Source: Bolinopsis microptera
Taxonomy: Eukaryota > Ctenophora > Tentaculata > Lobata > Bolinopsidae
DNA length: 64,000 nucleotides
Assembly: GCF_026151205.1 (NCBI RefSeq)
Contig: NC_087083.1
Location: 14,750,280 to 14,814,279, forward strand
Direction of reading: 5' to 3'
How positions within the stretch are numbered: position 1 is the first letter of the stretch; each line of letters starts with the position of its first letter. Shown one piece after another: positions 1-64,000 of the stretch. The notes below the pieces were generated by a model that saw only the letters and a program-made list of their open reading frames with translations, was not told where the DNA came from and did no database searches. The translations under genes and the position numbers were made by a program.

Positions 1-284
1 TCATCTTGGTCAGGAGAAACGAGCTGGAACGTAGAATGAAGGAGGCTCGCGCCAGAGACGAGCTGCTAATTGAGAACGAGAAGAGGGCAGGATTGACTCC
101 TTCACTCCCTCCAACTCCTAGATCTGAGATACACCCCTCAGCTGCCGTAGCAGAGGTTCCACCCTTCACATTCCCTGCTGAGGGGCTAGATGGGCCGGCA
201 ATGAGTGAGGTGGAGTGCCAGACTCCTCGCAGTATCCTCTCACCTCGTCCTGCCACACCACAATCTCAATTACCTCCAGTCTGA
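1..284 (+). CDS. 3'-terminal coding exon of an unidentified gene (partial)
   Basis: An open frame runs from the window edge to a TGA stop at 282-284. A possible acceptor AG lies at 12-13, so the exon may begin at 14; otherwise it continues leftwards out of the window. The first 30 or so residues are charged and helical (RRNELERRMKEARARDELL), like the end of a coiled coil. The rest is a Pro/Ser-rich tail with repeated TP and SP dipeptides (TPRSILSPRPATPQ), typical of a disordered, phosphorylatable C-terminus. A polyadenylation signal lies 219 bases downstream. The gene converges on gene A. I do not recognise the protein, and nothing more can be said from its last 90 residues. Confidence 0.6.
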   Translation, partial: ILVRRNELERRMKEARARDELLIENEKRAGLTPSLPPTPRSEIHPSAAVAEVPPFTFPAEGLDGPAMSEVECQTPRSILSPRPATPQSQLPPV

Positions 285-1022
285 TAACCTCTCTTCTTAA
301 TTGACTCAATCATATACGCTTAATGAGTTATTGTCCTACCGGACTTATTGACTCTTGAAAATGGACTTTTAAATATTGAAGAAGAAGCTTTATATTGGGA
401 AAGTATTCAAGCTTAATCATAATAGTTTGATTATATGAAGCCATATTTAGTACGCTTACTCTTGCTGCCATATAGTCAGTTAATTTAGATTTAGTGTTAA
501 AAATAAAACCTGTTTAGCATAACAGGTCAAGGTTTGTTATTGAAGGGAACATATTTTCCTATTAAGATTCCAATGATTATTTGATATAATAATAATAGAA
601 GATGAAGTTGCAACTTCTTGCGAGGAGTTGCACTCCACCTCACTCTTAGTTACCGAGCGCAGATTTAATTCGTCTTTTCAAGTACGATTTCATTTGAAGT
701 ATTCTTTAGGTTAAGTTGTTCAATTGCTGTAATTTTTCAATTTATTAATAAACTGTTATCAAAGTGGTTTCTTTAGTTAAAATAGAGAGCCACTACTTGC
801 TGCCCACGACAAACTGTAAAGTGTAAACTTATAAACTACTATCACGTTCTTAAGATGTAACAAGATGTGTGAAACATCTTTCCAAAAGCCGCTATTTATA
901 GCCGTACTAAGATGCATGTACAGTGTGCATTGTGCAAGAACAGCACAATTCAGATAAGTAGATTAAAGTTGCTTGTTGAATGGGCAGGATAAACTACAGA
1001 TGGTGTTATTAACTAATATGGT
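285..1022. other. convergent 3' flank between two genes
   Basis: AT-rich DNA with no credible exon. It holds the plus-strand 3' UTR. A minus-strand AATAAA (TTTATT on the plus strand at 741-746) could end gene A. A stretch at about 612-646 is an inverted, slightly degenerate copy of coding sequence at about 204-236 in the plus-strand exon. Confidence 0.5.
503..508 (+). promoter_or_regulatory. candidate polyadenylation signal for the plus-strand gene
   Basis: A canonical AATAAA hexamer sits in an AT-rich tract 219 bases past the stop codon at 284. It is the first such hexamer after the stop. Confidence 0.45.
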
Positions 1023-1614
1023 AACACAACTAAACACCTGTAATCTATTAATAACCAGTACCTGCTAGTCTCCAGGTATCATCTAGAGGAGTGCCCTCTA
1101 CACTACCGCACAACTAAACACCTGTAATCTATTAATAACCAGTACCTGCTAGTCTCCAGGTATCATCTAGAGGAGTGCCCTCTACACTACCGCACAACTA
1201 AACACCTGTAATCTATTAATAACCAGTACCTGCTAGTCTCCAGGTATCATCTAGAGGAGTGCCCTCTACACTACCGCACAACTAAACACCTGTAATCTAT
1301 TAATAACCAGTACCTGCTAGTCTCCAGGTATCATCTAGAGGAGTGCCCTCTACACTACCGCACAACTAAACACCTGTAATCTATTAATAACCAGTACCTG
1401 CTAGTCTCCAGGTATCATCTAGAGGAGTGCCCTCTACACTACCGCACAACTAAACACCTGTAATCTATTAATAACCAGTACCTGCTAGTCTCCAGGTATC
1501 ATCTAGAGGAGTGCCCTCTACACTAGCGCACAACTAAACACCTGTAATCTATTAATAACCAGTACCTGCTAGTCTCCAGGTATCATCTAGAGGAGTGCCC
1601 TCTACACTAGCGCA
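1023..1614. repeat. 84-bp minisatellite, 7 copies, spanning a gene A exon end and donor
   Basis: Copies start at about 1025, 1109, 1193, 1277, 1361, 1445 and 1529, spaced exactly 84 bp and nearly identical. Read on the minus strand, each unit carries the last 47 nt of gene A exon 28 (ending ...GACTAGCAG) followed by its GTACTGG donor and 30-odd nt of intron. The copy at 1566-1614 is the one continuous with the rest of the exon. Confidence 0.9.
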
Positions 1615-4600
1615 CACGTCAGTCTCCACACACATAGCGTAGTGAAGATTTGGTGATCTGTTCAGATAGTAGATTTCCTTGTTAGCGCACTTCTTCATTG
1701 AGATTACTTGACAAGAACCTGAGGGAAGAGTGGTCAGGAGATCAGGGCCAGGTTTGCGCGCCGAGTTGGACTTGTCGGCGTCTTATATCTTTAAGTTGTA
1801 TGTGTTATTATATACACGGTCTTACAATATTTGACACAAATATCACCCGTTAATACTCATTGTTCACCCGTTAATACTCATTGTTCGTTAAATTTCCGGG
1901 CTTAGTTAGTTAGCTGGACAGTACGTGGCGTATACCTTACCAAGAGGGTCAACAGTTTATTTATTAAGGAACAAATAGTCTAACTACAAGTTAAGACAAT
2001 AGTTTGTAGCAGCTATAAGTTACAAAGGAACGGGCTGTTGTTCTATGTGGATGTTTGACTGTAACTAATGTAAGGAGGTGAAGGTATGTAAGGAGATGAA
2101 GGAATGTAAGGAGGTGAAGGAATGTAAGGAGGTGAAGGAATGTAAGGAGGTGATGTGAACACCAAGTTAACGTACTCTGGTCAGCTGTAGCGCTGGTCCT
2201 GTAGCAAACTTTACCAGGTACAATACCATCCTCTTCCTTGGGCTCGACAGAGTTTATGTAACCTGAGGGGGAGTTATCAGTAAAGTTAAAAGTTGTAGTC
2301 AACACAAGTTTGAAGTCGTTATCCACCGGTTTGGGCCAACATTTCACGTGCATAAATGAATACTGTAAATCATCGCATGTATTAATAAAAGCGCTGTAGC
2401 TTAAAATTTGTAGTTATAAAGAGTAAATAAGCTAAATATTGTAACCTGGGTAAGTAGCTCCACAATCGTACAGATCTGAGGGAGAGTAAGCAAGACGCTT
2501 GTTACCGACCTTCACCTCGTACCATCCGGAGGTCAGAGATTGCCATTCGTTCCCTGCAGTACAGATATACGTTTAATTTAATTGTAATTAATATTATTCG
2601 TTCCCTGCAGTGCAGATACGTTTAATTTAATTGTAATTAATTATTCGTTCCCTGCAGTGCAGATATACGTTTAATCTAATTGTAATTAATTATTTGTTTC
2701 TTAGAAAAACATCTTAGAAACACTCGTAATGTGTAGATAAGAGTGCTCTACTGACCAGTCCTTTCTCCAGCCCACTGCAGAGCGTTGGTGGAGTAGATAT
2801 TCTTTATTTCACTAGACGTGCACACATCCTCCTCTACGCAGTAAGCTAGTTGGTTATAGTTTATTTTGAACAGTCTGTATACCCAGTATCCCTGAGAAAG
2901 TGGTATTGTTAGCGCCCTGTCCGCTTTCACGGCAACTTCTCACATACCAGTAAAATGGAAATATCATAGTTAAAGGAAATGCTTTGGCTCCAGTTTACTC
3001 ACGTCACATTTAAGTGCTAAGTTCCTGTAGGTAGTGCCAGTAAATCCTGTTGTATGCATTCTCAGAGCGAACAGAGCGTCACCACTCTCCTCATCTTTCT
3101 CCAGAACCTGCATACCAGTCAGTGGTTACTAGTGGTTACCAGTCAGTGGTTACTAGTGGTTACCAATCAGTGGTTACTAGTGGTTACCAGTCAGTGGTTA
3201 CTAGTGATTACCAGTCAGTGGTTACTAGTGGTTACCAGTCAGTGGCTACTATAAGTGGTTACCAGTCAGGGGTTACTAGTGGTTACCAGTCAGTGGTTAC
3301 TAGTGGTTACCGGTCAGTGGTTACTAGTGGTTACCAGTCAGTGGTTACTAGTTTGTTAAGAACATATTAGATTATTAACAATCCATCCAAATATTTAATA
3401 CAGATCTTCAACCTAGTTGGTAATTACAATTTATATTTCCGCTACATAGATGAGCTGAAATTACTTACTACTACTACTACACGCTACTACTTACGTCACT
3501 GATAAGAACTTTGTATGTTCCACCACAATTGTTATCCTTGACTTGGAACGCAGTGAGACGACCCAATCCACTCATGAATCTGTAGTAACCATCTTCCACC
3601 ACCTAGGGTAAATCAGTGTTAATTTTTTTAATCAACACTTTCTGGATTACATAATTTTCCATTTTCTACATTGGTGAATTGGTGATAGACCTTCTATCAA
3701 GTACACAGTTGGTTTGTATTATTTTATATTTCAGAAGAGCTTAGTATATACTATATATATATATAGTAGTATATGTAGTATATATAGTATAGCGTAGTAA
3801 CTATGGTAACTAGTAGTGTAACTATGGTAACTAGTATAGCGTACCGTGAGCTGCTTAGTATATACTATATATATATAGTAGTATATGTAGTATATATAGT
3901 ATAGCGTAGTAACTATGGTAACTAGTAGTGTAACTATGGTAACTAGTATAGCGTACCGTGAGCTGATCGTTAACGTATGAAGTGGTAGGAGTTAGCATTC
4001 CTCTCTTGGGGTTGTTTAATTTGGTGGCTGCCTCGCATACCTCGGTCTTGTCTTGTTCTGTTCAAGTAGTTGTACATTAGATAACAAGATTTAATTTAGA
4101 AGCTAGAATAAGTAGCCTGGCCTGAAATCTGAATGAAATTCCTCTTCCAATAGTTGAGATATAAACATTTGTCCTTGTCTCTTTCAACCGGATATTATCC
4201 AACTATCAGTATTTCATCGTGAGACTAATAAACAGCGAACTACTCCAACATTTGATATTCCTAAATCCCGACCAGGAGATATAAACGACTGACTATTTGA
4301 AAGATAAGACCATTTGAAAGACTATTTGAAAGACTATTTGACTGACTATTTGAAAGACTGCACTTACCGACACAATGACCGTACTAAAGACTGCACTTAC
4401 CGACACAATGACCGTACTAAAGACTGCACTTACCGACACAATGACCGTACTAAAGACTGCACTTACCGACACAATGACCGTACTAAAGACTGCACTTACC
4501 GACACAATGACCGTACTAAAAACTGCACTTACCGACACAATGACCGTACTAAAGACTGCACTTACCGACACAATGACCGTACTAAAGACTGCACTTACCG

Positions 4601-7600
4601 ACACAATGACCGTACTAAAGACTGCACTTACCGACACAATGACCGTACTAAAGACTGCACTTACCGACACAATGACCGTACTAAAAACTGCACTTACCGA
4701 CACAATGACCGTACTAAAGACTGCACTTACCGACACAATGACCGTACTAAAGACTGCACTTACCGACACAATGACCGTACTAAAGACTGCACTTACCGAC
4801 ACAATGACCGTACTAAAGACTGCACTTACCGACACAATGACCGTACTAAAGACTGCACTTACCGACACAATGACCGTACTAAAGACTGCACTTACCGACA
4901 CAATGACCGTACTAAAGACTGCACTTACCGACACAATGACCGTACTAAAGACTGCACTTACCGACACAATGACCGTACTAAAGACTGCACTTACCGACAC
5001 AATGACCGTACTAAAGACTGCACTTACCGACACAATGACCGTACTAAAGACTGCACTTACCGACACAATGACCGTACTAAAGACTGCACTTACCGACACA
5101 ATGACTGTACTAAAGACTGCACTTACAGACACAATGACCGTACTAAAGACTGCACTTACCGACACAATGACCGTACTAAAGACTGCACTTACCGACACAA
5201 TGACCGTACTAAAGACTGCACTTACCGACACAATGACCGTACTAAAGACTGCACTTACCGACACAATGACCGTACTAAAGACTGCACTTACCGACACAAT
5301 GACCGTACTAAAGACTGCACTTACCGACACAATGACCGTACTAAAGACTGCACTTACCGACACAATGACCGTACTAAAGACTGCACTTACCGACACAATG
5401 ACCGTACTAAAGACTGCACTTACCGACACAATGACCGTACTAAAGACTGCACTTACCGACACAATGACCGTACTAAAGACTGCACTTACCGACACAATGA
5501 CCGTACTAAAGACTGCACTTATCGACACAATGACCGTACTAAAGACTGCACTTACCGACACAATGACCGTACTAAAGACTGCACTTACAGACACAATGAC
5601 CGTACTAAAGACTGCACTTACCGACACAATGACCGTACTAAAGACTGCACTTACCGACACAATGACCGTACTAAAGACTGCACTTACCGACACAATGACC
5701 GTACTAAAGACTGCACTTACCGACACAATGACCGTACTAAAGACTGCACTTACCGACACAATGACCGTACTAAAGACTGCACTTACCGACACAATGACCG
5801 TACTAAAGACTGCACTTACCGACACAATGACCGTACTAAAGACTGCACTTACCGACACAATGACCGTACTAAAGACTGCACTTACCGACACAATGACCGT
5901 ACTAAAGACTGCACTTACCGACACAATGACCGTACTAAAGCTTGCACTTACCGACACAATGACCGTACTAAAGACTGCACTTACCGACACAATGACCGTA
6001 CTAAAGACTGCACTTACCGACACAATGACCGTACTAAAGACTGCACTTACCGACACAATGACCGTACTGGTTGTTGGGAGGCGGTTTAACAATACCGTAC
6101 ACGTAGTACTTCCCACAGTTCTTCACAGAGATCTCGTTACTAGAGTGACAGTCGTTACCGTTATACTTCCAGCACACCTGCCACCAAGACACATGTTAGT
6201 TTAATCACATATCATTACTTTTACTTCAGTTATATAATTAATTAATTAATAATTAATTAATAAAATTACAAGGTTTATCAATTAATATTTGAGCACATTA
6301 AAGTGGGTAGATAACAAATTCTCCTACCTTCCTCTGTACAACCCCCTCGTTATCCCGGGGATGTTCCCCATCTATCCAACCCTGGTACTCAGTGGTACAC
6401 ATGTTAGTCACTGCTGGAGGTTCCTCCATCATCCTTCCTGTTCCTATTGTGTATCTTATCCAGCCGTTGAACAGATTGTCAAGGTTAACTGAGGAAGTAT
6501 TCTGTTGTTACTTATCAGGTTACGTGTGGGTTATTAAACATTTGTTAAACAAGTGCATCGGAAGAAATTGTCAGCATTTAAATGATAAAGTGGTTTTTCC
6601 CTTGAATTTGGTTCGAGGAGACCCTTAAAACCCTCACTCCAATATCCAAAACAATAAACTAAGCTGGCAACTCTGTGGCCTAACCCTAAGTGTCAAACTC
6701 ACATCTAGTGAAGCCAGTTCCGTATTTGTGGGAGTATTTTAGTCTCCGCACATCGTCCACCTCCTTGTACACGTTATCAGAGCATACGTCCGTATCCGCT
6801 ACGTAACAGTAGTCGTTTTGAATGGTCCTTGTTAGGAAGTACACGTATTTATCTCCACAGTTCTCTACCTCGATATTTTGCGTTTTATCAACACCAGGGA
6901 ATCTCATAACCCTTGTTACGGCTCCCTCACCCTCATTAGGATGAGAGTCTATGTAACCGTTATAATTACAACCTCCTACTGCTTTGGGAGGGGGTGACTC
7001 TGGGATCCTCTTCAGACCTTGGGTGAAGTAGACCCAGCCGTCGTTACCGAAATATCTACTCTCGTATCTTCCTGTCAGCATTTTCCTGGTGGAGTGGTAC
7101 ATCTTTCAAAATATAATGCGGGCTTTAATGATATCAAACCGTGAGTCAGCATGCTGGATCTAGTTATTAATATTAGAGTCATAGAGTGTTATATTAACAT
7201 GTAATCCCTACCTGCTGTTGACTCTCCAATCATCATTAATTTCTCTGGCGTTCTTACATCCAGGTGTCGCCTCGCAATACCTAACAAAGCAACAAGCAGG
7301 TTAAACAAGCGTTATCTAATTTATAACTACTTAATTTATTGTTATTTAATGTATAACTAGCAACTACTTGATTAACTATTATCTAGTTTATAACTACTTT
7401 ATTTATTGTTATCTAATTTATAACTACTTTATTTATTGTTATTTAATTTATAACTACTTGATTTACTGTTATCTATTAAGTGATATGAACCTGGTTGCAG
7501 CAGTAGGGGTATTCTTGAGACGGTACAGATAGAAGCCGTCACAGGCCTTTACCCAGTTCTTCACGTTGTAAGTTACCCCAGCATGGGTACTCATAAATTT

Positions 7601-10600
7601 CACATTGTTCTGTACAATCCCTTCTTCCCTGTAGATGATGTGGTTTAGTTGGGGAGCTAATAATTAATAGGCATCAGTAATCAGTTATAGGCATCAGTAA
7701 TCAGTCACTCCTCATTAGAGGTAGGGAGGTAGGCATCAGTAATCAGTCACTCCTCATTAGAGGTAGGGAGGTAGGCATCAGTAATCAGTCACTCCTCATT
7801 AGAGGTAGGGAGGTAGGCATCAGTAATCAGTCACTCCTCATTAGAGGTAGGGAGGTAGGCATCAGTAATCAGTCACTCCTCATTAGAGGTAGGGAGGTAG
7901 GCATCAGTAATCAGTCACTCCTCATTAGAGGTAGGGAGGTAGGCATCAGTAATCAGTCACTCCTCATTAGAGGTAGGGAGGTAGGCATCAGTAATCAGTC
8001 ACTCCTCATTAGAGGTAGGGAGGTAGGCATCAGTAATCAGTCACTCCTCATTAGAGGTAGGCAATTAGTTCCCGATTACTTTTTTGATGTGATAGAGAAT
8101 AAAGCAGCCTGACCAACTGTTTGACAATGATTAAGCTGTAAATAAACTTTAATTCTTCTTACTTTGTTGGATGAGGAAACTGTAGGTGGCCGTGGTAAGT
8201 GGTGGAACACTGTGTACCCACGAATGTAGAGGTTGGCATGTAGCCAAGGCCAGCTGTTAAACGGTACCATCCTTCAGCCAGAGTGTAGTCAGAGGTCCCT
8301 GTCGTGAAATGTGAGAATTTTAACATTGTTATTGTAACGTTATTGTACCGTTATTGTAACGTTATTGTAACGTCAGCTGTCTATGACAAAGGCGTGTTGC
8401 CGAAACGTCGACAACTAATTGTTTTGAATCACTGAGTGGAGACTCTCACTTCGTCACCAACTATCAAACTTTATCACAAGCCTATAGAATAGTAAAACAT
8501 TATAGCCGTGCAGTGTAACAGCAGACTTGTTAAAATAAGGTTCTTAGTAACGCACCCGTTGTGGTATCGGTAGATGAGACAAGTCGCTTTTCGTCGTCAC
8601 TTTCTGTGTATCTGCCGGCTTCACATACGCTCTCTTCATTGTCATCAACTACGAGACCAGTTCTACTATAACCAGTCGGCGGGATCCTGCAAGCATAAAT
8701 TAGCATAAATTAGCATAAATTAGCATAAATTACTTTTTTGTTTTACAAATTGCAAATAATTTGTAAAATTTGTCTGACGGTGTTACTCATTGTTTGTATG
8801 AGGAATTATGTAACAATATATTCTCATACTTGTAAATATAGTAACCACCGCAGTTCTTGATGGTAAGCTTCCATGTCCAGGCGATATACCGGTCAACGCC
8901 TCCTCTTATTCCGGTACCAGGACTTCTGTAGTGCTCCATAATCAGCTCCTCGCTTATATCCTGGTAGGAGTTACTGTTGGGACTGGTTTACTTTTTATTG
9001 GCTATTTTAGTTGTGTCCTGAGATTTCATAAAGAAAGTAGCAACGAGGTGAATGTACATCGAATGTATTAACACTACTAAACTGATCATACTTAGTACTT
9101 ATAAACATGCGATAAGTTAGAGTTATATTTTTAACATTTATTTATCTATGAGCTCACCCCAGGATTGGGAACTGAAGCATGAGAGCCCTCCTCGAACTGA
9201 TAAGGATACTGGAATCCTCCCCACCAATTTCCTTTTATCTTGGGGTACTCTGCGAGTCTACCATTACCGTTCATGAATCTGTACCTGTTAGTTACCATGG
9301 TTACCATTAGTTACTTAATCTGTACCTGGTTAGTAGATGCGTTACTTAATCTACCTGGTTAGTAGATGCGTTACTTAATCTACCTGGTTAGTAGATGCGT
9401 TACTTAATCTGTACCTGGTTAGTAGATGCGTTACTTAATCTGTACCTGGTTAGTAGATGCGTTACTTAATCTGTACCTGGTTAGTAGATGCGTTACTCAA
9501 TCTGTACCTGGTTAGTAGATGCGTTACTTAATCTACCTGGTTAGTAGATGTGTTACTTAATCTGTACCTGGTTAGTAGATGCGTTACTTAATCTGTACCT
9601 GGTTAGTAGATGCGTTACTTAATATGTACCTGGTTAGTAGATGCGTTACTTAATTTACCTGGTTAGTAGATGCGTTACTTAATCTGTACCTGGTTAGTAG
9701 ATGCGTTACTTAATCTACCTGGTTAGTAGATGCGTTACTTAATCTACCTGGTTAGTAGATGCGTTACTTAATCTACCTGGTTAGTAGATGCGTTACTTAA
9801 TCTGTACCTGGTTAGTAGATGCGTTACTTAATCTGTACCTGGTTAGTAGATGCGTTACTTAATCTGTACCTGGTTAGTAGATGCGTTATTTAATCTGTAC
9901 CTGGTTAGTAGATGCGTTACTTAAAGTCTTAGTGCTGAGTATATTGTTAGGATATTATAGAACTATGTTAAATATATATAAGTATTACAGTTGTGTAGCT
10001 ACTATTATTATGGAGAAGTTATTAATTGACCTACCATGCTGTGTACGTTTTGAAGAAATTCCTGTCGCTATTGGCGGGGAGGTTGAGTTCTGAAGGGTTA
10101 GAGTAGAGTCTGTTAGCCTGATCTACCTCCTGGTAGCTTCCCTGTTGGCACACGTTATCTGCGATCCTGAATGTTTGTTTAGTGATGCAACCCTTGTATG
10201 GCAATATGTAAGCCATTAATTAGCTCCCGCAAATATGATGGACATGTTTAGGACGTATGTTTAGAGCTTTTAGTGTATTTTCAAAAGCATTTTTATTGTA
10301 TTTGGCTTCATAAGATGAAATAAAAAGTGATAGTAATTAGTAGTAATAGTTATAGTATTACTTATAGTAGTATTTATATTAGTACTTATAGTAGAAGTAG
10401 AACTAACGCGTAGAAGTAGTTGTTGGAGTAAGGTCGGAGATAGTAGATATATTTAGATCCACAGTTCCTGATGTAAACTTTAGTGCTCGCTCCCTTGGTG
10501 TTCGCATCAGTCGTTGTGAACCACACTGTCCTCTCAACGATTCCTTCAGCCTCAGAAGGGTGCTCTCCCTCAATCCAGCCAGGGTGTTTGCCAGTTCCTC

Positions 10601-13600
10601 CGTGTTTATAGAGGGTTTTCTCTGTAGCTAGCTGCTTTTGTCCAATTGTTACCTCGTACCAACCAGCCGTCAGTGCTGCAGAGTTGGTGTCTTATTAAAG
10701 CGAACAAATGGAATGTGCGCGAGTCAAAACTTGTATGTTCCGTAAGCAATGTTCAGAGATTAGGAATAAAATTATTTTCAGATAAATTAGAGACTTACTA
10801 CTGTCGGTCATAGCAATAGCATCCAGGTTGTACTGAAGTCTCCACTCCTGATCCAGCTTGACGGTGTCCTTCTTACAGACGTCCTGCTCAAAGGTATAAC
10901 CATAGTTAGCAGCAGTCTGTTGTAGATGGTACACGTAGAAGTTCTTACAGTTTCTCACAGTCACAGGTCTGATATGATGTGGATAGCAGTGGTTACCGTT
11001 GACAGTGAAACAGGCTCTTCCGGTCTTTTCCTCGTCTTCTTCCAGAGGATATTCTCCATCATACCATCCAGGGTAGGTGATACCACTGTGTCCAGGCAGG
11101 ACAGGGGACCTAGCCATGATACCTTCATCCCGGGGGAATCTGTACCAGCCGTGCTCCAGAGTATTGTCACTGATCCTATCAGTACTGGGGCCCCTGGCAG
11201 CTCTAAAATCTTCCTCCAGCTTCTTATACACAGTGCTGGAGCAGGGATCCTGCTCTGCACAGAACACACGGTCACATCCCGAGGGTTTGGTCCACTTGTA
11301 GACGTAATCGTCTCCGTCATCTTTGTTACCACAGTTGAGGATGTGTCCAGTAAGAGAGTTGGCTTTGCAGTTGGTGGCTGAGGCGTAGTGGAATGTTCTA
11401 CCTACAATTCCCTCGCCTGGAACTGGGTGACCGAGATCCCCGACATAGTAACCTGTGTCTCCACCACATTTGTTGGGAGCCACACAGTGATCCGGCATCT
11501 TCTTCTCGTACACTTTCATACGGTACCAGCTCTCATAGTCATTGAGTCCCAGTGTGTCACAGTGGTCACGTGTCTGAGAGAGGTAAGTTTTAGCAGTGGT
11601 CACGTGTCTGAGAGAGGTAAGTTTTAGCAGTGGTCACGTGTCTGAGAGAGGTAAGTATTAGCAGTGGTCACGTGTCTGAGAGAGGTAAGTTTTAGCAGTG
11701 GTCACGTGTCTGAGAGAGGTAAGTTTTAGCAGTGGTCACGTGTCTGAGAGAGGTAAGTTTTAGCAGTGGTCACGTGTCTGAGAGAGGTAAGTTTTAGCAG
11801 TGGTCACGTGTCTGAGAGAGGTAAGTTTTAGCAGTGGTCACGTGTCTGAGAGAGGTAAGTTTTAGCAGTGGTCACGTGTCTGAGAGAGGTAAGTTTTAGC
11901 AGTGGTCACGTGTCTGAGAGAGGTAAGTTTTAGCAGTGGTCACGTGTCTGAGAGAGGTAAGTTTTAGCAGTGGTCACGTGTCTGAGAGAGGTAAGTTTTA
12001 GCAGTGGTCACGTGTCTGAGAGTGGTAAGTTTTAGCAGTGGTCACGTGTCTGAGAGAGGTAAGTTTTAGCAGTGGTCACGTGTCTGAGAGAGGTTAGTTT
12101 TAGCAGTGGTCACGTGTCTGAGAGAGGTAAGTTTTAGCAGTGGTCACGTGTCTGAGAGAGGTAAGTTTTAGCAGTGGTCACGTGTCTGAGAGAGGTAAGT
12201 TTTAGCAGTGGTCACGTGTCTGAGAGAGGTAAGTTTTAGCAGTGGTCACGTGTCTGAGAGAGGTAAGTTTTAGCAGTGGTCACGTGTCTGAGAGAGGTAA
12301 GTTTTAGCAGTGGTCACGTGTTTGAGAGAGGTAAGTTTTAGCAGTGGTCACGTGTCTGAGAGAGGTAAGTTTTAGCAGTGGTCACGTGTCTGAGAGAGGT
12401 AAGTTTTAGCAGTGGTCACGTGTCTGAGAGAGGTAAGTTTTAGCAGTGGTCGAGTGTCTGAGAGAGGTAAGTTTTAGCAGTGGTCACGTGTTTGAGAGAG
12501 GTAAGTTTTAGCAGTGGTCACGTGTCTGAGAGAGGTAAGTTGTAGCAGTGGTCACGTGTCTGAGAGAGGTAAGTTTTAGCAGTGGTCACGTGTCTGAGAG
12601 AGGTAAGTTTTAGCAGTGGTCACGTGTCTGAGAGAGGTAAGTTTTAGCAGTGGTCACGTGTCTGAGAGAGGTAAGTTTTAGCAGTGGTCACGTGTTTGAG
12701 AGAGGTAAGTTTTAGCAGTGGTCACGTGTCTGAGAGAGGTAAGTTTTAGCAGTGGTCACGTGTCTGAGAGAGGTAAGTTTTAGCATTCTATAGAGCTGGT
12801 TCAGGTATCATTTGTTGGTTTTTCTAAATAAAATTGATAAAACAAGCTGTCCGTTGTGACGATTTTATTTTAATAGTTACCTTCTCGATAGTTGTACCAC
12901 GCCATTCCTCAGCAAGGTCCACAGCATTCTCACATACATCGGAGAAGTCTTCCTCTATGCAATAACCAGCGTAATTTGTGGACTGTTAAAAGTCACTGTT
13001 AATAAGTTTACACATTATCAAGTTTACAAGCATGAATGAGTAAGTTAGTCTTTCTAGTATGTTTAACGAAAGGTTTGGGGGGAGGTTGGGGGCCGGGGGA
13101 AGGTGGGGGCCGGGGGAGGTGGGGGGAGGTTGGTGGCCGGGGGAAGGTGGGGGATGGGTGTAATTCAACATACCTTTTGAAATTTGTGGTAGTATTTTAA
13201 TCCACACTTGACGATATAGACTGGAGCAGATTGGGTGATGGCGCAGATGTTAGCGGCAGTAGCGGCAACATGCCCCATCGACATAGTTATTTTACCTTCT
13301 TCTGTCGGATACTCTCCTCCCAGCCACATTGGGTATCTGGTAAAACAAAAAAGAGGTTGAAGAAAGAGGTTGAATTTAAGTAATGCTGGAAGAGAGTCTG
13401 TATAAAATAAAGAGGTTGAATTTAAGTAATGCTGGAAGAGAGTCTGTATAAAATAAAGAGGTTGAATTTAAGTAATGCTGGAAGAGAGTCTGTATAAAAG
13501 AAAGAGGTTGAATTTAAGTAATGCTGGAAGAGAGTCTGTATAAAAGAAGTGTAGAACAGGAGACTCACCTAAAACCACAATGATGCAGCCCTGGGCAGCT

Positions 13601-16600
13601 TTTCTTTATAGTCCCTTTACCAGCCGTGAAAGAGAACCAGTTGTCGGTATTATCTGGATGAATCGTTATTTAACTATGCATAATGGAAAACCAAAATAAT
13701 AATAGCAGTTTCACTAAAGAAATTTGATTTTTGACTCTTTGTTAGTTAATAAGTTAATAAACTGAAATAATTTAACCTGTTACGATGGGCTCGTGAAGAT
13801 TAGAAGTAGCAGTTTGGAGCTCCCCCCTTGCCATTGTGTCTTCCTTCAGGGTAAAGGTACTATCATTACACACGTCTGGCTGTTCAGTCGGAGCTGTGGG
13901 AGTAATTAATTAATGTCATTACTTTTATTCAAACTTAATAGCATTTATTTGCCCCCCATGAACGGCCAGAAAAAAAGAACTTTGATAAGTGGTTGGGTGC
14001 TTTAGTTACAGCTATAGTATATATAATATATATATCTATATTATTAGTCAGCCACAACTATCAGTACAACAACGCCTTGACTTCAAATGTCGGTAAAATG
14101 TACCTTTACAGTCATCCTCAAATTATTTGTTATATAGTAGTGTTGAAAGTATTATTATATATCATAAACTTTAGTTACAGCTATAAGAATAAGATAGAGT
14201 TAAAGTTATAGCTACCTTATCGGACGTTATTCGAACGGACATTGCGTGTCTACGTGAACGGACATAATTTTGAACGGACATTAAAATGAACGCTTGAAGG
14301 CATTAATTTGTATTTTATCTTGTCAAACTTTATTTGAACGGACATTAAAATGAACGCTAGGGCCTCGAGTGTCCAATTAATGTCCGTTCAAATAAAATCC
14401 GATAAGCTATAAGATAGTGTTGAAGTGTTTAAGTTAGAACTATAAGATAGTGTTTTAGTTAGAGCTATAAGATAGTGTTTTAGTAAGAGCTATAAGATAA
14501 TGTTTTAGTTAGCACTATGAAATAGTGTTTTAGTTAGAGCTATAAGATAATGTTTTAGTTAGAACTATGAAATAGTGTTTTAGTTAGAGCTATAAGATAA
14601 TGTTTTAGTTAGAACTATAAGATAGTGTTTTAGTTAGAGCTATAAGATAGTGTTTTAGTTAGAACTATAAGATAATGTTTTAGTTAGAACTATAAGATAG
14701 TGTTTTAGTTAGAGCTATAAGATAGTGTTTTAGTTAGAACTATAAGATAGTGTTTTAGTTAGAGCTATAAGATAGTGTTTTAGTTAGAACTATAAGATAG
14801 TGTTTTAGTTAGAGCTATAAGATAGTGTTTTAGTTAGAACTATAAGATAGTGTTTTAGTTAGAACTATAAGATAGTGTTTAGTTAGAACTATAAGATAGT
14901 GTTTTAGTTAGAACTATAAGATAGTGTTTTAGTTAGAGCTATAAGATAGTGTTTTAGTTAGAGCTATAAGATAGTGTTTTAGTTTGAACTATAAGATAGT
15001 GTTTTAGTTAGAACTATGAAATAGTGTTTTAGTTAGAACTATAAGATAGTGTTTTAGTTAGAGCTATAAGATAGTGTTTTAGTTAGAACTATAAGATAAT
15101 GTTTTAGTAAGAACTATAAGATAGTGTTTTAGTTAGAGCTATAAGATAGTGTTTTAGTTAGAACTATAAGATAGTGTTTTAGTTAGAGCTATAAGATAGT
15201 GTTTTAGTTAGAGCTATAAGATAGTGTTTTAGTTAGAGCTATAAGATAGTGTTTTAGTTAGAACTATAAGATAGTGTTTAAGTTAGAGCTATAAGATAGT
15301 GTTTTAGTTAGAGCTATAAGATAGTGTTTTAGTTAGAACTATAAGATAGTGTTTTAGTTAGAACTATAAGATAGTGTTTTAGTTAGAACTATAAGATAGT
15401 GTTTTAGTTAGAACTATAAGATAGTGTTTTAGTTAGAGCTATAAGATAGTGTTTTAGTAACTATGAAATAGTAACATACCAACACAGTAAGCGCCGTTAT
15501 AAGAGCTGGATACTGGAGAGTTGTAAGTCAGGAGATAGACCATGTAACTGCCACAGTTCTTTATACGGATAGCTCTTTTCCAGGTACAACAGTTACCACT
15601 AGTGAAATGTGCACACACCTACAAATATTTAGTATCAGAAGAAAAAGCATTGAAAGAATTTATTGTTATGTCAAATTGAAACTCGAGAACAGTTTCTAAG
15701 CTTTTTTTAAAAAGAGAGGCTGGGCCAAGATAGCCCACGAGAGGATAGCATTGAAATGCTCTGCCTACCTCTGGGGTGTGGCAACCCTGGGGAAGGTTGC
15801 CGGTGAAATCAGAGTGAATGGTGGACGATGGTGTAAATGGTGACATGAGTCAAAATGATACGTTTAAGTGCCAGCTGGGTTTGGAAAAGTAAAACGAGAC
15901 GAGACAGCATATGAGATAATACTTTAAGTCGCCCCGGTCTGATCCAGCTCCTCCAGTTTCTAAGCTGAAGAACTGCGGCTTTATAAATGAGATTTAACTA
16001 AGATTTAAAATTATATCTTAGTTAATTAACCTCTATAAAGGATCAATTAAAGATTTAAAATGATAATTAATAAATAACCTCTCCGTCAGTGATACCAGCA
16101 TCCTCCTCAGGGTGCTCTGAGTTGAGCCAGATAGGGTAGATACCTCCACAACTGTACCTCAGGGGGCAAGTGGTCAGCAGCTTACCTGGGGAGTACACAG
16201 GTTGGCAGGTGGAACAAGGCCCAAATTAGGGTGGTTTATTCAACTCATACTAATACTATTAGATATAATAATAATATGCAGTTTTAAAGTATCTTATAGT
16301 GTTTTATTGAATATCCAGCAGATTTAGAAGATAAAGCTAATCTTACCTGTGCCGCTCATAAACCGAGTCCAGCCCTTCAGATTATAGTTTCTAAGTAAAG
16401 GGCCAGTTGCTTTCTGATACACCTCTGTGTTGAGCGGGTTGGCGTACTCTACGTAGACTTTAGGAGAGCACGCTAGAAGAGGGGGGTGTTAGAATGGTAA
16501 CATGGGGGGGGGGGGGGGGGTGTTCGAATATTAACACGGGAAACATAGCTTGTGAGACTGAATGAAATGATATAAGCTAGATTGACTATTTGCTACGCTA

Positions 16601-17712
16601 TCATTGCACTAGAGATGTACTTACGATCGCACAGGGGGTTGATTGCTGTCTTATCAGCAGCAGCAGAATCGCACTCCGGCCATTCCTTCTCTGCAGCTCC
16701 CTCTTCCTGGGCTCTCAGTCCTGAAAACATAATGAACATGTTTACATATTATACATAGAAATTCCAGGCCTCTGAGTTGTCATCATGTTTACTATAATTA
16801 TTGAAGCAGTGTATTCCCACTTCCCATGTGGTAGCTCCACAATTTCAGCCACTGTCCACTGTCCAGGTACTATAAAAGTAGTAACCAGATGGTAGTAACC
16901 GGATGGTAGTAACCGGATGGTACTGTTAGTTGATAAGGTACCTTTATCTGAACCAATTGACAATCTGATTTTTTACTATGAATGAATAGCTAAATATAAA
17001 GATTTTTACGAAATTTGCACAAAATACGCGCCAGCATTGCTATACGAAATTCAGTTAAGAAACCCCTGAAATCGTCATATTATATGTTTCAAATTATATA
17101 AAAACAGCACACAGACCAAAATGATTCAAAATTGGATGAGTATAAAGTGCCATATTCAGTCAGTGATCGAGAGATATGCGAACTCAAACACAAGGAAATG
17201 TTTTAATAAATAAGATTTCGAAATCGTTAAAATTACCTCAGTTTTACTACTCAATAGAAGTTTCCAGTTTTACAACTTTAATTTTTTTTAAAACCCTTAT
17301 GACTTACATTTACCAAAAGGGGATGGTTTTTTAACCAAAACTCAAAACATGACTACAATGAACCGTCGCCAATGTCTCCTTTTTCCAAAAAAAATGTTCA
17401 ATTGATGATGGAAGGCAGTACTCGGCACTAACAATGCGTTAGGGTCACATGCCGTGAATGAATAGGAAAAGCGTCTAGGACCGATTTCATTCTCAGTATC
17501 ACTATCACTTTGCGTTTTAGAACGGTCATTTAAATTGATATCATTTCCTTTTGTTTGGAAAAAGAAAACTCTGGCGACGGACCACTTTACCCAATATTGG
17601 GTTTTAGTTTAAAAATAACGAATTTTGATATAGTAAGATAATGAGAAAAAACAAGTTTGTTCTCACCTGTAACTGCTGCAAGAAACAGCACACAAAGACT
17701 TGACAACCTCAT
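1552..17712 (-). CDS. gene A: secreted protein with 11 tandem D8C (uromodulin-type) domains
   Basis: Twenty-eight exons, read 17712 to 1552, join in one frame: 17667-17712, 16625-16720, 16347-16472, 16079-16185, 15480-15618, 13777-13893, 13569-13653, 13174-13336, 12881-12982, 10799-11573, about 10404-10675, 10035-10192, 9158-9284, 8830-8960, 8556-8686, 8163-8298, 7491-7628, 7212-7280, 6703-7085, 6328-6488, 6051-6177, 3957-4057, 3495-3602, 3003-3107, 2756-2891, 2446-2553, 2176-2262, 1566-1718. Reading on past the last exon gives stop TAA at 1552-1554 and about 1,466 residues. The start Met opens a signal peptide (MRLSSLCVLFLAAVTG). The mature part is 11 D8C-like modules, each with WYRF-like start, CGG..P.W, HP.EEGIV, VKNCG.YYVY and Y.YC..DVC marks. 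D8C occurs once per protein in vertebrate uromodulin, GP2 and OIT3, usually beside a ZP domain, which is absent here. An extracellular, mucus or matrix role is inference. The exon 11 donor is uncertain: phase allows 10404 (weak GT) or 10410 (GC). Confidence 0.85.
1566..2553 (-). other. D8C module 11 of gene A (exons 26-28)
   Basis: About residues 1347-1463. It starts SGWYEVKVGNKRL, then has YDCGATYPGYINSVEPKEED, the conserved GIVPGKVCY strand, MKKCANKEIYYL and an AMCVETDVC end. Exons 2446-2553, 2176-2262 and 1566-1718 join with phases 1-1-1. The last exon runs into the 84-bp array. Read-through gives RLAGTGY and a stop, so this module is probably the C-terminus. Confidence 0.8.
1719..2175 (-). 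other. gene A intron 27 with dispersed and short tandem repeats
   Basis: About 5 copies of an 18-bp unit (core GTAAGGAGGTGAAGGAAT) lie at 2068-2155. Around 1755-1920 (GCGCGCCGAGTTGGA, TATCACCCGTTAA, GTTAGCTGG) the sequence matches pieces near 30930-31005, so it is probably part of a dispersed element. No coding signal. Confidence 0.6.
2534..2700. repeat. about 50-bp tandem repeat, 3 copies, spanning the exon 26 acceptor
   Basis: Three slightly degenerate units. Each contains ATTCGTTCCCTGCAG on the plus strand, which on the minus strand is the CTGCAG acceptor plus the first 9 nt of gene A exon 26 (GGAACGAAT). Only the copy at 2545-2559 adjoins the real exon. Confidence 0.8.
2756..3602 (-). 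other. D8C module 10 of gene A (exons 23-25)
   Basis: About residues 1231-1347. Motifs in order are GYYRFMSGLGRLTAF, NNCGGTYKV, VLEKDEESGDALFAL, LKCD, GYWVYRLFK and AYCVEEDVC. Exons 3495-3602, 3003-3107 and 2756-2891 start in phase 0. The central NCG and HP motifs are weaker than in the other modules. Confidence 0.75.
3110..3355. repeat. 24-bp minisatellite, about 10 copies, abutting the exon 24 acceptor
   Basis: The unit is GGTTACCAGTCAGTGGTTAC plus TAGT, with point variants. The array begins within 5-10 nt of the minus-strand acceptor TATGCAG at 3108, and its first unit includes the acceptor-proximal sequence. Open frames across it are repeat artefacts. Confidence 0.8.
3745..3970. repeat. 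about 110-bp duplication spanning the exon 22 donor
   Basis: Two near-identical copies of an AT-rich segment containing TATAC/TATAG runs and repeated GTAACTATGGTAACTAGT. Both copies end in GCGTACCGTGAGCTG, which on the minus strand is the end of exon 22 plus its GTACGC donor. Only the copy at 3957 continues into exon sequence. Confidence 0.75.
3957..6488 (-). other. D8C module 9 of gene A (exons 20-22)
   Basis: About residues 1101-1230. Motifs are FNGWIRYTIGTGRMMEEPP, TNMCTTEYQGWIDGEHP, DNEGVVQRK, VCWKYNGNDCHSS, SVKNCGKYYVYGI and YGHCVG, then a short linker with TEVCEAAT. Exons 6328-6488, 6051-6177 and 3957-4057. Intron 21 is almost wholly made of the 33-bp array. Confidence 0.85.
4357..6068. 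repeat. 33-bp minisatellite, 52 copies, each with the exon 21 donor
   Basis: A perfect 33-bp period with only a handful of point variants (for example at 5105, 5126, 5521, 5588 and 5941). On the minus strand each unit reads TACGGTCATTGTGTCG then GTAAGTGCAG: the last 16 nt of exon 21 and its splice donor. The 33-nt period leaves three frames open in places, giving spurious open frames of about 600 codons. The gene frame itself meets TAG in the first unit. Confidence 0.95.
6703..7085 (-). other. D8C module 8 of gene A (single exon 19)
   Basis: About residues 973-1101. One 383-nt exon encodes a whole module: GNDGWVYFTQGLKRIPE, GGCNYNGYIDSHPNEGEGAV, VENCGDKYVYFL, NDYCYVADTDVC. The acceptor is CCACCAG at 7086-7092 and the donor GTGAGT follows 6703. 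In this module and in modules 3 and 4 internal introns are absent. Confidence 0.85.
7212..8298 (-). other. D8C module 7 of gene A (exons 16-18)
   Basis: About residues 859-973. Motifs are EGWYRLTAGLGYMP, HPTKEEGIV, VTYNVKNWVKACDGFYLYRL and RYCEATPGC. Exons 8163-8298, 7491-7628 and 7212-7280 join with matching phases; the HPTK/EEGIV junction across intron 16 is exactly the family consensus. Confidence 0.85.
7670..8062. repeat. 42-bp minisatellite, about 9 copies, in intron 16
   Basis: The unit contains GGCATCAGTAATCAGTCACT and CCTCATTAGAGGTAGGGAG. Copies are almost identical. Unlike several neighbours it does not touch a splice site; it lies 40-100 nt from the flanking exons. Confidence 0.9.
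8370..8480. repeat. dispersed repeat also present at 41165-41270
   Basis: About 90 bp, from CTATGACAAAGGCGTGTTGC through CGAAACGTCGACAACTAATT to TTCGTCACCAACTAT, is nearly identical to 41173-41265 in the same orientation. It sits in gene A intron 15. A short GGC...GCC stem precedes GAAACGTCG. Probably a fragment of a mobile element; type unknown. Confidence 0.65.
8556..9284 (-). other. D8C module 6 of gene A (exons 13-15)
   Basis: About residues 729-859. Motifs are WYRFMNGNGRLAEYP, NWWGGFQYPYQFEEGSH, WTWKLTIKNCGGYYIYK and an acidic end with EESVCEAGRY. Exons 9158-9284, 8830-8960 and 8556-8686. The WYRF tryptophan codon is split across the exon 12/13 junction. Confidence 0.85.
9271..9925. repeat. 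28/31-bp minisatellite, about 20 copies, with the exon 13 acceptor
   Basis: The unit is CTGTACCTGGTTAGTAGATG plus CGTTACTTAAT, with a 3-bp GTA indel making 28- and 31-bp versions. On the minus strand the longer units contain CTAACCAG/GTACAGATT, matching the acceptor CTAACAG and the first 9 nt of exon 13 at 9276-9291. Confidence 0.85.
10035..10675 (-). other. D8C module 5 of gene A (exons 11-12)
   Basis: About residues 586-729. Motifs are TAGWYEVTIGQKQLATE, HPGWIEGEHPSEAEGIVERT, VYIRNCGSKYIYYL, then GCITKQTFRIADNVC. The exon 11 donor is unclear. Exon 12 must be entered in phase 0, so exon 11 ends either at a weak GTTCTA donor (10404) or at a GC donor (10410). A better-looking GTTAGT site at 10408 would break the frame. 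Confidence 0.75.
10799..11573 (-). other. D8C modules 3 and 4 of gene A (large exon 10)
   Basis: About residues 328-586, a 775-nt exon with two complete modules. Module 3: ESWYRMKVYEKKMPDHC, PNKCGGDTGYYVGDLGHP, GEGIVGRTF, LNCGNKDDGDDYVYKW, FCAEQDPC. Module 4: HGWYRFPRDEGIMARS, YPGWYDGEYPLEEDE, CFTVNGNHCYP, VRNCKNFYVYHL, YGYTFEQDVC. This is the clearest stretch of the gene for family assignment. Confidence 0.9.
11564..12788. repeat. 34-bp minisatellite, about 36 copies, each with the exon 10 acceptor
   Basis: The unit on the plus strand is GTCACGTGTCTGAGAGAGGT plus AAGTTTTAGCAGTG. On the minus strand this is polypyrimidine, CTCTCTCAG (acceptor), then ACACGTGACCACTG, the first 14 nt of exon 10. 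Only the unit at 11560-11593 continues into the exon. Units are highly homogeneous, with scattered single changes. The 34-nt period is not divisible by three, so using an outer acceptor would shift the frame. Confidence 0.95.
12881..13893 (-). other. D8C module 2 of gene A (exons 6-9)
   Basis: About residues 172-327. A linker with PDVCNDSTF leads to NWFSFTAGKGTIKKSCPGL, HHCGFRYPMWLGGEYPTEEG, VYIVKCGLKYYHKF and YAGYCIEEDFSDVC. Exons 13777-13893, 13569-13653, 13174-13336 and 12881-12982. Confidence 0.85.
13360..13550. repeat. 46-bp minisatellite, 4 copies, in intron 7
   Basis: The unit starts AAAGAGGTTGAATTTAAGTA and continues TGCTGGAAGAGAGTCTGTAT; copies start at 13363, 13409, 13455 and 13501. 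Near, but not including, the exon 7 donor. Confidence 0.9.
14216..14406. mobile_element. MITE with CTTATCGGA terminal inverted repeats, in intron 5
   Basis: A 191-bp element starts CTTATCGGACGTTATTCGAA and ends with the inverse, ...TCCGATAAG. The inside repeats GAACGGACATT and ATGAACGCT in both orientations. It is non-coding. The same end and internal motifs recur at 26167-27131 and, degraded, at 19630-20715. A target duplication is not clear. Confidence 0.75.
14407..15472. repeat. 25-bp minisatellite, about 42 copies, in intron 5
   Basis: The unit is GTTAGAACTATAAGATAGTG plus TTTTA, with GAGCTATAAG and AATAGTG variants arranged irregularly. It begins directly after the MITE and ends about 10 nt from the exon 5 donor. 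Confidence 0.9.
15480..16472 (-). other. D8C module 1 of gene A (exons 3-5)
   Basis: About residues 48-172. Motifs are CSPKVYVEYANPL, GWTRFMSGTGKLLTTCP, YSCGGIYPIWLNSEHPEED, VCAHFTSGNCCTWKRAI, IKNCGSYMVYLL and YNGAYCVG. It keeps the full set of D8C cysteines, including the CC pair seen in uromodulin-type domains. Exons 16347-16472, 16079-16185 and 15480-15618. Confidence 0.9.
16625..17712 (-). other. gene A exons 1-2: signal peptide and acidic N-terminus
   Basis: Exon 1 (17667-17712) encodes the start Met and a 15-residue hydrophobic leader (MRLSSLCVLFLAAVTG) ending at a GTGAGA donor. Exon 2 (16625-16720) encodes an Ala/Glu-rich segment with two cysteines (WPECD, NPLCD). Intron 1 (16721-17666) has no recognisable element beyond a short ACCGGATGGTAGT repeat near 16880-16925. 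Confidence 0.85.
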
Positions 17713-18180
17713 AACATTTGCTTTATACGCTCTTATTTTTGCTTTCAAAAGAAGGGCGTTAAATTTATAATAAATTTAAAAAATTATTGAACAGAAATCT
17801 CTTGAAAAATAATCGTGTGGGCGACACGTAAATAGTAATGAATGATCACTGTGATTGCGAGAATATTGCTAACTAATACCGTAGTAAGTTAGCAATCGTG
17901 TAAATATGAGCGTCAATACAAAAGAAGAAAAGTTTGAAAATTATATTCTTATAACCAGCTTGATTAATTATATACGTATTCGTCAATTCTGGTCACGACC
18001 ATGCGAACAGTATAAAACCTAGAATTGTATTAATGAGTGGTTGAAGAGAGGTCATCAGGTTAGGTCATCAGTTGTGCCCTATTTGACGAAAACAACATTT
18101 AATTCATCACCGGGCAAGAAGACCGTTAAAAGGACTTAAAGAATAATTTAGCAGAATAACTACATTTAGCGGTCAGTTCA
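17713..18180. promoter_or_regulatory. 5' flank of gene A; no convincing promoter motif
   Basis: AT-rich sequence upstream of the gene A start codon. A TATAAA-like string lies only about 15 nt upstream of the ATG, too close to be trusted as a TATA box. Nothing else is recognised. Confidence 0.3.
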
Positions 18181-18184
18181 TTGG

Positions 18185-18285
18185 GATTTGGTGATTTGTC
18201 ACTGAGGACGGAGAACTAGACGTTTGCCGGTGAGGACGGAGAACTAGACGTTTGCCGGTGAGGACGGAGAACTAGAAGTTTACCG
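18185..18285. repeat. 29-bp tandem repeat, 3-4 copies
   Basis: The unit is GTGAGGACGGAGAACTAGAC plus GTTTGCCG. Intergenic. Confidence 0.85.
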
Positions 18286-18779
18286 GTTTTCTATGTGATA
18301 CGATTAAGCGACACCATCATCAGCCTGTTATTCTCCAAGTATGTTTTAAGGCTGTGAAATATAACAAACCACATCATGGTCGCAGTTATAGATTTTAATT
18401 ATATATTTCAATGTTGCCATGGGGTGGCAAGTCCCTATTCATCGCAGTCCGATAATTTTACTGCCTATCAACAAGGTCAAAAGGAAATCGCGGCACGTCC
18501 CATTCTCCACGACAAATTTGTTAAGTGAAATTTGGAACGATGATAACATTGATCAATTGTTAAGACAATTAATCTATATTATAATTTTATAACATACCTT
18601 TGCGAACACAATATTTATATGGATAAAAACTCATGAGGGTAAAGGAAATATTTCTACGAACATAGTGATGCCGCAACCTCTATAGTAGCCATCTTTAAGT
18701 CGTACACACAAACCAACAAACCAGTCTACCCCTAAAATTCATAATTCTATTCGTGCAAATACATTATATTTCCTAATCC

Positions 18780-19095
18780 TCTTATCTGATCCCTCGACCC
18801 TCATCCCAACCCTAACCCTAACCCAATCCCTAACAAAAGCATATGCTGAAATCCTAACCTTAACGATAAATTCGACCAACTTCCTTATTTTTATACGGTC
18901 ATATCACGTGATCGAGACAGTTTTTCGCCAATATCTCGACAGGTAAGCATTTATGATTTATTTTTAACCCTATGTCATGGGGGTGATTCGGAATCAGCGT
19001 CCGAAAACACATCAATTCAAGTTGGTTTCAACTGTCGGGGGCCCTTTTAGAAAAATCTCGAAGATCGACTCATGTAGAGTGATTTAGCACGCTGA
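18780..19095. mobile_element. dispersed repeat, inverted relative to the copy at 27535-27860
   Basis: It contains CCCTAA-type telomere-like tracts (18808-18824), ATATCACGTGATCGAGACAG, CCAATATCTCGACAGG, a GGGGGTGATTCGGAATCA segment and GGGGGCCCTTTTAG. All recur in reverse order and complement around 27535-27860, and partly near 25370-25530. Non-coding; class unknown. Confidence 0.6.
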
Positions 19096-19370
19096 TCGGC
19101 ATATTCCAGCAATTAAGCAGGTACTAAGAGAGCCTGGTGTCTGGGCCATGGCCAAAGTCAGTTGTTTCTTTAATAAGTAAAACTGACTAAAAGTTTCGGT
19201 AAAACTAACAACTCACAACTAAGATAGCAACTTCTAAACAAACTTTCTAATAAGACTATTGATAATAATCAGTTTATAGTCTATAAAATTGTGACTCGTA
19301 GTTGTCGACGTAAGGGGCACATGATAACAATTATCATTGTAGTAGTTATCTTTAGCAAGTTGCCCAATGC

Positions 19371-19560
19371 CCATTCAATATGGAGTGAGAGACACATCTT
19401 GATGAGTACGTTCTTTTGTTAGATTAATCTCGTTCTATTTGCCCTTAATAAAACATCGTCAGATTTGAAAAACAATATATAATTGTATTCCTCAAACTAC
19501 ATTCTCAACTAGTTTGATGATGGTTCCATGACTGCTAGTTCCCCTAATTCATCTTGTAAC
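19371..19560 (+). repeat. dispersed repeat, direct copy at 21797-22365
   Basis: GGAGTGAGAGACACATCTTG and the following 60-70 bp match 21810-21890 with few differences. The later ATTCCTCAAACTA...TTTGATGA segment matches 22295-22350, where the second copy carries an extra 400 bp or so. Confidence 0.65.
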
Positions 19561-19629
19561 TGTTGTTTCAAAATGTACGATATTGATATACGTCTTTTCC
19601 TAAAATGAAACATTAGAGTCACAAGTTAC

Positions 19630-20715
19630 TAAACGGACATTGCGTGAACGAACATTAAAATGAACGCTCGTAACACTTTCAACATGTGCAACTCCAATAT
19701 TCAATGTGTGACTTATGAACCGGTTGATTTATGTAATGTTAACAGGACCGAAAGAGTTCACGGTAATGTGGAGATACAGTAATACCTGCACATTGTCTAC
19801 TGGTGAGCATTACTCACAGGACCGTTATTTTACAGGACCGTTATTTTACAGGACCGTTACTTTACAGGACCGTTACTTTACAGGACCGTTATTTTACAGG
19901 ACCGTTATTTTACAGGACCGTTATTTTACAGGACCGTTATTTTACAGGACCGTTATTTTACAGGACCGTTACTTTACAGGACCGTTATTTTACAGGACCG
20001 TTATTTTACAAGACCGTTATTTTACAGGACCGTTATTTTACAGGACCGTTACTTTACAGGACCGTTATTTTACAGGACCGTTATTTTACAGGACCGTTAT
20101 TTTACAGGACCGTTATTTTACAGGACCGTTACTTTACAAGACCGTTATTTTACAGGACCGTTATTTTACAGGACCGTTACTTTATAGGACCGTTATTTTA
20201 CAGGACCGTTATTTTACAGGACCGTTATTTTACAGGACCGTTATTTTACAGGACCGTTACTTTACAGGACCGTTATTTTACAGGACCGTTATTTTACAGG
20301 ACCGTTATTTTACAGGACCGTTATTTTACAGGACCGTTATTTTACAGGACCGTTATTTTACAGGACCGTTATTTTACAGGACCGTTATTTTACAGGACCG
20401 TTATTTTACAGGACCGTTACTTTACAGGACCGTTATTTTACAGGACCGTTATTTTACAGGACCGTTATTTTACAGGACCGTTATTTTACAGGACCGTTAT
20501 TTTACAGGACCGTTATTTTACAGGACCGTTATTTTACAGGACCGTTATTTTACAGGACCGTTATTTTACAGGACCGTTATTTTACAGGACCGTTATTTTA
20601 CAGGACCGTTATTTTACAGGACCGTTATTTTACAGCACCGTTATTTTACAGGACCGTTATTTTACAGCACCGTTACTTTACCGGACATAATTTAAAACGG
20701 ACATTAAAAGTCCGT
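19630..20715. mobile_element. degraded CTTATCGGA-family MITE expanded by a minisatellite
   Basis: The left flank (ACGGACATTGCGTGAACG, ATTAAAATGAACGCTCG) and right flank (CGGACATAATTTAAAACGG, ACATTAAAAGTCCGTTC) carry the internal motifs of the MITE at 14216-14406. Between them sits the 16-bp array. The terminal CTTATCGGA itself is not clear here. Confidence 0.5.
19818..20690. repeat. 16-bp minisatellite, about 54 copies
   Basis: The unit is ACAGGACCGTTATTTT with a common TTACTTT variant and rare ACAAGACC or ACAGCACC forms. The unit resembles the GAACGGACAT motif of the surrounding MITE. Open frames of about 300 codons through it are artefacts. Confidence 0.95.
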
Positions 20716-22485
20716 TCTTATGGACAGTTATCCACAAACATCTTATGACATCATATGACCGCATAACAGTACACAGACACTGGATCAAGCAGGGTTCACG
20801 TCATCGCAAGCACGGGTGAAGCACAGTTGGTTCACATCATCGCACTTGAATTTCAATCAACATTGAATGGTTATATGTATGATTGAGACAATTGATAATA
20901 TGATAACTAATTTACAATATGGTGCATAACTGCAACCTCAGACTCAATTGTTAGTAAGCACAATTGTAGACTTAGCGGTGCCCCAGGTAACTCGTACTCC
21001 GTTTCATAGATCTAGATTGTAGAGTACGCTTGTAAACTAGGAGAATTACAATTAATATTATTGATTATACTGAATGGTTCTGAAATTTCCAACCGCTGGT
21101 TGCTTGATATCAGAAAATAGTTTTTAAGATTACCTAAACATTTTGAAATTTCTGATCTCGTGCACCTGCCATTGAACCATGCTTGGATCACAAGCAGAAA
21201 CTATTTGTCGAACTAGAGTATGCTACCTAAACTCTAGTTCGACACGTACCGAAGTTCGACAGGGGTGATTTCTGGCGAACTTAAGTTGTCGAACTAGAGT
21301 GCGTGTCGAGCTAGAGTACGTGAATCTTGGATCTTCATGGTTGCTCTCGGTAGGCTGCCATTGTTGGTTTTGCACTGCTTCCAGTCTACATCCTAAGCAT
21401 TCTAGTGTAGCAGACATCAATATCCAATGCGCTTCAATGACTCTGTCAACGTCCACGTGTCAGAACCGTGTAATAGTATTGACTCCACAGTACAACAAAT
21501 AGACGGATCTTTACTCTTTAGTCCTCTTTTAAGGTCAGAATTCCACATATTTTTTAGTTTGTGACAAGCTTCCCAAGCCTTAGCTTTTCTGACCCCTCTC
21601 TGTTGTTGCTATCCATGCTCCAAGGTAAACAAAGTCTATCACCTTTTCCAGCTGGTTTCCAGAACAGCTTTCAAGACTACACTCCTCATTTGTCATGTTT
21701 AGAGTCATGAACTTAAAGTTAATGTTAGTTCAATTCCTCCTGTTATGTACAATTGATGGAGTCAGGATGTCAACTTGTTATACATTGATGAAACAAGTTG
21801 CCCATTCATTATGGAGTGAGAGACACATCTTGATGAGTGCATTCTCTTGTTAGATGAATCTCGTTCTATTTGCCCTTAATCGAACATCACAGTCGTCACT
21901 TACAATTAATACAATATATAGTTGAACACTGGCCCAGAAGTAACTACCCACACGCAACCCTTTAATAACTCACGTAATTCGTATCAGAATTGCTTAAAAA
22001 CTTCAGAGAATATAGATATGGGCCAAACTTAGAATTCCTGAAAATGTCGTAAAATTTCATCGATTACAGAGGGTGTGGCACGCCACTCCCTCTTTTTCTT
22101 TATTGTCGCCATAAAGTGAGAACTTTTTGAGTTAGGAACTCCAAAATTTTCAGGACACATTTGGTTTGATAATTGAACTTGGAGTGCTTTCCTAAAATTT
22201 CAAGTTAGTTGTTTTGAACTAAGCCGAGTTATGACCATTTTAAGATCTGGCGGATACATGATCCCGGCACTCATTGTAATTTTGAATTTGTAATTGCATT
22301 CCTCAAACTAAATGCTGAATTACATGTCTGACTTAATTTGATGAGGGTTCAGTGACTGTGTGGTTTTTCATCGGAATCATCCGGAGTCATCCGTATGAAT
22401 GATACCGGCCGTAATTATTTCTTTCAAATATTTATATTACCCGGCGACGGGACTTGTTTTGTGAAGCTGGACCTTATCTTATCTT
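20716..22485. other. intergenic DNA with a small hairpin and a dispersed repeat
   Basis: No credible gene. At 21207-21244 TGTCGAACTAGAGT and its inverse form a 14-bp stem with a 10-nt loop; related GTCGAACTAGAG copies follow to 21320. 21797-22365 is the second copy of the dispersed repeat at 19371. Confidence 0.5.
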
Positions 22486-24105
22486 ATGGGTATCTTATCT
22501 AGGTGACCTTATCTAGGTGGCGCACTTATCTAGGTATCTTATCTAGGTGACCTTATCTAGGTGGCGCACTTATCTAGGTGACCTTATCTAGGTGGCGCAC
22601 TTATCTAGGTGACCTTATCTAGGTGGCGCACTTATCTAAGTGACCTTATCTAGGTGGCGCACTTATCTAGGTATCTTATCTAGGTGGCGCACTTATCTAG
22701 GTGACCTTATCTAGGTGGCGCACTTATCTAGGTGACCTTATCTAGGTGGCGCACTTTTCTAGGTGACCTTATCTAGGTGGCGCACTTATCTAGGTATCTT
22801 ATCTAGGTGGCGCACTTATCTAGGTGACCTTATCTAGGTGGCGCACTTATCTAGGTATCTTATCTAGGTGGCGCACTTATCTAGGTGACCTTATCTAGGT
22901 GGCGCACTTATCTAGGTGACCTTATCTAGGTGGCGCACTTTTCTAGGTGGCGCACTTATCTAGGTGGCGCACTTATCTAGGTGGCGCACTTATCTAGGTG
23001 ACCTTATCTAGGTGGCGCACTTATCTAGGTGGCGCACTTATCTAGGTGGCGCACTTATCTAGGTGGCGCACTTATCTAGGTGGCGCACTTATCTAGGTGA
23101 CCTTATCTAGGTGGCGCACTTATCTAGGTATATTATCTAGGTGGCGCACTTATCTAGGTGACCTTATCTAGGTGGCGCACTTATCTATGTGACCTTATCT
23201 AGGTGGCGCACTTATCTAGGTGACCTTATCTAGGTGGCGCACTTATCTAGGTGGCGCACTTATCTAGGTGGCGCACTTATTTAGGTGGCGCACTTATCTA
23301 GGTGGCGCACTTATCTAGGTGGCGAACTTATCTAGGTGGCGCACTTATCTAGGTGACATTATCTAGGTGGCGCACTTATCTAGGTATCTTATCTAGGTGG
23401 CGCACTTATCTAGGTGACCTTATCTAGGTGGCGCACTTATCTAGGTGACCTTATCTAGGTGGCGCACTTATCTAGGTGGCGCACTTATCTAGGTGGCGCA
23501 CTTATCTAGGTGGCGCACTTATCTAGGTGACCTTATCTAGGTGGCGCACTTATCTATGTGGCGCACTTATCTAGATGGCGCACTTATCTAGGTGGCGCAC
23601 TTATCTAGGTGGCGCACTTATCTAGGTGGCGCACTTATCTAGGTGGCGCACTTATCTAGGTGGTGCACTTATCTAGGTGGCGCACTTATCTAGGTGGCGC
23701 ACTTATCTAGGTGGCGCACTTATCTAGGTGACCTTATCTAGGTGGTGCACTTATCTAGGTATATTATCTAGGTGGCGCACTTATCTAGGTGGCGCACTTA
23801 TCTAGGTGGCGCACTTATCTAGGTGGTGCACTTATCTAGGTGGCGCACTTATCTAGGTGGCGCACTTATCTAGGTGGCGCACTTATCTAGGTGGCGCACT
23901 TATCTAGGTGGCGCACTTATCTAGGTGGCGCACTTATCTATGTGACCTTATCTAGGTGGTGCACTTATCTAGGTGACATTATCTAGGTGGCGCACTTATC
24001 TATGTGGCGCACTTATCTAGGTGGCGCACTTATCTAGGTGGCGCACTTATCTAGGTGGCGCACTTATCTAGGTGGCGCACTTATCTAGGTGGCGCACTTA
24101 AAGAT
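22486..24105. repeat. composite satellite of 13- to 17-bp units, about 1.6 kb
   Basis: Two related units alternate irregularly: CTTATCTAGGTGGCGCA (17 bp) and a shorter CCTTATCTAGGTGA. The second half is richer in the GGCGCAC unit, the first half in alternating pairs, which suggests local homogenisation. Intergenic. Confidence 0.95.
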
Positions 24106-25136
24106 AGCTGATAGCATAAAGGTGCTCTGACTGCCTATGGGGTATGGCAGAGTTATTTATGAAGTTACGAAGAGATGATGATAGTAACTATATAGAGATG
24201 ATGAAGGTCAAGCGAAGTGAAGGGGGTTGAGTAAATGTTTTAGTGCCGAATGGACGATGACCAGAGATATTGATAATGAACTAAGCCAGCATGAGTGTAG
24301 GCTCTAGGTCACTCGGTCCAGTTCCTCGGGCACGATTAGGCGCTTAGTGCGATTAGCAAAGTTGACAATAGTGACGACATGTTGGTTGTCAGAAAAGTCG
24401 TTGACAGCGAGGTAATGTGATATCCGGATCAGAATAATCGTTAATAATCCTCAATCCTGCCCTCTTAGTTGTGAAATAGCTGGGCACTGTCCAGCTATTG
24501 TGGGACAGTTTCCTCTTCATCGCCGCACATACTGACATAGGCCATGCGCTCGTGTTTGATTTGCAAATGGAGGTGTCCTGTATACTGTTACTGGACGTTA
24601 AATTAGACGATATAATTATACACAAATTGGCGTTTTTGATTTGAAAAATACTTGTATCACGTCGTGACCCCCATTTTCAATTGACTTAGTGGGGCGTATC
24701 GGGGCAAAAGCGGCGGGCCTACAACGTGAGGCAAAAAAATGCCTGAACTTCGGAAAAATGCCGCGTTTCGGTCACGGCCCTCTCGGTGCAGCTTTTACTG
24801 CAGCATAGCCATAGGTGGGCGTAACCCCAAATCCGTATGCACTCGTGTCATGTCATTTTCGAAGCTCCAATGTAATACCATGCCATTCTCACCATGGTTT
24901 GGTGGCTAACCTGCATCTACCTGGCCCAATTTTACCGCTAAACTTCGCTAGCCATGCGCGGCTACTTTATCCGCACGTGCAAAATGACCAATTTGTGTAC
25001 CAAAATACACATTGTCATCAATTTTGAGCTGGGGAACCTTGTCATACCTTGTCATACGTTGTATGACCCGCCGCGCACGAGTGCGCGGCTCCCACTGTAT
25101 CGTCGAAACTCTACAGGTAGTGAAGTAAACGACCGT
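24106..25136. other. intergenic DNA, no gene recognised
   Basis: Mixed-composition unique-looking sequence. Short open frames on both strands have no recognisable domain, start context or splice-consistent neighbours. Confidence 0.4.
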
Positions 25137-25179
25137 GGGGGTCGCCACGTGATACAAGGGGAACCCAGGCTATAATTTT

Positions 25180-25330
25180 CATAAACATAAAGCTGCGGCG
25201 AAATGACAAGCTTAGCGCCGCCCAGTAAACCTGCATCCGACCAAACAGGTCCCCACTGGGAATCGAACCCCAGTCGTCTGCGTGGGAGGCAAAAGTATTA
25301 ACGTCCAGTACCACTACACCACCCGGCATG
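25180..25330 (-). mobile_element. tRNA-derived SINE
   Basis: On the minus strand from 25327 a tRNA-like head carries A box TGGTGTAGTGG and B box GGTTCGATTCC (25259-25269), with a GCCTCCCACGC anticodon-arm-like stretch as in tRNA-Gly(CCC). The acceptor ends do not pair, so it is not a working tRNA. The body continues with TTTACTGGGCGGCGCTAAGC and GTCATTTCGCCGCAGC, and a matching body occurs at 28253-28345. Confidence 0.7.
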
Positions 25331-25565
25331 AACATGAAAAGATCCGCTCCTAGTCCTACTAAATCGCTCGCCAAAATTTTAAGAAAATTCTTTCGAAAAT
25401 GCCCTTTGGTTGTGAAATTGATCATAATCGGTGTATTTTTGGACACTGATTCCGAATCACTTCCCATGACGTAAAGTAAAAATGCTTCCCTGGAGAGTTA
25501 TGGGCAAAAAACCGTTTTGGTCACGTGACAGGCTAGTAAAACATGAATTCGATTGTTTAGGGCTC

Positions 25566-25796
25566 GGGTTAGGGTTAGGGTTGTGTTGTAGCGCGATGCG
25601 TTACTGTGCCGCGCCGCGCACTTAATAAGGCTTCTCACAGTAATAAGGCTTCTCACAATAAGGCTTCTCACAGATCGGCGAGATGCGCTACTGTGCCGCG
25701 CCGAGCTGCCATGAATTGACATCGTCAATTAAGGGTTGTGGTAAGCGTAATGGATAGCTTCGGGGTTACGGTTAGGGTTAGGGTTAGGGTTAAGGG
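25566..25796. repeat. interstitial telomere-like TTAGGG tracts
   Basis: Short TTAGGG runs at 25566-25582 and 25770-25796. The first borders, and the second lies inside, the palindromic element at 25587-25954. Similar tracts lie at 18808-18824 (CCCTAA strand) and 27815-27832. Confidence 0.8.
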
Positions 25797-25954
25797 ATTT
25801 GGGTCTTGTAAAACCGTTTTGTATGGTTGCAAAACCATTAATTGACGATTTCAATTCATGGCAGCTCGGCGCGGCACAGAAGCGCATCTCGCCGATCTCG
25901 CTGTGAAAAGCCTCATTGAGTGCGCGGCGCGGCACAGTAACGCATCGCGCTACA
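25587..25954. mobile_element. GC-rich palindromic (foldback) element
   Basis: The left arm begins TGTAGCGCGATGCGTTACTG, then CCGCGCCGCGCAC, ATCGGCGAGATGCGCTACTG, CCGCGCCGAGCTGCCATGAA. The right arm is its inverse, ending ...AACGCATCGCGCTACA at 25954. The arms are about 120-145 bp with a central TTAGGG-containing spacer. A left-arm-only copy lies at 26792-26904. No coding capacity. Confidence 0.75.
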
Positions 25955-26166
25955 AGTACAACAAAACCATAAAAACCAAAGTCACGTGAAATTTTTGGGC
26001 GAGCGAATTAGTAAAAGCCGAAAAGATCACCCCAAATAAAAAAACGTGCTGCTCAGCAATGGCCAGTACTGTGATTACCTTTGCTCTAACCAGAGCCCTC
26101 TCGCTTGCAGTAGCGCGCGACCGCCGGAGGCAGTACGCGTAGGCACATGGCTATGTGAATGATTAC

Positions 26167-27131
26167 CTTATCGGAACTTATTTGACCGGACATTAAATGA
26201 ACGGACATAATTATGAACGGACATTGTCATTATTAAAATGAACGCTCGAAGGCATTCAAAACCATCAAAAATCCAAATTTGTTCATCTTTTTTTTGGCAT
26301 TTTTAAAGTTTTAGCAGATAATTTGTAAATTAATTTATCATACAATGAGCAAGAAAGGCAGTCGTTACGGTTAAGCAGTAAAGAATTTCAAAATATCTGT
26401 AGATCGGTGTCTATGATTATGAAAGTTGTGTAAAAACAACAGATACGAAATATGACCAGATTTGATGATCATAATCATATCACATGTCATCTTCCTCAAA
26501 TGGGTTATCGTGCATTAAAACATTAAATATTCCATGCTAAAAGCATCATATCAGTAATACCTGCTTTTTTAAAACAATTTTTATTTGACCACCTCGGTCA
26601 GCTGCATTTCAGTGCATGTAAACTTCTTTTACAAGATGTGGAGGTAAATAAAAAATAAAAAAAAGAAGTGAATGCAGAATAGAACGAGGAAGCCAAAGAT
26701 CAAGAAAGTGATCATGCCATAATGTGATACTTAGAATATTTAAATTGTATAATAACTCGTTTTTCATTGATCCAATGATATAGTTTAGTCTTGTAGCGCG
26801 ATGCGTTACTGTGTCGCGCCGCGCACTCAATGAGGCTTCTCTAGATCGGCGAGATGCGCTACTGTGCCGCGCCGAGCTGAGATGAATTGACATCGTCAAT
26901 TAAAGTTTAGTCCGAATCTGATGATAAAAATTACAATTGACTGAAATTAAAAAGTTATCATATCCTAAACAATAACATGAGTTCGCAGTGGAATAATTTT
27001 GGAAAAAATCTCAACGGACTTTAACTTGGACGACATACCTTGAACGAACGGACTTTATTTGAACGGACATAAAAATGAACGCTAGGACCTATAGCGTTCA
27101 ATTTATGTCCGTTCAAATAAGGTCCGATAAG
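26167..27131. mobile_element. longer CTTATCGGA-family element with a nested repeat
   Basis: The left end is CTTATCGGAACTTATTTGAC and the right end is the inverse of CTTATCGGACCTTATTTGAA, with GAACGGACAT and ATGAACGCT inside both ends. The interior is AT-rich and non-coding and includes half of the GC-rich palindromic element (26792-26904). Probably a non-autonomous DNA transposon of about 965 bp. Confidence 0.7.
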
Positions 27132-27534
27132 AATATCAATAACAATAAGTGGTAGTGCAGTTAGGTATGACAATAAAGTTGCAGTGGAGAACGGAGAACA
27201 GGTGTACGGGAAAGTTTGAGCCGCACCCGATAATGGGTTTGGGAGTTTGGACAAAGGAAGCGGTGATAAAGATTGAAACAACGATAAGCGTGAGTGGTTT
27301 GGGAGCTGAAGGTTATTACAGTAGTCGAGGGAATAGTAATTCAAGATCACAGATCAGTTATAATTAGAAGCAGAAGGTAATCAATAATGGGCTGACGATA
27401 TGAAATTTAAAAAACAGAATGAGCCATTTCCCCTTCCAGTTTTCCGCTGATAGTGATAGCTCAAAAAGTAAGCATTTTAGAATTTAGGGTATATGTTATT
27501 TCATAAGTTATGAATAAACATGGCTTTTGTAGGA

Positions 27535-27860
27535 AATTTTTCGAGCGTGCTGAATCACTCTACAGTCGATCTTCGAGATTGTTCTAAAACTAAAAGGGCC
27601 CCCACGGTTGTAACCAACTTCATTCGATGTATTTTTGGACGATGATCGATTCCGAATCACCCCCGTCCCCCATGACATAGGGTTAAAATGCTCCCCTGAC
27701 GACTTGACGAGATATTGGCGAAAAACTGTCTCGATCACGTGATATGACCGTATAAGGAAGTTAGTCTAATTTCTCGTTAGGGTTAGGGCTTCAGCATATA
27801 TTTCTGTTAAGGATTGGGTTAGGGTTAGGGTTGGAATCAGATTAGGGGGTTAGGGTTTCG
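27535..27860. mobile_element. dispersed repeat, inverted copy of 18780-19095
   Basis: It carries GATTCCGAATCACCCCC, GATATTGGCGAAAAACTG, TCTCGATCACGTGATATGAC and TTAGGG tracts in the reverse order to 18780-19095. Non-coding. Confidence 0.6.
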
Positions 27861-27894
27861 AAAAGTCGTTGAGAACCAGCTAGAGAACGGGTTA

Positions 27895-28350
27895 AAAAAG
27901 TCACGTGACAGTCGAGTGTAGAGTTTGCTCTAACCATGAACCAGAGCCCTCTCGCTTGCAGTAGCGCGCGACCGCCGCTACTTTTGAAACAAGCGCGTCA
28001 CGCAGTACGCGTAGACACGTGGCTATGTGAAAGCGCCGCCCAGTAATAAGGTTTCGAATAGTCGTTCAGGGCCAGCTAGAGAACGGGTTGAAAAAGTCAC
28101 GTGACAGTCGAGTGTAGAGTGATTAATCGTCATCCGATCAGATTAGGGTTTCAAATAGTCATTTAGAGCCACCTAGAGAAAGTGTTTAAAAAGTCACGTG
28201 ACAGTCGAGTGTGGAGTGATTAATCATCATCCGTTATTGCATACATACACAAATATGTTTTTACTGGGCGGCGCTCAGCCTGTCATTCCGCCGAAGCTCT
28301 ATGTTTATATATTATGAACATTATAGCCTGAGGTCCCCAGTACAGGTAAA
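27895..28350. repeat. mosaic of short dispersed repeats including a SINE body
   Basis: AAAAGTCACGTGACAGTCGA followed by GTGTRGAGT occurs three times (about 27897, 28095, 28192). GAGCCCTCTCGCTTGCAGTA and GCGCGCGACCGCC match 26088-26130. 28253-28345 matches the body of the SINE at 25180-25330, in the opposite orientation. Confidence 0.6.
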
Positions 28351-28689
28351 TATGTTTTTGAAGTTTTATTTATAAACTCGATCGACACTCATATCAGTTC
28401 ATTAACAATGGACAGTTCAACGCATAGCTGCAGTTCAGGAAACGCTGAAAAAGATTAAATTTCATTAACGAATTTTAAAAGAAGCTACTGCAATGCGCCA
28501 ATTACCATTGTAGTAGTACACTTGTTTTGCTGTCTCATGCATGATATAGGGGATCAAATTTACTTGTAGGTTTATAACCTACCAGGATAGCCCCACGAAA
28601 AACCTCACCGAACCTCCACGCGGTGTGGGGTGGGTGGCTCGAACGGGAGGTGCATGGGTGTTTCTAACCTATGCAAAGGAAGGGACTAG

Positions 28690-30565
28690 CCATCTCTACA
28701 ACAAGGAAAGGCTCTAATAGCCTCTACTAACCTTAGAACCGCAGCATAACCGCTTTTCCCACCGCTTTTCCCACAGGCAAATAACACCTTCCGCAGGAAA
28801 CTAACACGCTCACAGGCCCCCACATGACGTGTAACCCCAGGATTTGGTTTTGGATCGGACGCTGAAAACAACAATAGAGGAGCGGTCTACACGCTCACAG
28901 GCTACCATGTCTCGTGTAACCCCAGGATTTGGTTTTGGATCGGACACTCAAAACAACGATAGAGGAGCGGTCTACGCGCTCACAGACTACCACGTCTCGT
29001 GTAACCCCAGGATTTAACACGCTCACAGGCTACCAAGTCTCGTGTAACCTTAGGATTTAACACGCTCACAGGCTACCACGTCTCGTGTAACCCTAGGACT
29101 CTAACACTTAACAGACTCTAACACGCTCACAGGCTTCCACGTCTCGTGTACCCTAGGATTTGGTTTTGGATCGGACACTCAAAACAACGATAGAGGAGCG
29201 GTCTACACTGTACACGCTCACAGGCTACCATGTCTCGTGTAACCCCAGGATTTTACACGATCACAGGCTACCACGCCTCGTGTACCCTAGGATTTTGTTT
29301 TTGGATCGGACACTCAAAACAACGATAGAGGAGCGGTCTACACGCTGACAGACTACCACGTCTCGTGTAACCTTAGGATTTAACACGCTCACAGGCTACC
29401 ACGCCTCGTGTAACCCTAGGATTTGGTTTTGGATCGGACACACAAAACAACGATAGAGGAGCGGTCTACACGCTCACAGGCTACCATGTCTCGTGTAACC
29501 CCAGGATTTTACACGTCCAAAGGCTACCACGCCTCGTGTACCCTAGGATTTGGTTTTGGATCGGACACACAAAACAACGATAGAGGAGCGGTCTACACGC
29601 TCACAGGCTACCATGTCTCGTGTAACCCTAGGATTTAACACGCTCACCGGCTACCACGTCTCGTGTAACCCTAGGACTCTAACACTTAACAGACTCTAAC
29701 ACGCTCACAGGCTACCACGCCTCGTGTACCCTAGGATTTGGTTTTGGATCGGACACTCAAAACAACGATAGAGGAGCGGTCTACACGCTCACTGGCTACC
29801 ATGTCTCGTGTAACCCTAGGATTTAACACGCTCAGAGGCTACGACGTCTTGTGTAGCCCTAGGACTCTAACACTTACATACATGTTACATGGCGAGATCT
29901 CCATCCAAAAGGATTAGTCTGCGTCGACTGCGTCATTACTTTGTATTATACAACTTCGGCGGGTAACATTTCTCCATCCCTTTCGGTCTGCAGCTAATCT
30001 TCTCATACAATCAATCGTGAGTCCATTACGATCCAATCTCTGCTCAGCATCCTCAATGAATACATCATTTAAGCTCTTCCTAGGCCTGCCTCTTGATCTC
30101 TTCCCATGCTTGGGTTTCCATTCAAGTAAATAGTTGGGCAACCGATCTTCAGGCATTCTACTGACATGTCCAAACCAACGCAGCCGTTTTGTTGTTATTA
30201 TGTCAGCAAGGGCAGTTATTGATGCCCTTCTTAAAACATCCTCATTACTTACTCGATGGAACCACCTCACTCTCAGGATTCTTCTTAAGCAGTACTGATG
30301 GAAAGACTCCAATCTTCTTGTCTGCACTTGAGTCGTGTTCCATATCTCACATCCATAGGTCAGAATGGTAAGAACAGCTGCGATGTAGATTCGCACTTTG
30401 TTGTTAATGCTTATGTTCTTATTCTTCCAAATGTTGTTGAGTTGGTTAAAAGCTCTAACACTTAACAGACTCTAACACGCTCACAGGCTTCCATGTCTCG
30501 TGTACCCTAGGATTTGGTTTTTTGGATCGGACACTCAAAACAACGACAGAGGAGTGGTCTACAGT
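28690..30565. repeat. diverged satellite block interrupted by a LINE
   Basis: Irregular tandem units marked by GGTTTTGGATCGGACACTCA, AACGATAGAGGAGCGGTCTA and ACGCTCACAGGCTACCA, then CTCGTGTAACCCTAGGA, with partial units made only of the second half. At least six full and several partial units. The LINE at 29877-30452 interrupts it. Confidence 0.8.
29877..30452 (-). mobile_element. 5'-truncated non-LTR retrotransposon, 3' end only, with target duplication
   Basis: The minus strand 29914-30396 is open for 160 residues. It matches the C-terminal part of LINE reverse transcriptases, with AAVLTILTYGCEIWNTT, LRRILRVRWFHRVSNEDVLR, RLRWFGHVSRMPEDRLP and GKRSRGRPRKS; the catalytic palm is lost. The 3' end shares CCATGTAACATGTRTGTA with the element at 61.8 kb. 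The insertion is flanked by CTCTAACACTTA at 29865-29876 and 30453-30464, a 12-bp target duplication; the uninterrupted site is seen in other units of the host satellite (near 29695). Confidence 0.85.
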
Positions 30566-30686
30566 GACGTTACAGGAACATTGCATACTCCTACGAGTTG
30601 CATGTAGCAGGCCATGACCGTCCCTGGAAGTCCCTGTCTCCTCATCGTTAACCCGTAAGGGGTTGCACCAGGGGCGGTGGTAACAG

Positions 30687-30809
30687 AACTTCAAGACTCT
30701 CGGAGTCTGTTGTCGATATCTATGTATAATATAATTATGGTATATAAGTTATATACCATAATTATATTATACATAGATATCGACAACAGACTCCGAGAGT
30801 CTTGAAGTT
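30687..30809. repeat. perfect palindrome with 61-bp arms
   Basis: Arms 30687-30747 and 30749-30809 are exact inverses around a single G at 30748. The outer part is mixed sequence (AACTTCAAGACTCTCGGAGT), the inner part AT-rich (TATAATATAATTATGGTATA). Confidence 0.9.
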
Positions 30810-31713
30810 ATATTATAACTTGGGAGTCTCTCTCTCTAGCAGCAGGAGTTGGAGAATGGGGACGCGTTGTGAAAGCCACCGCAAGGAAGGCTTACAGTCG
30901 ACGCCGACCAATCAAAAGAAGAACCTACCAGGACGCGCGCCGAGTTGGAACAGATATTTTACGAGTATCACCCGTTAAAAATTTACCCGGTTAGCTGGTA
31001 TGTGGTTAGCTCCTCAGCTCTGATATCTGAGAAAGTGAAACGAATGCGCAAGGAGGGAATGGCGCGCCGGGTAAGACTGCTTAACTACTCTCTGCTACTA
31101 GAGTATAAGACTGAAAACAAGTCGCTGAGTGCTGACAAAGGACTGCAATGAGTCAAGCCTGACAAAATAAACGCTTAACCTATTGAATAAATGATCTAAA
31201 AACGTTCCGATTGAGTTACATAATTTGTAATCGTTGCTCAAAATGGCCAAAAACTACCGCAGTTTGTTTAAATCGATGCCACTCCTTGATAGAGGCCTTG
31301 CCAGTTTGTTTTACCGCTATTACTAACGTTTGCAATGCGGAGAAAGTAACAACACAACACACCACAGTGTCGCTCAATATGATAATCAAATATTAAAACC
31401 TGCTTTGCAAGCGAATAAAATAAAATATTTAAAGGGTTGCTCCCTATCTGAAAACATCTTAATATTCTCTTCTCGTAATTAAGTCAGTCACTTACTGAAT
31501 AACTCGATAATTAGATCATAAATTACGCTCATGAAAATATGGACTGAATAGGGAAATATTGCGCTCATAGCTCACTTTCTTTAAATTCTTCACACGATCG
31601 ACGACTGTTTCATGATATTATCTTAAAATCAATCGACTAAATAATAATTAATAAACATCTCTTAATTTCTGACGACCAAACGAAATATTCATTACACATT
31701 AACAGTCCCCTCT
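30810..31713. other. intergenic 3' flank of gene B
   Basis: Motifs near 30930-31005 are shared with gene A intron 27. Short plus-strand open frames (31000-31150) are basic but unrecognised. No clear minus-strand AATAAA was found for gene B. Confidence 0.4.
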
Positions 31714-34700
31714 TCAGTCCTCCTGGATAACGAGCAAATCTTCGCCTTGTGACCTGGAATCATCTGCAGTGTCCCCCAAGGCAGGATCCTGGGTCCCCTC
31801 CTGCCCCGCAGTACTCGTGGTCTGATCGCTCTCGCTTCCCATCACTTGGCCCACGTCTGTAGATGAGGGTTGATCGCTGCTCTGGAACTGTTTCAGGAGG
31901 TTTCTTATACCCTCGTCCACGGAATTAGAGTCGGAACCCACCAACTCGGGAACGTTTTTCTGTAGCTCGTTCAGGGAAGCCAGGATGTCGTCAATTTTGG
32001 AGTTGGTCGAATGAGGAGGCACAGTTGTAGGCGCTGCGGGGTCAACATTTTATTCTGGATATCCAGTACTTAATATCGTATGATGATGATACATCTAATA
32101 GTTCTTAGATTTATAATTTAAAACCATAAATCTTACCCGAGCTGGAGGGCTGAGTGGATGGACTCTGTTGAAGGACGTTGCCGTTCGCCATCATCTGAAA
32201 TATACATGAATCACTCGTTTAAATTAAGTGGACAAGAAAGACATTGAGCAATGAGAGTGAATGAGCATGACTAGGAATACATGTGAAATAAAGATAGGAT
32301 ATAATTATAAGAGACAATCATATAAAAGATAATCAAGTAAGAGATACAGGTAAAGAAAGACTCACAAATGAGGGCTGGGTGGTGGTGGTAGAGATAGCCC
32401 TGATATTTGGTGGAATAGTTGCTACAGGAGTAACTGTAGATACCATGCTACTGAGAGCCTCCACGTTAGGAGACAATGCTCTGTTGTCTCCCAATAACAT
32501 CGCTGAAGAGGAGTTTAAAACGTTTGCGGAGGAGTTCAAATAGTTTGCTGAGTTGAGAATGTTTGCGGAGGGAGGTGCTGGTATGATAGCTGGAGAAGAG
32601 CTGATAAGACCGTGAGGTGCAAGGGATGTGGTTGAGGTAACTCGGAGGTTTGCAAGGGCGGTGGGAAGAGTGGGTTGAGCGGCTGCTGAGTTGAAGAGGG
32701 CTGACATAGTGGTGGTGTTGAAGATGTTGTTAACTGAAGCACCAGGGTTGACGGTAAAGTTGGAGAGCTGGTTAACAAGCCCAGTTGAGCTGAGAGAGGG
32801 AGGGGTAATGCTGTCTGGTCCACTATCCTCGCCTAGCACGTCTACTAGATCATCTCCCTCACTCTCCTTGTTCATCTGATAAGGAAAACCTCTTTAGTAA
32901 CATTCAACCAAATCAACATTATTCAACCAGCCCTGACTTTACTTATAAATACCGAAATTTCAAGATTCAATAACCAGTCCATAGGAAATTATTGCAGGTA
33001 CCTCTCTCCAAATAACGACGCTCACCTGAACAACCCGGCTGTTGACAAGGTTTGAGAGTACAGCTTTGAGCTGCTGCTCGGTAATACCGCCAGTACTCGT
33101 AGTGGTCACGTGTGAAGTGTTGCTAACACTGCTGTTAATTGTGTTGCTAACAGCGTTGCTAGGGGAGAGGGCAGAGTTGGGCGCGTACTGTAGCTGACCG
33201 TTCTGTAACTTCGGCTGAAGAATTGGGTATTAGGTATTTAATTAAGTACAATTGTAATTATCAATCATAATTAAAGAGGGCAGGCAGAACACCCAATATA
33301 TTATCTACTCACTTTATTAGCGGCCTGGTTGCTCTAATATCTACTCACTTTATTAGCGGCCTGGTTGCTCTAATATCTACTCACTTTATTAGCGGCCTGG
33401 TTGCTCTAATATCTACTCACTTTATTAGCGGCCTGGTTGTTCTAATATCTACTCACTTTATTAGCGGCCTGGTTGTTCTAATATCTACTCACTTTATTAG
33501 CGGCCTGGTTGCTCTAATATCTATTTACTTTATTAGCGGCCTGGTTGTTCTAATATCTACTCACTTTATTAACGGCCTGGTTGCTCTAATATCTATTTAC
33601 TTTATTAGCGGCCTGGTTGTTCTAATATCTACTCACTTTATTAGCGGCCTGGTTGCTCTAATATCTACTCACTTTATTAGCGGCCTGGTTGTTCTAATAT
33701 CTACTCACTTTATTAGCGGCCTGGTTGTTCTAATATCTACTCACTTTATTAGCGGCCTGGTTGCTCTAATATCTATTTACTTTATTAGCGGCCTGGTTGT
33801 TCTAATATCTACTCACTTTATTAACGGCCTGGTTGCTCTAATATCTATTTACTTTCTTAGCGGCCTGGTTGCTCTAATATCTACTCACTTTCTTAGCGGC
33901 CTGGTTACTCTAATATCTACTCACTTTATTAGCGGCCTGGTTGCTCTAATATCTATTTACTTTATTAGCGGCCTGGTTGCTCTAATATCTATTTACTTTA
34001 TTAGCGGCCTGGTTGCTCTAATATCTATTTACTTTCTTAGCGGCCTGGTTGCTCTAATATCTACTCACTTTCTTAGCGGCCTGGTTACTCTGATATCTAC
34101 TTACTTTCTTAGCGGCCTGGTTGCTAGGTATCACATGTTCCTGTTCCCTTTTGTGAGGTGTTCCACCACTGACTGGTGGCCCGGGCCAGGTTGTCTGCTG
34201 TTGTTGTTTTAACTTGGTGTGAGAGTAAGTCTTGAATTGTAGCCTGGGGAGTGTTGTTGTCAAGTCATGTCAAGCAATGCGGTTAAGCATCTAAAATTAA
34301 CCAAAGTCTATGCTTTGTAGAGTTACATGTATATTGGAGGGAGAATCAAAAGAAAGCTGTAAATAATATAAAATCTTGTTAAAACCGAAGTTTATTATGA
34401 ACAGAAATGGAACTAACGTTTCCTTGCCGTTTAATACATAATATAAATTGTAAAACAAGGTAATAATAATTCGCATTAAATACCTGTGGTAAAGATCAAG
34501 ACACTCGCAACACAGGTCCCTTGTGTGGTAGTTCCTGCGCTGTCCTGGCTTACTGTCCTTCTGGTGCCACACTGTACATCTGGGGGAGTGGTGTCAGTAA
34601 CCTCAAACACAAGGATATATTTTAGCTTTCTTTTATCCGTCCCGGATACATTTCAATAGCGAGTAAACATTTTAACGAGGAATAAATTGCAATAGCACAG

Positions 34701-37700
34701 TTTGGGCAGATTATATTTGTGATTTTTGCATGCGATAATGAGACTTGATTTTAAGCTAATTAGTAATAAGCTAATTAGCAATAAGCTAATTAGTATTATG
34801 CTAATTAGTAATAAGCTAATTAGCAATACGCTAATTATTGATACGCTAATTATTAATAAGCTAATTAGTAATACGCTAAATAGTAATAAGCTAATTAGTA
34901 TTATGCTAATTAGTAATAAGCTAAATAGTAATAAGCTGATTAATAATAAGCTAATTAGTAATAAGCTAATTAGTAATAAGCTAATAAGTTATAAGCTAAT
35001 TAGTAATAAGCTAATTAGTAATAAGCTAATTAGTAATAAGCTAATTAGTAATACGCTAATTAGAAATAAGCTAATTAGTAATAAGCTAATTAGTAATAAG
35101 CTAATTAGTAATAAGCTAATTAGAAATAAGCTAATTAGTAATAAGCTAATTAGAAATAAGCTAATTAGTAATAAGCTAATTAGTAATAAGCTAATTAGTA
35201 ATAAGCTGATTAGTAATAAGCTAATTAGTAATAAGCTAATTAGTAATACTCTAATTAGTAATACGCTAATTAGTTATACGCTAATTAGTAATACTCTAAT
35301 TAGTAATAAGCTAATTAGTAATAAGCTAATTAGTAATAAGCTAATTAGTAATAAGCTAATTAGTAATAAGCTAATTAGTAATAAGCTTATTAGTAATAAG
35401 CTAATATGAATATTATCCTCACAGTTTAGCAGTGAGTCGGCAGTAAGAGGAGGTTATATCGTCCACTTTTTCGCCTAAAGTTTGTTCCACTTTCGAAATG
35501 TACCGTTGGTTGAATCCTGAAGATGAAATATATAATTACAAATATAAGAGTCCTTGATATTAATAATATTTATCATGTGTTGATATCATCTCCCAGAAAA
35601 ACAAAATACTCTTTCGTTTAACACGTCTCATCTCGAATAACAACAAAAGTATCCGCCAACCTGGACAGAGCAGATGTTGGGACACTTCACTCAACTTCCA
35701 GAATACTTCCGATATCTGTTTAGCGTCCACCTGACCACTGTTTACCACTTTGTCCAGCACAAAGAACTTGTAGTAAAGTTTGTTTGTAATAACCACACGT
35801 GCTGTTAAATAAGTTACTTTATTTTACTACATCTCCCAGGGGCTAGGACACCGCGTTTATTTTGTTGGAAGATAATTATAAAAAGTCTCTAAATTTACAA
35901 GATGATTGGTAGGATATGGTAGAAATGTTACTACTACTACTATGTTGTGTACTAATGTTACTACTACTACTATGTTGTGTACTAATGTTACTACTACTAC
36001 TATGTTGTGTACTAATGTTACTGCTACTACTATGTTGTGTACTAATGTTACTACTACTACTATGTTGTGTACTAATGTTACTGCTACTACTATGTTGTGT
36101 ACTAATGTTACTACTACTACTATGTTGTGTACTAATGTTACTACTACTACTATGTTGTGTACTAATGTTACTACTACTACTATGTTGTGTACTAATGTTA
36201 CTACTACTACTATGTTGTGTACTAATGTTACTACTACTACTATGTTGTGTACTAATGTTACTACTACTACTATGTTGTGTACTAATGTTACTACTACTAC
36301 TATGTTGTGTACTAATGTTACTACTACTACTATGTTGTGTACTAATGTTACTACTACTACTATGTTGTGTACTAATGTTACTACTACTACTATGTTGTGT
36401 ACTAATGTTACTGCTACTACTATGTTGTGTACTAATGTTACTGACCGACGTGAATAGGTCCGAACTGAGGGTGAATATCTATCTTGTTCCGTGTGACCAC
36501 CAGTATTAGTCCCTCACTCTCATTTGAAGTCTGGTGTATCGTGGCTGGATATTGTAACTCGGTTAACAGTAATTAACAGTAATTAACAGTAACTAACAGT
36601 AACTAACAGTAACTAACAGTAATTAACAGTAATTAACAGTAACTAACAGTAATTAACAGTATTTAACAGTAATTGACAGTAACTAACAGTAACTAACAGT
36701 AATTAACAGTAATTAACAGTAATTAACAGTAACTAACAGTAATTAACAGTAATTAACAGTAATTAACAGTAACTAACAGTAATTAACAGTAATTAACAGT
36801 AATTAACAGTAACTAACAGTAATTAACAGTAACTAACAGTAATTAACAGTAATTAACAGTAACTAACAGTAATTAACAGTAATTAACAGTAACTAACTAT
36901 AACAGTAACTAACAGTAACTAACAGTAACCAACAGTAACTAACAGTAATTAACAGTAATTAACAGTAATTAACAGTAACTAACAGTAACTAACAGTAATT
37001 AACAGTAATTAACAGTAACTAACAGTAATTAACAGTAATTAACAGTAACTAACAGTAACTAACAGTAATTAACAGTAATTAACAGTAACTAACAGTAATT
37101 AACAGTAATTAACAGTAATTAACAGCAACTAACAGTAATTAACAGTAACTAACAGTAATTAACAGTAATTAACAGTAATTAACAGTAACCAACAGTAACT
37201 AACAGTAATTAACAGTAACTAACAGTAACTAACAGTAACTAACAGTAATTAACAGTAATTAACAGTAACTAACAGTAATTAACAGTAACTAACAGTAACT
37301 AACAGTAATTAACAGTAACTAACAGTAATTAACAGTAACTAACAGTAATTAACAGTAACTAACAGTAATTAACAGTAACTAACAGTAATTAACAGTAATT
37401 AACAGTAATTAACAGTAATTAACAGTAATTAACAGTAACTAACAGTAACTAACAGTAATTAACAGTAATTAACAGTAATTAACAGTAACTAACAGTAACT
37501 AACAGTAATTAACAGTAACTAACAGTAACTAACAGTAACTAACAGTAATTAACAGTAATTAACAGTAATTAACAGTAACTAACAGTAATTAACAGTAATT
37601 AACAGTAATTAACAGTAACCAACAGTAACTAACAGTAACCAACAGTAACTAACAGTAATTAACAGTAATTAACAGTAACTAACAGTAACTAACAGTAACT

Positions 37701-40217
37701 AACAGTAATTAACAGTAATTAACAGTAACTAACAGTAATTAACAGTAACTAACAGTAACTAACAGTAACTAACAGTAATTAACAGTAACTAACAGTAACT
37801 AACAGTAATTAACAGTAATTAACAGTAACTAACAGTAACTAACAGTAATTAACAGTAACTAACAGTAATTAACAGTAACTAACAGTAACTAACAGTAACT
37901 AACAGTAATTAACAGTAATTAACAGTAATTAACAGTAATTGACAGTAACTAACAGTAACTAACTATAACAGTAACTAACAGTAACTAACAGTAACTAACA
38001 GTAATTAACAGTAATTAACAGTAACTAACAGTAATTAACAGTAATTAACAGTAATTAACAGTAATTAACAGTAATTAACAGTAACTAACAGTAATTAACA
38101 GTAACTAACAGTAATTAACAGTAACTAACAGTAATTAACAGTAATTAACAGTAACTAACAGTAACTAACAGTAACTAACAGTAAGTAACAGTAACTAACA
38201 GTAATTAACAGTAACCAACAGTAACTAACAGTAATTAACAGTAATTAACAGTAACTAGAAGTAACTAACAGTAACTAACAGTAATTAACAGTAATTAACA
38301 GTAATTAACAGTAACTAACAGTAATTAACAGTAACTAACAGTAACTAACAGTAATTAACAGTAACTAACAGTAACTAACAGTAACTAACAGTAATTAACA
38401 GTAATTAACAGTAACTAACAGTAACTAACAGTAATTAACAGTAACTAACAGTAACTAACAGTAACTAACAGTAACTAACAGTAACTAACAGTAACTAACA
38501 GTAATTAACAGTAACTAACAGTAATTAACAGTAATTAACAGTAAGTAACAGTAACTAACAGTAACTAACAGTAACTAACAGTAATTAACAGTAATTAACA
38601 GTAATTAACAGTAACTAACAGTAATTAACAGTAACTAACAGTAACTAACAGTAACTGACAGTAACTAACAGTAATTAACAGTAATTAACAGTAACTAACA
38701 GTAATTAACAGTAATTAACAGTAATTAACAGTAACTAACAGTAATTAACAGTAACTAACAGTAATCAATAGAAATAAACGTTCACTTGAGACCACCCAGA
38801 AGAAGTTAAACTAAGCCTACTGAAGAACTGTATCTATGTGATATTAGCAAACTTACCGGTCAGGTTAAACACGCTCTGATCGCTGATTTGTTTTTTTATG
38901 TTCTGGAACATTTCCAAGCACTTCTCGTTATCCATCACAACCGCTCCCCCTGCAAGACAATAGATTAACTTATAGTGAATTAATTATTGCACAACTTCTC
39001 GCTCCTTCACATTGATCATTACCTCATTATTGTGAATGGGTTTACAATTAATGATGAGGTCCTGAACACAATGGATATTACTACTACTACTAACACAATG
39101 GATATTGTTAACAATTAAAGGCGTGAAATTGGTACAACCGTTTAATACTGTAACAGCTTTATACTATAGTGCTAAGTGCAATTGAGGGTATTTCCATGGA
39201 AACGAATAATTCCTCCTACAAAGATGCCCATCTCGGATACTAAATAAACTCGTTATAAAGAGGGGGAGCAGTCACACAGCAGTCACACAGCAGTCACACA
39301 GCAGTCACACAGCAGTCACACAGCAGTCAAACAGCAGTCACACAGCAGTCACACAGCAGTCACACAGCAGTCACACAGCAGTCACACAGCAGTCACACAG
39401 CAGTCACACAGACGAGAATGATAGATTGAGTTTATCATTAAGGGGGGGGGGGGGTTCACCCTGATTTTTTTGTGAAACTTGGTTTCGAGATAGCAGTTGA
39501 CCAACAAACTAGAACCGGTGACCGAACTTTTGAGGGGGTCCCCGACCCCAACCGCCAAACGGTGCCCGCGGGGCAGCCACGCCCATATTTGGTTCAAATT
39601 AGGCCCAATTTAGCCAAATACCCTGAACATGCCCAAAATCCAGATTTAATGTGCTCTACTTGTAGCTAGTGGTCCCCTGAACAAGTATATGCATTTTCAT
39701 CAAGATTGGGCCAAAAATGACTGAGTTATGAGCCAAAAACCATATGACCATATTTGGGCATACGCACCAAATTTGATCGATTTTGGCCCATAAATTGGTC
39801 AAATATCAATATTTTTGAATGAAACCAACTTTATATGAAAGGTAAGTTTATACTACACATTCTCTATGATTGTCAGCTCAGTATCTACCTAACTGTGGAT
39901 TCTGTGTTCAAATAATTACAAAAAATGAACAAAATCGTACATATCTCAGTTCGCAATATTTGCAAAACTGATTTGAGCGAAATCAGTTTTGCAAATATCG
40001 CGTACTGAGATATGGACGATTTTGTTCATTTTTTGTGATTATTTGAACACAGAATCCACAGTTAGGTAGATACTGAGCTGATAATCACAGAGAATGTGTA
40101 GTATAAGCTCACCGTTTGGCGGTTGGGGTCGGGGACCCCCTCAAAATTTCGGTCACCGGTTCTAGTTTGTTGGTCAACTGCTATCTCGAAACCAAGTTTC
40201 ACAAAAAAATCAGGGTG

Positions 40218-40253
<36 letters not shown>

Positions 40254-43200
40254 TTAATACCATCAACTTACTAACAATCTTCAAGATGTTATACAATCAT
40301 TAAGTTTGGCAGTGTCTCAAGAGATATTCAGTTTACCAAGAATTAAGTAAAACATAATGGTAATCTTTATTCGCTCTTATGAGTGGGTCGATCATATATT
40401 TTGATGGTTTTAAACTAATTACAACACTACAAATCTTTGGGGGGGGGGGGCCAACCATATTAAAGTATATTAAAATGTAGGATTTTTCCCGATTTTGACC
40501 CGGGGATATACTTTAATATACTTTAATATACTTTAATATACTTTAATATATCCCTATCTCCTTGGAGGCCTACATCAAAAATTGTTGCCCAAAATAAGCT
40601 TGAAATGCAATTCTTAATCGATTCCAAAAAGTTCTTGAAAAAATATTGAAAACTGATGGAGTTATTTCAATTTTAATGAAGTCATTTTGGGTAGTATTCT
40701 GAACCGAGATATTATGTGCAATTTTCCCAATTTTGTTCATGGAGGTCTTTTTACATAGTATCCACTATATTCAACAAACACTGAGTTATATCTTTCACAT
40801 AGAGTTAGTCTCATTAAAAAATATTGAAATTTTATCGAATTTGGGCAAAAACGAATTTGGGCAAAAGCGTATGCCCAAATATGGGCATATTTTTTTAAGC
40901 TCATAGCTCAGCCAATTTTTGACCAATCTGGATGGAAATTCATGTGCTAGTCCTAAAACAGGCTTATCTTGCGAATCTGAGTGAAAAATATAGTTCATCA
41001 TGTAAATCTTAACGAAGAATATAAATCTTCTAATTGTAGGTATATTAAAGTATATTAAAATGTAGGATTTTTTCCGATTTTGACCCGGGGATATACTTTA
41101 ATATACTTTAATATGGTTGGCCCCCCCCCCCAATCTTTACATTTATTGAACTATGTAAGTTATTGTAACGTCCTGTCTATGACAAAGGCGTGTTGCCGAA
41201 ACGTCGACAACTAATTGTTTTGAAACACTGAGTGGAGACTCTCACTTCGTCACCAACTATGAAAAGATTAGGTAAAACGTTTGAGTATTATTGTACTGAA
41301 CCAGACTTATCTCCGACTAGAGTTGGGACAGTATCATAATTAATTAGTGTGGAATCAAAACACCCATTGTTAATACTTTAAGAGATTAATTAGCAACTGA
41401 TTATTATCTATTTCGATACCTTGAATTGACCTGAGTAATGTTCCATTGCTATATTGTATGATAGAAAATGAAGATAGATCATAGATAACAAGGACCCACA
41501 AGCTTAGATAACTTGAGATAGGAGAAACTCAAGCAGAGACCAATTAGCAACCAATTAGCAACCAATTAGCAAAAAATAGCCACGCCCAACATGAGTACAG
41601 TTAAGCTAATTGTCTACTGCAATGTATGTTTTTAATGCAAAACACCAATCAACTAATTACTGATAAATTATGTACTTTGCCAATGATCTCTTCCAATCAT
41701 AGCTTGTTTTATCTGCAGATCATTACCCTAACAACATAAGATACCAACTGATTAATTGTTGGATCTTTTAAGTTTCTTAAGTTTTTATGCAAATAATGGC
41801 CCATGTGCGGGCTCACGTGGCTCACGAAGCTAAATCAGTACTGCAAACAGATCTGGGAACATATTGGGGCACACTTTTATCAGTTTAAGCGAGCATGCCC
41901 GGGCACGTGGGAAGCAAGGGGGACCGTGTTACAGGCATCTCACAACTCTCGTTACTTTATACCGCTTGGTTCGAAACAGTCTCCTATTTGGAGTAGGCAT
42001 TATGAGGCGAGCTAATTTTCCATTGTCATTGTTTAGCGAGGTGTCTGTATTTATTATCCCATATATAATAACCGGTTACAGATTTACAGATTTAGCTTGC
42101 TTTTATTTAGGGGGACCTTTAAATACGGGGTTAAGTAAGAGAACTAAACAGTGTGGTACATAAGGGGTAGGTTACACCAGACAGAGCAGTACGTAGTTCA
42201 GAGTAACCAGTGTGGTACATGAGGGGTAGGTAACACCAGACAGAGCAGTACGTAGTTCAGAGAACTGTCTTAAGTAGCATTAGCTCGCACTGTTAAGGTG
42301 TACCCAGTCCGTAATCAGTAAAGTCACCTTGTTAAGGTGTACCCTGCGGTTGTGGCTGAACCACATAAGACTGTCTCAGTCCGTAATCAGTAAACTCATC
42401 TTGTTTAGGTGTATTCTGCAGTTGTGGCTGAACCGCATAAGACTGTCTCAGTCCGTAATCAGTAAACTCACCTTGTTTAGGTTTAGTCTGCGGTTGTGGT
42501 TGAACCGCATGAATCTGTCCCATTCCGTTGGGTGCGTTCGTGTATGCAGTGTTGCTCTGAACGGTAGATGCGGCCCCCGCGGTTACCTGAATGCAGTAGA
42601 AGGTTCAATTAGAACCGTGAAACAAATTGTAAAATAAACTGAGAAACATACTGTGGAGCAAACTGCGAAATAAAATGTTTGTAAACCGTGAAAAAAGAGA
42701 AACAAACATCACTATCAGTTTAATAAGGTACTAGTTTTTAAAATGTAAGTTTTCACCGCGCCAAGATAAAATTCACGCATCATTTTGCAGTTATGTTATT
42801 TAGTATTATAATTTAATTGAGGAACGTTTCATTAAATAAATAATTAATCACTAATCTGCTAATTACCTTGTTGGAAACCTGATTAACAGGGACAGCAGTG
42901 TAGTTAGGAGGTGGAGCGCCGCCCGACTGTGAGAAGTTGGGTATGAGAAGTCTGAGGAGTCTGATATTGTCGCTATCTAGAGACGTCACATCCTTCATCT
43001 GAGGGAAGTTAGAGGGTTTTAGAGCGTTTTTAGAGGGTGTCTACTAAGTGTTTAGGAGCTGAATAGAGGATTGTTAGAGGATCATTAAGATAAGTTAAGA
43101 AGAGTGTTTAGAGGTAATATCAGAGGTAATATTAGAGGTAATATTAGAGGTAATATTAGAGGTAATATTAGAGGTAATATTAGAGGTAATATTAGAGGTA

Positions 43201-46200
43201 ATATTAGAGGTAATATTAGAGGTAATATTAGAGGTAATATTAGAGGTAATATTAGAGGTAATATTAGAGATAATATTAGAGGTAATATTAGAGGTAATAT
43301 TAAAAATAATATTAGAGGTAATATTAGAGGTAATATTAGAGGTAATATTAGAGGTAATATTAGAGGTAATATTAGAGGTAATATTAGAGGTCATTGGTTA
43401 CTGGTGTGATATCATCAATGGTATTGTTCACTTCTAAAAGGATGATTTTCACGTTTAACTAAGATGGCATTTTAAGACATATTTCTGATAACATTAATTT
43501 AAAATCTTATATTTTATCCAGTTTTAGGAGAGACTGTTAAGCTGACTTCGATAGTGGTTTTTCTAACAACCTCTATAGTCTATAGGTAGTTTTGAGATGT
43601 ATAGCTCAAACTTCAATACTCAAACTTCAATCTCCAATACTTATACTAAAGGATGTTTTACAAAATAAACCGCGCAACTGACTAGCACTAAGTTTACTCA
43701 TGGCTGATCAGATAAGGAACACTTTTCAGGTGGGAATAGAATTTGTAAAGCGAAATAGAAAGTAAAAGAGAAAGTAAAAGAGAAAGTAAAAGAGAAAGTG
43801 AATGAAGCCACTGACCCTCCAAAGTCTCAAGCCGAGAAAATGAACTCCTCTACTCAAGGACCGGCCCACTCGGAACTGATGACTTAAAACTACACACATC
43901 ACCCCGATAATATCAGAAATAACCAACTACAAAACTGTGAAACTGAGGAACATGTGGCTACTAGTGGGGAGCATGCACAAACAGCTTATTGCAACTATTG
44001 TCGCGCCACTCGGCTCACGCTAATGAGCAATTGAGCGGGCCTACCCTGCACGTGAAAACATCACAAACTACACGTGCTCTGGAATGAATAAAATGTGAGG
44101 GAATGTGACTAAGAATTAGAGGGAGGAGCCTGTGTGGAGGAGCAGGGGGCTGGAGAGGACACGTGACAGAGACCACTCTCAGGACAACCCTGTAAAACTC
44201 TCCGGAGAGGAGGGCAGTGGAGTGTGAAGTAGATCTTCACGTGGGAATGTTCCAGAATGATCACCTCCAGGCTGTCCAGTGTAGTGGGGTAGTGGGGTAC
44301 AATTACAGGACCAGAGGACCAGTAGTAGAGGTGTCGTGTTTCAATATCAGGTGCCAGGATACCAGGGGGGGGGGTCAGGTGCGCGGCTCTTCTGGGCACG
44401 TGATATTTACACTTCGGTAGTAGGAGTTCCCAGGAGAAAATAGCAATCACAACACAGCTCTTCTGGTTTGTAACGTGAGGGAATGCCAGGTGTTGCCGCA
44501 CGAAGTTAAGATAAGATTTAAATCCAGATATGATACAGGTCAGGTTAGTTAGAGCGCAAGTCACGTGACTTCACATGACCTTCAGTAACTATCAAACAGA
44601 CTAAGATGAATTTTCATAACCACTAGTGGCGGCTAAATTGATCATGATGTTTCTTGAGATAGAGCCAGTCTGTCGGATTAATATTTCTAGTGTATGTTGA
44701 TTAATATTGCTGATTAGATAGTCTTTGTTCGGATCTATGAACTAGACGGGTTTTCGAATATCAAAAGAAGCTGCGTCAAACTTGTCTAGCTCATAGTTTT
44801 AATAAAACCTATCTGAACAATACTTACAAGAAAAACCTATCAAATCTGAACAATATTTACGAGAAAAATCTATGAAAAAGGAAAAGAGATTTAATCTTGT
44901 TTATGAGAACATAATATGACGTAACACATGTACTCCCACGCAGTGGATTGGTAAACCAAAAGAGTATGTGCAAATAAAGTACCAACCATACTTCATAGAC
45001 ATCATATACATTATACAGTATACACCCATTTAACATGAAATAACGTCTAACAAGTACCATCTACAACGGGAAAACATGAAAATAACGCTGACATTACAAA
45101 AAGGTTCCTTGAAATATCAGTTCAAACCAAAGTGGTAGGATGTGTAAGATTAGAGAGCATGGTAGGATATCGGATATGGTAGGATTATGGATTCACGAAG
45201 GATAATTAGTGGTTGATGTTATCTTATTGCATTGTTCTTTATAATTCGGTTTATTACGTCTACAATGAAAACAATTTCTCGGATTGCCATTTCGATCGTT
45301 TTGTTCGTTTAGGTGAAATTATTTTGATTTGATATACAATCATGTGTCTAATAGTGACATTAACAAGGTTACGGGTATATGTGAGGCATATACCCGTATC
45401 TCTATCAAATCTAATGAAGGAATTTTAAATTTGGTGAACATAATAAACATGAATATTTAAATTTTGACTTACAATAAGTTTTCATTCCAAAAATAGCGGT
45501 GACTTATATTAAGAGTTTTATGAAAATGTTTGCATTTAATCATCACCAATATTGCACTAAATTTGTATGTCTTTCAACATAAATTCAAAGAATGAAAATA
45601 CTGAGTAGGCTTAGAGTGAGTGTGAAATGTGGTAATACTGAATAGCTTTAGAGTAAGTGTAGTAAGTATAGAGTAAGTGTGAAATGTAGCTGTAAGTATA
45701 GAGTAAGTGTGAAATGTAGCTGTAAGTATAGAGTAAGTGTGAAATGTAGCTGTAAGTATAGAGTAAGTGTGAAATGTAGCTGTAAGTATAGAGTAAGTGT
45801 GAAATGTAGCTGTAAGTATAGAGTAAGTGTGAAATGTAGCTGTAAGTGCCGAGTATAAGTAAGTGTGTACCTGTAAGCCGGTTTTGGGAGAGGGCTCCAG
45901 TCTGACAGCTGGAATGGGGCTGATATAGGGGGAGTTAGTGAGAGTAGTGACTGCTGCAGGTTGTTGATGTGATACTGACACAGCCCCCTGTCGTTAACAT
46001 GGTTAATATCGTGCACTCAGACAACATCAATATTAGTAAGAGAACTATCTGAATATTTGAGTGTTACCTAGTTAGAAACATTGAGAAACTGAACAATAAC
46101 ATAGTACATGTTACACCATAGTACACCAACGGACTTATAAAATAAAAGGGACTAGCTACCTTGATCCTATCTATGAGACGTTGCTGAAGGAGTTGTTTCT

Positions 46201-46339
46201 GAGCCTCTGAGCTGGCCTCTGAGCTGGTAGTAATAGTCTGAGAGGAGGTCACTGATCCTCCTCCATTAGAGTTAGGTTGTAACAGTGAGGCCAGGGGGAA
46301 GGGGTTTACATTGGGACACTGTTCGTTGGGCTGCTGAAA

Positions 46340-46394
<55 letters not shown>

Positions 46395-46410
46395 ATTAGT
46401 TGGTTAGTTG

Positions 46411-46470
<60 letters not shown>

Positions 46471-46486
46471 ATTAGTTGGTTAGTTG

Positions 46487-46518
<32 letters not shown>

Positions 46519-46519
46519 T

Positions 46520-46608
<89 letters not shown>

Positions 46609-49600
46609 CAGTTAGTTAGTCAACTTTATCTCTTTCCGTGTCGAACTTTCTTCGGCTTTTTGTAAAGCTGCCGTTTAGGCTCATTATCTTACTATATTTG
46701 AAGCGAGACGATATATATCTGTGCCATTTTACTGACACCACGGCATCAACTTTGAAGCGACTTTCTGCAAAAACCGTAAAAGATATACAACTGAAACTTT
46801 TTTGGCTGGGTAAAATGCTTTAATGGCCTCCAAATCAGCATGAAAAAATAAAAAATTGGCCAAGGAATAATGATTTTAGAGCTGAAAATTTGGACCCCCA
46901 AGTGGTGTCAAAAACGCGAATTAAATAGGTAATAATTATTTTAGTCTCTACTCTCTTGAGTCTTGACACCATTTTAGGGTTATACGGGGTCCTGCTAGTA
47001 TAATATAATGATTATATAAGTAAATAATAATCAATAAATGTAAGATAAAGTGCGGCTCTACCTGCTAGTATAATATAATGATTATATAAGTAAATAATAA
47101 TCAATAAATGTAAGATAAAGTGCGGCTCTACCTGCTGGTATAATATAATCATTATATAAGTAAATAATAATGAATGTAAGATAAAGTGCGGCTCTACCTG
47201 CTAGTATAATATAATCATTATATAAGTAAATAATAATGAATGAATGTAAGATAAAGTGTGGCTCTACCTGCTAGTATAATATAATCATTATATAAGTAAA
47301 TAATAATGAATGTAAGATAAAGTGCGGCTCTACCTGCTAGTATAATATAATCATTATATAAGTAAATAATAATGAATGAATGTAAGATAAAGTGCGGCTC
47401 TACCTGCTAGTATAATATAATCATTATATAATGAATGTAAGATAAAGTGCGGCTCTACCTGCTAGTATAATATAATCATTATATAAGTAAATAATAATCA
47501 ATGTAAGATAAAGTGCTACCTTGTTCTCAGAGAACAGTTTCTCTAGTAGTTCCAGCTGATCAGCAGCCTTGTTGTCGAGTGCAGCTACAGCGGGGGTGGC
47601 GGGGGTCGTGTGTTGCGACGTTATTATCTCCCCCTACAAAGGAAGCAGCGCTCAGCAATAATCGGACAGAGTCACGTGGTTTATTGAAATTATCAGGCGC
47701 TTAATCGTTGAGTATGCAGAGGAAAATGGTTTATTTTATAGAAGGTGGCAAAAAGTTGTTCAATCTAACAATAATAATAGACATGTAAACATTTGGTTTA
47801 TTCTGGACATCAAGGTTGTAGGACTAATAGCAAACAGCCTAAAAAATAACTCACAAACAAAATCTACCAGCGTTACACGTGCAGCGCTTATAGCAGTTTA
47901 TAACACGTGCACTGTGCAACGCTTATAGCAGTTTATAACACGTGCACTGTGCAGCGCTTATAGCAGTTTATAACGAGGTTTATCACAACTTGTAAGTTTT
48001 GTCTTTCGGGCATTTTCCACCGGTTCAACTCGTTTTAAATTACTGGTTTGGTTGTTTATAGTTGGGTTATTTATACAGCATAACTTACCTCTATAGCGCG
48101 CCTCTGCTGTTTTAGATGGTTTATCTGCTTTATCAAACTCGCAAGAGGGTCGTTAGGATCTACTGTCTCATTTTCGTCCTGAACAGTAAATAATACGTTA
48201 CTTTCAAGTTTCGTGAGAGAAGGAAGGAACTGCTATATTAAACAAAATTAATGTACATAATATCATAATCCCCATAATTTCAAGTCTTTCAAGTTTTGGG
48301 GGCTATTTTCTTTAATTTATGGTCCTTTTTTTTATTTGTTTATTTAAAAAAAATTTATATCATGGTCCCTTATTTCGTTTAATAAGAAACAAGGAATTGT
48401 AAGAATGTGGACTATAAAACTAGCCAACCTGAAGCGTAGTGACAGTAGCAGGCTGTTCGTTTGCTTGTAGGAACTGTTTGTAGTCCTCCACCTCCTTCAC
48501 TCCTACACCACTCTTCAATTCACTCTGACACAAAGAGAAAGTCATACATTGCAACAGAGGGGAGGTAATAGTGAAACACTGTGCTCCCACCAATGATACA
48601 CTTGCCCTAGGGTCTCGAATCAATCTAAAATTAATAGTGTAGGATCGTGCAGAATATGTCACTGGAACCTCACAATATAAACAGTTAATGACAAGTAACA
48701 ATACCATTATTTTCTTGAGAGAAGGAGTGTCGCTAAGAGAGGGGGCAGAGTTAGAACCAGTCCCGGCCTGATCTGGTGTCGTCTTTATACCTGTAAAATT
48801 GTTAGTTAGCAGTCGGTAGTTAGCAGGTGGTAGCTAGCAGTCAGTAATAGGCAGGTGGTCTTTCAATACACTTGGCTACTGGCTAGGTTAACCATACTTT
48901 AATGCGGTCATTACTTTTTGTTTTTCGATATATCACTGCCACATGTAACCTTATCTACACAAATATCTACACACTTCAAATGTTTGGATTTCTACCGCCT
49001 TGAGTATATAAACTATAAAGATTATTATTGATCTGTAATTGAAAATAAACAGGAGAGGAGAAATGAGAAAATTAATTAATATAATTTTGATTAATATAAT
49101 TTTGATTAATATAATTTTGATTAATATAATTTTGATTAATATAATTTTGATTAATATAATTTTGATTATTGATTCTTTAGTGTAGATTAATTTTATTTTT
49201 ATATTTAGTATGAGCGATCAATCATAATATTTATTGATAATGTTTCAATGTATGATTATTGCATGAGATTGTACTGAAGTGACTACTATACTACTACTAT
49301 ACTACTACTATAATGTATGATTATTGCATGAGATTGTACTGAAGTGACTACTATACTACTACTATACTACTACTATAATGTATGATTATTGCATGAGATT
49401 GTACTGAAGTGACTACTATACTACTACTATACTACTACTATAATGTATGATTATTGCATGAGATTGTACTGAAGTGACTACTAGACGAAAAGAAAGGAAC
49501 CTGCAGGAAGTGAGAAAGGTGAGCAGCAAGTATCGAGGAGGATGGTATTAAAGCTGACAGTAACAGAGCAGTGGTCTATTCTATTCCTGTGTTTAGTTCT

Positions 49601-52600
49601 ACTGGTCTCTAGTAATACAGCGTGGCAATGCGAGCACTGCATGAGCCGCTTCTTTCTTCTAGTTACTGGCATCTTGTTTCAAATAGCACTTTAACATTCT
49701 CAAGGCGGGAAATGCTAAGATGATCAACTTTACGACTAGCAGGAACCCGTCTAATGTAACTCTAGAGTGGTTTAATACAATTAATACCGCTATATATCAT
49801 TAACAACCCATGTCAAATAATGGAGAAGTAGGACAATTCTGATAACTTATTAGTGTAAGGTTTTACTTACAATTAAAACTTATTTTATCAAGGTTCAGTT
49901 AAGATAACAAAAATGTAAAATTCTCTACAATTCAACACAAAACAAGGAAGACGTGAGACGACCGATAAACCCATAATATGTTTCGTTACATTCTAAGTTA
50001 CATATAATAACAGTCCGTATAACTGGGGTGTCGAAGCGTTTTAGGGACCGCATTGTAATACGATCGTGGGAATACAGACCTCCTATTGGCTGTTATTCCT
50101 TACTAATTTACTTGCTCAGCCAATCACAACCCTTTATTTAAACATCCCTTTTTGTCACAATATCTCCTACTCCTATGTGGCTATAGATCTACTTTCTATG
50201 TGAATATGAAACATGGAAATGGGCCTCACATCCATGAATCTAACAAAACAAACTGTACAGACCCGTTCATAAGGGCTAAAAGTGGGCTAAAAGCTAGATG
50301 AACAATGTTGTTACACTGACCAGCACTTTAGTAATCATGGTTGCTATACATTGTACAAGCTGACATGGTTTATACACTATACATTGTACAAGCTGACATG
50401 GTTTATACACTATACATTGTACAAGCTGACATGGTTTATACACTATACATTGTACAAGCTGACATGGTTATACACTATACATTGTACAAGCTGACATGGT
50501 TTATACACTATACATTGTACAAGCTGACATGGTTTATACACTATACATTGTACAAGCTGACATGGTTTATACACTATACATTGTACAAGCTGAAATGGTT
50601 TATACACTATACATTGTACAAGCTGACATGGTTTATACACTATACATTGTACAAGCTGACATGGTTTATACACTATACATTGTACAAGCTGAAATGGTTT
50701 ATACACTATACATTGTACAAGCTGACATGGTTTATACACTATACATTGCACAAGCTGACATGGTTTATACACTATACATTGTACAAGCTGACATGGTTTA
50801 TACACTATACATTGTACAAGCTGACCTAAAGTATTAAACACAGTAAAGGCTTTACAGCTAATATTCATTACATTTACTAATATTACTGGTACTACTACTA
50901 ATACTACTGACCAGAACGGAGTGCGAATAGAAACAAGGTATTCTCTGATCACCACACCAACAAACATTTCCCCGATAAAATTGACGCAAACAGTTTTGAG
51001 TAAACAAAGAAATTCTGGGAATTATTGCATGCAGATTTTATTGCCCTTTTTTCAAATAAAAACGACAGCAGGTGTTCAAACCGTAGATAAAATAGAAGGC
51101 AAGTCGATAGAATCAAAAAAGCTGGCAGCAACTCACAAAGTTTTTTAAACTTGACAATTGTCGACATTTCTCACAATCAATAAGACGTGCTATTAAAGAT
51201 GAAAGAGCGGGTGTTTGCTGTATTGTTCAGGTTGTTTCTAATCAATGTTCATTTTCCGCGTGAATAAGCACGTGTATCTGAATACCAGAAATGTTTACTG
51301 TTTAAAATTAATTATATCAGTCAAACTGAAAGTAATCTATAGTGCGATCAGTTATTTAGATATGAATTTATTATAAATACAAATTTTCGATGTGGGCAGA
51401 TTTAAACACCGTCTTTCATTTCACCTTATTTGTTTTACTTTATAGCATTAAAAGAATTTGAGTATCACGTAAATAAATTTAATTCTAATAAAATTGAACC
51501 TAAAAATAGATTTATTATAGTGTAGATGTGCCAACACAGCGATATTATTCAGGTGAAAATAACAACTAACCCATGGTACCAGGAATCATGGACCCCTGGA
51601 CAAGAGAGTTCCCAAAGTCTGTTCTGAGAGGGGTTGTGTTCCCGGGCTGCTCTAGGCTGATCTGCTTAGTGCTGTTCAGGTTGAAGAGATGAAACTTTCC
51701 GAAACCTTTTTCGTCTACAAACGGTTCCTGGGGTTAGTCTGTTAAGGAGATATTATTAATTAGACATTACGAATAAGGTGCTTAAAGCATGAACAGTTAG
51801 TCTGTTAAGGAGATATTATTAATTAGACATTACGAATAAGGTGCTTAAAGCATGAACAGTTAGTCTGTTAAGGAGATATTATTAATTAGACATTACGAAT
51901 AAGGTGCTTAAAGCATGAACAGTTAGTCTGTTAAGGAGATATTATTAATTAGACATTACGAATAAGGTGCTTAAAGCATGAACAGTTAGTCTGTTAAGGA
52001 GATATTATTAATTAGACATTACGAATAAGGTGCTTAAAGCATGAACAGTTAGTCTGTTAAGGAGATATTATTAATTAGACATTACGAATAAGGTGCTTAA
52101 AGTTAGTCTGTTAAGGAGATATTATTAATTAGACATTACGAATAAGGTGCTTAAAGCATGAACAGTTAGAGACGGAAAAAAAAGCTTGCGCAAAAACATA
52201 AATATCAGAATTTCTGAGTTGGTCAGACCACAACTAATAATACATGCTGATATGCTGTGGCCTGTGATGCAGATTAACGTTCTAATGTGTGCATGATAGA
52301 GCTACATAAATATAATATTATAGTAAGTATAACCCCTTACTTTAGTTACAGTGATCAGATCTAATATAATACTATAGTAAGTATAACCCCTTACTTTAGT
52401 TACAGTGATCAGATCTAATATAATATTATAGTAAGTATAACCCCTTACTTTAGTTACAGTGATCAGATCTAATATAATATTATAGTAAGTATAACCCCCT
52501 TACTTTAGTTACAGTGATCAGATCTAATATAATATTATAGTAAGTATAACCCCTTACTTTAGTTACAGTGATCAGATCTAATATAATATTATAGTAAGTA

Positions 52601-55600
52601 TAACCCCCTTACTTTAGTTACAGTGATCAGATCTAATATAATATTATAGTAAGTATAACCCCTTACTTTAGTTACAGTGATCAGATCTAATATAATATTA
52701 TAGTAAGTATACCATCTTACTTTAGTTACAGTGATCAGATCTAATAAATATAATATCATAGTAAGTATAACCCCTTACTTTAGTTACAGTGATCAGATCT
52801 AATAAATATAATATCATAGTAAGTATAACCCCTTACTTTAGTTACAGTGATCAGATCTAATTTTCATCGATGGTTCTGAAGTAGTTAAATGTGTATTACT
52901 ATTAGAACGACGAAACCCATGATTTTAAATGAAAGCCTAACACAATCATCCTGAAATTAAGCCAATCTTGACACGACATAGGTCGCGTGTAATGGTATGT
53001 AGGTATGTAGTACTTCAAACGTTTGCACTACCAATAAATACCAAAAGTGACGCAAATGACACAGCACAGTGGCTGTACGTAAGCAGGGTTCGAACACTGT
53101 GGCTGAGGAGTGAGGACGGATTATACTGTATAGATGATACAGTAATTGTTAGTCATGGTCGTTTGTCTTCTACCCAAATGTTCTTAAGTGGACAAACTAT
53201 AGTTCAAGTTGTCTTATAAGTTAGGTGAAGTAGTTTGAAGTACACTTAGAAGTCCACCAATATAACCTTGAATAGTATATTACATGTAGTATATTGTTAA
53301 GATATTATACTGTTTAGACTGCTATCTAAACTGAGAGTATCAGACCGTGTAGACAACATTAACTTCAGGCTGCCTCCAGAGAAAAAGAAGTGTGGTTATT
53401 ATTTCTAGGTTTGTAGGGTTGAAGAAGTGTGGTTATTATTTCTAGGTTTGTAGGGTTGAAGAAGTGTGGTTATTATTTCTAGGTTTGTAGGGTTGAAGAA
53501 GTGTGGTTATTATTTCTAGGTTTGTAGGGTTGAAGAAGTGTGGTTATTATTTCTAGGTTTGTAGGGTTGAAGAAGTGTGGTTATTATTTCTAGGTTTGTA
53601 GGGTTGAAGAAGTGTGGTTATTATTTCTAGGTTTAAGTTTGTAGGGTTGAAGAAGTGTGGTTATTATTTCTAGGTTTAAGTTTGTAGGGTTGAAGAAGTG
53701 TGGTTATTATTTCTAGGTTTGTAGGGTTGAAGAAGTGTGGTTATTATTTCTAGGTTTAAGTTTGTAGGGTTGAAGAAGTGTGGTTATTATTTCTAGGTTT
53801 AAGTTTGTAGGGTTGAAGAAGTGTGGTTATTATTTCTAGGTTTAAGTTTGTAGGGTTGAAGGGGTGTGCTTTTAGACGATAATGTATTAATAATGTATTA
53901 ATATGGCCCCCAAATTTTTAAGCATTGTAAATACCAAAGTAGTTAAATAAATTTACTTTCTCAAATAACCAAACGGGAAATGTCTACACATCTGATAAAC
54001 AGAGTTTCTTTCAATTCGGATGAATAAAATAAGTACCCTGAGTATTGATAACACTCCTGATAACAACACTCTACAGTCTACAGTCTACAGTCTACAGTCT
54101 ACAGTCTACACTCTACACTCTACAGTCTACAGTCTACAGTCTGCACTCTACACTCTACACTCTACACTCTACAGTCTACAGTCTACAGTCTACACTCTAC
54201 ACTCTACAGTATACAGTCTACAGTCTGCACTCTACACTCTACACTCTACACTCTACACTCTACACTCTACAGTCTACAGTCTACAGTCTACAGTCTACAG
54301 TCTACACTCTACACTCTACAGTCTACAGTCTACAGTCTACACTCTACACTCTACAGTATACAGTCTACAGTCTGCACTCTACACTCTACACTCTACACTC
54401 TACACTCTACACTCTACACTCTACACTCTACAGTGTAGAGTCCCTCTGAAACGAGATAATGCTTAGGACTAGGAGGAACTTAGTTAAGTTCTCGTAGGAT
54501 TCGCTAAGAGGAAAATTCCTTAGTAAGCTAACAGTCTTTTGTAGGATGTTACCACTTATCATATCTGTTATCCAGCATAATCCCACAACTAGACCCTCTT
54601 ATTCTTGAGTCTTGACAATGACAGCAGCAATGTACACTATTTTAATGCTCGGTCCAGGTCGTCTCCAAGAAAACCTTCCTTTTTATATTCTCATATTGTG
54701 TGTTAGTTTGGTGTGAAGTATTATTTTCTTTTTTAAAGCTATCAGTGTTAAACTAAATTGATATCAGTTAAAGATGATTATATATTTTAACAGGTAAAAT
54801 TCATATAATTGACGATTAAGTGATATAGGAGTTTGTTCAGGACTCTGAAAGTGTCATTCTCTTAAAGTAATGGTATAAAATGGTTAACGTTAGTCAGGGT
54901 CTCATGTCTCTACGACCTTCTCTTTTGGCGCAGTGAATCTTACGCTTCAGCGCAATGCGCAAACTCCTGCAGGAACTTCCCGACATTGTAGAGACCTGAG
55001 ACCTCGACTAAAGTTAGCCATTTTCTACTGTTTATATTAGAGGAGCACACATTTAGAACTCCTTCCATACTCCTTCATGACTAAATTGACGATTTAGAGA
55101 ATTTTACCTGTTAAAAATTGGTGAAAAATATGGGCGTGGCCCAAGTCAACATTATCCGAAACATTAGAGTCAAACAATCTTTTTTGGTTGTTCCTGACCC
55201 TATAGAGCAACCAATAAGATATGATCTCTAATTATTTGAATAACTTATGGTAAAATGAACCGCCCTACTCTACACTTTACACTTTACACTTTACACTCTA
55301 CACTCTACACTCTACACTCTACACTCTACACTCTACACTCTACCCTCTACCCTCTACACTCTACACTCTACACTCTACACTCTACACTCTACACTCTACA
55401 CTCTACACTTTACACTCTACACTCTACACTCTACCCTCTACACTCTACACTCTACACTCTACACTCTACACTCTACACTCTACACTCTACACTCTACACT
55501 CTACACTCTACACTCTACACTCTACACTCTACACTCAGAATCACTCAGCAAGAGACGATGAACACTTGAATTCGGATAAACTTCGGTTGTCAACGAAAAT

Positions 55601-58600
55601 AAGCGAACTAGTTACCATTACATACGGACAGCTTTGAAAAGTCTGAAACAATATGAGGACCGTTTTGTTGAGTAGAAGTAGATGTAAGTAGAGTAGAAGC
55701 AGAGTAGATGTAAGTAGAGTAGAAGCAGAGTAGAGTAGAAGCAGAGTAGATGTAATTGATTTACCAGAGTATTTAGAAAGCAGGTATATTTTAAAATACT
55801 GTGGTTTAATCGCAGAACGTATGATCGTAATCTAAGAAGACCTCTGTTATGATCTGATTTACAATCTAATTACATCCTTACTGTATGATGTGGACGAAAA
55901 ATGAACTGTACACCAAATTTACAGACTCTCAGTGATTCTGTTGAGGACCAGAATAACAGAGGAGCTGAACAGTTCCAGTACACTCTGCTGCTCCTTGATT
56001 TACTCTACACCTCTTCTTAACTCCTTAACTTACTCTACACCTCTTTTTAACTCCTTAACTTACCCTACACCTCTTCTTAACTCCTTAACTTACTCTACAC
56101 CTCTTCTTAACTCCTTAAATTACTCTACACCTCTTCTTAACTCCTTAACTTACTCTACACCTCTTCTTAACTCCTTAACTTACTCTACACCTCTTCTTAA
56201 CTCCTTAACTTACTCTACACCTCTTCTTAACTCCTTAAATTACTCTACACCTCTTCTTAACTCCTTAACTTACTCTACACCTCTTCTTAACTCCTTAACT
56301 TACTCTACACCTCTTCTTAACTCCTTAACTTACTCTACACCTCTTCTTAACTCCTTAACTTACTCTACACCTCTTCTTAACTCCTTAACTTACTCTACAC
56401 CTCTTCTTAACTCCTTAACTTACCCTACACCTCTTCTTAACTCCTTAACTTACTCTACACCTCTTCTTAACTCCTTAACTTACTCTACACCTCTTCTTAA
56501 CTCCTTAACTTACTCTACACCTCTTCTTAACTCCTTAACTTACCCTACACCTCTTCTTAACTCCTTAACTTACTCTACACCTCTTCTTAACTCCTTAACT
56601 TACTCTACACCTCTTCTTAACTCCTTAACTTACTCTACACCTCTTCTTAACTCCTTAACTTACTCTAAACCTCTTCTTAACTCCTTAACTTACTCTACAC
56701 CTCTTCTTAACTCCTTAACTTACTCTACACCTCTTCTTAACTCCTTAACTTACTCTACACCTCTTCTTAACTCCTTAACTTACTCTACACCTCTTCTTAA
56801 CTCCTTAACTTACTCTACACCTCTTCTTAACTCCTTAACTTACTCTACACCTCTTCTTAACTCCTTAACTTACTCTACACCTCTTCTTAACTCCTTAACT
56901 TACTCTACACCTCTTCTTAACTCCTTAACTTACTCTACACCTCTTCTTAACTCCTTAACTTACTCTACACCTCTTCTTAACTCCTTAACTTACTCTACAC
57001 CTCTTCTTAACTCCTTAACTTACTCTACACCTCTTCTTAACTCCTTAACTTACTCTACACCTCTTCTTAACTCCTTAACTTACTCCTACACCTCTTCTTA
57101 ACTCCTTAACTTACTCTACACCTCTTCTTAACTCCTTAACTTACTCTACACCTCTTCTTAACTCCTTAACTTACTCTACACCTCTTCTTAACTCCTTAAC
57201 TTACTCTACACCTCTTCTTAACTCCTTAACTTACTCTACACCTCTTCTTAACTCCTTAACTTACTCTACACCTCTTCTTAACTCCTTAACTTACTCTACA
57301 CCTCTTCTTAACTCCTTAACTTACTCTACACCTCTTCTTAACTCCTTAACTTACTCTACACCTCTTCTTAACTCCTTAACTTACTCTACACCTCTTCTTA
57401 ACTCCTTAACTTACTCTACACCTCTTCTTAACTCCTTAACTTACTCTACACCTCTTCTTAACTCCTTAACTTACTCTACACCTCTTCTTAACTCCTTAAC
57501 TTACTCTACACCTCTTCTTAACTCCTTAACTTACTCTACACCTCTTCTTAACTCCTTAACTTACTCTACACCTCTTCTTAACTCCTTAACTTACTCTACA
57601 CCTCTTCTTAACTCCTTAACTTACTCTACACCTCTTCTTAACTCCTTAACTTACTCTACACCTCTTCTTAACTCCTTAACTTACTCTACACCTCTTCTTA
57701 ACTCCTTAACTTACTCTACACCTCTTCTTAACTCCTTAACTTACTCTACACCTCTTCTTAACTCCTTAACTTACTCTACACCTCTTCTTAACTCCTTAAC
57801 TTACTCTACACCTCTTCTTAACTCCTTAACTTACTCTACACCTCTTCTTAACTCCTTAACTTACTCTACACCTCTTCTTAACTCCTTAACTTACTCTACA
57901 CCTCTTCTTAACTCCTTAACTTACTCTACACCTCTTCTTAACTCCTTAACTTACTCTACACCTCTTCTTAACTCCTTAACTTACTCTACACCTCTTCTTA
58001 ACTCCTTAACTTACTCTACACCTCTTCTTAACTCCTTAACTTACTCTACACCTCTTCTTAACTCCTTAACTTACTCTACACCTCTTCTTAACTCCTTAAC
58101 TTACTCTACACCTCTTCTTAACTCCTTAACTTACTCTACACCTCTTCTTAACTCCTTAACTTACTCTACACCTCTTCTTAACTCCTTAACTTACTCTACA
58201 CCTCTTCTTAACTCCTTAACTTACTCTACACCTCTTATTAACTCCTTAACTTACTCTACACCTCTAGTGGTAGTGTAGTGGTAGTGTAGTGGTAGTGTAG
58301 TGGTAGTGTAGTGGGTTACTGTACTGGTGGTGGTTACTATGGTTACTGTATACAGCACAGCTACCCACCAATCAGGTGTTTAGAGCAGGTACTTCTATTT
58401 TAAATTACTACTAGTAGGGTCGTCACTCCTCTACTTATCATAGTAAAACTTTACTCATATTGTATTGTATCAGATGCCATCGTGGGGTAGATGGTCTCCT
58501 GCACCTTTTCCCCCTCGACATAAAAGAAAAAACATAGACATGCAACCTGCAATCTGAAGGTGATTGCAGCCCTTACGGAAGACTATAAGGTCTTCATGCT

Positions 58601-58934
58601 TTACTCATTCAAACTTTGTTTATAGCTTAATAATACAGTAAATACAGTAAATACGGTGCTAAGTGCAAAGCAGCTTAGTAAAAATAAATCAGTAAAATTA
58701 TAGATATATATAGTGGAGTTCACAGCCATGCTAGAAAAAGTAGGTGTGTTAACGGTTACCATGCCAATGTGATCGAGCATGCTGCAAGGCGTAAATAAAC
58801 AGACAGTGAAAGTGAAAGAGAAAGAGAAAGCGTGCAGCTGAGTACGAGCACGACTTACAACTTACATAACGCCCACTGAAAGGATTGGACCACGTGTTCT
58901 CGCTCTTTTTCACCGACTTCTCTTCTACTGCCAT
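31714..58934 (-). CDS. gene B: 20-exon Ser/Thr/Gln-rich probable nuclear protein, family not recognised
   Basis: Exons, 5' to 3': 58866-58934, 51571-51727, 48705-48790, 48429-48524, 48089-48178, 47520-47633, 46160-46333, 45871-45987, 42867-42998, 42472-42586, 38857-38949, 36446-36544, 35661-35801, 35423-35516, 34484-34579, 34105-34243, 33026-33214, 32366-32875, 32137-32194, 31714-32033. They sum to 2,889 nt, 962 residues plus stop, and every junction keeps frame. The N-terminus is MAVEEKSVKKSENTWSNPFS, with no signal peptide or membrane segment. Residues about 105-204 are charged and helical (IKQINHLKQQRRAIE, QLELLEKLFSENK). 205-384 is low-complexity Q/S/P. 384-560 is more globular (KLYYKFFVLDKVVNSGQVDA, RYISKVEQTLGEKVDD) and ends in a possible metal site, C-x6-C-x21-C-C-x-C. 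600-857 is S/T/N/A-rich. The tail is acidic (LLVIQED). A transcription or chromatin role is inference from composition. Confidence 0.75.
33290..34128. repeat. 36-bp minisatellite, about 23 copies, with the gene B exon 16 donor
   Basis: The unit is CTCACTTTATTAGCGGCCTG plus GTTGCTCTAATATCTA. On the minus strand each unit reads AACCAGGCCGCTAAGAAA (or ...AATAAA) then GTGAGTAG. That is the last 18 nt of exon 16 (encoding NQAAKK) and its donor. Units next to the exon keep the exonic AAGAAA; distal ones mostly have AATAAA. Confidence 0.95.
34738..35405. repeat. 15-bp minisatellite, about 44 copies, gene B intron 14
   Basis: The unit is CTAATTAGTAATAAG with frequent AATACG, ATTATG and AGAAAT variants. 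It ends about 17 nt from the exon 14 donor. Confidence 0.9.
35926..36441. repeat. 30-bp minisatellite, about 17 copies, abutting the exon 12 donor
   Basis: The unit is GTTACTACTACTACTATGTT plus GTGTACTAAT, with an occasional CTGCTAC variant. It begins right at the exon 12 donor (minus strand GTCAGTAACATTAG). Open frames of about 190 codons are artefacts. Confidence 0.9.
36567..38765. repeat. 10-bp satellite, about 220 copies, gene B intron 11
   Basis: AACAGTAACT and AACAGTAATT units alternate irregularly over 2.2 kb. Rare variants (AACC, AAGT) and two AACTATAACAGT phase breaks (about 36895 and 37963) suggest at least one segmental duplication inside the array. Confidence 0.95.
39266..39412. 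repeat. 11-bp tandem repeat, about 13 copies
   Basis: The unit is AGTCACACAGC, in gene B intron 10, about 30 bp from the foldback element. Confidence 0.9.
39442..40254. mobile_element. foldback element with poly-G/poly-C ends, flanked by TTAA
   Basis: Starts with a run of 13 G then TTCACCCTGATTTTTTTGTG and ends with the inverse followed by 30-odd C. Outer arms are 39442-39570 and 40108-40254. An inner pair (about 39837-39965 and 39990-40107) is almost continuous with the right outer arm, and the left side carries an extra unpaired segment. TTAA borders both ends, suggesting TTAA-targeted insertion. No coding capacity. Confidence 0.75.
40439..41131. mobile_element. second poly-G/poly-C-ended foldback element
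   Basis: Starts with a G-run, CCAACCATATTAAAGTATAT, and ends with the inverse and a C-run. AATCTTT borders it on both sides (40432-40438 and 41132-41138), a likely 7-bp target duplication. It contains repeated ATACTTTAAT and TTTTGACCCGGGGATATAC. An interior segment (GCCCAAATATGGGCATA, and the inverse of CAATCTGGATGGAAATTCAT) resembles 39600-39800 of the first element. Confidence 0.75.
41165..41270. repeat. dispersed repeat, copy of 8370-8480
   Basis: Nearly identical over about 90 bp to the copy in gene A intron 15, same orientation. It lies about 35 bp past the second foldback element. Confidence 0.65.
41271..42300. other. gene B intron 10, mostly unique sequence
   Basis: No array or exon seen, apart from a 60-bp direct duplication around 42145-42262 (core CCAGACAGAGCAGTACGTAG). 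Confidence 0.5.
42328..42586 (-). repeat. 72-bp triplication spanning the gene B exon 10 end and donor
   Basis: Exon 10 (42472-42586) encodes VTAGAASTVQSNTAYTNAPN then a Gln/Pro-rich end. Its last 45 nt or so plus donor and early intron are copied twice more, with boundaries at 42472, 42400 and 42328. The second copy has lost the GT (ATGAGT). The third keeps GTGACT but acquires an in-frame TAA just before it. The 72-nt spacing keeps phase. Confidence 0.85.
43109..43392. repeat. 12-bp tandem repeat, about 23 copies, gene B intron 8
   Basis: The unit is GAGGTAATATTA; near-perfect. Confidence 0.95.
43393..45600. other. gene B intron 8, no gene recognised
   Basis: Mostly unique sequence. Minus-strand open frames around 44100-44560 have no recognisable domain. 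Several CACGTG hexamers lie between 44050 and 44575. Confidence 0.45.
45655..45855. repeat. 30-bp minisatellite, 6 copies, beside the exon 8 donor
   Basis: On the minus strand the unit is CTTACAGCTACATTTCACAC plus TTACTCTATA. It resembles the exon 8 end and donor (GGCTTACAG/GTACACACTTACTTATAC), so it probably arose from that junction. Confidence 0.8.
46337..46622. repeat. TTAG-type microsatellite beside the exon 7 acceptor
   Basis: About 285 bp of GTTA/TTAG repeats with two AATTAGTTGG interruptions, starting about 4 nt upstream of the minus-strand acceptor of exon 7. Confidence 0.95.
46990..47519. repeat. about 63- to 66-bp minisatellite, 8 copies, starting at the exon 6 donor
   Basis: The unit contains GTAAGATAAAGTGCGGCTCT, ACCTGCTAGTATAATATAAT and ATTATATAAGTAAATAATAA. 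On the minus strand every unit begins AG/GTAG...CACTTTATCTTACATT, like the exon 6 donor GTAGCACTTTATCTTACATT. Lengths vary by small internal deletions. Confidence 0.85.
49070..49172. repeat. 15-bp tandem repeat, 6 copies
   Basis: The unit is TTAATATAATTTTGA, in gene B intron 2. Confidence 0.9.
49250..49482. repeat. 65-bp minisatellite, about 3.5 copies
   Basis: The unit is AATGTATGATTATTGCATGA, GATTGTACTGAAGTGACTAC, then an internal TACTACTA run. Gene B intron 2. Confidence 0.9.
49483..50340. other. gene B intron 2, unremarkable stretch
   Basis: Unique-looking AT-rich sequence; no exon, element or array seen. Confidence 0.45.
50343..50826. repeat. 33-bp minisatellite, about 15 copies
   Basis: The unit is CTGACATGGTTTATACACTA plus TACATTGTACAAG, with one unit short by a single T and some GAAATGG variants. 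Gene B intron 2. Period 3n gives spurious open frames on both strands. Confidence 0.95.
51735..52170. repeat. 63-bp minisatellite, 7 copies, abutting the exon 2 acceptor
   Basis: The unit begins AGTTAGTCTGTTAAGGAGAT and ends AAGCATGAAC; one copy has a deletion. On the minus strand the unit runs to within about 10 nt of the acceptor (AACAGACTAACCCCAG) of exon 2. Confidence 0.9.
52305..52862. repeat. 53/54-bp minisatellite, about 10 copies
   Basis: The unit contains AGTAAGTATAACCCCTTACT, TTAGTTACAGTGATCAGATC and TAATATAATATTAT. C-number and TAAATA variants define subtypes. Gene B intron 1. Confidence 0.9.
53390..53865. repeat. 37/43-bp minisatellite, about 12 copies
   Basis: The unit is GAAGAAGTGTGGTTATTATT, TCTAGGTTTGTAGGGTT, with a 6-bp TTTAAG insertion in the distal units. 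Gene B intron 1. Confidence 0.9.
54070..54432. repeat. 7-bp tandem repeat (CTACAGT/CTACACT), with a longer duplication
   Basis: About 50 units. A block with a TACAGTATACAGTC break and GTCTGCACTC recurs about 144 bp apart, so part of the array was duplicated as a unit. Confidence 0.9.
55262..55537. repeat. 7-bp tandem repeat (CTACACT)
   Basis: About 39 units of the same motif as 54070-54432, more homogeneous. Gene B intron 1. Confidence 0.95.
55995..58265. repeat. 30-bp satellite, about 75 copies, 2.27 kb
   Basis: The unit is TTACTCTACACCTCTTCTTA plus ACTCCTTAAC. Variants cluster in the first third; beyond a one-base insertion near 57086 the units are identical until about 58235. The open frame of about 390 codons at its start is an artefact. 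Confidence 0.95.
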
Positions 58935-60005
58935 AAACTAGGTTAAAAACGCGGTTAGTTTTATCGTCTAAAACTTTTGAAAAAATCCGGGAAATTACTG
59001 ATGATAACATTTCAAAAACAAAAACCATGAGGAAATATTAACTTAAGTAAATTACGATCAGTATAATAATAGAAAATCTAAATATTTAACGTGATCTCAG
59101 GGCCGAATTCCATAAGACAACATTATATTACACTTCATCAATGTAGTACGGCCCCATTTTTAGTTCCTGTTATAAATATGTATACGGGAAGAATACATTT
59201 ATTTTCCTCCTAAAATCAATATACGAAACAAATTCAAAAATCAGAAAATATATAGCAATTCAAGGATAAAATACAGAAATAAAGCAGAAAAAGCAGTGAC
59301 AAAGCACCCAAAATTACATTCTACAATTATTAATATTATCAAACACTTTACACCTCTCACTGTTTACCATGTGTACCATCCAGTACTACAAGAACACAAC
59401 ATCTCACTGTTTACCATGTGTACCAGTACTACAAGAACACAACATCTCACTGTGTACCATGTGTACCATCCAGTACTACAAGAACACAACATCTTACCCC
59501 TGAAGTAACCGACAGATATTTAAAACAGCTGTAAAATGTCCCAGTGAACAGGCAGGATGTAGGAGACACTAAATTACAAGGTTGCACCACAGCGAGCAAT
59601 ATATGAGCAGATTGCGCAAGATATCTGTAGTAATGTACTGTAGCGTAGGGTATTAGACGAAGTGCAAGGTACACAGAGGGACAGTAGATATTTACAAACG
59701 GACTGATATGACGCTATTGTTAGGGAGGACTACACCTAATTATAAACACTGTCATGAGCAGTACCGTAATAGGGTACAGCTATATAAACACTGTCATGAG
59801 CAGTACCGTAATAGGGTACCGCTATATATACAGGGTACCTTTTAGCATAGATACATTATCAAAGCAAGCTTCTAAATTCGGAATAGCCTGTGGCAGGCAA
59901 CGCCCGATTCTAATGCTTCTACAGACCTACACAAGTGCAAGTAAGTAGGTAAATATTTCATGCTAGGCATGTGGCACCCATTAAGGTAACTGTCAACTGA
60001 CGTTT
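58935..60005. other. 5' flank of gene B
   Basis: AT-rich. Short direct repeats only: a TTTACCATGTGTACCA segment three times at 59355-59490, and CACTGTCATGAGCAGTACCG twice at 59745-59830. No promoter motif is convincing. Confidence 0.45.
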
Positions 60006-60011
60006 ATTTTC

Positions 60012-61350
60012 TTATATAGATACAGAGTACCGTAATAGAGCACAGGTTATCTAGATACAGAGTACCGTAATAGAGCACAGGTTGTAGTAGGTACCTTATA
60101 TAGATACAGAGTACCGTAATAGAGCACAGGTTGTAGTAGGTACCTTATCTAGATACAGAGTACCGTAATAGAGCACAGGTTGTAGTAGGTACCTTATATA
60201 GATACAGAGTACCGTAATAGAGCACAGGTTGTAGTAGGTACCTTGTATAGATACAGAGTACCGTAATAGAGCACAGGTTGTAATAGGTACCTTATCTAGA
60301 TACAGAGTACCGTAATAGAGCACAGGTTGTAGTAGGTATATAGATACAGAGTACCGTAATAGAGCACAGGTTGTAGTAGGTACCTTATATAGATACAGAG
60401 TACCGTAATAGAGCACAGGTTGTAGTAGGTACCTTATATAGATACAGAGTACCGTAATATAGCACAGGTTGTAGTAGGTACCTTATATAGATACAGAGTA
60501 CCGTAATAGAGCACAGGTTGTAGTAGGTACCTTGTATAGATACAGAGTACCGTAATAGAGCACAGGTTGTAATAGGTACCTTATCTAGATACAGAGTACC
60601 GTAATAGAGCACAGGTTGTAGTAGGTATATAGATACAGAGTACCGTAATAGATCACAGGTTGTAGTAGGTACCTTATATAGATACAGAGTACCGTAATAG
60701 AGCACAGGTTGTAGTAGGTACCTTATATAGATACAGAGTACCGTAATAGAGCACAGGTTGTAGTAGGTACCTTATATAGATACAGAGTACCGTAATAGAG
60801 CACAGGTTGTAGTAGGTACCTTGTATAGATACAGAGTACCGTAATAGAGCACAGGTTGTAATAGGTACCTTATCTAGATACAGAGTACCGTAATAGAGCA
60901 CAGGTTGTAGTAGGTATATAGATACAGAGTACCGTAATAGATCACAGGTTGTAGTAGGTACCTTATATAGATACAGAGTACCGTAATAGAGCACAGGTTG
61001 TAGTAGGTACCTTATATAGATACAGAGTACCGTAATAGAGCACAGGTTGTAGTAGGTACCTTATATAGATACAGAGTACCGTAATAGAGCACAGGTTGTA
61101 GTAGGTACCTTGTATAGATACAGAGTACCGTAATAGAGCACAGGTTGTAGTAGGTACCTTATATAGATACAGAGTACCGTAATAGAGCACAGGTTGTAGT
61201 AGGTACCTTATCTAGATACAGAGTACCGTAATAGAGCACAGGTTGTAGTAGGTATATAGATACAGAGTACCGTAATAGAGCACAGGTTGTAGTAGGTATA
61301 TAGATACAGAGTACCGTAATAGAGCACAGGTTGTAGTAGGTACCTTGTAG
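60012..61350. repeat. 48-bp minisatellite with 289-bp higher-order periodicity
   Basis: The unit is GATACAGAGTACCGTAATAG, AGCACAGGTTGTAGTAGGTA, CCTTATAT; about 28 units. TATCTA, TGTATA, AATAGG and a 9-bp-deleted variant recur in the same order every 289 bp (about 60.1, 60.4, 60.7, 60.96 kb). Confidence 0.9.
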
Positions 61351-61799
61351 GTTCTGCTTTTATAGAATATATGGAGTAATAGAGCTGCAGAGTATAACAG
61401 CTAGTACAAACTACTCGACTCACAAGCGGGTCACCTCCAGATACATTGTTTCGTATTTTCATAATATTACACATTATTTTCCACACTGAATTGGGGCGAC
61501 TGTGGCTTTATAACACTAGTGCTGACCAGTCAGTTTTTAACTGAACGTTAGTGAAAGCTTATTGTATACATTGTAAACAGTATATATTGTACACGATGTA
61601 TAATGTATTAAATATTGAATTCAATGTACTGCACAACTTGGTATACCAGATTGAGGGAAGTGTTGTCATGGAACTAAGAGTAGGGGCGTACCTTTTACCT
61701 ACTGTGTGCAAAATGTGTACCTCACACTATTGTTATTATTGGGGTAGATAAAGAGTAAAGTTATATTGTGTAATTAATCGTTTACAATATTGTATTATT

Positions 61800-62840
61800 A
61801 TAAGCTGACAGAATGGTTTGATGTTAACTCAGGCACAGGTCAGGGTGACATTCAAGCACCTCCTGTCTTTAATTTCTGCCTAAACTTTTCTGCATTTCTG
61901 GCTGAGACCAACAAGATCATCAGTCAAGGCGCAGTGCTGCAGAAAGAGATGAAGACGGTCGAGGAAAAGGTCATTCTGGAGACCGATTATGCTGATGACA
62001 TGGCTATTATGGACAACTCAGGGGAAGGCCTACAGGAATCAACTGATCTATTAGTTCATTACAGCTCCTACGCTGGGCTCAGAATAAATGCAAAGAAGAC
62101 CCAATGCATGGCTGTAAGCAAGTGCGCCTCCCAGCGACCTTTCATCAAGGATGATTGTATTGAGCTGTCGGTTGAGGGTGAACCCGTCGAGCAGGTTAGC
62201 AACTTTGTCTACCTGGGTGCAACTATCAGTGGGGATGGGACAATCAACAGAGACCTGGATGTCCGTATCCAGAAGACTAATGGCGCCTTTCATCAGCTCT
62301 GGAACATTTGGAATAGCAGAACTATAAAGACTCCAACCAAGATCAGGATCTATAAGGCTGCTGTCCTCACCATCTTGTTGTATGGAGCTGAAGTCTGGAA
62401 CACCACCAAAAAGCAGATGAAACGCTTCGAGGTTTTCCACCAAACCTCCTTGAGAAGGATCCTTAGGATTAAATGGTTCTTTCATGTGACCAACGACGAA
62501 GTTCTTAGGAGGGCTGGCATCAAGTCAGTTGAGACTTTCATCAGTGCTGCCAGGCTACGTTGGTATGGACATGTAGTTAGAATGCCAGACTCTAGACTAC
62601 CGAGGTTTCTGTTGAACTGGAAGCCAAATTATGGAAAGAGGTCAAGGGGCAGACCCCGTAAGAACTGGAAGTCCTGCGTACTCGAAGATGCTGCTAAGTT
62701 TACAGGTGTTAAAAAGATCGACAACGACACAACAGAAGCTTTGGCTATCAACCGAGTACAGTGGAGACATATGTTACGCCGCCAACGCGATGTGTGTGAT
62801 GCAGGCCACTCCAACGACTAGGAGGAGACCTTACCATGTA
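61800..62840 (+). mobile_element. 5'-truncated LINE: reverse transcriptase C-terminal half
   Basis: A 343-residue frame ends with TAG at 62819-62821. It shows the reverse transcriptase core GTGQGDIQAPPVFNF, the catalytic YADD (DYADDMAIMDN), FVYLGATISGDG, then the same C-terminal block as 29877-30452 (AAVLTILLYGAEVWNTT, LRRILRIKWFFHVTNDEVLR, GRPRKNW). Endonuclease and N-terminal palm motifs are missing. After the stop, CCATGTAACATGTGTGTATG matches the 3' end of the other copy. Non-LTR retrotransposon; exact clade not assigned. Confidence 0.85.
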
Positions 62841-62927
62841 ACATGTGTGTATGTATTATTATAACTAGACAGAAGTATCACAATACACAGTAAACGTAAG
62901 GTAATGTGATGGTATCAACTATAAACA

Positions 62928-62980
62928 TTCAACATTCAACATTCAACATTCAACATTCAACATTCAACATTCAACATTCA
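62928..62980. repeat. 7-bp tandem repeat (ACATTCA)
   Basis: About 7 copies, about 90 bp past the LINE 3' end. Confidence 0.9.
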
Positions 62981-63204
62981 GCTGTCTCAACACACACATG
63001 GCTCCGCTCCACACGTGATATACTTCAACTAAACCACTCAAATGCTATTATAATATTGTATCCTAGACAGACGGAAAAATAAGGCAATCTTTACTTTATA
63101 CAAATTCAACTTTACAAGAGCGAGGAGATAAAGATAAGATATAGATAAGATCGAGGAGCAGCCGAACAAAGGTGAAATGTAGCAGAGTGATAGGATCTAC
63201 CGTT

Positions 63205-63468
63205 ATAATACAGGCTGTGTAACAGGGAGGATAATACAGGCTGTGTAACAGGGAGGATAATACAGGCTGTGTAACAGGGAGGATAATACAGGCTGTGTAA
63301 CAGGGAGGATAATACAGGCTGTGTAACAGGGAGGATAATACAGGCTGTGTAACAGGGAGGATAATACAGGCTGTGTAACAGGGAGGATAATACAGGCTGT
63401 GTAACAGGGAGGATAATACAGGCTGTGTAACAGGGAGGATAATACAGGCTGTGTAACAGGGAGGATAA
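63205..63468. repeat. 25-bp minisatellite, about 10.5 copies
   Basis: The unit is ATAATACAGGCTGTGTAACA plus GGGAG; essentially perfect. A minus-strand open frame through it is an artefact. Confidence 0.95.
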
Positions 63469-64000
63469 TTGTGTCATTAACAAGTTGGAGGTGTGGATAA
63501 TGATAAAGATAAGGTTACAATTACATTTCCTAAAATAGTGTTACAGCCGCATTCAGCTCCGATTGCTTACTGAAGTTCCTTGTGCAATATAAAATATGAC
63601 CAATATTAGACAATAGACACTGAATTAGACATTACATTTTCACTTTAAATTGGCCGCTAAAGAAAGGAGCAGAACTAAAAGTAGAGCGCACAAATTAGGG
63701 AAAGTTCTTCATTTTCTATAATCTCAGGAGCCAATTTTAACTGACACTACTTAAGTAAAACTCTATGTAGTGTTTAGCAACATCTCCAATGATAAGTATA
63801 AGATCGTACATAGCTCTGTGAGTTTAAACATTATAATGTAACTTATATCAAGTCAGTTTGCAATTGAGGCATTCAAAAGCGAAAGTAAGATATCTTGCAA
63901 AACGGTTAGCTCTCCCACGAAGGATATAATACTGTAATAGTACATTAATATTAATATTAATGACATAGTCGTATAATTTTGTACGTTTCTAATACCGACC
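63469..64000. other. no feature recognised
   Basis: AT-rich unique-looking sequence to the window edge. Confidence 0.4.

Follow-up and report, generated by a model that had tools for sequence, protein, structure and literature searches.

The question raised by this locus is whether minisatellites occupy splice junctions more often than chance placement would allow. The window (the whole 64,000-nt stretch analysed, C12:14750280-14814279 of the 264.65-Mb genome of the ctenophore Bolinopsis microptera) contains two multi-exon genes, here called gene A and gene B, both on the minus strand, and several of their tandem arrays have a repeat unit that copies an exon-intron or intron-exon boundary. 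A first-pass annotation of this DNA held that random placement would seldom produce such arrays, and offered two causes: either duplications that include the junction keep one good site and survive, or breaks and replication slips occur preferentially at junctions. Tandem repeats cover 38.8% of the window, compared with 8.8% of a sample of C1 (200 kb), 9.5% of C5 (40 kb) and 23.7% of C8 (40 kb), and the window is therefore repeat-rich even for this genome.

Gene models were obtained with a self-trained gene finder combined with hand reading, and arrays were collapsed before prediction. Gene A has 35 exons, all with GT..AG introns, and a joined open frame of 1732 aa: exons 1-28 were curated by hand in the window (1566..17712, minus strand) and the seven exons 29-35 lie below base 1 (L026). 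From its sequence, the product is predicted to be a secreted protein with repeated D8C/uromodulin-like domains; Pfam D8C_UMOD (PF23283) was matched in the two pieces of gene A that were scanned. A genome search with two gene A array junctions led to a second locus on C9 (L031, 5.4 kb), an intronless copy that runs from inside exon 8 to past exon 35. This copy is open for 1799 codons and its protein is 80% identical to gene A over 1473 aligned columns. It covers 27 gene A junctions, 26 of which are gap-free within 6 residues, and all seven array-bearing junctions are contiguous in it. Differences from gene A affect 155 of 474 four-fold sites but no more than 347 of the 2946 sites at first and second codon positions, which marks the copy as old and as having been under constraint. 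L031 preserves gene A mRNA in spliced form and serves as a natural cDNA, though it probably predates the present gene A arrays. In addition, a relative's protein from one 3116-bp contig (P0001) is contiguous at gene A 9|10 and 7|8, and protein P0002 is contiguous at 21|22. Array 13360-13548, called acceptor-spanning by the gene finder, was reassigned as intronic given the contiguity of P0001 at 7|8.

For gene B, 19 exons were read (31715..49608, minus strand), all with GT..AG introns and a joined open frame of 951 aa. One predicted exon (44391-44163) was dropped by hand and exon 8 was shortened by hand. A search with a 515-aa piece of the product gave the Mnemiopsis leidyi protein ACHWQZ_G000738, at 83% identity over 97% of the query, as expected of a ctenophore closely related to Mnemiopsis. 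The Mnemiopsis protein lacks exons 1 and 5 of the model, the beginning of exon 3 and the three residues before the 8|9 seam (model numbering), and it is contiguous at all three array junctions of gene B; this support is for protein continuity, and intron positions are not revealed by it.

Arrays were detected with TRF and compared with the curated exons, and an array was scored as spanning when its unit reached at least 3 nt into the exon. Genes A and B carry ten spanning arrays, all those in the window being read on the minus strand: seven in gene A (six in the window and one in L026) and three in gene B. The donors of gene A bear an 84-bp unit in 7.0 copies (exon 28, 51 exon nt, 1025..1616; 28|29 in L031), a 112-bp duplication in 2.0 copies (exon 22, 9 exon nt, 3739..3965), a 33-bp unit in 52 copies (exon 21, 18 exon nt, 4353..6068) and, outside the window, a 53-bp unit in 65 copies (L026 2194-5640), placed by the gene model and by contiguity in L031. 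The acceptors bear a 49/50-bp unit in 3.1 copies (exon 26, 9 exon nt, 2545..2698), a 31-bp unit in 20 copies (exon 13, 9 exon nt, 9276..9924; described as 28/31-bp in the first-pass annotation) and a 34-bp unit in 36 copies (exon 10, 14 exon nt, 11560..12785). At exon 13 the last copy has diverged and the TRF call (9310-9924) ends 25 nt short of the acceptor, so the array was completed by eye.

In gene B, for which the exon numbers of the first-pass annotation are kept here, a 36-bp unit in 23 copies spans the donor of exon 16 (21 exon nt, 33302..34125; contiguous in Mnemiopsis as NQAAKK|PKL), and a 72-bp unit in 3.1 copies spans the donor of exon 10 (42-57 exon nt, 42305..42528; KPKQ|GG). A 30-bp array of 6.2 copies (45662..45877; KTGLQ|MKDV), assigned from TRF and by eye, has a degenerate first copy at the donor of exon 8 with about 7 exon nt. 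All the arrays named earlier as carrying a splice site in their unit were recovered by TRF, placed as described relative to the curated exons. Of the two weaker cases proposed in gene B, the one at exon 8 stood, in degenerate form; the other, a 70-bp array adjoining the donor of exon 6 (46991..47503, minus strand), overlaps the exon by only 2-3 nt and was left out of the spanning count. The Mnemiopsis protein lacks this exon.

Three further spanning arrays came from unselected samples. The EDC4 gene has a 30-bp donor array at a predicted junction and a 46-bp acceptor array, whose junction falls within a match to PF21289 (residues 181-280). A gelsolin gene (PF00626) has a degenerate acceptor array with a junction set by hand, which falls within a match to PF25480 (201-285); spurious predicted exons within the gelsolin arrays were removed by hand. 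The total was thus 13 spanning arrays in four genes (8 donor, 5 acceptor; units of 30-112 bp), two of them degenerate and assigned by eye (gene A exon 13 and gene B exon 8). A purely intronic array, such as the 42-bp unit in 8.9 copies at 7688..8061 (minus strand; TRF and curated exons), is one of 76 intronic arrays among 89.

The placement of the arrays was compared with three nulls. Ancestral intron length L was obtained by reducing every array to a single unit, and a seed of length u was given a probability of 2(u-3)/(L+u-1) of spanning either end of the intron by at least 3 exon nt, with seeds placed in the same intron, in the same gene or in all introns pooled. The count covered 10 genes, 140 introns and 91 arrays, as samples of the genome; the unselected samples amounted to 280 kb (200 kb of C1, 40 kb of C5 and 40 kb of C8). 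The following were left out: units shorter than 10 or longer than 200 bp (including a 358-bp C1 array with a predicted acceptor overlap), exonic and intergenic arrays, low-scoring predicted genes, a reverse-transcriptase gene, an array at a stop codon, window arrays at 49.6-62 kb (beyond curated gene B) and the second EDC4 copy, which is non-independent. Ancestral introns had a median of 164 bp in gene A (100-310 bp in 26 of 34) and 188 bp in gene B (100-310 bp in 12 of 18); the chance of spanning is large because ancestral introns are short and units long.

Overall, 13 of the 91 arrays span a junction, with 12.0, 10.3 and 9.2 expected under the same-intron, same-gene and pooled nulls (P = 0.42, 0.22 and 0.12); the strict count, without the two arrays assigned by eye, is 11/91. 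In the unselected C1, C5 and C8 genes, 3 of 41 arrays span (3.7, 4.3 and 4.3 expected), C8 contributing two countable arrays, both intronic. For the same-gene null, the 95% interval of observed/expected is 0.67-2.16, and power to detect junction targeting was 0.95 for a three-fold and 0.63 for a two-fold effect. The exonic share of the unit (e/u) is uniform among the spanning arrays (n = 13, mean 0.48, KS p = 0.88), and array edges do not cluster at junctions, since 5 of the 76 intronic arrays stop 0-10 nt from a splice site against 5.6 expected. The comparison with random positions proposed in the first-pass annotation, carried out here on ten sampled genes, thus gave no significant overall excess: the claim that random placement would seldom produce such arrays does not hold where 9-12 are expected and 13 are found, and arrays that stop within 10 nt of a splice site, listed there as unusual, occur at the expected rate.

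We consider it probable that uniform placement, together with tolerance of seeds at junctions, explains these arrays with no need for targeting. Short tandem duplications would arise at roughly uniform positions within genes of this ctenophore and would then grow through slippage or unequal exchange. Seeds confined to an intron should be harmless, and those that straddle a junction should be harmless too, as a working junction would survive at the exon-facing end of the array, in the first copy for donors and in the last copy for acceptors. With introns mostly of 100-310 bp and units of 30-112 bp, about one array in seven would overlap a junction. The additional splice sites would be bystander decoys, and the exon-facing copy may be preferred under exon definition, since it gives the shortest exon. 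The earlier suggestion that junction duplications keep one good site and survive fits the placement counts, the uniform exonic share and a 29-bp array in EDC4 that straddles the stop codon: this is a constrained boundary without a splice site, as tolerance predicts. When array length is divided by unit length, 7 of the 13 spanning arrays leave a remainder of 0-4 nt, as expected from seeds with little or no microhomology; in the remaining six it is 6-32 nt, and four of those contain indels, copies that have diverged or a final copy that is almost complete. Unit length carries no signal of divisibility by 3 (6/13 spanning and 30/76 intronic arrays).

Departures from the nulls were seen in parts of the data. 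Genes A and B alone gave 10/50 spanning arrays (8.3, 6.0 and 4.8 expected; P = 0.29, 0.063 and 0.016), an excess for this pair of window genes under the pooled null, the widest of the three. When gene B was restricted to its Mnemiopsis-supported exons, the overall count became 13/88 (11.4, 9.8 and 8.7; P = 0.33, 0.17 and 0.08) and that of the two genes 10/47 (7.7, 5.5 and 4.4; P = 0.20, 0.036 and 0.008); this check of the gene B model slightly lowers confidence in uniform placement and slightly raises it in targeting. Among units of at least 20 bp, 13/46 span (9.9, 8.2 and 7.4; P = 0.15, 0.050 and 0.022). In a subset defined post hoc (units of at least 20 bp in at least 3 copies), 12/29 span (7.3, 5.6 and 4.8; P = 0.026, 0.004 and 0.001), or 10/29 after removal of the two degenerate arrays (P = 0.15, 0.034 and 0.013), and 9 of these 12 arrays sit in the selected genes A and B. 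Copy number is also higher in spanning arrays, with a median of 7.0 against 3.15 in intronic arrays (Mann-Whitney p = 0.004, post hoc), and the difference persists with genes as strata among the units of at least 20 bp (13/46 spanning; P = 0.018, post hoc).

Two explanations would give junctions an active part. In one, which we think unlikely, seeds are placed uniformly and junction arrays expand further or persist longer, with expansion promoted by splice sites or by the machinery of transcription and splicing that acts on them. In the other, splice junctions would themselves promote tandem duplication or expansion through breaks, R-loops or slippage at AG/GT-rich motifs. The excess among long multi-copy arrays, the pooled-null excess in the two window genes and the higher copy numbers speak for such targeting. 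Against it stand the nonsignificant overall excess, the unselected genes falling under expectation, the uniform exonic share and the unclustered edges; moreover, 13 or fewer spanning arrays occurred in about 0.1% of simulations with three-fold targeting and in 5.9% with two-fold targeting. We therefore regard targeting as improbable. A preference of breaks or slips for junctions, the second cause offered earlier, is not needed to account for the counts, and at three-fold strength it would very probably have been detected.

A further reading is that the extra sites are functional, tuning splicing or yielding longer isoforms. Decoys were surveyed in 13 array instances (the two from the second EDC4 copy together with 11 of the 13 that were counted), and GT or AG is intact in 264 of 279 inner copies. 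Translation past the first donor stays open through two units in EDC4 (nine in the second copy) and through one unit each at gene B exons 16 and 10. These observations would suit functional sites. On the other side, the four gene A donor arrays translated run into a stop before the first unit ends, and the four acceptor arrays translated acquire stops when one more unit is placed ahead of the acceptor; among the latter, exon 26, with an offset off the AG, is no fair test. The expected junctions are seen in L031 and in the Mnemiopsis protein, with no array-derived residues, though both may predate the arrays. Furthermore, decoys are conserved no better than other bases: 16 of 558 dinucleotide bases depart from consensus, and so do 227 of 8210 bases at other positions (p = 0.89, pooled). 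Functional decoys are thus, in our view, very unlikely.

Dinucleotides were lost more often than other bases in two arrays: they are kept in 58/64 copies of the 53-bp array (mismatch 4.7% against 1.1% at other bases) and in 32/35 copies of the 34-bp array (4.3% against 0.65%). This would fit mild selection against decoys, the independent events being too few for a claim of decay. Exonic parts of inner copies had fewer mismatches than intronic parts (137/6730 and 128/3595, p = 6e-6, pooled); better conservation of exonic parts is not claimed from this result, which leans on the badly aligned 31-bp array. Copy turnover is fast, as EDC4 shows: C5 carries this gene as two inverted paralogous copies, with identities of 98.8, 96.9 and 98.5% for three gene pieces (93.0 and 96.3% for two more distant pieces), and their 30-bp arrays have 69 and 9 units.

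An origin of the arrays from mobile elements with their own splice sites (introner-like) rather than from host junctions is hardly credible: dispersed elements with internal arrays are present in the window and in C1, but host exon sequence lies inside the units, and in a genome search that skipped very common words and covered 3 of the 13 arrays (84-, 33- and 34-bp), the 84-bp array matched only itself, and for the junction regions of the 33-bp and 34-bp arrays the matches were the array itself and the intronless copy, the 34-bp query also giving four weak C8 matches (74-78%). Apart from these C8 matches, the search found no introner-like insert at many unrelated introns. The mitochondrion was sought by a COX1 search, which gave no match.

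Uniform placement with tolerance at junctions can be set beside systems already described. The arrays are a ctenophore instance of the amphioxus "mirages", to which the present analysis adds a placement null that makes junction targeting unnecessary. Mirages are described as tandem duplications of exon-intron boundaries that resemble minisatellites; they occur in Adh3 and globin genes (PMC3087553) and also in the TnC and PGBD5 genes, the PGBD5 duplications being termed imperfect (PMC3902484). Splicing is reported there to be undisturbed (PMC3087553, PMC3902484), and two amphioxus haplotypes of BflGb6 have 6 and 3 mirage units (PMC3087553). The resemblance lies in units that cross a 5' or a 3' boundary and multiply the AG or GT signal, and in a number of units that varies, here between the paralogous EDC4 copies. 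Unlike mirages, the present arrays belong to a ctenophore, reach up to 69 copies and occur several to a gene; they are known here from genomic sequence, with a placement null that gives no clear junction preference.

Introns gained through tandem duplication or expanding repeats are reported for Cryptococcus (PMC2395259) and for the potato RdRp gene (PMC4974935), and human internal tandem repeats at exon-intron boundaries are reported to create introns (PMC2812944). There too, tandem duplication that includes splice signals alters gene structure; those systems create new introns, whereas here existing introns lengthen. No new intron was found at the gene A arrays, whose junctions are the L031 seams with no residues added or lost. 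The arrays share with ordinary intronic minisatellites a common range of unit length and the intron setting, and their junction rate is that predicted by uniform placement; they differ in that the units include exon and splice site and in their higher copy numbers (a post hoc observation). To call them a distinct mode of intron growth, as the first-pass annotation did, is too strong: they act as ordinary intronic minisatellites with a junction-overlapping seed, and mirages had already been described. Our literature search, with most subscription papers outside its scope, found no ctenophore case of boundary minisatellites among the papers it listed; for the Hormiphora genome, the text examined gives 13% TRF repeats with no mention of exon-intron boundaries (PMC8527503).

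A striking pattern can thus arise without a special mechanism, since random tandem duplication in short introns will often copy splice junctions, and mirages are extended from amphioxus to comb jellies. The intronless gene copy backs the splice sites without any annotation. By a very rough extrapolation from three independent arrays per 280 kb of unselected sequence, the genome may hold 600-8,000 such arrays, a collection that would lend itself to testing how the spliceosome picks one among tens of identical sites.

An intronless copy of gene A, the D8C/uromodulin-like repeat protein gene, was found on a different chromosome from gene A itself (locus L031, positions 1-5400, G000:C9:5202601-5208000), and its frame is open throughout. 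Relative to gene A, its four-fold sites have changed far more than its first and second codon positions; judged from these sequences, the locus looks like a functional retrogene derived from a very large multi-exon gene. P0001, the gene A protein of a relative encoded on a 3116-bp contig, departs from the gene A frame past residue ~723, immediately beyond the exon 12|13 junction (TAWYR). Judging from the protein pattern, this departure looks like a one-base deletion in the contig. The genome search with the gene A exon 10 acceptor array region (34-bp junction query) returned four weak matches (74-78%) at G000:C8:5972992-5973280, which overlap one another in the manner of a tandem array; this locus is possibly a further relative of gene A.

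For gene B, model exon 5 (window 47520-47633; exon 6 of the first-pass annotation) is open and frame-compatible, and protein comparison found no counterpart in the Mnemiopsis leidyi homologue. The exon is either skipped, species-specific or wrongly called.

Adjoining a reverse-transcriptase-like frame is a dispersed repeat that contains a 43/85-bp minisatellite (window 28804-29876 and 29914-30471), and similar translated repeats were also obtained from the unselected C1 sample. By eye, a dispersed GTCCGTTCA-rich sequence (window ~14220-14390, 19600-19700, 20690-20710, 26180-26230 and 27060-27130) adjoins several arrays, intronic or intergenic (16-bp and 25-bp units), and is possibly a small mobile element seeding arrays. 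An inverted repeat around ATAGATATCGACAACAGACTCCGAGAGTCTTGAAGTT was likewise seen by eye (window ~30700-30830).

In the unselected 40 kb C5 sample (L022-L025), the EDC4 gene is present as two mutually inverted copies (~3.3-7.5 kb and ~35.3-37.6 kb), with 97-99% identity in three pieces. Their 30-bp donor arrays (5002-7099 and 35668-35937) differ in length, 69 versus 9 units. Wherever translated, the array is in-frame without stops (unit WVSQYNTGKY), so that use of an inner donor would add 10 residues per copy to the protein.
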